The notes under the pieces: model-generated
The model's input: the letters and a program-made list of their open reading frames with translations, nothing else
The model's database searches: none
What the model was told of the DNA's origin: nothing
Part shown: positions 1 through 64,000 of the stretch, piece after piece
How positions within the stretch are numbered: position 1 is the first letter of the stretch
Layout of the letters: every line of letters starts with the position of its first letter
Assembly (NCBI GenBank): GCA_018389105.1
Contig: JACATO010002209.1
Coordinates: 1-64,000, forward strand
Direction of reading: 5' to 3'
DNA from: Nautilus pompilius
Lineage: Eukaryota > Mollusca > Cephalopoda > Nautilida > Nautilidae
Length of the DNA stretch: 64,000 nt
Program-made: the position numbers and the translations under genes

Positions 1-3000
1 GGAAAAGCGAAATGGTCCCCTCCCCCACACCAATTACCTCTACGGACTTTCTGCTCCTATTGATGTAATTAACAGGTGGGAGAGCGACAGGATTCCCTCC
101 ACCACACATTTACCTCTACGGCCTTTATGCTCCCTCTATTGATGTAATTAACAGGTGGGAGAGCGACAGGATTCCCTCCTTCACACCATTTACCTCTACG
201 GCCTTTCTGCTCCTTCTTTTGATGTAATTAACAGGTGGGAAGAACGACAGGTTTCCCTCCTCCACTCCATTTACCTTTACGGCCTTTCTGCTCCTTCTAT
301 TGATGTAATTAACAGGTGGAGGAGCGAAAGCATTCCCTTCTCCACACCATTTACCTCTACGGCCTTTCTGCTCCTTATATTGATCTAATCAACAGGTGGG
401 GAGAGCGACAGGATTCCCTCCTCCACATCATTTACCTCTACGGCCTTTCTGCTCCTTCTATTGATGTAATTAACAGGTGGGGAAGCGACAGGATTCCCTC
501 CTTCACACCATTTACCTCTACGACCTTTCTGCTCCCTCCTTTGATGTAATTAACAGGTGGGGAGGGCGACATGGCTCCCTCCTCCACACCATTTACCTCT
601 ATGGCCTTTCAGCTCCTTCTATTGATGTAATTAACAGGTGGGGAGGAGCGACAGGATTCCCTCCTCCACACCATTTACCTCTATGGCCTTTCAGCTCCTT
701 CTATTGATGTAATTAACAGGTGGGGAGAGTGACAGGATTCCCTCCTCCACACCATTTACCTCTACGGCCTTTCTGCTCCCTCCATTGATGTAATTAACAG
801 GTGGGGAGAGCGACAGGATTCCCTCCTCCACACTATTTACCATTACGGCCGGTCTGCTCCTTCTATTGATGTAATTAACAAGTGGGGAGTGCGACTGGAT
901 TCCCTCCTCCACACTATTTACCTCTACGGCCTTTCTGCTACTTCTATTGATGTAATTAACAGGTGGGGAGAGCGACAGGATTCCCTCCTCCACACCATTT
1001 ACCTCTACGGCCTTTCTGCTCCTTCTATTGATGTAATTAACAAGTGGGGAGAGCGACAGGATTCCCTCCTCCACACCATTTACCTCTACGTACTTTCTGC
1101 TACTTCTATTGATGTAATTAACAGGTGGGGAGAGCGACAGGATTCCCTCCTCCACACCATTTACCTCTACGGCCTTTCTGCTCCCTCCATTGATATAATT
1201 AACAGGTGGGGAGAGCGACAGGATTCCCTCCTCCACACTATTTACTTCTACGGCCTTTCTACTCCCTCTATTGATGTAATTAACAGGTGGAGGAGCGACA
1301 GGATTCCCTCCTTCACACCATTTACCTCTACTGCCTTTCTGCTCCTTATATTGATCTAATTTACAGGTGGGAAAAGCGACATGGTTCCCTCCTCCACATC
1401 ATTTACCTCTACGGCCTTTCTGCTCCTTCTATTGATGTAATTAACAGGTGGGAAAAGCGAAATTGTCCCCTCCCCTACACCAATTACCTCTACGTCCTTT
1501 CTGCTTCTTCTATTGATGTAATTAACAGGTGGAGAAGCGACAGGATTCCCTCCTCCACACCAATTACCTCTACGGACTTTCTGCTCCTTCTATTGATGTA
1601 ATTAACAGGTGGAGAAGCGACAGGATTCCCTCCTCCACACCAATTACCTCTACGGATTTTCTGCTCCTTCTATTGATGTAATTAACAGGTGGGGAGAGCG
1701 ACAGGATTCCCTCCTCCACACCATTTACCTTTACGGCCTTTCTGCTCCTTCTATTGATGTAATTAACAGGTGGGAAGAACGACATGGTTCCCTCCTCCAC
1801 ACCATTTACCTATTCGGCCTTTCTGCTCCTATTGATGTAATTAACAGGTGGGAAGAACGACAGGGTTCCCTCCTCCTCCACACCAATTACTTCTACGGCC
1901 TTTCTGCTCCTTCTATTGATGTAATTAACAGGTGGAGAAGCGACAGGATTCCCTCCTCCACACCAATTACCTCTACGGACTTCTGCTCCTTCTATTAATG
2001 TAATTAACAGGTGGGGAGAGCGACAGGATTCCCTACTCCACACCATTTACCTCTACGTCCTTTCTGCTCCTATTGATGTAATTTACAGGTGGGAAAAGCG
2101 ACATGGCCCCCTCCTCCACACCATTTACCTCTACGGCATTTCTGCTCCTTCTATTGATGTAATTAACAGGTGGGGGAGCGACAGGATTCCCTCCTTCACA
2201 CCATTTACCTATACGGCCTTTCTGCTCCTTCTATTGATCTAATTAACAGGTGGAGAAGCGACAGGATTCCCTCCTCCACACCATTTACCTCTACCGCCTT
2301 TGTGCTCCTTCTATTGATGTAATTAACAGGTGGGAAAAGCGAAATGGCCCCCTCCCCCACACCAATTATCTCTACGGCCTTTCTGCTCCTTCTATTGATG
2401 TAATTAACAGGTGGGAAAAGCGAAATGGTCCCCTCCCCCACACCAATTACCTCTACGGACTTTCTGCTCCTATTGATGTAATTAACAGGTGGAGGAGCGA
2501 AAGCATTCCCTTCTCCACACCATTTACCTCTACGGCCTTTCTGCCCCTTATATTGATCTAATTAACAGGTGGGGAGAGCGACAGGATTCCCTCCTTCACA
2601 CCATTTACCTCTACCGCCTTTCTGCTCCTTCTATTGATGTAATTAACAGGTGGGAAGAACGACAGGTTTCCCTCCTCTACTCCATTTACCTTTACGGCCT
2701 TTCTGCTCCTTCTATTGATGTAATTAACAGGTGGAGAAGCGACAGGATTCCCTCCTCCACACCATTTACCTCTACGGCCTTTCTGCTCCCTCCTTTGATG
2801 TAATTAACAGGTGGGGAGAGCGACATGGCTCCCTCCTCCACACCATTTACCTCTATGGCCTTTCTGCTCCTTCTATTGATGTAATTAACAAGTGGGAAAA
2901 GCGACATGGTTCCCTCCTCCACACCAATTACCTCTACGGACTTTCTGCTCCTTCTATTGATGTAATTAACATGTGGGAAAAGCGACATGGTTCCCTCCTC

Positions 3001-4826
3001 CACACCAATTACCTCTACGGCCTTTCTGCTCCTTCTATTGATGTAATTAACAAGTGGGGAGAGCGACAGGATTCCCTCCTCCACACCATTTACCTCTACG
3101 GCCTTTCTGCTCCTTCTATTGATGTAATTAACAGGTGAGGGAGCGACAGGATTCCCTCCTTCACACCATTTACCTATACGGCCTTTCTGCTCCTTCTATT
3201 GATCTAATTAACAGGTGGGAAAAGCGAAATGGCCCCCTCCCCCACACCAATTACCTCTACGGCCTTTCTGCTCCTTCTATTGATGTAATTAACAGGTGGG
3301 AAAAGCGAAATGGTCCCCTTCTCCACACCATTTACCTCTACGGCCTTTCTGCTCCTATTGATGTAATTAACAGGTGGAGGAGCGAAAGCATTCCCTTCTC
3401 CACACCATTTACCTCTACAGACGTCCTGCTCCCTCCATTGATCTACTTTACAGTGGAGGAGCGACAGGGTTCCCTCCTCCACACCATTTATCTCTACGGC
3501 CCTCCTGCTCCCTCCATTGATGTAATTAACAGGTGGGAAGAACGACAGGATTCCCTCCTTCACACCAATTACCTCTACGGCCTTTCTGCTCCATCCATTG
3601 ATCTAATTTTCAGGTGGGGAGAGCGACATGGCTCCCTCCTCCACACCATTTACCTCTACGGCCTTTCAGCTCCTTCTATTGATGTAATTAACAGGTGGGG
3701 AGAGTGACAGGATTCCCTCCTCCACACTATTTACTTCTACGGCCTTTCTGCTCCCTCCATTGATGTAATTAACAGGTGGGGAGAGCGACAGGATTCCCTC
3801 CTCCACACTATTTACTTCTACCGCCTTTCTACTCCCTCTATTGATGTAATTAACAGGTGGAGGAGCGACATGGTTCCCTCCTCCACACTATTTACCTCTA
3901 CGGCCTTTCTGCTCCTTCCATTGATGTAATTAACAAGTGGGGAGTGCGACAGGATTCCCTCCTCCACACTATTTACCTCTACGGCCTTTCTGCTCCCTCC
4001 ATTGATGTAATTAACAGGTGGGGAGAGCGACAGGATTCCCTCCTCCACACTATTTACCATTACGGCCGGTCTGCTCCTTCTATTGATGTAATTAACAAGT
4101 GGGGAGTGCGACAGGATTCCCTCCTCCACACCATTTACCTCTACGGACTTTCTGCTCCTTCTATTAATGTAATTATTAGGTGAGGAGAGCGACAGGATTC
4201 CCTCCTCCACACCATTTACCTCTACGTACTTTCTGCTACTTCTATTGATGTAATTAACAGGTGGGGAGAGCGTCATGGTTCCCTCCTATACACCATTTAC
4301 CTATACGGCCTTTCTACTCCCTCTATTGATGTAATTAACAGGTGGAGGAGCGACAGGATTCCCTCCTTCACACCATTTACCTCTACGGCCTTTCTGCTCC
4401 TTATATTGATCTAATTTACAGGTGGGAAAAGCGACATGGTTCCCTCCTCCACATCATTTATCTCTACTGCCTTTCAGCTCCTTCTATTGATGTAATTAAC
4501 AGGTGGGAAAAGCGAAATTGTCCCCTCCCCTACACCAATTACCTCTACGGACTTTCTGCTCCTTCTATTGATGTAATGAACAGGTGGGAAGAACGACATG
4601 GTTCCCTCCTCCACACCAATTATCTCTACGGACTTTCTGCTTCTTCTGTTGATCTAATTAACAGGTGGAGAAGCGACAGGATTCCCTCCTCCACACCATT
4701 TACCTCTACCGCCTTTGTGTTCCTTCTATTGATGTAATTAACAGGTGGGAAAAGCGAAATGGTCCCCTCCACCACACCAATTACCTCTACGGACTTTCTG
4801 CTCCTTCTATTGATGTAATTAACAGG

Positions 4827-5792
4827 AGGAGGAGCGAAAGCATTCCCTTCTCCACACCATTTACCTCTACGGCCTTTCTGCTCCTTATATTGATCTAATT
4901 AACAGGTGGGAAGAACGACAGGTTTCCCACCTACACTCCATTTACCTTTACGGCCTTTCTGCTCCTTCTATTGATGTAATTAACAGGTGGAGGAGCGAAA
5001 GCATTCCCTTCTCCACACCATTTACCTCTACGGCCTTTCTGCTCCTTATATTGATCTAATTAACAGGTGGGAAGAACGACAGGTTTCCCACCTACACTCC
5101 ATTTACCTTTACGGCCTTTCTGCTCCTTCTATTGATGTAATTAACAGGTGGAGGAGCGAAAGCATTCCCTTCTCCACACCATTTACCTCTACGGCCTTTC
5201 TGCTCCTTATATTGATCTAATTAACAGGTGGGGAGAGCGACAGGATTCCCTCCTTCACACCATTTACTTCTACCGCCTTTCTGCTCCTTCTATTGATGTA
5301 ATTAACAGGTGGAGGAGCGAAAGCATTCCCTTCTCCACACCATTTACCTCTACGGCCTTTCTGCTCCTTATATTGATCTAATTAACAGGTGGGAAGAACG
5401 ACAGGTTTCCCACCTACACTCCATTTACCTTTACGGCCTTTCTGCTCCTTCTATTGATGTAATTAACAGGAGGAGGAGCGAAAGCATTCCCTTCTCCACA
5501 CCATTTACCTCTACGGCCTTTCTGCTCCTTATATTGATCTAATTAACAGGTGGGAAGAACGACAGGTTTCCCACCTACACTCCATTTACCTATACGGCCT
5601 TTCTGCTCCTTCTATTGATGTAATTAACAGGTGGAGGAGCGAAAGCATTCCCTTCTCCACACCATTTACCTCTACGGCCTTTCTGCTCCTTATATTGATC
5701 TAATTAACAGGTGGGGAGAGCGACAGGATTCCCTCCTCCACACCATTTACCTTTACGGCCTTTCTGCTCCTTCTATTGATGTAATTAACAGG
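4827..5792. repeat. 161-bp higher-order (dimer) repeat inside the minisatellite
   Basis: The GGAGGAGCGAAAGCATTCCC variant recurs at about 4827, 4988, 5149, 5310, 5471 and 5632, always 161 bp apart. It alternates with an ordinary 81-bp unit, mostly of the GGGAAGAACGACAGGTTTCC type. The regular pairing shows that dimers, not single units, were amplified here most recently. Confidence 0.85.
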
Positions 5793-8700
5793 TGGGAAGA
5801 ACGACAGGTTTCCCTCCTCCACTCCATTTACCTTTACGGCCTTTCTGCTCCTTCTATTGATGTAATTAACAGGTGGGAAAAGCCGAAATGGTCCCCTCCC
5901 CCACACCAATTACCTCTACGGACTTTCTGCTTCTTCTATTGATGTAATTAACAAGCGGGAAAAGCGACATGGTTCCCTCCTCCACACCATTTACTATTAC
6001 GGCCGTTCTGCTCCTATTGATGTAATTAACAGGTGGGGAGAATGACAGGATTCCCTCCTTCACACCATTTACCTCTACGGCCTTTCTGCTCCCTCCATTG
6101 ATGTAATTAACAGGTGGGGAGAGCGACATGGCTCCCTCCTCCACACCATTTACCTCTATGGCCTTTCAGCTCCTTCTATTGATGTAATTAACAGGTGGGG
6201 AGAGTGACAGGATTCCCTCCTCCACACCATTTACCTCTATGGCCTTTCAGCTCCTTCTATTGATGTAATTAACAGGTGGGGAGAGTGACAGGATTCCCTC
6301 CTCCACACCATTTACCTCTACGGCCTTTCTGCTCCCTCCATTGATGTAATTAACAGGTGGGGAGAGCGACAGGATTCCCTCCTCCACACCATTTACCTCT
6401 ACGGACTTTCTGCTCCTTCTATTGATGTAATTAACAGGTGGGGAGAGCGACAGGATTCCCTCCTCCACACCAATTACCTCTACGGACTTTCTGCTCCTTC
6501 TATTGATGTAATTAACAGGTGGGGAGAGCGACAGGATTCCCTCCTCCACACCATTTACCTCTACTGCCTTTCTGCTCCCTCCATTGATGTAATTAACAGG
6601 TGGGGAGAGCGACATGGCTCCCTCCTCCACACCATTTACCTCTATGGCCTTTCAGCTCCTTCTATTGATGTAATTAACAGGTGGGGAGAGTGACAGGATT
6701 CCCTCCTCCACACCAATTACCTCTACGGACTTTCTGCTCCTTCTATTGATGTAATTAACAGGTGGGGAGAGCGACATGGCTCCCTCCTCCACACCATTTA
6801 CCTCTATGGCCTTTCAGCTCCTTCTATTGATGTAATTAACAGGTGGGGAGAGCGACAGGATTCCCTCCTCCACACCAATTACCTCTACGGACTTTCTGCT
6901 CCTTCTATTGATGTAATTAACAGGTGGGGAGAGTGACAGGATTCCCTCCTCCACACCATTTACCTCTACGGCCTTTCTGCTCCCTCTATTGATGTAATTA
7001 ACAGGTGGGGAGAGCGACATGGCTCCCTCCTCCACACCATTTACCTCTATGGCCTTTCAGCTCCTTCTATTGATGTAATTAACAGGTGGGGAGAGTGACA
7101 GGATTCCCTCCTCCACACCATTTACCTCTACGGCCTTTCTGCTCCCTCCATTGATGTAATTAACAGGTGGGGAGAGCGACAGGATTCCCTCCTCCACACC
7201 AATTACCTCTACGGACTTTCTGCTCCTTCTATTGATGTAATTAACAGGTGGGGAGAGCGACAGGATTCCCTCCTCCACACCATTTACCTCTACGGACTTT
7301 CTGCTCCTTCTATTGATGTAATAAACAAGTGGGGAGAGCGACAGGATTCCCTCCACCACACCAATTACCTCTACGGACTTTCTGCTCCTTCTATTGATGT
7401 AATTAACAGGAGGAGGAGCGAAAGCATTCCCTCCTCCACACTATTTACCTCTACGGCCTTTCTGCTCCTATTGATGTAATTAACAGGTGGAGGAGCGAAA
7501 GCATTCCCTTCTCCACACCATTTACCTCTACAGACGTCCTGCTCCCTCCATTGATCTACTTTACAGTGGAGGAGCGACAGGGTTCCCTACTCCACACCAT
7601 TTATCTCTACGGCCCTCCTGCTCCCTCCATTGATGTAATTAACAGGTGGGAAGAACGACAGGGTTCCCTCCTCCACACCATTTATCTTTACGGCCTTTCT
7701 GCTCCATCCATTGATCTAATTTTCAGGTGGTGTAGCGACAGGATTCCCTCCTTCACACCATTTACCTCTACGGCCTTTCTGCTCCCTCCATTGATGTAAT
7801 TAACAGGTGGGGAGAGCGACATGGCTCCCTCCTCCACACCATTTACCTCTACGGCCTTTCAGCTCCTTCTATTGATGTAATTAACAGGTGGGGAGAGTGA
7901 CAGGATTCCCTCCTCCACACCATTTACCTCTACGGCCTTTCTGCTCCCTCCATTGATGTAATTAACAGGTGGGGAGAGCGACAGGATTCCCTCCTCCACA
8001 ACATTTACCTCTACGGCCTTTCTGCTCCTTCTATTGATGTAATTAACAGGTGGGAGAGCGACAGGATTCCCTACTCCACACCATTTACCTCTACGTCCTT
8101 TCTGCTCCTATTGATGTAATTTACATGTGGGAAAAGCGACATGGTCCCCTCCTCCACACCAATTACCTCTACGGCCTTTCTACTCCTTCTATTGATGTAA
8201 TTAACAGGTGGGAAAAGCCGAAATGGTCCCCTCCCCCACACAATTTACCTCTACGGCCTTTCTGCTCCTTCTATTGATCTAATTTACAGGTGGGAAAAGC
8301 GAAATGGCCCCCTCCCCCACACCAATTACCTCTACGGCCTTTCTACTCCTTCTATTGATGTAATTAACAGGTGGGAAAAGCCGAAATGGTCCCCTCCCCC
8401 ACACAATTTACCTCTACGGCCTTTCTGCTTCTTCTATTGATGTAATTAACAGGTGGGAAAAGCGAAATGGCCCCCTCCCCCACACCAATTACCTCTACGG
8501 CCTTTCTACTCCTTCTATTGATGTAATTAACAGGTGGGAAAAGCCGAAATGGTCCCCTCCCCCACACAATTTACCTCTACGGCCTTTCTGCTCCTTCTAT
8601 TGATCTAATTTACAGGTGGGAAAAGCGAAATGGTCCCCTCCCCCACACCAATTACCTCTACGGACTTTCTGCTTCTTCTATTGATGTAATCAACAGGTGG

Positions 8701-9849
8701 GAAGAACGACATGGCTCCCTCCTCCACACCATTTACCTCTACGGCCTTTCTGCTCCTTCTATTGATCTAATTTACAGGTGGGAAAAGCGACAGGATTCCC
8801 TCCTCCACACCATTTACCTCTACCGCCTTTCTGCTCCTTCTATTGATGTAATTAACAGGTGGGAAAAGCGAAATGGCCCCCTCCCCCACACCAATTACCT
8901 CTACGGCCTTTCTGCTCTTTCTATTGATGTAATTAACAGGTGGGGAGAGTGACAGGATTCCCTCCTCCACCCCATTTACCTCTATGGCCTTTCTGCTCTT
9001 TCTATTGATGTAATTAACAGGTGGGGAGAGCGACAGGATTCCCTCCTCCACACTATTTACCATTACGGCCGGTCTGCTCCTATTGATGTAATTAGCAGGT
9101 GGGGAGAGTGACAGGATTCCCTCCTTCACACCATTTACCTCTACGGCCTTTCTGCTCCCTCCATTGATGTAATTAACAGGTGGGGAGAGCGACATGGCTC
9201 CCTCCTCCACACCATTTACCTCTACGGCCTTTCAGCTCCTTCTATTGATGTAATTAACAGGTGGGGAGAGTGACAGGATTCCCTCCTCCACACCATTTAC
9301 CTCTACGGCCTTTCTGCTACTTCTATTGATGTAATAACAGGTGGGGAGTGCGACAGGATTCCCTCCTCCACACTATTTACCTCTACGGCCTTTCTGCTCC
9401 TTCTATTGATGTAATTAACAGGTGGGGAGAGCGACAGGATTCCCTCCTCCACACCATTTACCTCTACGGACTTTCTGCTCCTTCTATTAATGTAATTATT
9501 AGGTGAGGAGAGCGACAGGATTCCCTCCTCCACACCATTTACCTCTACGGACTTTCTGCTACTTCTATTGATGTAATTAACAGGTGGGGAGAGCGACAGG
9601 ATTCCCTCCTCCACACCATTTACCTCTATGTCCTTTCTGCTCCTATTGATGTAATTTACATGTGGGAAAAGCGACATGGCCCCCTCCACACAATTTACCT
9701 CTACGGCCTTTCTGCTCCTTCTATTGATGTAATTAACAGGTGGTGTAGCGACAGGATTCCCTCCTCCGCACCATTTACCTCTACGGCCTTTCTGCTTCCT
9801 CCATTGATCTAATTTACAGGTGGAGGAGCGACAGGATTCCCTCCTCCAC

Positions 9850-10500
9850 ACCATTTACCTATACGGCCTTTCTGCTCCTTCTATTGATGTAATTAACAGG
9901 TGGTGTAGCGACAGGATTCCCTCCTCCACACCATTTACCTCTACGGCCTTTCTGCTCCCTCCATTGATGTAATTAACAGGTGGGGAGTGCGACAGGATTC
10001 CCTCCTCCACACTATTTACCTCTACGGCCTTTCTGCTCCTTCTATTGATGTAATTAACAAGTGGGGAGAGCGACAGGATTCCCTCCTCCACACCATTTAC
10101 CTCTACGGACTTTCTGCTCTTTCTATTAATGTAATTATTAGGTGAGGAGAGCGACAGGATTCCCTCCTCCACACCATTTACCTATACGGCCTTTCTGCTC
10201 CTTCTATTGATGTAATTAACAGGTGGGGTAGCGACAGGATTCCCTCCTCCGCACCATTTACCTCTACGGCCTTTCTGCTCCCTCCATTGATGTAATTAAC
10301 AGGTGGGGAGTGCGACAGGATTCCCTCCTCCACACTATTTACCTCTACGGCCTTTCTGCTCCTTCTATTGATGTAATTAACAAGTGGGGAGAGCGACAGG
10401 ATTCCCTCCTCCACACCATTTACCTCTACGGACTTTCTGCTCTTTCTATTAATGTAATTATTAGGTGAGGAGAGCGACAGGATTCCCTCCTCCACACCAT
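9850..10500. repeat. 323-bp higher-order (four-unit) repeat near the array's right end
   Basis: Two successive blocks, starting near 9855 and 10178, match in variant order, including the rare unit ending TTAATGTAATTATTAGGTGA, seen near 10124 and 10447 and also near 4163 and 9487. A further long block pairs about 9728-9900 with about 10690-10860; both contain the rare GGTGGTGTAGCGACAGG and TCCGCACC variants. Confidence 0.75.
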
Positions 10501-11019
10501 TTACCTCTACGGACTTTCTGCTACTTCTATTGATGTAATTAACAGGTGGGGAGAGCGACAGGATTCCCTACTCCACACCATTTACCTCTACGTCCTTTCT
10601 GCTCCTATTGATGTAATTTACATGTGGGAAAAGCGACATGGCCCCCTCCTCCACACCATTTACCTCTACGGCCTTTCTGCTCCTTCTATTGATGTAATTA
10701 ACAGGTGGTGTAGCGACAGGATTCCCTCCTCCGCACCATTTACCTCTACGGCCTTTCTGCTTCCTCCATTGATCTAATTTACAGGTGGAGGAGCGACAGG
10801 ATTCCCTCCTCCACACCATTTACCTATACGGCCTTTCTGCTCCTTCTATTGATGTAATTAACAGGTGGTGTAGCGACAGGATTCCCTCCTCCGCACCATT
10901 TACCTCTACGGCCTTTCTGCTTCCTCCATTGATCTAATTTACAGGTGGAGGAGCGACAGGATTCCCTCCTCCACACCATTTACCGTTACAGCCTTTCTGC
11001 TTCTTTTATTGATGTAATT

Positions 11020-11186
11020 TAAAGTTTCTCCGGATCCAATTTATCGTCAAGTAGATAGCCCTACCTATCTCTGAGTAGGCAAAGTTGGATTGTCGTAGTG
11101 AACTGTTGAACAAAGGCTGGATAATCTCTGTCACTAAAATATTTTGTTGAGGAGACAAAATTTCCCATAAGGCTTTTTCCCTCATC

Positions 11187-11227
<41 letters not shown>

Positions 11228-12583
11228 CAGAGTCAGTGGTTAGATTTTATCTACTATTCATCATGATTAGCTCCTTTAGTCTGCATTGGCTGATTGCGCT
11301 TCAGATCCAATTTTTCTACCTCAGCTTACTGAAGCTGCATTGTCGTTCAACTGATGCAGCAAGAACTGCTAATAATAAAGGTTTTCTCTTTACTGATCAC
11401 AGCTTGTTTTGCACTATACAAGGTTTTAGGTTTTTAATATATTCAGTATATTGATGAGATATGGAAATAGGGCCAAATTTATCTTGTGAAATTGTTTCAT
11501 TTCATGTATTAGCCTATTCTCATTGAGTTCAGGGTATGATTTAATAATTTCTTTTGGCAGCTTCACTTAGCACTTTTCACCATACAGTTTTATTCCGAGT
11601 CATTATACCTTTCTCTTTCTTGGTTTGCCCTGTCCAAAGCAGGAAAGAACTGTTGTCAGAAGTATGACACTTGTGTTGCATTATTAAGTACCATTATTAT
11701 AGGCTTTTAGTCTTCATACTTGCACAGGTATTCTATCTAAAATATTAGGAAGGTCCAGGTGTTAAGAAAGGTCCTCTCAAACATCTTATCCTAACCTAGG
11801 TAAATCAAGTGCTGTATATTTAATTAATTGGTATATTCTGTTTAACTAGTTTGCAATTTGGCATTTGAGGGGACTGATAGATGTTTTAAAAATAATTAAG
11901 GGTTTTTGAGTGAGAATAGTTGCAAAGATTTCCAGTTGTGTGCTGCTAGAAATACTATGGATTATAACTATAAAACGACTAAGATATGAACTCAGTTTAA
12001 TCATTCCAAAAAAAATTTTTTTTTATTGTGAATAAATGAAGAAATAAATTACCGTGTCAATTGTTTAAAATTTAAATATCCATCTTCTTTCCTTCCTGGA
12101 AATCTTGATGGCTTTCTGGTTTCCTTATAGCAACTAAATTAAATTAAGCTAGGTGTACATGCAAAAGTATGCAACCTGATATGAAGTTATTCACAATACA
12201 AAAAATAGAAATTTGATTAGGTCTTGAGCACACAGTGACAGAACAATTTGGAATAATTATTTGTTGACATCATTGACATTAAAATAATGCTTAAATAAAG
12301 AGATAAGGCTCTGTTTTAGCTATTTGTCACTTTGGTCTCTCAGGTTGCAATAGATCATGATTAGGAATACAGTTTTGTCATTGATGTCATGGAGGTAATG
12401 GAAATCATTGATTTGAATAAGTCCATGAAATCTTGGAAATGGCTGTGAAAGCACAAATTAGACGTTTTCTTTATTTCTTTTAGAAAATTCTGTTATACAC
12501 TGAAAATGCAAATCTGTGTGATTTTTGTGGTTGCATGTAATCTGTAGGTCAATCTGCCAATAAGGTTTTCTTTTTTTTTTTAG
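11020..12583. other. Non-coding AT-rich flank of the minisatellite
   Basis: Unique AT-rich sequence begins after the last repeat unit. It contains an (AAT)n microsatellite at 11188-11226. I see no exon, RNA gene or transposon ends. Confidence 0.6.
11188..11226. repeat. (AAT)n microsatellite
   Basis: About 13 uninterrupted AAT trinucleotides, 170 bp beyond the minisatellite edge. Confidence 0.95.
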
Positions 12584-12657
12584 TTAAGTGGAGCAGAAGA
12601 ACGAGAGATGTCCAAAGAGAGCAGTTTGCGAAAGTATTGGAATGGTGATTTTGTGTG
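12584..12657 (+). CDS. Candidate orphan coding exon, function unknown
   Basis: A long pyrimidine tract ending in TAG (12570-12583) is followed by 74 bp that translate in frame 1 to a polar, protein-like peptide. It begins LSGAEEREMSKESSLRKYWN and continues GDFVW, then meets a good donor, GTATGT, at 12658. Read through without splicing, the frame stops at 12676, so this could also be a terminal exon. The residue mix (E, R, K, S plus W/Y/F) is unlike the low-complexity translations around it. I do not recognise the family. It is over 24 kb from the first exon of the lectin gene and may belong to another gene. No partner exon was found, so chance is possible. Confidence 0.35.
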
Positions 12658-12676
12658 GTATGTAACATTCCCATAG

Positions 12677-15600
12677 ATTACAGCGAAAAGAAACTTTTGA
12701 CAAACATATTGATAGTGTATTCATTCAGTAATCTCTTCTGCAGTGTGTTTGATTCTAAGTAATGCTTCTCAACCAGACTTTCTGCTTTTATATAAAGATG
12801 ACAAAATCCTTTAGTCCACATGCTTTATTTGCTTCATGTATCTCTCAGCAACAATATGTCTGATGCCGTACAGTGTCTTCCCTATAGGTTGCAGCAGGAT
12901 TCTTCTATAAGGCGAGATGTTCCTGTACAATATTAAAAAAAGCAGCGTTTTCCCTTTACTTAATTTTTCAAATAGACCGTTTTCACTCTCATAAGCCATA
13001 TGGTAAGGCATATTGTTGGCATCTTAAGTGAAGGACCAGAGTAACCATCATAACCGATGTAGATTTCTTGAAGCAGCTGTTTTTATTTTAGTAATATGCA
13101 GAAGAGATTACTTAATTCTAGCAGTGTTGCTATAGCAACAAGAATATCTTTATAAGACAGTAGCTTGGGAACCATAGTAAACATAAAGGGGTAGTGGTTG
13201 ATCTCTGGCAGTTAGGATCTGGAAGCCTTTATTTATTATTTATTTCTGATATATTGGTAGCTCTCTTCTGTCTTCTAATATTGGAAAGAGGCAGCCAAAG
13301 TCTTATCAGAGCATCAATAATGATTGTGGCTACTCCCATATTGTGTCACTGCATTTATATTACTGTAGGAATTTTTTATGGGTTCCAATTCAGCATCCAC
13401 ATATCTCAAATGCGCACATATAGCTGTTTCTTCTTGGAAATGTTTTTGATACCATCAACAGTAAAAGCAAATATTTGAGATGGCAGCACTACACACTTGC
13501 TTCAAAATGTTATGATTGAATAGGTAGAAAATTCCTTGAACATTTGAACAAGTATCCAGTCTTGGAATAAGCAGTGCCTGTGTTTTAGCAGATTTGATTA
13601 TCCTTTGCTATGAACCTGAAATGGAATATCTTGCCTAGCTAGATATGACAACGCATAAACTTGACAATAGATTTGTTCAGTTCTGATGTTTCTTGTTTTA
13701 CTGGTGTTGGAGCTATGCATCAATAAGATAAGACAGTATCAAGTTGCAATGCAGCAAAGTGATGGGACTTGGACTTCTGATTAGCTCCGAATTTTTAGAC
13801 TTTCCTTTAGTTCTGAAATCTTGCACTTGTGAACATAGATTCAGTAGATTTGTCAATATCAACAAGTCCTCTAGCTGCATTTCTGTCAGCTTTTTGATAC
13901 TCTCCTACTCATTGGTTTTTATACCTTGTTGGTCACAAATAAATGCATTTGCAAGGATCCAAAGTTGTTAGACAAATGGCTCTTCTCTTTCTTAATGGTG
14001 ATGCAGTTTACCAACAACTAGACTATAACACAATCACCTGCTGGGTGACTGCTACTCAGGGGAATCACTATGCCATAACACTAAATAGGAGTACATGAAA
14101 AAATAGCGATTGTTCATGTATTTTCTTAGTTGTTCATAATTGCATGTCCATGTATACAGCTGTATGCATGTGCACATATTTGTATGTAAAATGATTTTAA
14201 AAACCTAAAATATCAATATATAAAAGAAATAACAAGTATGACCATACAAAAAAATTTTTTTATTTGAAATTTAGAGAGAGGTTACATAAAATAGCAGGAA
14301 ACAAAAGATTTTAAAATTTCATATATTTATATTTGCCTGCACATGATTTACATTTGTTTTCAACAGTGAAAATATGGCATTTAAACATTTCATGTTGGAT
14401 GATTATGCACTTTAAAATAAAGGCCTTTGGACCTATTTTAGGAGGATTTTCACCTTTATTATTCTACCCCTTGATTTGCTGATGGAATAACTGGTTTAAG
14501 CAGTTTGGTTATAACATGATCTAGTTTACTTTTTTATTTTGGTTTTGTTTTGTAGCTATATTTTAAACTTAGATATATCTTCCTGGTACAAAATGCCTCC
14601 AAATCAGAAGAAATGAAAAAAGAAAAGCTCATTTTCTGTTTGAGAACAAAATAACAAACAAGAAAAACTCAGCTAATCTCGTAACCAACTATACAATCTA
14701 GGAACTATCAAAATTTTTTTTCTGAAATTTCTGCCCCAACCTGCAGTCCAATTTGACCTATGGTTGAAATTTTTGGAAGGAAAATTTTGAAAATCATAGA
14801 GAAATGGCAATCCAAGAACTTTCATGATAAATATTCTGTAGTGCTTTCCGGTTTTATTTTATAGAAACTGGACAGTAGCTGTTAATTTTGTTACAAAAAT
14901 TTTGAATTGATTTTACAAATGATGATTTATGTCTAGTGTTTGCCATCAACCTATTTCTCATGATACTGTTATTTTCATGTTTACTTACAGTATAAAGAAA
15001 TTTTAAAAGTTAAAACTTCAGTACCTTTTGATTTCTATTTATTTGATTAATTAAGAACAATCTTTGGACAAAAAAGAAAATCTACAAACAAACAAATCCA
15101 ATTTATGAACATTTACCATATACACAAATAAACAAAAAACAAATCAAAATTACAAACATATATCCTGTATTGCTCGACTACCCATAGTTAGCCTCAAAAT
15201 TTTCACACGTGCTCATAAAAATATTTACAAAATGGCAGATGGAAAACCATTTTGTCAGTCAAGTAGATTGTTGGATCCTTAAGTACATTGAACATCATCT
15301 GAGATTCATTACAGTGACATTATTTAATTGTCTCACAAGCATGGTTAAATAATATCTCAAGCTATTATCAGGCCTTAAAAGACAGACAAGGTAAAATTTA
15401 TTTATTGATTGACAAGGAAATTGATCAGCTGGACAGCAGTAAATTACCTGTTGATTGTTATGGCCCCATGAGACTCCAAAAGGATAGTTAGTGGATTGAA
15501 TACAGATCAACACTTGACTTATTTAATGTTTTACAACAAAGCTCTCTGATCTCCATCTGATTTGATAGCAATCAAACACCTTTCACATCTTCGATATAGG

Positions 15601-15898
15601 TTCTACCTGTCGAAAGATCAAAGAAACACTGTTACTCTGACAAAGAAAAACAAATAAACAAATAAAAAAAATATATTTCTTTCATGACATGGTTGTTTTG
15701 AGCTCATACACTTACAGAGGTTTTCTATACTGAAGATTTGGACATCTTTTGTCTGGGGATCAACCTATCTAAGACCTGAAACCCAATTTTGGTGAAAGAT
15801 GACTATTTGACCTATTCTCTCCATTGACCTAAAGACCGAAAAATGCAGTAATACTGAAAATTTATCAACAGTTTTGATACTCAACACGTTGTTAATAC
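12677..15898. other. Non-coding AT-rich region
   Basis: No convincing gene or RNA. The only structure noted is a 16-bp perfect inverted repeat (12727-12742 and 13097-13112). Several open stretches of 60-95 codons here lack an ATG start, splice context or recognisable protein character. Confidence 0.5.
12727..13112. repeat. 16-bp inverted repeat bounding a 386-bp segment
   Basis: AGTAATCTCTTCTGCA at 12727-12742 recurs as its exact reverse complement at 13097-13112. Identity does not extend far outwards and I see no clear target-site duplication, so a decayed MITE is possible but unproven. Confidence 0.35.
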
Positions 15899-16655
15899 CA
15901 GAGGCGCAGCAAGGGTTCTCAGCGCCCGGGGGCAAAGACCCTTTTGGTGTCCCCCCCACCACCTCTGAAACGTTTTGATTATTTGTTTGTGACTGATTAC
16001 CCACTTAATGATAATCACAAAGAATTAATCGCCGCCTTACAAAGAGCTAATTTAAAGTCACAATATAACATCTCACAATATCACAACTGTAAACCTGGAA
16101 CTAATGAGGTATCGCCTACTAGATTTACTTAGATAATTTGTTAAATTGTAAACCATTTTGATATTTATTTCATCCAGTATCGTTCAAAGTCGCACAGCCA
16201 GAGTAATCTCTCAACCATGCAGAATCCGGTGACTTGTTGTGTACATGTATCATGAAAGACTGATGAAATACTACTTATGTTTACAAATAAGTTCTGTTAG
16301 TTTACAAAACTGTGCATATACTTAACTAGATTTTGTACAGGTAGCATTCTGGTATTCATTGTTAGGTACATTATATATGAACCTTTCGTGCTTTTGCTGC
16401 TGCAAATGAATCAATTAAACTATCAAAACTTAAGGAATTGAGTGCGTCTTTTTCAATACTTAATATTGCCAAGTTACTCAGTCATTCTTGAGTCATTGAA
16501 GTTCTCCAGTATGTCATAGTTAATTTCAGTTTGCTGAGAGACCTTTCACGACTAGCAATAGAAACCCCCAATTGTTAGCAAAATCTGCAAAGCAATTCTT
16601 AAATTTGGGAAGCCGTCTTCACCATATGAAATTATAAATGTTAGGTACCCAGATT
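15899..16655 (-). pseudogene. hAT-superfamily transposon relic with transposase C-terminus (broken)
   Basis: Read on the minus strand, about 16655 to 16383 encodes the C-terminal dimerisation region typical of hAT transposases of the ZMYM / repressor-of-PKR-inhibitor type. One frame gives YGEDGFPNLRIALQILLTI; after a one-base slip another gives VSIASRERSLSKLKLTMTYW; then come a stop and SNLAILSIEKDALNSLSFDS. A frameshift and a stop within about 60 codons mean it is dead. The presumed 3' end is CAGAGGCGCAGCAAGGG at 15899, preceded by GTTAATAC. No matching opposite end was found, so the element is truncated or too diverged. There is no sign that it affects neighbouring genes. Confidence 0.75.
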
Positions 16656-16914
16656 CTACAATCTGCATTTAAATTCCCTGGATTACAGACATGGTTTTGT
16701 AACAGTTATGTCCCTTACTCCAGCAAACTGTATCAAGTGCTTGTGTCTATAAATGTAACTGTGTCTATTGAATACTGTCCAGTCACTTGTAAAATTACAC
16801 ACAATACACGCATGTTGTTGTTGTTGTTTGTTCTTTTTTTGTGCCCTTAACAGTTTACTGATATTAGAAAGTGCTGACTGAGGCATGAAAAATGTGTCGT
16901 TGTTGTGTGTAGTG

Positions 16915-17440
16915 TAGTGTAGCCCGGCCGGCGTCGTCGTGGCGGCTGTTCATAAGGGAGGCAGTCAGTGCCCGTGAGGGTTTGTGAGCGAACCACCCCC
17001 CCCCCCAGGAGGGGGGGTCTCTCTCCGGGTATCGCTAACTCTGAAACATTAGAAATCAGCGACAGTTGGGTCCTGCTCGGGGCCAGCCTGCTGCGTTACG
17101 ATTGAATGGCCGGCCCCTGTTTGTTCAGCGCTAATCCTGCGGTTGACCGCGGAAGTAGGTCCTTTGGTCTCCGCTCGTCCACGGGAAGGGCCTCCTTTGT
17201 CTGTATGTTAGGAAAATCTTACATAAAGTTAAAGGGAAGTCAGGGAACAGAGTAAGTCGGCCTGCGCTGGCGACCTTTAAGGTGTTGCACCAAATATTGG
17301 ACCGGGTTCCGGAGCGCTTGCCGGCTCGTGAAGATCCTACGCTTTCCTTTTCACTTTGTTTTATGTTTCTGATAATTTTAGGGGATAAGTCCTCCCCCCC
17401 CCACTCAACCCCGCTTTGACTTTTAATCATTATAGTGGGT
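16915..17440. other. GC- and CpG-rich block of unknown origin
   Basis: This 0.5-kb stretch is much richer in G, C and CpG than anything else outside the minisatellite (for example CCCGGCCGGCGTCGTCGTGG at 16922) and includes C and G homopolymer runs near 16995-17020. The minus strand has a 99-codon open frame (17131-17430) with no recognisable domain. It could be a CpG-island promoter, the GC-rich 5' end of a retrotransposon, or another horizontally or transposon-derived insert. The sequence alone does not decide. Confidence 0.5.
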
Positions 17441-20400
17441 GTTCGGAGGGCTTTATCTCCGATCTCAAGTATCTAACTGGTTTGGGGTAGTCTTCCTACC
17501 TTAGGAATTCTCCTCTTTAGCTTCTTGGCCATGTAGTTCGAACTCTAGTTATAACTGTGCTTACCATCATTTACTTGAAACCAAAATAGTTAACCAAATA
17601 TCTGTTATATAATCTGTTTTCGTGATGTTATTAACTTCTTTTGGCCACACTAGCTTCACCCTTACCACCAGTGCACTTTCTCTTCTTGGCACCAAAACTT
17701 GAACTACTTTTGCTCTTTTAACTTACTGCAACTACTAACTAAGCCGATATCTGCAATCTTTATTTGGCCAGTATATATGTTCATTGGCCAGTTCCAGTTT
17801 GTGTTTGTTTTTACCTTGCAGTAGTGACTTCTTTTTTTACAACTGCAATAATTTAACCATGCATTTTCTGCGAGCCCAATATAGCTGACCTTGGGACATG
17901 TTCCATCTCATCAAAAACTGAGTCAGTTTACTGCCTTTAAGATGCCTATTTTCTACTATACTCTCCATCTCTCTCTCTCTCCCCATTCTTTCTTTTTCTT
18001 TGTGTACATACGCACACATGCACACATACTGATTCCACAGGACAACAGAAAATATCTTATGGTCTGTGTACATGAACACGCTGTTGTTGACTGAAGTAAA
18101 AGTATCTGTTTATGGGCAGACATCCCTGAGAAAATTGAGTTTATCTGTTGAAAATATATTCATTTATTTTGTGAAGCATTTACACTGAGTTTGATGGATC
18201 ATCATATTAAATTTGAGTATCTCATCCCTTTTAGTGTTTATAGGTAAAATCCACATAATCACCTGCTAAACGTGTTTTGACTATATTGATACCTCCAGAA
18301 GCAGCCTAGATTGTTAAAATGACAGTGAAAATAGATGTTTTTTTTTATTTTAAAAGTTTGGTTTTAAAGGTTACATTGTAATAGTTTTTAGCAGAATTTT
18401 TAATGTGTTGGACTTCTATTGTTGCTTGATTCTTACATTGGTAATTATTTGTTATTAAGAATATCTGGAAGAGTGTCTTGACAGACATGTTCAACAGTGA
18501 AGCTGAGGTGAGGGATGAGCCAACTGCACAGATCCCACCATGATACCCTCAGAGCTAAAACAGAAATATTTCTGCTTTCCCAAGAGTTGGTTGCACACAC
18601 ACATTTTACATAGCTTTTGTGGATCATGGATCACATGGCATGGTTAGTAATGACAAATTCCATATAAAACCAAATGTCTTTCTTAAATTTGACAACCACT
18701 TTATTGTGCAAATGCAAATTTTATAATTTAAAAAAAAAACATTTACTTTTGTTTCTTATGATAAAAGTATGTAATTAGCTTAAAGATAGTTACTACTTCT
18801 AAATTTTGCTGAGCGATGCCTTATATAAAAATATTGCTTCAATTTTTATTAGGTAGAATATTAAATGGATGGAAATATAACATTTATTATTTTGAATTTC
18901 ACATTAATTATGTTACTGATGAACATAGGAAGATATGTAGAAATGTTCCATCTACTAATTTTCATTGTACTTCATTTCTTTGCATTTTGTTTCCTTGGCT
19001 TTCCACCTAAGTCAAACAATTTGCATTGTTGACTTCATTGCAAAACTAAACAATTGGTCTTGGCTTTATTTCAGCACGTTCACTTCATATTAGATGACAA
19101 GTGACTCGTTTTGAATATCTTACTTTTGTAAAATTTTACTCTGCTTGTTGAAACATTAACTATGTAGGTATTGATGGTTTACTGTCATTGCCATTTTCTG
19201 CAAAAGATAATGCTGGTGGCTGCTAGTTCAGAGTCTGTTACATGTGTTTTGGCGCAGCAGTCATTTTAAGATGTACTCTTTGGTTTCCTTACCCATGAGG
19301 ATGGAGCCAAGTCTTTGACTTGTATTTTAGCCGGTTTAGTCTTCCATTGTTATGTGACATGCATTTTGCATCTTACATCTGACAAACTGATGCTTTTCGT
19401 AGGTTTACCATATGGAAAATCTACTAGTTGGCTTGACTGTCTCTACTTTGATGATAATCTTCAAAGGTTTATCTTCTGTGAGGGTCAGCTATCATTGTAC
19501 AGCAATGGTATCATATTGGTGTTGATACTGGGATATTGGAAATTCAGTATTTAGCTATCGGTTGTCTAAGGGTGTTGATTGTTCTGTTCTTTTTTGCATG
19601 ATGGCTAATGTAGAGACACATTTTCTTTGATGTACAGGATCAGTGTCATTATCTGTTAACATTTCAAGAATTGATCAGCGGTGTTCATCATCTTGCACAA
19701 ATAAATCTTCTGATAATGCTGTACTCTTTGCTGTGTTTTAACAAACATATTGGCCTTTCATTCAGGATATCTTTGAAAAAATAAAGAAAATTTTTCAAAT
19801 GGAATTTTGCTTTGTTTCATGCTAATTGCTGTGGAATGCTCTATTTACAAGTGTGCAAATAAATAATTTACACAATTGGCATCGACTGACATTGCATAGA
19901 ATTTTTTATAAAATTGATTGACTGGAGTGGATTTTTCTATTTTCTTCCCTGAATAGAATTTGGCTATGTATTTTTTTGTTAACTTTGGATATTTTATTTC
20001 CATCCCAGCAATCATCTTTTCTGTATCAATTTCTTTTTTGAACACACAATGACATTTCAGAATTCAGCGTATGTTTCCCTTTGTTTCCTTCCTTGTATGT
20101 GCTATGTCCTCTATCAATATACTAGACTTTTATGACAATTTCACTCCAGAATTTTCCAATTTTAACCCTTTTACTTCATGCTGATGATTTTACTATTTTC
20201 ATTCAATGCAAATCCTAATTTTTTTTATTTTAAACATCTTATCAGGAGAATGAGAGACTATTGGTTGCTAGATAAATTTTGACACTACATCTGGTGTCAA
20301 ACATGCCATCAATGTCCTTGATATGTAAATAATAGTATAGTGTCTTACTGTCATTTCACCTCTGCGTGTGTGATTGTGACAAATGGTTAACTCTTCCATT

Positions 20401-22092
20401 CACATTACTTGTAAATGAGAAAGGGCTTCCATGGTATTTGCCAAACTATCAAGTGACAGATACTGACACCTACTATTTTGTTTTTTTTTTTTTTTGACTG
20501 TGACACATTGGAATGCATTAGAAATGTGTTTTTTAGATGTCCAGTTGTGGCCACCATCTGGAAATTTGTCCACAGATCGGCCACTTGATATACCAGTCAG
20601 TTTACTACTATGTCCTCCTCGTTCTTTGATTTGGCAATTGTCTAGATCTTCCACCAGTACACACAAGTAAGTTTACACATTTGGTTTCAGCTCATGTGTT
20701 TTGTGCTACACATACATTTAGCAGTAAGAATAAATCAAGTTTTCAAATTCATCAGCATTTGATGCAACCAGAAAGCTATTAAGTATCTTGTTAATGGCGG
20801 TTTTTTGGGATTTTTGTTTTGTCTTTTGCTGTGGCAATATTTCATCTGCAATTTAGACATAATTCTTGTTCCCTATCCCTGATAGCACCATTTAGTACTT
20901 TTCTAGTCATCATTTCTCACACTAGTAGTTTTATGTTTACTTTTCCTTTTTGTGTGCATGTGGGGTGTACACACAGTGTCTGCCCATCGAGGTGACTGAG
21001 TATCTTTGGCGTTCTTTTGAAACACATTTGAAAATATGTGTAAAAAATGTCGAGTAAAAACGCACCCGTGTTTTCTCGGTCTTTAAAATGCCAAGATGTC
21101 TGTCTTTCTCAAAAAAAAATGTTTCACATCGTGATCTATCGCTGCATTTGTTTTAGACTTTTTCATTTTAATTCATTTATTCTGTCTAATTAGTTGTCGC
21201 TAGACAAAAGAATTTCTTACATTCTAGTTTGCAAAATGTTTCTAAATTTTGTGTATTTAATTTTGTTTTACTTTTATTTTTCTTCACATTAATAACAGAT
21301 CGTTAATTTTATCCTCTGTTTAAATGGTTTACTAGTTTCACATTGGTATTGATAGCATTATTTCCTATTTGCATTTTTTATAAAGTGATAAATGTTAGTA
21401 TTTATATCTTGGATGGAATTTGTTTACTTTGACATTAATTTCAAATATTTTGTTTGCTTTTTTTTAGTTTTTTAAAATAAATTGATATTTTGATATTAGT
21501 AATTAATCATAAGTTCGTTATAATATGCTACTTAGTGCCTTTATTCTTTTAAAAGGATTTCTTTGTTTGGCATAATGATTATTACGCCTTTTATTTACAA
21601 ATGCTGCTGAAAGGAATTTTAATATTCTTGCTTCAGAAAAAAATTTTTCCTTTGCTTAATTAATATGGAAAATTCTATTTTAGTTGAATCATGAAAACCT
21701 GTCTACACTTAATAATTTCTACTATTATTCCTGTGCTGTGACCTGTGGAAATCCTACCTACCTTCATTGTATAGTAAGAATGGGAAAGCAGGTGGATAAT
21801 AGAAAGATCACACACCTGTTATTTTTAGCTGGAATACTCCACCCAGTTGCCTTTTCCTTAAATATTAGAACAGAATTTGCCAGGTGTATTCTACGGGTAG
21901 TCCTCTGAGGCCATACACTCAAACAGAAGAGACATTTTACTGACTTTACATCACCAGTCTTTACTTGACTGTGAGAGAGAGAGAGAAAAGAGAATGAGGG
22001 GTTGCAGAAAGGATGCCTGGCTGATTTGTATATATGTCAGTTTACTGGGCACAGTTTTCTCTCAACATGGGGTAGGTTTTAAGCATTTTTTA

Positions 22093-22120
22093 CTCTCTCT
22101 CTCTCTCTCTCTCTCTCTCT
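22093..22120. repeat. (CT)n microsatellite
   Basis: Fourteen CT dinucleotides. Confidence 0.95.
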
Positions 22121-22388
22121 AATCTGCTTCTAAAATCTGAACTTTTCTTTCTGTAGGTGGACTGACTACCCAGTCATTTAGATTTTGTTGTTTTCCTTTA
22201 CAGGTAGCTTAAGCTTCTTCTTTTTTTTCCCCCCCAACATCCATGAAAGGAAAAAGCAGTGAAAATGTTCTTAATCAGTTGTTTTGAATGTTTATGTTAA
22301 AACAGAAGAACACGCAGCGGAGGATTTATAAATTTTTGGTATTGAATACATAAATACCTCTAACATAGACAATTGTCTAAAGCAGTTG

Positions 22389-22391
22389 TTA

Positions 22392-22425
<34 letters not shown>

Positions 22426-22426
22426 T
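22389..22426. repeat. (TA)n followed by poly-T
   Basis: About ten TA dinucleotides run into an 18-base T tract. Confidence 0.9.
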
Positions 22427-22929
22427 AAACACTAGAAAAGCTATTGGCCCTTAATGATTGGTGAGTAAAATAATCCCTAACTTTCTGATAAATGAATAAA
22501 AGAAAAACAGCAGGCGGGGGAAAGAATTGTCTGTTATTCTGTCAAAATCTTTAGGATATGTATAACTGCATAATAATGTTTTAACTGAAATGGGCAAAAA
22601 AAAAAAAAACAAATATTGTCATACCATGAGGGTTGATATGTGATCCAACCATTTTGTTCCAGTTATCTGTTTATGGAGGTCATCATAACCATTAGGCATA
22701 CATTGTGCTCACTCAGTTGGATTATATACAATTGGAGGAATGGATGGGTGCACTACTCTCTCTTTCGTCTCTTTATTGTTTGTCAACGATCTTTTTCCTC
22801 TTATTTTTTTAAACTGCCATTAAAACTATTATCCCAAAATTCCTTCTATAAAGAGTTGAGAGAATCTCTTAGGTTATCTGATTTTGACTTAAAGAGATTT
22901 AATAATATATGCGTTACCTGATAAACTAA

Positions 22930-23253
22930 ATGTGTATAGCTTCACTGATTATGCCAGCATTCAGCTGCCAACTGGGTCTCAAAACCAGCCAGGGCATCCT
23001 TCACCTTTTAGGTCGGCCCATTATTCATTAACATGTTTCTTATCTGCGAAAATAGACAAAATGCTATGGCTATACTTCCACTGCTCAATAATTATAATGA
23101 CGAGGGGCGACCTTTTGATATTTAGTGGAGAATCCCCTGTGGGTGGTGGCAGGAGTTTTCAGTGACAATTTTTTCAGCATTTTTGTTTATCCAGCCAAGC
23201 GGCCCCAGCCCACCAGGCATTGCCCAAATGCCTTTATGGCCAGTCCGCCCCTG
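22930..23253 (-). mobile_element. Partial hAT-like DNA transposon end
   Basis: On the minus strand the segment begins CAGGGGCGGACTGGCC (ending at 23253 on the plus strand) and continues with a GC-rich subterminal stretch, a form common at hAT element ends. Composition is unlike its surroundings down to about 22930. No opposite end and no duplication of the flanking GCAGTATT were found, so it looks 5'-truncated. The left boundary is a guess. Confidence 0.5.
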
Positions 23254-26200
23254 GCAGTATTAAACATTTCTTTTCTATAATGCGCTGGGCACATGGTAAG
23301 TGATACTTATAATTAGTAAGATTTATGTTTAAAGCAGATAGAATCTTGGCACACATTTTAAACTTCCATAACCTAACTTTCCTTTCTCTTATTACTCCCA
23401 GCCTCCAGCAACAGTTACACTATTTTCCACGTCTGTTTCAATAAATTATTCAAAACCTTTTTTACCTGATATAATATTTGCTTGTCGTTTATAGAAAACA
23501 CTTTTAGCATAATAATTTATAACATTGAGTTACTTTTCAAGTTGTTCACTACCTTCATCACCACACGAGAAAATAGATAATCAACACCATGGAAACCTGC
23601 AAATCACTTATACTCACTCAGTTATATACCAGAAACTTTTGTCCTTTTTACCCATAAGCAAATATTACTTATTTCTGTGCTAAAGTGTCTACCTTTTAAC
23701 ATCCATGTAGTTTTTGTGGACATTTAATAATCTCATCTGGTATCTTACAGTAACTGCATGAGCAAGAAATGGTATGTTTAAATTTATAGCCAAGCTTTCA
23801 TTTTCTCTCTGAACTTTGAGAAAGTGTGAATTGTATGGTCATTACCTATTAATTGCTCATTGCTTACATAATTATTTTTATTATATATCCTTTATCCCAT
23901 ATATGTTGTTATACTACAAACTGCCACCTATGATCTGAAAATGTAGTGTCTACAGTTTTTGAATTTTGTAAAATATTTTTAAAAATTAAGAACTTAGCAA
24001 AAAATGTACTATGTAATTAAATGGATTTGAAGTATAGTTAAAGCAAATTTCAATTCAAAGATTGATTGATTAATTGCTTTTATTCTCATGAGCAAATAGA
24101 AATTTTTGTGTATGTGTGTGGAATTTGTATAGTCATATGTTTTCTCTGTATTTTGAACTTTATCAGCAATCATAACCTCTTGACTAGGCTTCATTGTTTA
24201 TCTGTTGCTTAGTCACTTGCTGATGGCAAGCACTGAAGTCTCAGATTAAGCCTCGACAAAATTTAATAGATTAAACAAGTTATAAATTAATCTACGTGTC
24301 TACTTTTTTTAAACACAATGGTGTTTATTTACAGTAGATGTTTTTGAAAACCACAGCAAGGCCTTATATCTACCAAGGGTGAATTTTACTACTTCACTTT
24401 TCTGAGGCGGGAAACTCATTGGTGAGAGCAAGAGACCTACTTAAACTAGAATAGACTAGCTAGGATTTGTCAACTGGAAAAGTTGGCAATCATGCATGTT
24501 CATGTGACTACCATGTCAAGCAGACAGTGTTCTCCATCATTGATTGTAAGCAGCATAACTATAAATAAAAAGCCAAAAATACACTTTGTAACTCAGCACA
24601 CAAGGTATGCTCGGTGTTCAGGTGAATAATAGGAAGGTTTAAATACCATAAATTGTATCATTTGTAACATTTAAGCACTGATTAAAAAACTGCATCAAAA
24701 TCTAGCAACAATTCAAGATTAACTTAAGCCACCTGTACATTTTATACTGCTAGAACATTTCATTGCACTGAAAGAAATCATCAGGACTATACTGAATCTG
24801 AAGATGGAAATAGATTGGCTAAAACATTCGTTAGTTCTGCTGGAAAATACCTGAACTTTTGCTCTGCTTTTTTTTTATTTTATTAAAATCTCTCTTGAAT
24901 TTTGTTACTTTGTTAGAAATAAAGACTTTATTAGATATGCATTTTTCTGGTGGTAAATTATATGTATAGAAACACTTGGTTTTAATAAGCTGACTGAACT
25001 TGGATGTACTTTGTCACTATATTGAAATGTTTTATGAAATAACATCTTTTGTTTACTCAAGGAGTCTTAACAAATAGCTGGACCACTAAGCATGTATAAG
25101 CTATTTGAAATGATGCTGTTCCTGCAAGCAAAATGCTGCATGACAAACAAAGGCACAGTGACATGTATTGTAGTATGAAAATTCAGGCAAATAGTTCAGA
25201 ATATGCTTGTGAACACACTGATCTCCATGTTTTGTACTGTTTTGGGGGTCATCAGACCTGACAATAGCCTTTTTTCTAGTATGACAGAGCCCTCAGGTCC
25301 CTTAGCAATACTGAACTCCTTTTGAACTCACCTTGGTTTTGTGTCTGATACTCCTATTGTTGCCGGTTCACTTCCGTTTGCTACTATAGATTTTTGGCAT
25401 TTCCATAAAATCTGGTGGGGAATAAGATGATATTTTAATAGAATAACTAGTACAGTATGTGCACCATGTAAATCTAAAGAGCATTCACCAAAAGTTTTAA
25501 AATGTGTCTTGGTTTTTGTTTAATTATGGAAGTTTTGTGCACTGACAAAATATAATGGGTTTTCTTTGTAGAGTGACAATAAATAAATAGCTTAGATTAA
25601 TAGTTATAGCTATAAACATTTTTAAAATTTTAATCATTGCCACCTCATTTAGCATCTCAAATTCGTATCTAGTTAGTCATTACAATTTATGAGAGACCAT
25701 TATTTTATTTTCAACTTTCCTCTTGTTTTAAATCTTTCCTTGCATTCTTTATAAATTGTTTGGTATTGTGGTATTTTTTCCCAACTAATTAGACAGAATT
25801 AACAATGAGTTGCTTTTTTTTTAAATACTTTCCAAAGCAATAATTTGTTATTTGGATGAAGTGACTCCTTCCACAGCCTCCTGAATAGTGCAAAAGGTAT
25901 TGCTGTTCAACGAGATCCTGGAAAGTTCCCAGAAATTGTCTTCTAACTTATAAAATCAAAACTGGAATCTAACAAAGCACAAATTAAAATAAATTTTGGA
26001 AAAAGTTATTAAATCAAAAATAATGAAAATATAGCTTAACACTATTGATTTATTTCAATAATCTGCATAACTTAAAAACAGTTTATACCAAGTAGTTCCA
26101 TATTCCCATAAGTACTATATGTTATAAAGAAAGTTTAAGACGACTTTGGTAATCATATCAAATAAAATTTCCCTTTAGAAAGAATTTTGTGTATCAGCAT

Positions 26201-27181
26201 ATCTACTCCTGAAACTTGGAATAATATTTCACATCAGGTTATAGTTTAAAGTGTGTTTATATATATATAATGATAATTTTAGCTTTTGTCAGAATGTTGC
26301 ATATTTGGTTTTTCAGATAATTTGGTGCTTTTAATGATATATATATATCATGTTCTCTTTCCTGCCAAAAACAACTAAAAGATAAATTTTTCTTTGAAAG
26401 TTGCTTTAAAACTAGCATAGTATATACACAGTTTTAGTCTTTGGCACTTTAATTTTAAAAAATGAAAGTAGCTTAGTTTTTTTTTTAAAAAGTAACTTAA
26501 TAGACTGCACATAATGTTTGGGATATTGAACTTTGTGAATACATAATTTTAAGAATATCAGAATTATGCAATTGTATGAATATCCTATCAGCTATTCAGA
26601 ATGATTAAATCATGCATAGTTTGCTGATTCTGACCTATAGCTCAGGTTACTGTTGATGAGAGTAATCTTGTGAATATTTCACATATTTGATGGGATGGTT
26701 TTGATGAACATGCCTTTTGTCCTAACAAGGTAGTGTGTAAAAGAGGGTTTTAAAGATATTATGAACCATTCTATTTCAAGTCAGTGGCACCTGACAATAA
26801 GTGGATGTAACAAAGGGCTACACAGATAGCAGTTGAAGCATGGGTTTGGCTAGGTAGCAACTAGCAGAACCTAAGATAGTTCCTGTAATGGTCAACCCAG
26901 AGCATGAGATTGTTACAATGCCAGTTTTATTATGAACAAAAATCTGGAAACCAGTTTGTGATTTTGACAGCTCTATTCAACAATTTAGATTTGTGGCACC
27001 AACATTTTATTTCAGATTGTATGGACTCCTTGTGGCTATACTGTATCGCTGCCTATGATCAGTAGATATCAGAGAGATTCCGGTGTTCCTTATGTTGTAG
27101 GTGGTAGATGCAGAAAAGCTGAGCCAATATGATATTTACTAATGAATGAAGGTTTACATTCAACTTTAGGGATGGTAGAAT
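23254..27181. other. Non-coding AT-rich region
   Basis: No exon, RNA gene or element ends recognised. There are short AT microsatellites near 26259 and 26338. Confidence 0.5.
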
Positions 27182-27643
27182 CAGGGGCGTAGCTAATGGG
27201 GGGCGGCAGGGGCGGTCCGCCCCGGGCGGCACGTTTTGGGGGGCGGCATTTTTTGGTCCGAGTGCACGTTTGTCAAATTTAGTTCAGGACAGTATGTTAC
27301 ATATATAATGTATTTTTTCGTTCTATTTTTCCAGATATTATTTTTTTCCTGAATTTTTCGTTCAATTTTTAATGGTAGTTTTTTGAAAGGAAGAAAGTTT
27401 TTCTAAAATTTGCTGTAAAAGAAATTTGCTCACTTGAAGTGAGTCACTTCTAATTAATTTTGAATTGAATATCAATATTTTCTCATTATATATTTGATAA
27501 TTTTTATTTTCTAATAGTACTTTTTTTTCAATAAATAAATAAATAAAAAATGAATTTTTTGGAGGTTTTGAAATTCTACGTTATTTAGAGGGCGGCAAAT
27601 TCTACGACCGCCCCGGGCGGCACAAACGCTAGCTACGCCCCTG
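27182..27643. mobile_element. Non-autonomous hAT element (MITE) with intact TIRs and TSD
   Basis: A 462-bp element is bounded by perfect 14-bp terminal inverted repeats, CAGGGGCGTAGCTA at 27182 and its reverse complement ending at 27643. Both sides carry the identical 8-bp target-site duplication GGTAGAAT (27174-27181 and 27644-27651), the length made by hAT transposases. Inside the TIRs lie GC-rich subterminal inverted repeats with CCGCCCCGGGCGGCAC on both sides; the centre is AT-rich and has no open frame. It was therefore mobilised in trans. The perfect TIRs and TSD suggest a relatively recent insertion compared with the broken elements nearby. Confidence 0.92.
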
Positions 27644-27651
27644 GGTAGAAT

Positions 27652-30600
27652 GTATGTGTCAAAACAAACCAGAAAGTGGCTTATAACTGGTATGGTTAAA
27701 GGTCACTGACAGTAACTCTGACTGACCTGAGCTAGCCATCATCAGAAAATATTAATGTGTGCCAGACAACTCTCTCCAACCAATTGTAGTTCTAACCTCG
27801 CAAATTTGATGATCAGAATTCATTCTCCAAGGTAGCATTCTCATTGGGCCATTATTATAATAGCTTCCATCCAGGTTATTTGAATTTTTACTACATGATT
27901 GCAGGCCATGTTGTTGGTTCATTTCATGAAATTTACCAGTTTTTTGTGCTTTCCACTCTGTCTCAGCTTCTTTTGCTGTGACATCACACTATTTATCAGA
28001 ATGCATTATTTCAGTTCAGTTGTTTTGTGTGGGAGGAAGGGCATTTGTATAAAGAACACCTCAGTGAAACCTGCTGCATCTTTGAAGCTTTAAAACAACT
28101 GTTTTGTGGATAATGCAGTATTAGCAGGTTTTATTTGCTGCTTCATGCAGTGTTTTCCTACTTTAGAAACATGTCTAATCATTTTTGCCACCCATTCAAT
28201 TATCTTATTTGGTTTTTAGGCTAATTAATGTGTTGTGATAAGATTCATTGCTAATTCTTGTTTATACTGTTATCTTTCAGATTACAGCATTAGTTAATGT
28301 GCTATAATAGAACATGTCACTGTACCACAGTAGTCTCTCTCCTTTTTAGGAATTGCAAAAATAAATTAAGAAACTGGATAAGTTTATAATTTTCCCCACA
28401 AAGTTTGTTAGTATTTAAATTGAATTAATTGGAATAATTATTAAGATTTGTTGTTGAGCTTAAAACCACATACCATCAAGTTCTCCAGTAGAGAAAATCA
28501 ACGTCAATGAAATTAGGTTTTTTTTTTTTTAAATCCTTTGAAATAGTTGAAAGATAAACACATAGGTAAAACTTTGGGATTCTAAGTCATGCATGTGTAT
28601 AATCTTGAAAATTGTAAGATTTTTAAATAAAGCTGCATTTATCTAACAAATAAAGACAGATATTCTAGAACAAGTTTTATTTTGAGTACAGTATTATCCA
28701 ACTGAGGAATGAGGCAATGTTCCTAGTATTTTTTTGTTTTTTACATGAGCTAGAGCATTATTTACATTTTTTTGCTTTCTGAAACATGAATTGTTTATCT
28801 GTAGTTTAACCAAATTGGATGATATGTTATCAGAATGGTGTTGTTTACTTGTTTCTCCATTATGCCTTCAATTTTCAAGAAATAACCAACTCTTTGTTTT
28901 GCATAAATTCCCATGCCACCTCATTTCCATGTGAAGATTCACCTTGTATCGACTGACTTAGACTTTCATTTGTCAGTTTACAACTCCTGATTTAAAATCA
29001 TTTTCATGTCGTTTGTGTGTTCTTTGGCAAACTGTTATCTTTTCTTTTAATTGCCATGTAGTAAAAAGATGATTTTGTTTTTGCAGCAGCTTCATCATAT
29101 GACCATAAGTGCATTATCATAGTTGATCTTGATTGAGAAAAATGTACCAGCACAACTCATAATGTCTGAAAATTGTCTGACTGTAAGATGTCTTTTTGCT
29201 TTGTTCTTTGCTACAGATTGTCTCTCATTTTTCTATTTTAGTGTCTACTTTCAGCCCCTTTAGATTTTCCATCAAATTAATCACTTTCTTTGTATACTTT
29301 CAACACTTGTCTGAGATATTTCATTGTTTTTGGCAAGAACCCTACCAGAGTAGTTATCCTGACTTTTCCAGGATTTGATGTTATTCGGAATGGGCACAAA
29401 GTCAGCAACATGAGAAAAATTGAAATAGGTTGGCGTTCTCACTCTGAAGTCTTAAGGTTTTTACCATTTTTATTTTTTATACATTCTCAACAAACATTTT
29501 AAATGAAAAAGACATTATACTTTTGTGCTATCCTACATGCATAGTAGCTATGGAGAACAGCTAGGTAGCATAATAGAGCATCTTCTGAGATGTCTTCTAA
29601 GATACACATCAATAATTTTTTCAACATTAACTTCATTATCTTCGTGCATAGTGTGTGAAAACAATCCTCTACCTTACAGCTACACAATATGTTTTTTTGT
29701 AAGTTTCAGAAACAATTTTGCTCTTTTAACTCCACTTGATGCTAATCTGACTGATGTCAGAAGGAGATTGAGATGTCTGGGTATATTGATGGGGATACTC
29801 TTGTATCAGTTAAATTTCCAAGAAGGGCATCAGACATGTTGTCCTGCTTTTCCATATATGTTGCCAGAGTTTAACTTCTTGTTGCATTGAATGTAGAGAT
29901 GGCAAATATTCTTTATTGTACTTCAGAATAGCATCAGCAGTTAGTTGGTTAAAGCAGTATGATAGATGAAGGAATCAGTCATGCCTAAATGGCTTGGCTT
30001 GCGAGGTCCCCAAATCACATGCTGAACTTGGACGAGAAAGTTCAAAATCATAGTGAAAAGGCAATGTTTGAAATATTCATCTGGAGTTTGTCAGAAACAT
30101 TGCGCCTGCCTGCTTCAGTTTCTAGGGAGTTCAAGAGATGTAAGTTTTGCTCTCTTTGTTCAATTAAAAAATTTTGTACATTGTATTGTCTTCATTGTTT
30201 TGACAGAAGATAACAGAAACTTTAAATAGGTTATCATTTTAAAACCTTTGTGGTGGACTCTTTGGAAACATGCTATGAAGATGGGATTAGTTATAAGTTT
30301 CATTATTCCGTATGTCTCACAAACTATTTTTTCTGTCTAAAACAGATTTCTAAGAGACTTTCAATTCATCTCATTTCACAGAATAATTTGCATTTTATTT
30401 TATTGATTTGCTTTGTTTTTCTCAGGTGTATTTATCTTTTGTATACATTTTTTAATTATCTGCTCCTTTGGGGAGAATATTTTTTAAAATATGCCAAGTT
30501 GGAACTTTCTTCTTTTGGCAATGATACAGCACTAGGTTTAGCACATGGCTGGAAGAGTAATAATAGACTGCACTGGGGGATTCTCCTTGGTCAGTGCAGC

Positions 30601-33600
30601 ATATTCTGATTGGTGTTCTTCCATATTACTGGTTCAGTCCATGGTCATAGATCAGCAGAGTTTAGTGGTTAGGCCAACAATAGTCAAGGATGCATTGTTA
30701 CTTGGCATGCTGTTTCACCTATAATGCTTTCACACAAAGTAAATTCAGTCAGTTGATATTAATAGTATAACGTATAACAAGGTCTAACTGTTCCAGTTTC
30801 TGCTGTCAATCAACTCATCACTGGCCTTGCAATAGCATCAAACCTCAAATCGAGCAGTACCTTGAAAGTACCTTTGTTGCACTGCCATTGCCATCATGCC
30901 TGTGACTTCATGAAGTAATACCTGGCCTTACATAAAATTACAGACACTTTACCAAAGATCTCTATACTTCCTTTCTTGATGCTTTCATTTGCAATGGTGA
31001 CATCTATTCTAATGGATACATTTGCACATGCCGTCTTAAAGCCATTCCATTTTCTGTTGAATTGATGTGATAGCCATGTACTATTTTGCTTTTAAGATCT
31101 TTGAGAAAATCCTTCCAAATTTGGTAAGCTGCTGTGATTAGGTTTTGGGGATGGCAATGTGAAGTCTCCAGAAAAAAAAGACAAATGCTATCATTTTGTA
31201 ATAGCAAGCAAAGTCAATCTTTTTAAACCAGTCTCAACATCAGCTTGTGTATCCACTCTCATTTCTTTTGTCTTTGTACTACTGGAAAGGAAACTTGAAA
31301 TTTATCTTTGGTTTTTGGCTAGAATTAAATAGTGTTTTATATCATTAGTGGCACATTGTGTCTGTAATGTTTTCTTATCTTATAACTTAAAATGAGTGTG
31401 AATGACTTCCTCATCATTCAAACAAAAGTATAAATAATATTAAGTAAAATGAAAATCAGTGACTGCACCAACATTTTTTTTGAAATGCAGCCATGAGAAA
31501 ATTATTGTTTATGAAGAATGTGTGTTTAATATATGTCTTCAAACTTAATATTATTGTATAAAACAATAGATTAAAATTGATAATTTTTCAAGTTGGCATT
31601 AAGATATTTTTTGTATCCTCATGTCATAATTCAACAACATTTTGAGACATTCATAATAATCATAATGGTGTAATACTTGTCATGTTGTCCTTCAGAAAAT
31701 GACTCATTTGAAACATTTTTATTTGTAATACAATGGCTTCTCTCTCATTTGTCACAGAAAAAATGGAATTTAGTTTAAGGATAGTTTTCATGTAACCCAT
31801 CAGTTCTGATATGATTTACAAATTATCATTCAAGGTTTGTTTGGTCTTTCCATGAGTATTTTGGTTCATTTGTGTACTGTCTGAATAAGCCATGGCTCAA
31901 AAAAACTTGTTTTGAGATTTTTTCAGAACTTCCCAATACAGTATTCCTTTGTCAATATATTAAAAAAACCATGAGAACCATGCCTTTAGTATAGTGAATA
32001 ATATCATCATTAGAAAACCAGAAACTACATATAGTATATAATAGTCGTGGTAATTTAATTTTATGCCATGCTAGATGTATATAAAATCATTTATTATTAA
32101 CAATAACTTTATAAATTTTAATTTTGAATTTTTACAAAATTTATATGCCAGTATTATTGATGTCAAACTTTTTCCATGACATCTTTACACACACACCACA
32201 AGAATAATGCTTTTTGTGCTTATTGAATTAGTTCTTTAAACCTTACTGTTGAAAGTGATGTAACTGTTTGGAATGTAAACAAGACCTGTAACCTCTTTGA
32301 AGTATGTGTACACACACACACACACACACATTTTTATAGGCAAAAAGCAAGGTACTTTGAATCATTGGCAAATAGATTTCTAGTGTGCTCTGTTCTGCTT
32401 AGCTAGAGCTTGCTGTAGCAGGGTTTACAAATATGATGATTCATATTACTTACAGCAAATGGAAAACTTGAAAAGATATTTCTTAAGAAAAGCTATTATG
32501 ACTTTTTCAATATTTTAGTTAACAAAAGCAATTAGTGTTTTAATAATTTATTGAATAAAGTTTTGAGGCACATTCATTTGATTATTAGTTAGACAAAACT
32601 ATGCTACCCTTTAAAAGGCATCCATTTAGGTTTAGAGTTATCATATTTATGTGGTGATAAAACAGCCCATGAAATACATGTTATGCTTTATAATATATTA
32701 AACTAAAATCCATATTCCATCAACCCTAATTATAAAAGAAAGTAAAGCAACAATATAAGTGCTTTTAGTGATTGCTGTCATACCTACAGTCACAGTAAAT
32801 AGGCCAACTTGTGGAATTACTGGACTCTTGAATTATACCACCAAGATAAATTATAGGTAGCTGTTTTAGCAGACTAACAAAGTTACGTGGAAATATAATA
32901 CGTAATACATATACATATGTCTAAAACCAAGGTAGAGATTTGATGTAAATCAAAGAAAAGTAATCAGCTGAAGATCCAAGTAAAATGATTTTGTAGGAAA
33001 AAAATGCAGAAATTAAATATTGAGAAATAGGAATAAGATAAATCAAACACAAAACTTGTTGAGCCAAAAAATGTGGGCTTTCAAACAATTTTTACCATGA
33101 TGTCAAATATTTGCAACATGCAATCCTGGTCTGCCATTGCCGTAAATCTGTAAATAACTTCCATAATAAAAGAGTGCATATTTTTTAATCTAGAGCTAAG
33201 GTCAGTAATCTAATATCATGAAATCCATCTATAAATTAATCCAAGATGAGGACAGGAAGTCAGAACATCCAAATTTAAATAGGTGATGCAAAATAAGATT
33301 TAGGAATGAATCAGCACAGGTGTAGAGTCAGCAACATTTTCTCTGCCTAAATACAATTTAATATTGTGCACTAAAACAATACAAATCATCTCAAAAAAAG
33401 CATGAATGGTGACCAGAAAACAAACACAGATTCTTCACAAATTACAAAAGCACACAGCATTGTAAATCACATTTGGTAGCAGAAATCCTTTAGCTAATTG
33501 GTATTTTATTGAGAGAATTGATTCTCTACCACAATGTAATTAGGAATGATAAACTCTAAAATAATGAGGACAATAGAACAGTAGCAGCCCCTACTTTATT

Positions 33601-35783
33601 TACACCATCAAATTATATTAATTACTACAATAGGTTTTACTTAAATAGGACAGAACCATTTTAATGGATCACTTTGTGACAGTTGTCTTAAAAATAGTTA
33701 ATAAATATGCAATGTAATATTTAAGTTCAGCTCAACTGTTTGAACTGTATTCTGTTAAACAAAAAATGTTTACTCACTACCATTTGTTTGTCCATACTCT
33801 TATTTCCTGTATGAATTAGTAGAGAATAATGCAAAGCCCCTCAAACATCATTTGTACCAAAATTCTGTATTGAGTATTGATATATTTTTTACTATTCTGA
33901 TTATTTTTTTATATTTGTGGAGAAATATTTGTAGTTTAAAGAGAAACAGCAGTTCATTGATGATAGCCTCCATGTTTGTGAATAGCTAACAGAGCTGAGG
34001 TTTTGTCTCTCTATTGACAGATTTTTTTTAAAAAAAAATTTGTTTTCATGGCTAATATCCAGATTATGTCAGTGTACTTTAGTTCAGTTGTAATGGCTCA
34101 AAAACAACTTTTTATAAATGTGTATGTACACATGTATGTAGTTTTATGAAGAGGCTGCTGCTGCCAGCCTTCTGTAGTTAATACCATTCCTACACTGCCC
34201 CTATATTTTGATAACTTGTTTTGTGTGGTGCGTAAACAGTCATTCTGTGTTCCAACCTTTATCACACGAGCCATGTTAGCAGGGTTGTCGTTTAAAACTT
34301 GCCAGAATAAACCTGGTGGAAAATCATGATCTCCTTTTTTTAAAATTAGGAGAGTTCTAATAGCATTTCATTTAAAGAACAATCAGCTTCCTGAATCAGT
34401 TGTTGATTATTTATGTGTACTAAAAGATTCTTGAAAAAAACGAAGTTTATTTTTTGCTAAATGATAACGTGATAGTCTGTTGTAACCTAGCTGTTGTTTA
34501 TCTCTATCAGTTGGAGTAGACATGCAAACAAAATAATATTTTTAAAAATTATAAGATTAGTATAATAAAAAAAAAACAAAACAAATATTTATACAAGGAA
34601 CATAAATATAATTTAAAAAAAAAAAAACTGTAACATCAACAATCTACTTATAGTAAGAAAACAGGTAGTACAGTGTACAGGTACATTAAATTTTATAACT
34701 GCATTATTTTAGCACAAGTGTACCCTTGCATCTTTTTATGCTGTCAATAATAAAAAGAATATTTTAAGAACACACCATCGGTGTAGGAGTGCATCAGCAT
34801 CAAACACAAATACTGACTTTCTTCTTCCAAGACACTAAAGTAAATGGACAGACAATCCCAGACTTTATGGATTTCAAGCTGTAATAAACGCTGGAGGAGG
34901 AGGCATAACAATTGAGAGATGGGTGGCTTTATTCCGAGTTGGTCAGGCAAAAAACTAAACTGGTTTTAATGTGCCTAAATAGTGAATCAGGATCTTATGC
35001 TATAATTATGTGCTGTAGAATTTGGTGTGTTTAGTTATGGATTTCTCTTTTGACAAAATGCATGTGTATTATCTGGGAGCATTACTCTGATTAAATAGGT
35101 ACTGCTGCTGTGGTGCGGTGTGGTGTGTGGGTGTGTGTGTGTACGTATTCAAAATAGACTCTTTTTGCAATTTGCCAATTAACAAATAACTCGTCAAATA
35201 ACCACATGGGTTTTTTTTTACAGTTGTGCTGCTAAAACTAGACTGGAATAAACAGCTTTAAGAAAAGATTTCTGCACTTAAGTGTAACAGATGCTTTTCA
35301 TTTAAACAAATATTAATGAACCCCACCCATTCCCCTCTTCTTTTGCATATTGCACCATGCATTAATGTTGTGATCACTCTAATAAAATTTAATTTTTGAA
35401 AGACTTGTTGGTTGGGTCTGCATAATGGTGACCGGTTAAAAATAGCGAGCAGCAGCTAAGCCAGTATTTGTGTTGTGTTTTATTCACCACACCTGATTGA
35501 TTCTGCTTTTATCACAAAATTAGGCTGCTGCCCTTCATTGTTCTAGATGTGGGTTATGCCCAATGCTATGGAATTATGGAAGTTATCTTCCTTGGAATGA
35601 AAATGTTAAATTAATCCAAAATAAAAGACAGAAAAAACTGATTTGGAGCTCTTTTTCTTAGCTAACTAACCAGACAAATTTTTTTTTTGTCCTTTAAATA
35701 AAAAAAAAACTTGATAATGTTGAAAAAATTGAAGTCAACAGTTAAAACAGTTACAATAATTTCTGACCATTTTCTTATGTATA
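27652..35783. other. Non-coding AT-rich region
   Basis: Eight kilobases without a recognisable gene. It contains a (CA)n tract at 32309-32330 and many A/T runs. Open frames near 27899, 29290, 29525 and 30250 lack splice signals in a compatible phase or a recognisable protein pattern. The signal-peptide exon of the downstream lectin gene could lie here or further upstream, but I cannot identify it. Confidence 0.45.
32309..32330. repeat. (CA)n microsatellite
   Basis: Eleven CA/TA dinucleotides in uninterrupted alternation. Confidence 0.95.
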
Positions 35784-36090
35784 CAGTGTCCTGCCATAAC
35801 AATTTGATTACCTGCTGTTATTAAATACATGCAGTAGAGTGAAATTATTTATGCTAGTACCTGGTTGAGCCACCTTTTGCAACACAATGAGCCTCTACCC
35901 TGTTTTGGCATTGAATCAACAAGATTCTGTATCAAGGTCTGTTTCACGTTTTCCTACAGCCCTGAGAAAGCTGCTTTTAATTACATCATATTGGTGAGAC
36001 ATGAATGAATTTCTCATAGCAGGCAATCCAGATGCTCTCACTAGTTGGATTCATATCAGGGCTTTGGGGTACCGAGAGACATAGTGGAAT
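35784..36090 (-). pseudogene. Tc1/mariner transposase relic, C-terminal part
   Basis: Read on the minus strand, about 35950-35860 encodes IQNLVDSMPKQGRGSLCCKR, matching the conserved C-terminal LV-SMP region of Tc1-like transposases. Further upstream on that strand (36000-36090) a stop-ridden remnant of the catalytic SPD-x-NP-x-EHLW region can be traced. The element end appears to be CAGTGTCCTGCCATAA starting at 35784 next to a TA, as expected for Tc1/mariner. Stops and frame changes make it inactive, and the 5' part is missing. Confidence 0.7.
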
Positions 36091-36950
36091 GCCTTGTTTA
36101 AAAAAATTAGATAAATATCAGCTAAAAAATAAAAAAAAAATACAACTTCAGTGCTTTTGGATTTGTGTTGTTACCATCTCCAAGAAATACACTTAGGAAA
36201 AAAACAATCCTTTACTTTTAATGTCATGTGTTTAAGTTCTCTGTATTTTGCTGTTGTTAATTATAATTTTATTTGAATATATAGTTTTCTTTCTTTGTCA
36301 TCAAAATGTATCAATTTGTATACACAGTAACATGAGAAAGGGCTTAGATTATTCTTTATTAAGCACGCATGAAGTGTTCTCAGAACAAAATAGTTGTGAT
36401 GAGAAAGAATTGACATTTTTTTTGTTTTGGTTCTTCTTTAGGCAAAGCAACATTGAGAGAGAAGCTTTGTATTCGGTAAAAAACTTGAATAAGTCGAATA
36501 CTTTTATTTTCAAGCTTTCTGAAAAGAATCAAGGAAATCAGATTCTTTTGTTTTTAGCAAGACTGAATAAAAAGGATTAATATGCGATTTAGCTGTTAGC
36601 TTCCAGAAGAGAAACTATCCTGTTGTTGAATCTGCATACTTTTTTACCTCTGTGCATTCTGAAGGTATCCAAACAGTTGAAAAAAAAGGGAGGGGGGCTC
36701 ATAAAATCACATGTTAATTCAGAATATATTTTGTTTTTTTTTTAATTATAAATTGAAAGCTCTAAGGTTTGTTTCCAGTTTTCTTCAATATATTTTGAGG
36801 CTGTTGTATATGATTTATTCTCATTAAAATTAAGTTTCTGAATCTCATACAAAAGTGATAATAGAAAGAATATTTATTTGCTCCATTTGAATCTAATTTC
36901 TATACTTTGTTTTGATATTAAATGTAATTAGTTTAATTTTTTTTTTCCAG
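36091..36950. other. Sequence immediately upstream of the first recognised exon
   Basis: AT-rich sequence ending in a strong pyrimidine tract (36931-36950) that serves the first visible exon as 3' splice site. This is therefore the end of an intron, not a promoter. A hydrophobic open frame at 36248 has no ATG and no usable donor. Confidence 0.6.
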
Positions 36951-36978
36951 GATGTTATCAATTACCAGTGTCCATCAG
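36951..36978 (+). CDS. Exon 1 (visible): start of C-type lectin domain
   Basis: A 28-bp micro-exon after TTTTTTTTTTCCAG encodes DVINYQCPS plus one base and is followed by GTAAGT. The cysteine begins the extra N-terminal disulfide of long-form lectin domains. Reading in phase 0 at its 5' border implies a further upstream exon carrying the start and signal peptide. The exon would be unconvincing alone, but its phase and residues fit exon 2 exactly. Confidence 0.8.
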
Positions 36979-38165
36979 GTAAGTTATTTTCTTTGCGTGG
37001 CTATTGTTGGCAACCACAGTTTGGTTCCTGGTTGGTATTATCCATTTGTGGTTTCCCTTCCTCTTTGTACCAGCCATTTTTGCATGAATTCTCTCTAACT
37101 CACTAGAATATTAGAGAAGTTCTGGTAGTTTTGTTAGGATGGCAAAAGTCAGTATGCATCACACATTTTATGTGGTCTTTAGTGCATTCTTTCTCCACTC
37201 GTATGTACTGTGGACCGTCTTTATCAAACCCTAACCAATTTTTGCTTGGAAGCATCTCTGGGCACACTTCACTGAGCCCACTTGCACTCAAGATCTTTAA
37301 GAACTATTATTTTATGCCTAACACCTTTGGTTATCTCATCAGTTACATTTCATCACCAACAACACAGCAGCACAACAGCGAATGTGGCCTTTAGAATTTT
37401 TCAAGAAAAAGGACCAATAAGGATCAGCATTGACTTAATTTGAATAAATGAATTAAGATTAGGATGGCTTAAAACTATTTTCCGAGCAGACCAAATAAAG
37501 GGGTGTGTGTGTGTGTGTGTGTTGTAATAGTGCACAATGATGTATGTGACGGTACTGGTTTGTTCTGAGAAAATAGTCTTTTAACAGCAATTTCACCCCA
37601 CTTTCTGTTTGTTCAGGTTGGGATAATATTGGATTCTCCTGTTATAAAGTTTCTACCAAATCTCAGCCATGGGACTCTGCCTTGGATATTTGTAAAAGGT
37701 ACTGTCAGGTTGCCCCTTTTTTTTCATGTTTTAATAGCAATTATTTCTTCTTAATCTATTTAGCATTTTGTGATCGAACTAGACAGAGCTGCATAGTCCT
37801 ATTTATGGACTCTTTGTATGGAACTAGAAGTTCATTGATGTCAAATATCTCAGCAGTTCTATTATATGGACAAAGTATTCAACAAACTTACTTTTTATTT
37901 TCAAAGCTCACCCATTAGTGAGTCAGAAAAATGCTTTTTTTCATTGGAAACTATTTTGTGTTGTTCCAGAACCAAGCAAGTTGATCCGTCGTATTATATT
38001 CTTGGAGGCTTTATTGGCTAGTAGGCACGAGAATATTGATTCACTTTACGTGAGTCTAGCTGCTATTTTATATCTTTTTAAATTATTAATCACTTTTTCC
38101 AAAAATAATGAATTATAGAAAATTTAGCATTTAAGAGTTTCAGATAGTGTTTAGAAAATTAATTA

Positions 38166-38200
<35 letters not shown>

Positions 38201-41200
38201 ATTTAAGTAAAACTTGAGAAAATAATCATTACTGACTTTTTAGCATTAATACTGTTGTCAAGTAGAGTAAATGAAACTATATTTAGAAACAGTTTAAAGC
38301 TGGTTGCTCAACCCTGATTAATATTTTTTTTTTCTTTTCTCTGAAATTGTATTGTTCTGGAGTATTTATAATTTAGAGAGAAATTTTAGTGTAATGTCAT
38401 AAGCCTATGTAGATCAGGAAAACGTCCTTCATTGAAGAAAAAGCTAAAAATGAAAGTGTATTAAGTAATTTGTGTGTTACAAAATACTGGAATAACACAA
38501 GTTTGGTTTCAGTTATCACTTCATTCATCAATACTGTATATTCAAATTTAATAAATCCTTGCGTTAAATAGTTGCACAAAGCAGAAAAATTGCTAAATTT
38601 TTAGGTGTCACATTTTCAGGTTTTAAAGTGGCAGTTTGTACTGCACTTAAATATGCTAAATTACAAAAAAAATGAAAAACGTTGGCTATGAGCGGTGAGA
38701 CTAACAAGTGCACAAATTAAATTGGAACATTCATACTTAAGTTTGAAGGGGTTTGGGCATATAAATGGAGTAGGGAACTTGTTACCTAAAGCTTGGGCAT
38801 CTTAAGTTTGAATAATATTGAAGAAGATTGATTAGGATTTGTGACTTAAATGAAACTAAGCAGTGATGTGATAATGTTTATTCAAATTATTTTTACAGGT
38901 AAAGAAAAAAACAAATTTTTTTCTATAGTTGTTTGTTTGAATTGGGGGGAAATAAATCTTTGAGACATTTGTTGCAGATAACTGTCCAATTATTCTAATT
39001 TAGAAATCTACTTTGCTAACAATAAAGCTTTACAATAACACTGCCCCTGTTTGAATTTATCAGATGAATCTCCACTGGCTGGCTATTTTAATAGTGCATA
39101 TTACCCTTTTAGACTTGAGTCTCACTGAGCTGCAGATGCAAATAAGATTGACCACATAATATGATAGATGATCCCTGCAGCATCCTGTATGACTTGGACA
39201 AACACATTTTCTGTCAGTCTCATAGATGAGGGGGAAAACAAATACATCACAGTGTTAAAAAGAGCCATGATAGTAGGTGCACATCTAGCTGGTTCCACAG
39301 TGGCCAAGACAGTTTTGTTGGTAGGCTGCTCCAAAACATTGATCATTTAAGTTCATCAGTAGTGGCAAAAACTGAAGAAAATGTCTACTGCTAGGGAAGA
39401 AAGTAATCAGGCAGGATAGCAATGCCCCAACTGTTGTCATACAATAGACCAACTTACATACTTGTTCATTGCAAGGAAATATCTGCACCCATGTCCAGCC
39501 ATGCCATGTGAAGAATGTTGCAAAGAATAGTCTATGATAGTAGGATATCATTACATAAACCACTGACCACAGTTATCAACACGAAAAGATATCTCATTCA
39601 GCAAAATTGGGGGGAAAGTGATGTAGCTTGATGAATCTCTCTTCACCCATTTTTGCACAGATCTGGAAAAGGCCCTGTGCTTCCATCTGTCCAGACCTTT
39701 GGTGGTGGAGTCCTTGTTAGGAGCATATTTTGCTGGCATGCCCTAGCCACTTGGCTTTTTTAGAAGTCACAAGGAATGCTAAAACTTATATCAACATCAT
39801 TTTTGTTCAAGTGCATCTAGTGATATTCCATGTGTACCCTGATGGAGATGGATACTTCCAAGTCCACAGTACTCCCATCTACTGTGCCCACATTATGCGC
39901 TCTCAAGGTTTGAGAAACATGACAAAAATTTCAAGCATCTGTCATGCCCAGCAGAATCCCTGGATATCAGTCTAATCGAGCCTATGTGGTATGAACTTGA
40001 AAGACAGGTTAACCATTATGATTCTTTTTCTACTTTACTCCATACATTACAAATAATATTAATGACTGAATATGGAAATATCTCTCAGGAAACCTTCCAG
40101 CATCTGGTGGATTCTATTCCAAGTTGTGCCACAGCTATTATTTTGGCAAAAGGTGGACAGCCAGTGTATGGGGAAAAGAATGAAACTCTATCTTTATTTA
40201 TGAACTCAGAAAAATGTAATTATGTCCATGTTTTGCCTCAGGTTTCTGTGTAGAATACGTAACTAACAAATCATTTTCTTATATTGTATATATGTCATTT
40301 TTATAAGGAAACTTCTTATATTTTTTTACTTAATTTGTTTTTGAAGAAATTTGAAAATACAAGGAAGAATGATTAACTGAGTATGTAATAATCTCATGAC
40401 ATCATCTCTTATTTTCTGAAAGAAATGAAACATCATTTTGTGTTTATTTTGAAGATATTTAAAATGTTATTAATTTTTTTTCAGTATGAGTTCATACCTG
40501 GTGAAGCTTGATGACTATTATGTAAATAAAGATGTGGGAAAATTTTCTGCTTCAAAAAGTGTTGAACAGTTTTGGATAGGTAAGTCAAATCATTAGCAGA
40601 ACAGATGTAGTACAGTGGAGCAGTCCACTGTTTGTCTGTCTTTGAGTCGATTTTTATATAATGGATAAAACAATATACAGGTTACTTTGGTCATTTGTAT
40701 GAGAAAAGGAAATTATAAACCACATGCACTAAGTTACACAAGAAATTAATTTTCATTTTGTTGGTCTTTTAAGATTAGATTTTAAATTAATTTTTATCAA
40801 AATAAATATTCCCATGTCACTTTATATTTTATGTGATCTATTTGTGATGATAATGTTTTATGCATTCTTTAAATGTCACCTTTTAATTTTCAGATAAGTA
40901 TTCATCTTTATAATGTAGATTTATGTGCATTTATTCTATGTGATCTAAAATGATCCAGTGTTTCAGAAAAGAGTAGCAGTATGTCCTGAATTAGCTTTGG
41001 CATATGATTTTTGTACATTAAAAATGCATTCTTTCCAGGTACATAACTGTATCTAAGTTTGTAAGGAATGTTCAATTGATAAAAATGAAGGGAATGATAT
41101 TTTAAATGATTGGATGTATGTGTAGGAGCTGGTATGCATGGAAATAAATGCTGAGAAGAATTAAATTTATGAAAAAACAACATGTTATTTTAAAATTTGT

Positions 41201-44200
41201 TCTTTCACAGGTTTTAACCGGCTGCATGTAAACAAAACAGACAAAAGCATTGCACAGTGGAGTGATGGGTCACTAACCAGCATCAGTAAGGGATTCTGGA
41301 GCAATTATAATCCAAAAGTCAATGATGGTGATTGCGTGTTCATGTCAGATACCAAAATTGGATATAGGTGGTCATTTGCAGATTGTAATGACAAAAAGCA
41401 CTTTGTTTGTGAGTTGACTGCATGCCCAGTAGGTAAGTGTTTATTACAAAATGTTTTTGTTTTGGAGATTTGTTCTTATTATTCATCATAGCATCTAGAA
41501 AACAGGACTGCTAGTTTGTTATGTGGGGCCCAGGAAATTCCAGAAAAGTAAGCTGTTTTTCTGGTCAGATATTTTTGTAAAATAATACAGCAGTAAGTTT
41601 TTCTCAAAAATGTAATGTGATCTATTTTGGATGTTCCAAAAATGAAACAATACTAAACATTATCTGTTGCTTGCACGCATGTTTCAGGTACGTTTCGCTG
41701 TTATAATGGACAGTGCATTGTCAGTAAATGGCTCTGTGATGGTGAAAACGACTGTGGCGACTTTTCCGATGAGAACAATTGCAGTAAGTATGCGCACTTT
41801 TGTTAAGGAGAAGTTTGAGAGTTTCATGGCTTTGAAAAAATAAATGTGCACAGCTAGAAATATTTAATCTCAAGTTATAATTTAATAGAACAGAAAGGAG
41901 TTGCAATCATGGACTAATAAACCTGGGATTTAGCACAATAGAAAATTAGAACTATTATTAATGTCCTCGTTCATCTACAAACATTTAAAGGTGAAACTGG
42001 GAGACATTTTCAGCAATTATTCTAGAACACCAACCTCCTAGCAGCAAAGTATTAATAGGTTTCAATCTTTTTATTGTCCCTCACTTTTAGCAAATCTGAC
42101 CGCAAGTAGTGAAATCGTTTGTAAATAAAGCTGGAAATTTTCTTTTGTGAATTTTCCATGAATGTTCCCTGGAAACAGAATTTATACAGAATTTCCTTAA
42201 TGTTTTCATTAATATTGTACTGGTGGCATATTTCTCATTGAGTTTCAGAAGATACAACAAAGTTGATAAGTCTGAATGTTTTATAACCAGCTTAGTGGTA
42301 AATGTTTCAGTAATAAGTAAACAAATCTGCTGTTGAAGAAAAGTTGAAAAAGGAAATATTTCTAGCTTTTAAAAGTGTTCAGGTTATTTATGCATGTAGC
42401 GTTTTAAATGTTTGAATCAAACTGGTGCTTGATTCTCACAAAAGAATGATAAATTGTTTGGTAACGTTTGATTTATTACTTTTTTTTTCTGTTTTCAGCT
42501 TCCAACTGCACACATTATGTGACAGGTTCATCTGGTGTCATCGAGTCACCGGCCTTTCCCAATAACTACTATGCGATGGCTTATTGTATTTGGACAATAG
42601 AAACTCCTGTTGGTACTAATGTGGAACTTGGCGTAAGCATATTAGAGAGAGTTTTCTTCAGAATAAATGATTGGTTATTGATTTGTTTTGATTCTGTAAA
42701 CATCTAATTTGATTTCACATTTTTAGTATAAGCAAATTATGTAACCTCAATCCTTTTTATTGGATTGGATAAAATTTAGTTTTAATCTCAGATTATTGTT
42801 TACAAAAAGAAGAAAAAACAACATTTATCCATGATTTTCTTTCTTTAATCTTAATGTTTACTGTCAAAAATGTTTTAAATAGTCTAAAGAAACAACAAAG
42901 ACATTCCCAGCATGTCCTTAAGCCATTTTTGTTGCAATGTCCTGGTGGCTATCTGTTGGTAAACAGCCAAGCAAGATTACTGATTGCATTAACTATAGAA
43001 GGAGTTGCTTTTATTTTTACCCACTTGAGAGATTCGAGAGCTGATAATGGCAGAAGCCTGAGAATAATTAGACTTTCAAATAATGTTTCCACAGTCAACT
43101 GAAATAGTTCATATCGATTGTTGACAGTTTCTGTGTTTACTGTGGTTAATAACACATTTTGTTTTCATTTTACCTAGATTACTAAATTGGTAACAGAAAG
43201 AAATCTTGATGAGATGCAGATTTTTGTGGGTGGTAAAACAGAATCTACCTCCATTCTTTTGGAACATTTGTCGGGGAATTTGTCCACCTTACCTACCCCG
43301 TATACCAGCAGCAACAATTTCATGATCGTAAAATTCTTTGGAGACTCATCAAAACAATTTAGTGGTTTTTCAGCCGAATGGAAGATTGGTAAGTTAACAT
43401 TTTGTCAGTGAACAGACATTAGAAATCTGAGAAATTTATATCTGACACAGGTCAGTTATCCTTTTTCAACAATTTGATTTACTGAGTTCTGAGAAGACAA
43501 CTCATATATGGTTTCCAAAATGAATGAATGGTCTTCTTAACATTAAAAGAATAAATAAAATAATGTTTGCAACATTTTCAAACACAATTGTTGCATTTTG
43601 TTTTGGGTTATTTTATGTGAAAATTCTGTTTGCCAATCAAACTACCAACCAGTTTACAACTCTTAAGGAAGCATATGCCTAGTATGCAATTCATATATCT
43701 TAAACAGACACAGATGATCAAAACACATGAAACAGAATTCTAGACAAACCACCTAATTTGGAGGCCATCTTTGTGAGGGGCTAGTCACAATATAGGCTGC
43801 AACTATATACAGCTCTCCATTCTTTTTAGCAAAATTCAAAAGTGTGAAGTAGATGGAAATAATCTTTACTATGATGATGTATATTTAAAGGCACAAGACA
43901 TGCATGTCGTGTTTTAATAAATTTTTCATTTTCTTCTGATCAGACTTTGTTATTATTTCAGCAACTTTTTGGAAAATAATATTGCATGTAGCTTTGGGGC
44001 ATTATAAACTTGCAACCAGTCATAAGAAATTAAATGTACTTCAACTGTAAAACAGATTTGTTCCAGCTCAGAGATCTATACTTTAAAATTTAATGTACAA
44101 ATCAAAATTTAAATGGTATGTAGCACCATAGATATTTGTTCCAACATTTCAATCTTGTTTTAACAGGTTTTTGAAGCTTTCTCAAACTATGCTTTCAAAC

Positions 44201-47200
44201 ATTTTATACATAATAGAAAAATGGTATTATTACCATGTAGTTTGAGTAATGTTTTACAAAAAACTTTCAAATGTCTAATAATATTTCATATGCCTACATA
44301 TGCATTTAAAAATTTTTTTATAGCTTCTGCTAACCAGAGTTCAGATCAGCTGACAGCTACAATTACCCCAAAATCTTTGAACTCTCCACTGTATCCAAAA
44401 AAGTACCTTCTTAACCAGAACTATTGGTGGACAATCACAGCTACAAGGAAGACAGCAATAATCACAATTCAGGTAAAACCCCTAGATGAAAAAAATTTTA
44501 AAAGGGCATATTTTGTACTTGCAGTGTTAACATTTTCAGACTTCATTATCAAAGATTCCTTTTTCAATTAAATGCAGTTAATAGATATTGTGTCAACTAA
44601 AAATTATTTTTCAAAAAAAGTGTTACATTCTTAGGCTTGAATGATAACCAAAACCAGATAAATTTTATTTAGACATATACAGTATTTAGTTTTACTTGTG
44701 GAAAAACACAAAGCAATTAGAAGTTATAGGAAATAATTTATTCCTTAGGGCATGGATTTTATTACAATATGTTAATGAAGAAATAGCATTAATGTTGGTG
44801 CTGGTACTCTCTGTTAAGTTAAAAATGACACGATTGTGACTTAACATTCGTTGCTATTGCTAATTCAGAACTGTACACAGTTGACACGTCTGCAAGTCTA
44901 ATCACCCGATCTGGTGTCCCTTGCCATTCCTGAGTTAAGGCCAATTCTAGATTATGTGGGTTCTTTGGAAGGTGAAGCAACTATTGTTAGATCTGTGGAG
45001 AGGTGACTGCTCTGTTCTAAAGGACCATTCCTCTTCATCTGCTTGTCATGAGTATTTGTGCAGTGGATACAAACTCTGCATAACTGATGTTAGCTACTTT
45101 GTACCTCCAGTTATTTTGTTTACTTGCTATATTTTCCATAAAATGCTCCTTAATCTGATATTTTTATATATTTATGTTCAGTAGATATATATATATATAT
45201 AAGGGTTTGTTTTTTTTAGTCTTATTGCATAATTTATATTTGCAAAGTCATGGCTGCTAATATTTACATGTATTACTCCTGTTTACATGTTTTAAAACTT
45301 GGAGATTAGTTATTACAGCAGCTAATAACTACAGCAAACTAATGGTCTTATTGAGTCAGCTTTCTTTAAATGTGTAACTGTGATTGTAAGAAGTCAATGC
45401 GTGTATTTCTAAAATGTTCCTTTGTCAAAGATACAGATCATCTTAAAGGTATACTTAATAGTAGTGGTAACATGTCTTTCTTCTCATTGGTCCAGCTATT
45501 GATGAATACATCTAACAGTTTACATTGTTTTATAGATGTCAAACATTTAAAAGATCTTAAGCCATATAAGTAAACTTTTTTCCATGACTCATCAGAGTTA
45601 TTTATTATGCCCAGTGATTTTGTATAATAAATCTCAAGCCTTTCTTTATCAAGGCATGATATTCAGTCTTTTCACTTTAATGTAGTACAGTACTAAGAAC
45701 ACCCAAGTTTCTTACTATACATATATATAGAATTTTTTAAGGGGTGGTCAGATCTAAGTGTCAATACCTTGCACAACCTTTCAACATCAGTAACTTATTT
45801 GAAAGGTGTAAGCTGGTGGTATTACTTTATGAATAAAATACATATAGTATGAGTAACATTGAATGTGGAAACATAAATCATGTGTTCAGTTTTTTTGTTT
45901 TTTGCTAAAAATCAACTTGTTTATCATTTCAAACTTTGCTATAAATATTGGTGAGGTAGAGTTGACATGAATGTGTTACTTGAAATATTGTCAGATTTAA
46001 ATTATGTCCAATGTGATCAACAAAAACATGGATTTCCCTTGGTGGGAATGATTTTAAAATACTTTTTTTTAGTTGTCTCTCTCGCTCTGATGGGCACTAG
46101 TTAGCGTAGGTGTCTTGTCACATTTTCTGTGGAAATTATAGGTAGGTTCAGTAATAGTGTCAATTTAAAGCAGGTCAGGTTGTTACTGTACATCAGAGCA
46201 AGTGTTAGTTTTGAAAAAGATACCTTTGTTAGCACTAATAAATTAGTCTTAAATCTTAATTTAAACTCAATACAATTTTAAAATTTTAGTTCAAATATAA
46301 AAATTTTTTTCTTTTGATTTTTGAAGTTATAAATAAGAAAACCTGCTATGGAGACACCTGCGCAAGCTGAACTCATCGAAACATTGAATATAAATTGTTG
46401 AACGATTGAACAATAGCTTCCATACTTTTACATTAAAATTTTTAAAAATACTAAAATTCTTTAAATTCAAATAAATCTCAAATATTTGCTAAGTTTCAAA
46501 TCTGAGAATATTTTTGATTGAGAAATGTTTGTTGGTTGTCTGAATTAATGATTTTAGTCTTCACAACTAATTTCTCATTCATGGAAATCATGGGAAATCA
46601 CATTTAGATTTTAAGTAAATTAAAGTTCAAACCTTCATTATACATTGATTTTCTACATTTGATTTTAAGATGACTACTTACTAGTTAATAGTTCAGTCTC
46701 TAGGATGAAAGAAATTATTAGACAATTTCTATGATTACCAATGAATTTTCTTTTTTAGTTTTCTTTAAAATCTTGCATTGCACCATTGCCTGTTGATAGA
46801 CAGAACCTTGAGAATTACTATATAATATAGAAATGAATTGTATTAAACCTCAGCTGAGATTATCTGGCAGATTTTAGTAAAAATCATTTCTCATACTTTT
46901 CCAAACTAACTATTTTTTCTCTCCACCTAGAGGTCTTTATGAAAACTACTATTGGTTTCCCTAAAAAAAAAAATAAAAAATCAGCATTTGGGTGTGGCTT
47001 GCATGAGACCACTCCTAGACTAAGGTCATCACCTATTGGTCATCACCTATTCATCATCACCTATTCTTAACATGGCCACACCTCAGAAATGTTTTTAAGC
47101 TTTCTCATAGCAAATACCCAGTCACCTGAAATGTGTCTAATTATTTCATAAGGTAAAAATGTAAAATATAAATGGCAAAGTTGAATAAAATGAAACTAAA

Positions 47201-50200
47201 ATACTTAACAAATGATATCTACTCTCTGATCCCTTGGCAACAACAACAACAACAACAACAACTAATTTTATTTTCAGATGGTTACATTTTACATTTATAA
47301 ATTAGTTGTGCATGTTACTGAACTTGAATTTTCCTTATAATAAATTTCAAAGAAATTAATGATTTATTAAAATTAAATTCTGTTACATTTTTGTTTCAGA
47401 GTATGCATTTTTATCATGTATAGTAGATTGTAATTTTAAAAATACTTATTACAATTTTATTTACATGCATATTTTTATAATTTTTTGTGTTTTTTGACAT
47501 CATGATATAGCATCGGTGTCTGGGAAGAAAATGAAAATATTACTTCACTGATGCTGCATTGTTCTTGGTGTTTTGTGTTGAATATTTGCTTTTACATTTC
47601 AACCCTGACTTATACATCATACCAATACTTTTGGTGATGAAATCTTTAGGGGTTTAGCCAATTTTGATATCTTTTGTTTAATTTCATGCTCTTTGTGACT
47701 ATAAAGAACAGACCGTGGCAGGACATGTGCCATGTCAAGAAAACAGTACAAATCTTTAACGTCACGACTAAAAAGAAGGTTTATAAGATGTATTTCAAAG
47801 TTTGTGTTTATAAATAGTAGTTTATAAGGTATTGGAGCAAATAATGGCTGCCTACATACAAATAGTGTTTTTGTTATAATTAGTTGTATAATAAATTGGT
47901 GAAGTCAGTTTTAACATTTCAGGTGCAGTTGCTTTAATTACATAAATCAGTTACCATAATCTCACATCTGTCATAACCAGACCATTGGTCATCCCCCTTT
48001 TTGTAAAAATGCAACAATTCTTATTAGTCATCTTACTACTCCAAATTCCCAAATCTTCAGTAAAAATGCTCAAAATTGTTGATTTAATTAATTACATGAT
48101 TAAGCTTTGAAATGTCGCTTTCAGGTTTATATATACCCAGGCTACAAGGAACATTACTCATCACAGAGTTAATCCGTACAACAAAATATTCAATATGCCT
48201 CTAAAACAAATGAAATACAATGACAAATTCAACACCAGAGTTTTGAAATTTGCTCTCATAAACAACAACAGTTCTGCAGCTCATTAATGTGAATAAAGAA
48301 TTAGTGCATAAAACTAACAGGGAAAACATTAACAAAATAAAGATACCTTGTGATAAGTGTGGAGACCACAGAAGGCAATAAAAGTGGGCAAAATTAAGGA
48401 GATCGTTCCAACTGGGTCAGTGGACACTGACAATCTGGCAGAATTGTAACAAAGAATGCTATTCGACTGCAAGCCAAGATGGAGGCTTTGGAGAAAGGAT
48501 TAAAGGACTTTCCTGGCAACCCAACCTAGTGTTTCTGATTTATGGAATAGAAGTTTCTCTCCATGCTCCAGCAGACCAAGATATTTCAGAAATTAACAAC
48601 TGACCTTGATGACAAGAAAACTTAGTTTCAGTGATGTCTTGAATCTTCATAAGAAGAACAAATAGAATCTTAGCCAGGTTGGGAATATGGACGAAACACT
48701 CATGTGCTTAAAAATACTAACAGACAGAACCATGGATGAGACTGGTGCTAAAGTGTACTGTAAGGAAGACGGTAGGCCACAAGAAAACTGACTTTACTGT
48801 AATTTTGCTTTCATGGCTGATGAGACAAACCTCAAACCAGTGGTAATCCTTAAAAGGAAAATATTCCTCAAGAAAGACAACTTCACAACCAGTTTTGCTG
48901 TTCATGTTCATTCAAAAGACTAGATGAATTAGAAAGTCATTAATGTCTGGATAGAATGTGAAATAAGTGTCATGGCAAGATTTCTGTACTGCTTTGCACA
49001 TGTTTAAGGCCACCTGTGTGAAAGTGTGAAAAAAAAAGTCTGCAGCAAAATAAAACAAATTTAGCAGTCATCCCCAGATGCTTAACATCTATTGTACTGC
49101 CTTTGGATGTGTGCGTAAATAAACGGTACATAGATCATGTTTGTGTTGAGTGGGAAAGTGGCCAACATTTGTACACAACAGTTGGAAACACATGAGCAGC
49201 CACCTTAGCAACTGTGTGCTAGTGGGGATTTTTGGCTTGAAAGGACATTAAACCAGATACTGTTTCATGCTCATTCAGAAAGTGTGGGACCAGTGATGTT
49301 TTGGATGCTGTAGAGGAAGATATTCTTTGGTGTGATGAAGATAAAGCAAGGATGAAGATGCTAAACACTTCTTCTGGTGTCAAGGATTCATACAAAGATC
49401 AAATTAATCATCTTAGTGTTTGGATGGAATTTTTGGTGGCCAACACTAAATTTTGTTTGGGAAGTTGTTCATGGTCTGTAGTTTGTGGCAGTCATTGCTG
49501 ATTGCGATATTTGCTCCATTGTGAATGATGAGGAACAATTGATCTGCTGATATAAAATCTGCTTATTTTAATGATTTCATTAGTGTAAATGTTATCCATC
49601 ATAAATGATAGACATGTACATTCAGAATAGAACAAATAAATAAAACTGGACATTTTATTTCATATCATTGTTTAGTCTTTTTCTAGTTTCTTGTGTCAGG
49701 TAGCGTGACCTTAGTGAGAAACAATCATTGCAACAATGGTTTGTTTTTGTCTCTTTGGATACTGCGGATTCTTCGATTCTTCCTATAAGATGGAATTTTT
49801 TACAGATAAATCATTATAAAATATAAGTCACCTTTTACATCATATCTACAAAAATCCTCAGTTTTTAGTCAGAAATATGGGTCAATGTATACAAGGCATA
49901 ATCTGAAAGATCTTATAAATTGTTTTATTGTTGTTGTTACTACATTATTTATTTATTTATTGTGTCTTATTTATACAGATAAAAGACATGGATTTGGAGG
50001 ATTTTGATGAAGTGATTATATATGATGGAGATGCTGTGACCAGTACAGTACTGGCTCGATACACAAAAGAGAATCAAATGGATATGCAACTGATTCAATC
50101 AAATGGAAAGAAAGTACTTGTTTTCATGAAGACTCGGGGTCAAAAATATGGCAGAGGATTCCACTTCACTTACATGGAGGGTAAACTAATATTAATTCAA

Positions 50201-51560
50201 AGATTTTATATAGACAAATTATTTTCTTTTACACTAAATACTGGCATGTTTCTGAATCCATTTTGGTCACATATCTATTAATCAAATACTTATTCAATTT
50301 TGGTGGGTTATTCGTGATCCAAGACAGTTTTATGGGATAGAAAAATCTTATATAAATTATTCCATTTGTTAATGGTATTTTATTACTTCATTAAAAGTAT
50401 TAAATTCTGGTATTCTTCTAATTTGTACTGCCAGTTTAATTTCCATTAAAGTACATTTTTTTAAAAAAGGAAAATCAAGTCAAGCCCTTAGCTCTTTTAT
50501 CATTTTATCATAAAGCTACTTGGTTGTTGGTACATTCAGCTAAAGATAAAAGTAGTTCTAATCCTTATAAATCTATGAATCCATTGATAAAATACAGAAC
50601 AGCAGCCAATCAGATTTCATCTTTTATAATGCGTTTACAGTACGTAGATCAAAACATCTGTGACCAAAGCAATTGTCTTTATCAGTATCAGGAAAAATCT
50701 GAAAGTACCTTGAATTCGGTTTCAACTAGTGGTTTTGTTTAGCTTTTACTTTAGTTGTGGAGTCTGGCCAGACTACTAAAGGTACAAATACAGATGTTGA
50801 CAGAAAGACTTGGGCTATACTTTTCAATACAGTGTATATAAAAGTAGTTCTTTGACATGCATTATTTTTTTTAGGTTGTACAATGACAATGAACCACACT
50901 AAAGGGAAAATCTCTTCTCCTGGTTACCAGCAGTCACTTCTGTATCCTTCAAGTTTGGACTGCACATGGATAATTACTGCACCTGATGGAAAGAATTTCA
51001 CTCTTATATTTAATGCAGTTTTTGAATTGGAAAACTCTAAAGATTTCTTATTGGTGATTATTGTTTTCTTCTCTTCTGTAATATATCTTGAGTTACGGGT
51101 TCCTTGAAACAGACTGTAAGACAATGTATACCGATGACCAAAACTTCTTTCCTAACTTAAAAGGTTGCATTTTGAAAACAACAGTTTTGTTGTTTTGTGT
51201 TTGTAACACATTAAAGGAAGAACTAGGAATTTTTTTTCATGCTTGATTATGAACCAAACCAAGATTGTTTTTAAAAAATGTATGAGAGCATACAATTTTT
51301 GATGGATAGGAGAGTATTTAATAAATAAATAAACATAAATTATAATTATAATATAGCCAGTTATTGTTCATATACTGGCTTTAAGTAAATATTTTCTCTA
51401 ACCCTACATTATTCCACCTGTAAACCTATTTTTGTTAAATATAGCTGTATGAAAGGGACTAACCCCAAACAACCAAGCCTTTTCGCTGAAGGAATAATGG
51501 GAAGAAATGAAGAAAATTTCCACTATTATTATTATTATATTATTATTATTATTATTATTA

Positions 51561-51603
<43 letters not shown>

Positions 51604-53076
51604 TGTAGCATTTGGTGAATCTCATTAACCCTTGCAACAATACATTTTTTCTTATCAACATTTTGAAAAAAATAAATACCAGATAACATAAATGATGGAA
51701 ATATGAGCACAGCTTCATTGTTACAAAACAAAATCTCTAGTCATACATTTGACATTGACTGGAACAATTACAGGCAGCAGTTGTAAATAATAAATGAAGG
51801 TGAAAAAAACAGCAAATAAACAGGCATTAGTTTTTCCTGTAGCAGCAATTTATGTATACAATGATATGGCACACCAAAAGAAAAATAATATGGAAGCCTT
51901 CTTTCTTGATTTTGATGCTTGCAACAAAAATTTACATAAAGGTTGCACTGAACTTTGCTAAAGTATAATAAACTGGCTTTTCTTTGAGCAGGAAGTTATG
52001 TTCCTGCAGTAGAAGTTTGGTGGTCTCTTTATGACTAATAATCTGAAGTCTTTAATTCCCATTAAATGCTAATTTGTTATTGGAAGATACATTTTCCATC
52101 CATGTCTCCAGTGAAGTAGCAAAGTAATGTGATAATTTAATTCATTTAACAAAAATTGAATGAAAATATTAGTTTGCAAATAAAATTTCTCATTGGTTTC
52201 TAAAAGAGAAAAAAAAAGGCATTTAGATGTCCTTCGTGAATGAATCATCAGGTTTGAAATCATTTGGATGTGTTTTGGTCATAGTACATGTAGACTTCTT
52301 GATGAGCTCTCCTTTTTTCATACTTGATGACTTCAGTCTATAACATTATTCATTCTCTGGAAATCAGTCTTTACAAAAGACCACATAGCAGAACGTTTCA
52401 GGTATTTTACATGATGCAAAGAGTTCATCATTTTAGAATTATTGGCATTTTAAAATGGATACATATTCATGGAAAATCCTTGACTGAATACAAAAGAAGT
52501 TTTATCAGTTGAGAATATTCTAATCTTTGTACTACTGTTTTGAAAAAATATATAATACAAAGCTGGCCATCCATTATTTACTTATAGTTATATGATGGAG
52601 ACACAAAAACAGGAACAGTCATTGGGAATTTCACAGGAAACAAGTCTCCTGCACCTCTGACATCAACAAAAGGTCTGCTGACTATTAGGTTTACAACAGA
52701 TTCTGCTGTCAACAAGCGAGGATTTGAAGCAATTTATTCCATAGGTATGAGAAGAAAAACTACAGTATATTACAAACCTTGTATTCTATTGTTTAAAAGA
52801 AATCCTATTATTTTGAATCATTTATGTTGTTTTACTGGTACAGGTGTTTATTATTGTTGTTTTTTACTGTATTGGTTTGTCTTCCTGGATCTTTCTTGGT
52901 TTTGTGTAATTCATACTAAATCTAAATGGCATTTTGTATATATATTTATTTATTTTGATTGAAGTATATTTTGGGAAAATAAATTGGAATTATTACAATT
53001 CAAACAATACAGAAATGATTTTACTTCCACTATTTTATTTTTTCATGAAATTACACAAAATAAAGTGAAAACTCGT

Positions 53077-53112
<36 letters not shown>

Positions 53113-56100
53113 AATTTCCAGGTTGTGAAAATCCTAATTTTAATGAGAAAACCCACAGCGACTCTAACTCAACACAATGGAATTATGGGTCATCATTCAA
53201 CGTGACCTGTGCGGCGGGCCATTACTTCAGCTTCCAAGAATTTTCCTCAAACTACTCTAACCTTACTACGTTTGACAGCATGATGTCCGTACATATGGAG
53301 TGCTTGTCTGGTGGCATGTGGAACACTCAGAATATCCCACAGTGCTCGCGTATGTATCATATTAATTTCACTGCGGACTGATTCGCAACCAGAAGCGCAG
53401 TCTATGTACAAACACTAATAAACTATAAAAGACGAGTCTAGAAATTATATTCTGCAGATAAGGGACAATAACTATGATTTCTCTAGATTAAAAATGCATA
53501 GAAAATATGATTTTGAGATATGAAAGAAATAAGTGTAAACACTATTTAAACAGGTGACATTAAGGCAACAGTTTATGCTCATAAGAACTGTTTCTTCTTC
53601 AGGATAAGACATAGATTAACTTCGTAACATCCCCGTTGATCTTTACGCCAGTGGTGGGAATGCATTATCAGGAATCAGTTAAAACTATCTTTCACAGATT
53701 TTATAAGATGGAAAACTATTTTCAGGAATTGTTCCTTTATACTGGGGCTGTGATATTACCAGTATTTTTGGAGTTTTTTACTGCCAGTGTGTGTGTGTGT
53801 GTGTGTGTGTACACTCTGATACTCCTGTTAAAATAGTTTTTTGTAATAAATATTCTTTTAAGATTTCATCCATTTTCATAAAAGTGTTAACTTATAAAAT
53901 ATTTTTAAAAAGTTGTGGTTCATGTCTTAGAATAATAAAAATAAAGGAACTGAAAAATTAAACTTGAATTTTCCATTTATTTTCTCTTTAATAAATTGGT
54001 TAGACATTTCTGTAAGTTCTGTGGTTCTGTAAGTTAAAACGTTGGAATTTTTTAGAGATATTAAACTACAATGATCCTTATGTAATTATTTGATAGTATG
54101 AAGAGCGATGACAATCTTTTTCACCAGCCAGCCACGTTGATTTTTTCCTGCATCTAAAAAATGAAGAATTCTGTTAGGGACTTTCTGTGGGTGGCATGTG
54201 ACTAACCTTTGCACTCTGTTCTCTTGCACTTAGTTTAGGAACTTGATGCCAGGGGTTTTTTCTGGTAGTGTTCAGTAAAGTTGAGTAATGAATATATGGG
54301 AATCAATTTATTTTTTTATTTTAATTAATCTGGAGGTAGTGTAGCATTATAGACAGTGAGTTTTTAAAAAGTCATGATAAGTTTGGCTGCATTCTTATTC
54401 TACAAGATCCTGTTTCTTATCTCATTATGCTCCTGTAAAACAGTGACATAAAATATTTCATTGCAATAAAATTTATTAATTATATTAATAAACTTAATAA
54501 AACTAAAAATGTTTTTTTCCACAAAAAAGTAGCAGCTTTGTAGGGTTTTAACACAAATAATATCATATCAAACTCAAATCAAAGGGTAGATGGACAGCTG
54601 GTCTTTTTACTAAATATGGATAAAAGTAGTGAAGTTGAGTATTAATAAGGTAGATAATCACTAAATGAAGTCAAGGTTTCCAACTGAGTTACAGATCTTT
54701 CAGTCATCTTTACTAGCTAATCTTTTATTTTTGTGAATATATTGTTTGTGTGATAAAATTAGTATGTTCACTTTAATATTTCATTTGATTGCAGAAAATA
54801 CCCTAGAAACACATTTGAATTGTTTGTGTTTTTTTAATATATTTTGAAACATTTGCAACTTCTGGTGTAAGTAAAAGTATAGAAATTATGATCCACACAA
54901 GAACAAACCTCTAAGCTAAATATATTCGAGAGATTCTGCACTTAAAAGATATTTTTTTCTTCTGATTGAAGTGTTTTGCAAAATAATGGTATTTATTGTG
55001 TCTTTCACTTAATTATTTGTTTACGTATTTTAAAAATTGATGCAGATGTCATCTTGAGTCATTTTGTGCAGCTTGTTCACTTTAATGATATTGTGGACCT
55101 CAAAATAAACAAAATAAATTGTGTCAAGCAAAAGTATTTCTGGCTCTGGTCTTAAAATCAGCAAAAAGCTTAGCTTATTCTGTCTGTATTGTCAACCCAG
55201 CATGGAGGTCCAAATAACTAATTATGTTTTTTGCTGAAGCATATCTTTATGGATGATTGTTTTCTGTGGTGAGAGAGAAAGTGCTACAGCCTCATGTACT
55301 ATAGAAGAAATCAGAGTCATGGCAAAACTAATGGAATTTTGTGTCGAGCTCAAGTACAACTCTGGATAGTTTTATGAAAAAAATGACAAACAACTTGAAG
55401 CCAGCTTGGTGTGGCTTCCAACTTCTTTTTTTTTAAGGTCTGATGTTTGTTGTAGCTTCTCATCCCTGCCGTATGGAATAGCGTGTATTGCTATATGAAT
55501 GGTTCCACTCTACACAACTCGAGTCATTAATGTTTGGATGACATGGTCATTGTATCGCTGTCATTGCACAGCAGCCTAAACATCGCCAACTTATGTTTGT
55601 GGTGCCTTGCAGAAAGCAACCAGTGCAAGATTGTTTTTTTGTGATTTTTGACTCCAACTCAGCAGCCCGTTCTTATTAAATGTATGAACCCAATTTCAGA
55701 ACGTTTTAATTGCTCAAGTTTGGTGCAGTCTGGTATTTTTGTGAAAATTATATTTTCTGCATTAGAGCAGTATTTTTAATTAAAGTTTGGTCAGGAGGAG
55801 GATAATGATGATATAATAAAAATAACAACAACAGTGTTTTTTTTTTAATATGTTTACATCAGCATCTTAACCCTCTGTATACCACCTACTGTTCTCCAAA
55901 TCTCTCAGTATAGATTAAACCATAGGAGGTGTGACACAGCGCCCTTCTCGTTGATATACTAACTCTTTGTAATGATAAATCTGTGTGTCTCTCAAACTGA
56001 CAGCTGTATTGGACTAAACATACAGTCAATTTAACACAAATAGTAACGTAAGTTGGGGTGGTATAAGTCGGGTAAAAACTGACATGGTACACAGGAGGTT

Positions 56101-59100
56101 AAGCAAATATTTTATTTGAACGTTTCATTAAAAAATTAAGTTAATATCGAAATGAGAAAAAAAGATGTTCTTTTTGCTTAATTGTTTTTTTTTTCTTTCA
56201 TTTTAGCCAAGTATTGTGGAGCAGTTCCTTTGTTGGAAAATGGTTTTGTTGCAAATTCTACAGGGGTGGTGTATGGCAAGCATGCAAGTTACTCTTGTTT
56301 TGATGGCTATGTTCTGAACGGTCCATCTTCTATAACCTGTCAATCTAGTGGCGCGTGGAGTGGTGGGCCAACATGTGCTGGTGAGTTAGTTGGTCGCTGA
56401 CACTGAAGAACTTAAATACTCTCTTAGTAAGCCGGTGTATGATGTTTTTGTTTTTGTTTTTTATCAAACTACTAAAATAGTATAAAGTGACATTTGTCTG
56501 TCATGTTCACTTCACTTTCATCAAGAATAGTGAGTTAGATATGCATAAATGTTTATTTACAGCGGGTTTTTGCCCCCAATTTGGTTGGATGGGCTGGGGA
56601 GGGAAACAGAATAGTTCTTAATTGCTGAAGACTTGTTTCGGTGGGTTGTTATGATGTCAGAGGCTTTGCTTAGACCTTAGTAGCTCTGCTTCTGAACTTT
56701 AGATACTTAACTATTCTTGGACTTTATTAGATCAACAGAAAATTTATGATTTAACCTACTTTCTCTCAATTTTTATAACCTTTGATAATAGTGGGGAATG
56801 TAAGTCTAAAATTAGTTCATTTTACAGTGTTTGCAGTTTATATTTTAATAAATCTTTTTATTTAAATGTGTTTATTAGATCAACAGAAAATAAATTATGC
56901 AAATTAGATCGTTTCTTTTCAGCAGCAGCACGATCCTTCTGAGGTGACTGTAGTGAACTATTTTGGTTGTCAATTTTACCCTGTAAATTTTTTATTGTCA
57001 GTTAGGTGTGATTACTATAATGCAACTTTTAAATATACATGGGTTATAATTGAAGATTAAAAAATAAATCTATCATACATAAAAAATAACATGAAATTAA
57101 TAAACACTCTTCAGTTTCCTATAAAGTTTCAAACAAACACTATTAAACTAAAATTGTAACTAAATATAGGGGGGAAAACTAAGTTTTACATTGATTTTAT
57201 GTTTGGGCTTTAAAATGTAAACATATAGTGGATGATGCTGATATTTGTTTATATAATCTGTTCATGTAGGCACAGCCAGTTAGTAACCTTGTAAAATAAG
57301 CTTTTAAAGCCATAGTATGAAATAAAGGATGAATTTGTATGGCAAAATATGTCATCAGCTTATAATCTTGGGCTACAGAAGATGTTTCTGCATTACATTT
57401 TTTATCTTGGCTCTGAAAAAGCAAAGCTTTGAGAGAATCGTGTTGGTATATTAAATATTAAAGGATAAGTACAAGGTTAGTAAAAACACAAGGGTATGCA
57501 AACATATATGAAATATAATTTCTAAACAACAAAGTAACTAGCTAAAACAGATAGCTAAACTAGTTTTAATGAGGCTTTTATTGTGGGCAGGAAAGTGATT
57601 AATCATTTCAAAATCAGGAACCTTGCTTGAAACTAGGTTAATAATGATGAGTTGGTAAGGCAACATTTTATATTCTGTAGTTATGAGAAATTTGCTTAAG
57701 TAAGTTTCAAGAGTTTCTGTTTCCTTCCTGCTACAAGGACCAAAATCTGATTTTCAAAATTTGTTCAATTATTTGAAAAGAAAATTTATAACTTTTTAAT
57801 TAAAATTTTACTTGACATACAACCATTAATAAAAATATTATTTCTTAGCTGCATCATGCAATATCTCATCAGATATTGAACATGGAGAAAAGATTCTGAA
57901 GGAGGGCAACGGAACTTATGTTGGTACATTAATTCACTACACATGTAACCCTGGCTACCAGCTGTTTGGAGATGCAATTCGTTTCTGTGAAACAAATGGA
58001 AATTGGAATGGCAGTATTCCTGAATGTAAAAGTGAGTTTTTCATGTTTCACACAATGTTCATTTACTTAGCATTCTTGGATACTATACATAATGTAATGG
58101 ATTAATATACTGAATATTTTAAGGAAAGCACAAATTGCATAATGAGGACTCAAAATATTTTACACATTAAAATACTTGTATCTCAAATGTTTACAAAATC
58201 ACAGATGTTTGGGGTTTATTGACACACAATTAAGCACTAGGATACCATTTAAAGGTGGATTATACTTAGCTAACAAAATGTTATTAACTAAATTATATTG
58301 TGGGCTTACTGTTTTCATTCTTTTATTTTTAGTTAGCTACCTATAAAATAGTCATTTAATTTCAAAAATAATTTTTCAATTCTTGAGATTCGTGTAATAC
58401 AGAAATTTAAAACTGTTGTTAAGTTACTTACCATATTTTGTAAAGTAATTAAAATTATCTGTGATTCATATTAAAGTGCCTTTTTAAACTTTATTTATTT
58501 ATTTACTTATTCAATTTTATTCTAGAACTTCACTGCCCAGGCTTTCTTTTGGACAAAATATCACATTCACAAATATCACCAAGTGGGGATGTATTATTTG
58601 AAGAAAACAAGACAGTTACATGTGACAAAGGTTTTGATTTGATTGGTTCTTCAGTTGTCACTTGCATGGAAAACGGAACTTTTGATAATTTACCCAAATG
58701 TCAAGGTAAATCACCAATTTCTGTACATGAATCACATCTGGCTTTAGGATGTATTTTGTTTTATATATAAGCTTGAAGGCCAGCATCTTCTGTAAAACAA
58801 AATATTTTTATATGCGCCATTTCATCCAGCATCTTCTGTAAAACAAAATATTTTTATATGCGCCATTTCATCCAGCATCTTCTGTAAAACAAAATATTTT
58901 TATATTCACCATTTCATTAATATTTCTATCTATACTCCAAACAATTATTGGTATTATCCCATTTTTAATGTCTCTCAGTGTATTAATGTATGCATTCATC
59001 TTACATGCTGTAGATCTACTACATATATTCAGTGAATTTATGGAAAGCAACTTTTAAAATTTTATAAATTAGAAATTTATTTTTGGTTTTTGTTCTGATA

Positions 59101-62100
59101 AATTTTTTTTTGCAGTGTTTCATCCTCTATGCAAAACCTTCAAATAGGGTCCATTTACTTTCTAAACATTTTTGATTTTCTGAACTGTCATTGGATAGTC
59201 AAAATAACATACATATATATATATATATATATAATTTACAAATGTTATATATATTTTACGCTTTTTATTAAACTGCTGAGGAAACATCAACACCAAATTA
59301 ATTTTTTTCCTTTTTTTAGATATTGATGAATGTATCACAAAGCCATGTTCTCAGATATGTGTGACCACTGAAGGATCTTACTACTGCAACTGTCACCAAG
59401 GATTCACTCTGGATGCTGATAATTCTACCTGTAATGGTAAATACTGTGGATTTAATGATACTGGGTAGAATTCATTACTTAATGCCTTTATTTACTCAAA
59501 GCAGCTTTAAGCATTGTCTAGAATGTTTGATCACATGGTGTAAATTATTGTCAACAGTTATTTTTCTCCAAGTAAATGTTCAGCCTGCTGTGCTGATTTG
59601 CAGTTTGGCCTTTGTTTTGAGATGTGTAATTTGAAGAACAATCTCCGTTGTCTTGCCATCATTTTTGCCCTAAATATATTTAATTACGTATCTCTAACCT
59701 AGCATAGTTTACAAAATGAGTGAGTTAAATTTTTCTTCAATATTATGGCTAGACATTCCTACATTTTATAAATCATTCTGGTAGCACATTTTCTAAACTG
59801 AATGTTTTATAGCAAAATGTATTTTGAAAAAAGAAAATTTGTACATAATCAATTTAATGATTTTTCATAATTTAATAAAAATTTTATATAGCAAATAGTC
59901 ACTGCTGAAATATGTATGTGATGTTTTCTTATTTTCCCTATCCATTAAATAAAGATTTTCTGCGTGATGTTAGTCTGTTGTGGAAATTGAACCGACAAAT
60001 CAACTGAGGCAATGCAGCTATACATGACAAATTTCAAACAAAGTGCGCAGATGTGTGATTGGGTGCCTGGGATTATCTTGGTAGTATTGTTGCCCTTGGT
60101 GGCTTCTATTAAAATTTGTAGAACAATGCAGCACCATCAGCAGTGATTTTTTTTTCCTCCCAGTGAATCATCCAAGATTGCTGGAAAGCACAATATAGTT
60201 GACATCTCATCCCAACCGCACATATGCACATGAAACTACACACTAGAAAAACTTGCAGCAGGTTTATTTTTATTTAAGAGAATTGAGGGTCATTCAGCCA
60301 TTAGGTTTGAAAATATTACTACAGTTTAAAGTAAACTTTACATCTTTCGCAAACACTTATAAATATAGAAACAGAAAAAGTAAATGGAAGTGGTGATTGA
60401 TTGTCTCTTCAGATGTCAACGAGTGCTTGACGAACAATGGTGGCTGTGCACATAGGTGTTTGAACACAAATGGTAGCTATGTATGCAGCTGTAATGAGAG
60501 TTATGTATTATTCACCAGCAACAACACCATGGGCTTTACGATTCCACCTTCTGAGACTGGCACCAAATTTGGGGATATTTACTACTTGAACCATTCCTGT
60601 GTTGGTGAGTAACTCCTGTTTTGTTCAGATTGTAAAGGTGATGTATGTTCAATAACCCGAGTATTGTTTCATTATTAAAAAAACTCAGGATAGGATCTAT
60701 AATAAAGATGGTAAAATGTCAGCATTTTATGCTGATGACTCATGTAGTCTCTATAAAGTAAATGGTGTCTCTTCTGATCTCATTCCTACACAATGAAATT
60801 ACTACAGAAAAATGGTAACCTTCCACATGTGTCTTCTACAATTGGCTTTTAATAAAACAAAGGTATTTTCACTTCTTTATCACTGACTGGTAATGCATAC
60901 CGTTTGAAATTAGACAAAAATGATAATATGTTTGTAAATGCTTCCTTCTCTAACAAGTTTGTGTGAAACACATTTGTTATGGTTGATTGACAAGATTTAT
61001 ACCTATTTAAATGCGTTTCTTAGTAATTTTAGCAGTATCCAAACTTCTATTCCATTCATCTGGAGGAAAAACACCTTTGAATCCTCTAAATAAATTATTT
61101 TTCTTCTGAGTATTATAGCCAACAACTCAGAATGTGGCTTTGTGTGGATTTCTGTTACTTTATCTGTACTTAACATGAATTAATTTTGTATTAAAAACAA
61201 ATGAAATTTAATGAGTTTCTTCCTTTTAAACTTGTATGAAAAATTGAAATTTCACATAATCTAAAAAAAAGTCTGCATTAAATATGCTAGTGTATGTATT
61301 TTGAGTAAATAGTCAATGCAAATACTTAATCTTACTCTAAGGTTAATTATATATATATATGTATATGCATATGTATACAAGCAGTAAAATACTCTCATGA
61401 AATAATGAATTGATATGGGTTGTATTTTATCAACAATCATGAATTTGTTTTATAGTGTCTCTTTTGCTCTATTTCTAGGAAAATTGTTTTTGTAAAAGGA
61501 TTGTGATGTTAGAAGAATCATCTCTTGTGAATTTTTTCAGAACAACAGTGTCCTAACCCTAAACAGATACCTAATGGTGATCTATTGGTTCATCAGCAGT
61601 ACTACCATGTGGATGACAGTATCACGTATTCCTGCCAAATCGGTTTCAGGTTGAATGGTTCCGACATGTTGACTTGTCTGTCTAATGGCAGCTGGTCCTC
61701 TGAGACTCCCACCTGCCAAGGTAAGCTATCTGCTTAGTTCAAGAAAATTAATATTGTACAACAGTAGGCTACAGTGGATTATGCTAATACACTTATGGTT
61801 GATCCTTATTTTTTAACAATGGAGACAACTCTGGCTATCCTCAGAAAAAAAAACATTTTAAAGACTCCAGTGGTTACTCCAATTCCCCACCATAGTCACC
61901 TGTGATGGAAGCATATCATTAGTCTATTGAATAGTACAAAATATACTACATTGGTGCAAAAGTTTAATAGTTACTATTTTGCTCAACACTTACGATATAC
62001 ACAGCATAAGCTCTCAGAATATTGTTACATGGCTCTGTGGTTTTCTGCAGTGCAGGAAGAACTTCAGCCATTGTACTTTTGTTTATTTTGTTTTAATTAT

Positions 62101-63566
62101 ACACATGTATTATTATTATTGATTAAACGATGTGAAGACAATATAGATTTTATTAATTTGACATTTGAGTGGACTGATAAAGAATGCTGCAGGTAGCAGC
62201 TGGTAGTTTAATTGATGGCACACAAAATATTTTTGTCATATGATCAGATTGTCTCTTCCAACAACACAGTAAGCTGAGTGAAACATTTACGACAAATCTG
62301 TACAGATGATTCATTTTCTGAAGAAGTCTTATGGATGCCAGTTTGGAACAAGTAAATTTAATGAGTAAGATAGTAACTGTGAAAGTTGAATATGTCTAAA
62401 AAATGCAAGTTAATGACCAACTTTGTTTAAAAAAAAAATATTTTAATTTGTTTTTTATATTAAATATTTTCTTTTCTTTCAACTTCACTTTTAAAATTTT
62501 ACTTTTAACTAATAAAGTTGGAAAACAACAGATCATTACTCACCTCTTAAATAGCAATGTTTGTGCTACAACCGTGGATTTCACCTAACAAGCTGTCACC
62601 ACTCATTTTTACCATCGATTTTATTTCAGAACTTTCTTTTTTTTTCTTCTGTAACATTGCAATGTATTTATTTTATTTTTATTTTATTTTTAACAAGCTG
62701 TCACATGTGCTCCAGCCAGTATTTCACCATCAGTGGTGACAAAGCCAATTGTATCACCCACTACATGGGTTTCTTACCTTTCTTATGTCAATCTAACGTG
62801 CAATGTACCTGGAAAAGCCATCTTCACAAGGATGAGGCAGTGCTTATACAACCAGAGTGCAGATGATTATGTTCTGCTGGGAGATGATTATGAGTGTGGA
62901 GGTAAGAAGAAAGAAATTTTATAACAGTTATTCACACTGACTAGCCTAGTGTCTTCCTCTGATTCTGCTGTAACTACAGTTCTCTTTAGAATGTCAGGGT
63001 TAGCTTTTAGAAAGAATTACAGTATTTCTCACTAAATTAGTCAGTTTTTACTCAAACAGAAAATTAACATACACTTACTTTCACATAACACAAAATATTT
63101 TAGTGGTGTTTAAGGTATTGATTTTTTAAAATTGAAAATATTTAATTTTTCTCAAAAGAAAGTAAGCGCATATATATTTCTGTACTTAAGGTCTGGAAAT
63201 GATGTAGACTGTTTTGTTGTGTGTGGGTTTTTAAAAGTAGCTTCTGAAAATGTTCTAATATTTTTAAGTGCACACTGACAGTTAAAAAATAACCGAATAC
63301 CATGGAGTAGTTTACTCAGCTAATACTGTTAAACAGAAGACATTAAAATTCCTACATTTGTTGTTGTTTTGCAGTAATTGACTGTGGGCCTCCACCAGTT
63401 ATCCAAGGGTGTGAGAACGATAATACCAGCAGTACTACATTTGGCAGTTCCTACAACGTAAGTGCTGATGACCTGATCAAGATAAAAGGCAGCAGCAGCA
63501 GCAATAACACTATAGTAACATGTGGTGCTGATGGTTATTGGGACTTAGGAGATATTGTTTGTGTTG
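36951..63566 (+). CDS. Mosaic extracellular protein gene: CTLD-LDLa-CUB3-CCP4-EGF2-CCP-like3 (partial at both ends)
   Basis: Twenty exons join in continuous phase into about 1,068 codons without a stop. Approximate residue positions: C-type lectin domain 1-142; LDLa 140-174; CUB 175-289, 290-406 and 407-518; sushi/CCP 519-594, 595-652, 653-713 and 714-773; calcium-binding-type EGF 774-812 and 813-876; sushi 877-936; two divergent four-cysteine sushi-like modules 937-1004 and 1005-1068. These modules occur outside cells, so the product is secreted or is an ectodomain, consistent with about 30 N-glycosylation sequons. Neither the signal peptide nor the C-terminus (protease, transmembrane segment or other) lies in the window. 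The modules are those of complement-type proteases, adhesion proteins and pattern-recognition receptors, but the order matches no named family I know. Function is inferred only as ligand or cell-surface binding. All introns are GT-AG; the donor of exon 10 (GTGATT) is weak. Confidence 0.9.
37503..37522. repeat. (GT)n microsatellite
   Basis: Ten GT dinucleotides, about 95 bp upstream of exon 2. Confidence 0.95.
37617..37698 (+). CDS. Exon 2: lectin domain, N-terminal part
   Basis: After GTTCAG the exon reads [20 protein letters not shown], then SALDICK, the canonical opening of a long-form C-type lectin fold with its first helix and first core cysteine. It ends with a split codon (phase 2) at a GTACTG donor. 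Confidence 0.92.
38161..38199. repeat. (TAA)n microsatellite
   Basis: About eleven TAA trinucleotides after an AATTAATTAA start, inside the lectin-domain intron. Confidence 0.95.
39205..40180 (+). pseudogene. Tc1/mariner-type transposase relic inside an intron
   Basis: Fragments of one transposase follow in the right order on the plus strand across several frames. A helix-turn-helix piece, [20 protein letters not shown], lies near 39271-39345. [13 protein letters not shown] piece, equivalent to the conserved VK-GGGSVMVW, lies near 39690-39725. A WYELERQV piece lies near 39986, and a C-terminal [20 protein letters not shown] piece ends near 40180. Stops and frameshifts separate them, so it is dead. 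It has the same orientation as the host gene and lies wholly within its lectin-domain intron. Terminal repeats were not located with certainty. Confidence 0.85.
40485..40579 (+). CDS. Exon 3: lectin domain, middle part
   Basis: After TTTTTTTTCAG the exon completes the split serine codon and encodes [20 protein letters not shown] through to VEQFWIG. The FWIG strand is the hallmark WIGL-type motif of C-type lectin folds. The donor is GTAAGT, phase 1. Confidence 0.93.
41211..41432 (+). CDS. Exon 4: lectin domain, C-terminal part
   Basis: Encodes the long-loop region and the last strands: [20 protein letters not shown], then [38 protein letters not shown]. All core cysteines are present. Where sugar-binding members have EPN or QPD the protein reads NPK, and the usual WND is replaced by RWSFADC, so the classic calcium/carbohydrate site appears absent. 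The final ACPV cysteine belongs to the following LDLa module. Confidence 0.93.
41688..41783 (+). CDS. Exon 5: LDL-receptor class A module
   Basis: A symmetrical phase 1-1 exon encodes [20 protein letters not shown], then [12 protein letters not shown]. With the cysteine from exon 4 the six cysteines are complete, and the calcium-binding acidic cluster ([13 protein letters not shown]) is intact. The module is therefore expected to fold and bind calcium, and such modules commonly bind lipoproteins or other ligands. Confidence 0.95.
41784..42498. other. Intron, nothing recognised
   Basis: AT-rich intron of 715 bp between the LDLa and CUB exons, ending in a T-rich tract and TTTTCAG. Confidence 0.8.
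42499..42632 (+). CDS. Exon 6: first CUB domain, N-terminal half
   Basis: Encodes [20 protein letters not shown], then [20 protein letters not shown] and VELG. The SP-x-FP-x-NY pattern and C-x-W are diagnostic of CUB. The first disulfide pair is present. The exon ends in phase 0. Confidence 0.93.
43178..43388 (+). CDS. Exon 7: first CUB domain, C-terminal half
   Basis: Encodes [20 protein letters not shown] through [20 protein letters not shown] and WKIG, matching the second CUB half (strand with GG, then FxSDxSxxxxGFxAxW). The second conserved cysteine pair is absent and the usual YDG is FVGG. The donor is GTAAGT, phase 1. Confidence 0.92.
43389..44323. other. Intron, nothing recognised
   Basis: 935-bp AT-rich intron between the first and second CUB domains. 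Confidence 0.8.
44324..44472 (+). CDS. Exon 8: second CUB domain, N-terminal half (no cysteines)
   Basis: Encodes [20 protein letters not shown], then [20 protein letters not shown] and [10 protein letters not shown]. The SPLYPKKY turn and the WTI strand identify a CUB half-domain, but both cysteines of the first pair are missing (the second is replaced by tyrosine or tryptophan in NYWWTI). It ends in phase 0 at GTAAAA. Confidence 0.88.
45185..45201. repeat. (AT)n microsatellite
   Basis: Short uninterrupted AT tract in the CUB2 intron. Confidence 0.9.
47238..47262. repeat. (CAA)n microsatellite
   Basis: Eight CAA trinucleotides in the CUB2 intron. Confidence 0.95.
48370..49370 (+). pseudogene. 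pogo/Tigger-type transposase relic (POGK-like) inside the CUB2 intron
   Basis: Plus-strand fragments in several frames follow the order of a pogo-family DDE transposase. [11 protein letters not shown] (near 48668-48705) matches the NMDETP block that carries the first catalytic aspartate. Then come [33 protein letters not shown] (near 48800-48860), a VHVHSKD piece, a WIECEI piece and a C-terminal [14 protein letters not shown] (49301 on) that matches the end of POGK-like proteins. Many stops and frame changes show it is long inactive. It shares the orientation of the host gene and lies wholly within an intron. Confidence 0.85.
49979..50180 (+). CDS. Exon 9: second CUB domain, C-terminal half
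   Basis: Encodes [20 protein letters not shown] through [20 protein letters not shown] and [11 protein letters not shown]. The FDEVIIYDG strand and the closing GFHFTY strand are typical CUB features. The domain retains the acidic and YDG positions but has no cysteine at all. Acceptor TTATACAG, donor GTAAAC. Confidence 0.92.
50181..50874. other. Intron, nothing recognised
   Basis: 694-bp AT-rich intron between the second and third CUB domains. Confidence 0.8.
50875..51053 (+). CDS. Exon 10: third CUB domain, N-terminal half
   Basis: Encodes [20 protein letters not shown], then [20 protein letters not shown] and [20 protein letters not shown]. The first cysteine pair and the ISSPGY and CTWII motifs are present. 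The donor is GTGATT, a weak site chosen because only it keeps phase 0 and joins DFLL to LYDGD of the next exon, restoring the CUB strand. Confidence 0.9.
51054..52587. other. Intron with (TTA)n tract
   Basis: 1.5-kb intron. An (ATT)n microsatellite with two phase slips occupies 51524-51603. Nothing else recognised. Confidence 0.8.
51524..51603. repeat. (ATT)n microsatellite
   Basis: About 26 ATT trinucleotides with two single-step interruptions. Confidence 0.95.
52588..52744 (+). CDS. Exon 11: third CUB domain, C-terminal half
   Basis: Encodes [20 protein letters not shown], then [20 protein letters not shown] and [13 protein letters not shown]. The YDG, the [11 protein letters not shown] strand and the GFEAIY ending are diagnostic. 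The second cysteine pair is lacking, as in the first CUB. Confidence 0.93.
52745..53121. other. Intron ending in a TA/T microsatellite
   Basis: 377-bp intron. A (TA)n-poly-T tract at 53080-53112 directly forms the pyrimidine tract of the next 3' splice site. Confidence 0.85.
53122..53349 (+). CDS. Exon 12: sushi/CCP domain 1
   Basis: Encodes [20 protein letters not shown], then [20 protein letters not shown] and, after an extended loop, [19 protein letters not shown]. The four cysteines and the C-x-W...C ending of a sushi domain are present. The loop between cysteines 2 and 3 is about 15-20 residues longer than usual and carries two extra N-glycosylation sequons (NYS, NLT). Phase 1-1 exon. 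Confidence 0.9.
53787..53810. repeat. (GT)n microsatellite
   Basis: Twelve GT dinucleotides in the intron after sushi domain 1. Confidence 0.95.
55871..56098. mobile_element. Small piggyBac-like MITE between TTAA sites
   Basis: A 228-bp segment is flanked on both sides by TTAA (55867-55870 and 56099-56102), the target duplicated by piggyBac transposases. Its ends are imperfect inverted repeats, CCCTCTGTATACCA on the left and, reverse-complemented, CCTCCTGTGTACCA on the right (11 of 14 identical). It has no coding capacity. TTAA is common in AT-rich DNA, so assignment rests on the combination of TTAA and CC..GG inverted ends. Confidence 0.65.
56207..56380 (+). CDS. Exon 13: sushi/CCP domain 2
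   Basis: Encodes [20 protein letters not shown], then [20 protein letters not shown] and [18 protein letters not shown]. This is a textbook sushi domain with four cysteines, NG, Y-C-x-x-GY and the W near the last cysteine. Phase 1-1 exon with GTGAGT donor. Confidence 0.97.
56381..57848. other. Intron, nothing recognised
   Basis: 1.5-kb AT-rich intron. Confidence 0.8.
57849..58031 (+). CDS. Exon 14: sushi/CCP domain 3
   Basis: Encodes [20 protein letters not shown], then [20 protein letters not shown] and [20 protein letters not shown]. All sushi hallmarks are intact, with three N-glycosylation sequons. Phase 1-1. Confidence 0.97.
58032..58525. other. Intron, nothing recognised
   Basis: 494-bp AT-rich intron. 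Confidence 0.8.
58526..58705 (+). CDS. Exon 15: sushi/CCP domain 4
   Basis: Encodes [20 protein letters not shown], then [20 protein letters not shown] and [20 protein letters not shown]. The four cysteines are in place. The conserved tryptophan before the last cysteine is replaced by phenylalanine (GTFDNLPKC). Phase 1-1. Confidence 0.95.
58781..58917. repeat. 46-bp tandem repeat, about three copies
   Basis: Copies start with CAGCATCTTCTGTAAAACAA at 58781, 58827 and 58873. The first two are identical and the third has a few changes near its end. Confidence 0.95.
59211..59233. repeat. (TA)n microsatellite
   Basis: About eleven TA dinucleotides upstream of the first EGF exon. Confidence 0.9.
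59320..59436 (+). CDS. Exon 16: calcium-binding-type EGF domain 1
   Basis: Encodes [20 protein letters not shown], then [18 protein letters not shown]. The D-I-D-E-C start and six cysteines mark a cbEGF. The beta-hydroxylation consensus C-x-[DN]-x4-[YF]-x-C is not met because threonine occupies the D/N position. Phase 1-1 exon. Confidence 0.95.
59437..60412. other. Intron, nothing recognised
   Basis: 976-bp AT-rich intron between the two EGF exons. Confidence 0.8.
60413..60604 (+). CDS. Exon 17: EGF domain 2 with expanded last loop
   Basis: Begins [20 protein letters not shown], then [18 protein letters not shown], a cbEGF meeting the beta-hydroxylation consensus ([10 protein letters not shown]). 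The sixth cysteine comes only after an insertion reading [20 protein letters not shown] and LNHSC, so the last loop is over 30 residues instead of about a dozen. No intron interrupts it. Phase 1-1. Confidence 0.93.
60605..61540. other. Intron, nothing recognised
   Basis: 936-bp AT-rich intron. Confidence 0.8.
61541..61720 (+). CDS. Exon 18: sushi/CCP domain 5
   Basis: Encodes [20 protein letters not shown], then [20 protein letters not shown] and [20 protein letters not shown]. Canonical sushi signature including NG, Y-S-C and SW...C. Phase 1-1. Confidence 0.97.
61721..62697. other. Intron with a duplicated splice-acceptor sequence
   Basis: 977-bp intron. TAACAAGCTGTCAC occurs at 62586-62599 and again at 62691-62704, where the second copy spans the real 3' splice site. 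Confidence 0.8.
62698..62901 (+). CDS. Exon 19: divergent sushi-like module 6
   Basis: After TTTTTAACAAG it encodes [20 protein letters not shown], then [20 protein letters not shown] and, further on, [20 protein letters not shown] before CG. There are four cysteines in sushi order, but the usual GY and the tryptophan before the last cysteine are missing. Assignment to the sushi family is inference from cysteine count, exon size, phase and neighbours. Donor GTAAGA, phase 1. Confidence 0.8.
62902..63374. other. Intron, nothing recognised
   Basis: 473-bp AT-rich intron. Confidence 0.8.
63375..63566 (+). CDS. Exon 20: divergent sushi-like module 7 (last visible exon)
   Basis: Encodes [20 protein letters not shown], then [20 protein letters not shown] and [20 protein letters not shown]. 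The DCGPPP opening and the C...W...C ending are sushi-like; the second cysteine lies unusually early (GCEND). A serine run encoded by repeated AGC codons sits in the middle. The donor is GTAAGT in phase 1, so the gene continues beyond the window. Confidence 0.88.
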
Positions 63567-64000
63567 GTAAGTACTAGCTACAGATGAGACATCAAGTTAT
63601 TGAAAAATCTTTAAATGTTGTTAAACAAAAAAGAAGATAATTTACAATATCAGCTTGAAATTTTATGAATGTTTTCTTATGTCAGAACTATGAAGGACAT
63701 TTTGGCTGCAGGGGTCTGGAGTTAGGTCCTTGTTTATTAAATAGGATGTGCATCAGCAGTGTCTATTTTATATAATAAAGTTAATAGAATAACTAGCTGT
63801 ATTGTCCTCTTATTAAATTCTTTTTCTTTTTTTTTTTCAAAATAAGCATTAAATTTTTTTCCTAACATAGGGTGGCTCAGAAGAGGTTAATTATACACTT
63901 GTTGTTGTTGTTTTTTTAATGTAGTCAGATAAGTTAATGGCAGATTTTATAACAGTTAAGAATAGACCATGTATTGAATTTACTATCTATACACTATCCA
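63567..64000. other. Start of the next intron
   Basis: AT-rich sequence with no further exon before the window ends. Confidence 0.75.

Follow-up and report, generated by a model that had tools for sequence, protein, structure and literature searches.

A nautilus gene that probably encodes a giant membrane receptor of the Uninflatable kind and appears to occur at about seven loci

The first 64,000 nucleotides (the window) of a 228,800-base contig of Nautilus pompilius, JACATO010002209.1 (here C2107), contain 20 exons that, judged from their sequence, probably form the 5' portion of a single gene, whose product would be a giant type I receptor of the Uninflatable (Uif) kind that spans the membrane once and serves in endocytosis or adhesion. 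The Uif-type receptor itself is known from insects. What appears to be new is its reach into molluscs and its copy number, since Uif is called a conserved insect protein in the abstract of PMC13178913, a paper of 2026. A literature search combining Uif with molluscs found no paper among ranked results, which may miss one, and no paper was found that treats both Uif and SVEP1.

The 20 exons (36951-63566, + strand), reconstructed by splice site and reading frame, splice to 3,205 bases encoding 1,068 residues with no stop, and the twenty exons in unbroken phase described by the sequence-only reading are thus all present. Acceptors are AG and donors GT in 20 of 20 cases each, and the borders between modules within the window lie in phase 1. 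On a rough matrix, the acceptors at 44324, 57849 and 62698 scored below 0 and the donor at 51053 scored -0.1. Because the exons were picked for openness, the lack of stops by itself proves little. A free exon-chain search recovered all 20 exons, 18 of them with identical borders and two with another acceptor (57849 and 58526), and gave two short extra exons, probably spurious, within a transposase-like stretch; the search was partly circular, since its codon scores were trained on the window exons and those downstream. Its score over 36900-63999 was 300.8 on the forward strand versus 29.4 on the reverse strand, and the controls gave at most 18.7 (20 Markov-resampled sequences) and 41.3 (the upstream interval 11051-36900). 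The tentative signal-peptide exon is the best of four forward candidates, representing three start codons, in 11000-36945; the reverse strand of that interval yielded none. Elsewhere in the window, the intron between lectin exons 2 and 3 holds, at 39600-40250, degenerate frames that resemble a transposase and read as Tc1/mariner-like, and a satellite array of about 137 copies of an 81-bp unit fills positions 18-11019 at the start of the contig.

The module order within the window is CTLD, LDLa, three CUB, four CCP, two EGF and three CCP or CCP-like modules (Table 1), as the sequence-only reading had proposed. Pfam matched Lectin_C (6.7e-12), Ldl_recept_a (1.6e-11), CUB (3.1e-51, three stretches), Sushi (5.3e-40, four stretches) and EGF_CA (7.3e-10, two stretches) in the window protein. 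Scanned alone, CCP1 fell below the Sushi cut-off of 20.7 bits, and the last two CCP-like exons had no match in the Pfam scan and were modelled poorly by AlphaFold when taken alone (confidence 63.5 and 53.9). Both have counterparts, by eye, at the same place in a paralogous locus on contig C351, which likewise lack a Pfam match. The calcium residues of LDLa look intact by eye.

Table 1. Features of the gene model on contig C2107 (the window is positions 1 to 64,000)
Feature	Position	Strand	Evidence or remark
Candidate first coding exon, signal peptide	21994-22071	+	tentative; phase-0 donor, would join exon 36951
CTLD exon 1	36951-36978	+	Pfam
CTLD exon 2	37617-37698	+	Pfam
CTLD exon 3	40485-40579	+	Pfam; supplies middle of lectin domain
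CTLD exon 4	41211-41432	+	Pfam
LDLa	41688-41783	+	Pfam 1.6e-11
CUB1, first half	42499-42632	+	Pfam, CUB1 5.2e-18
CUB1, second half	43178-43388	+	Pfam
CUB2, first half	44324-44472	+	Pfam, CUB2 1.6e-11; weak acceptor
CUB2, second half	49979-50180	+	Pfam
CUB3, first half	50875-51053	+	Pfam, CUB3 4.6e-22
CUB3, second half	52588-52744	+	Pfam
CCP1, with insertion	53122-53349	+	Sushi sub-threshold, 18.0 bits
CCP2	56207-56380	+	Pfam; matches at 4 paralogue loci
CCP3	57849-58031	+	Pfam; weak acceptor
CCP4	58526-58705	+	Pfam
EGF1	59320-59436	+	Pfam
EGF2, with C-terminal extension common to paralogues	60413-60604	+	Pfam; 5 paralogue loci, 41-55% identity
CCP5	61541-61720	+	Pfam
CCP6, CCP-like	62698-62901	+	weak acceptor; counterpart by eye C351:339733-339899
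CCP7, CCP-like	63375-63566	+	counterpart by eye C351:340633-340827, which has more of the usual cysteines
CCP8	64195		
HYR1	66896		
HYR2	70657		
CCP after HYR2	74418		
Unnamed stretch 1, between CCP and Ephrin_rec_like run	77447-79125		no Pfam match
Ephrin_rec_like x3	82320-85820		Pfam, 3 stretches
EGF x14	87585-97579		hand count; Pfam 12 stretches
Laminin-G/pentraxin domain	98595-102896		Laminin_G_3 3.3e-11, Pentaxin 1.6e-9
HYR3	103590-104240		sub-threshold Pfam
CCP after HYR3	106788		
Unnamed stretch 2, between CCP and Ephrin_rec_like run	107587-112659		no Pfam match
Ephrin_rec_like x12	113101-133088		Pfam, 12 stretches
EGF x2	135396, 137882		Pfam, 2 stretches
Transmembrane exon	141994-142108		in phase with the model
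Tail, two exons	143908-144035, 144212-144237		about 52 residues with NPVY

The gene extends beyond the window: both ends of the 20-exon set are open, and the model, extended with positions 63901-163000 of the contig, continues for about 80 kb. The extended model has 67 exons and encodes 3,581 residues with a single terminal stop, ending at 144237, and the window exons make up the first third of this protein of about 3,600 residues. Past the window come a CCP, two HYR, a CCP, three Ephrin_rec_like and 14 EGF modules and a laminin-G/pentraxin domain, followed by HYR, CCP, 12 Ephrin_rec_like and two EGF modules, one transmembrane helix and the tail. Several of these assignments are weak. HYR1 and HYR3 scored 18.8 and 12.7 bits (E 0.17 for the latter) against a Pfam cut-off of 21.7, HYR2 had no Pfam match and was assigned by reading alone, and one of the three downstream CCP modules reached the cut-off, at 21.0 bits. 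By hand, the EGF modules number 18 (2 + 14 + 2; Pfam found 2, 12 and 2 stretches), and CCP or CCP-like exons number 10, several of them weak. Against NCBIfam, one of the unnamed stretches gave no match and the other gave two, both far below the cut-off; exon 109717-109801 is a weak, tentative guess. A partial copy of the transmembrane exon, probably a fragment, lies at C1009:66523-66621, matching at 82% in the genome search and, with a gap of five residues, at 71% in tblastn.

We compared this gene with Uif, a C-type lectin protein of the CTL-X class, by published domain counts and length. PMC3340373 gives Drosophila Uif one CLECT, three CUB, eight CCP, two FA58C, three HYR and 18 EGF domains, with an intracellular part extending to at least residue 3548, of which the antibody piece spans 109 residues; a single transmembrane helix has also been published. 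The two proteins agree in CTLD (one each), CUB (three each), transmembrane helix (one each) and EGF (18 by our hand count and 18), may also agree in HYR (three in Uif versus three weak candidates here, two of them sub-threshold and one read by eye), compare loosely in CCP (10 CCP or CCP-like exons in the nautilus gene, several weak, versus eight) and are similar in length (3,581 residues in the model versus at least 3,548). LDLa and Ephrin_rec_like modules are likely present in Uif as well; according to a word search, LDLa, CLECT, HYR, FA58C and ephrin occur once each in a 2026 eLife paper on the protein. Unlike Uif, the nautilus gene has a tail of about 52 residues versus 109 or more, belongs to a mollusc with at least seven such loci, and shows no FA58C domain where Uif has two: Pfam found none in the modelled exons, and none of 14 genome-wide matches falls on a contig that carries one of the seven loci, in an exon-by-exon search that could miss a divergent copy. 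Because of the FA58C difference, and because the comparison was one of domain counts and length, we file the gene as Uif-type and not as a proven orthologue. Even so, the sequence-only reading knew no named family with this architecture, and that view falls, since Drosophila Uif matches most of the domain counts (PMC3340373); what had looked like an undescribed system would instead be an Uninflatable-type receptor in a mollusc.

The same modules occur in other proteins. SVEP1 is a sushi, VWA, EGF and pentraxin protein whose middle block consists of CCP, two HYR, CCP, Ephrin_rec_like, an EGF run and a pentraxin-like domain. The nautilus gene shares this block, in the stretch CCP-HYR-HYR-CCP-X-Ephrin_rec_like-EGF-LamG/pentraxin, and might therefore encode a secreted protein like SVEP1 or CSMD, part of the matrix or a regulator of complement, whose modules bind extracellular proteins and whose main form has no membrane anchor. 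Among the PDB entries closest in sequence to the window protein are complement receptors 1 and 2 and factor H, which favour such a secreted protein, and also LRP2, cubilin and neuropilin. We nonetheless consider a secreted protein rather improbable, because the transmembrane exon and tail lie in phase at the 3' end and because SVEP1, to our knowledge, has no CTLD-LDLa-CUB head. Furthermore, none of 133 VWA matches in the genome falls on a contig with one of the seven loci, C2107 included, whereas VWA, Ephrin_rec_like and CCP sets, presumably the make-up expected of SVEP1, sit at C617:1551412-1626677 and C2008:289185-309225. The absence of a VWA match and these separate sets led us to reject SVEP1 identity for the window gene. 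Dense clusters of VWA exons also occur at C904:7137-138588 and C600:717270-756837.

CUB, EGF and CCP modules are likewise common to the nautilus gene, MASP/C1r and factor C, but the latter proteins carry a C-terminal serine protease. The sequence-only reading had held that such a domain would suggest a MASP-like role and a transmembrane helix a receptor. No trypsin domain was found in Pfam scans of the modelled exons, and a six-frame search of the contig's first 163 kb turned up neither GDSGG nor [VIL]TA[AG]HC; a complement protease is therefore unlikely and was rejected. With the serine protease not found and the transmembrane helix present, a receptor is the likelier outcome. Among receptors, megalin and cubilin share LDLa, CUB and EGF modules with the nautilus gene, and an NPxY-type tail motif occurs in LDL-receptor relatives as it does here; in contrast to megalin and cubilin, the nautilus gene gave no beta-propeller match in Pfam scans of its modelled exons and has a different module order. 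A long array of CUB exons at C323:343091-456240 is perhaps a cubilin-like gene.

The Uif-type gene appears to have multiplied in this mollusc to about seven loci, as far as sequence matches can tell. The window protein was matched in block order at six further loci, on contigs C335, C1016 (two sets), C2548, C351 and C1582. For all but C1582, which was left out, comparison of two or three exons with the window gene gave identities of 44-49%, and a small tree of the loci had support values of 0.66 to 0.88. Of the six, five gave a match to CCP8 and three to HYR1. As queries, HYR2, the unnamed stretches, laminin-G and HYR3 matched nothing except C2107 itself, so the C-terminal halves of the other loci are diverged or different; nor was the tail matched at any of the six when used as query. 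Ephrin_rec_like modules (108 genome matches) nevertheless recur at all seven loci in two batches, first two or three and then, after a gap, a larger batch of 10 on C2107, 13 on C335, 13 and 12 on C1016, 21 on C2548, 2 on C351 and 4 on C1582. Sixteen matches lie on other contigs, and one on C1016 (82750, +) fits neither gene set there. The genome also has 14 matches to the molluscan haemocyanin domain, which form two loci of seven units, the number usual in nautilus and octopus; the loci could represent two genes or else two haplotypes. Chitin_bind_4 had no match in the genome, though none in a control genome either, and with the haemocyanin present an arthropod host was rejected.

This recurrence bears on whether two or more adjacent genes were falsely joined in the model. 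The large introns at 22071-36950 and 44472-49979, several weak splice sites and the selection of exons for openness in a model built from genome sequence alone would all allow it. Against this, the order recurs at independent loci, from CUB1 to HYR1 at C351, from LDLa to CUB3 at C1582 and from CTLD to HYR1 at C1016, and the two Ephrin_rec_like batches do so at seven loci. At C351, exon predictions over 20 kb comprised CUB2, CUB3, CCP2, a CCP, an EGF, EGF2, CCP5, two CCP-like exons, CCP8 and HYR1, the last passing the Pfam cut-off (25.3 bits); they were intermixed with unrelated-looking predictions, and CUB1 was added by tblastn. We therefore regard false joining as scarcely credible, and the single gene assumed by the sequence-only reading is upheld. 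Its suggestion of a lineage-specific protein may be right about the copies having multiplied, but not about the architecture.

Seven loci could also point to immune recognition receptors whose family expanded in molluscs. The paralogues would then use their CTLD-LDLa-CUB heads on differing surfaces, microbial or self, and internalise what they bind, as the NPVY motif in the tail would permit. PMC8257504 reports 81 C-type lectin genes in Nautilus versus 12-33 in coleoids and takes them as immune. The identities of 44-49% measured for five of the other loci, however, suggest copies that diverged long ago and not a fast-varying array. Moreover, the EPN/QPD and WND motifs of CTLDs are tied to sugar binding, and since neither was seen by eye in the window CTLD, ordinary sugar binding is doubtful. 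An immune family thus seems unlikely.

Under the preferred reading of a Uif-type receptor, the CTLD-LDLa-CUBx3 head and the laminin-G domain would bind extracellular ligands, and the CCP, EGF and Ephrin_rec_like modules would form a long stalk. NPVY-type motifs recruit PTB-type clathrin adaptors; because the NPVY in the tail would do so too, the receptor may internalise its ligands or partner receptors such as Notch. The closest solved relatives of the CTLD are domains of the IgY receptor, the PLA2 receptor, Ly75 and the macrophage mannose receptor, all endocytic receptors of one family. By analogy with fly Uif, an endocytic or adhesive role at epithelial surfaces is the most likely one, at roughly an even chance; the identity as a receptor is the surer of the two. 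Fly Uif is an apical membrane protein that binds and inhibits Notch, according to PMC12867482; in PMC13178913, Uif-Notch complexes are endocytosed and the Uif knockdown phenotype resembles that of megalin.

More tentatively, and at somewhat less than an even chance, Uif-type receptors may be no insect speciality but an ancient protostome family. This cephalopod lineage would have multiplied it to seven or more giant receptors for endocytosis, their recognition heads diverged, for epithelial or shell-forming surfaces or for self/non-self recognition. At fly epithelia, Uif acts as a modulator of Notch and of endocytosis. If a mollusc has an architecture so close to it, the receptor would go back to the protostome ancestor. 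The comparison would also suggest which parts are core (CTLD, three CUB, 18 EGF, HYR and the transmembrane helix) and which are not (FA58C), and the basic role would become testable outside insects. The seven loci in one genome would form a natural set for asking about the specificity of the heads.
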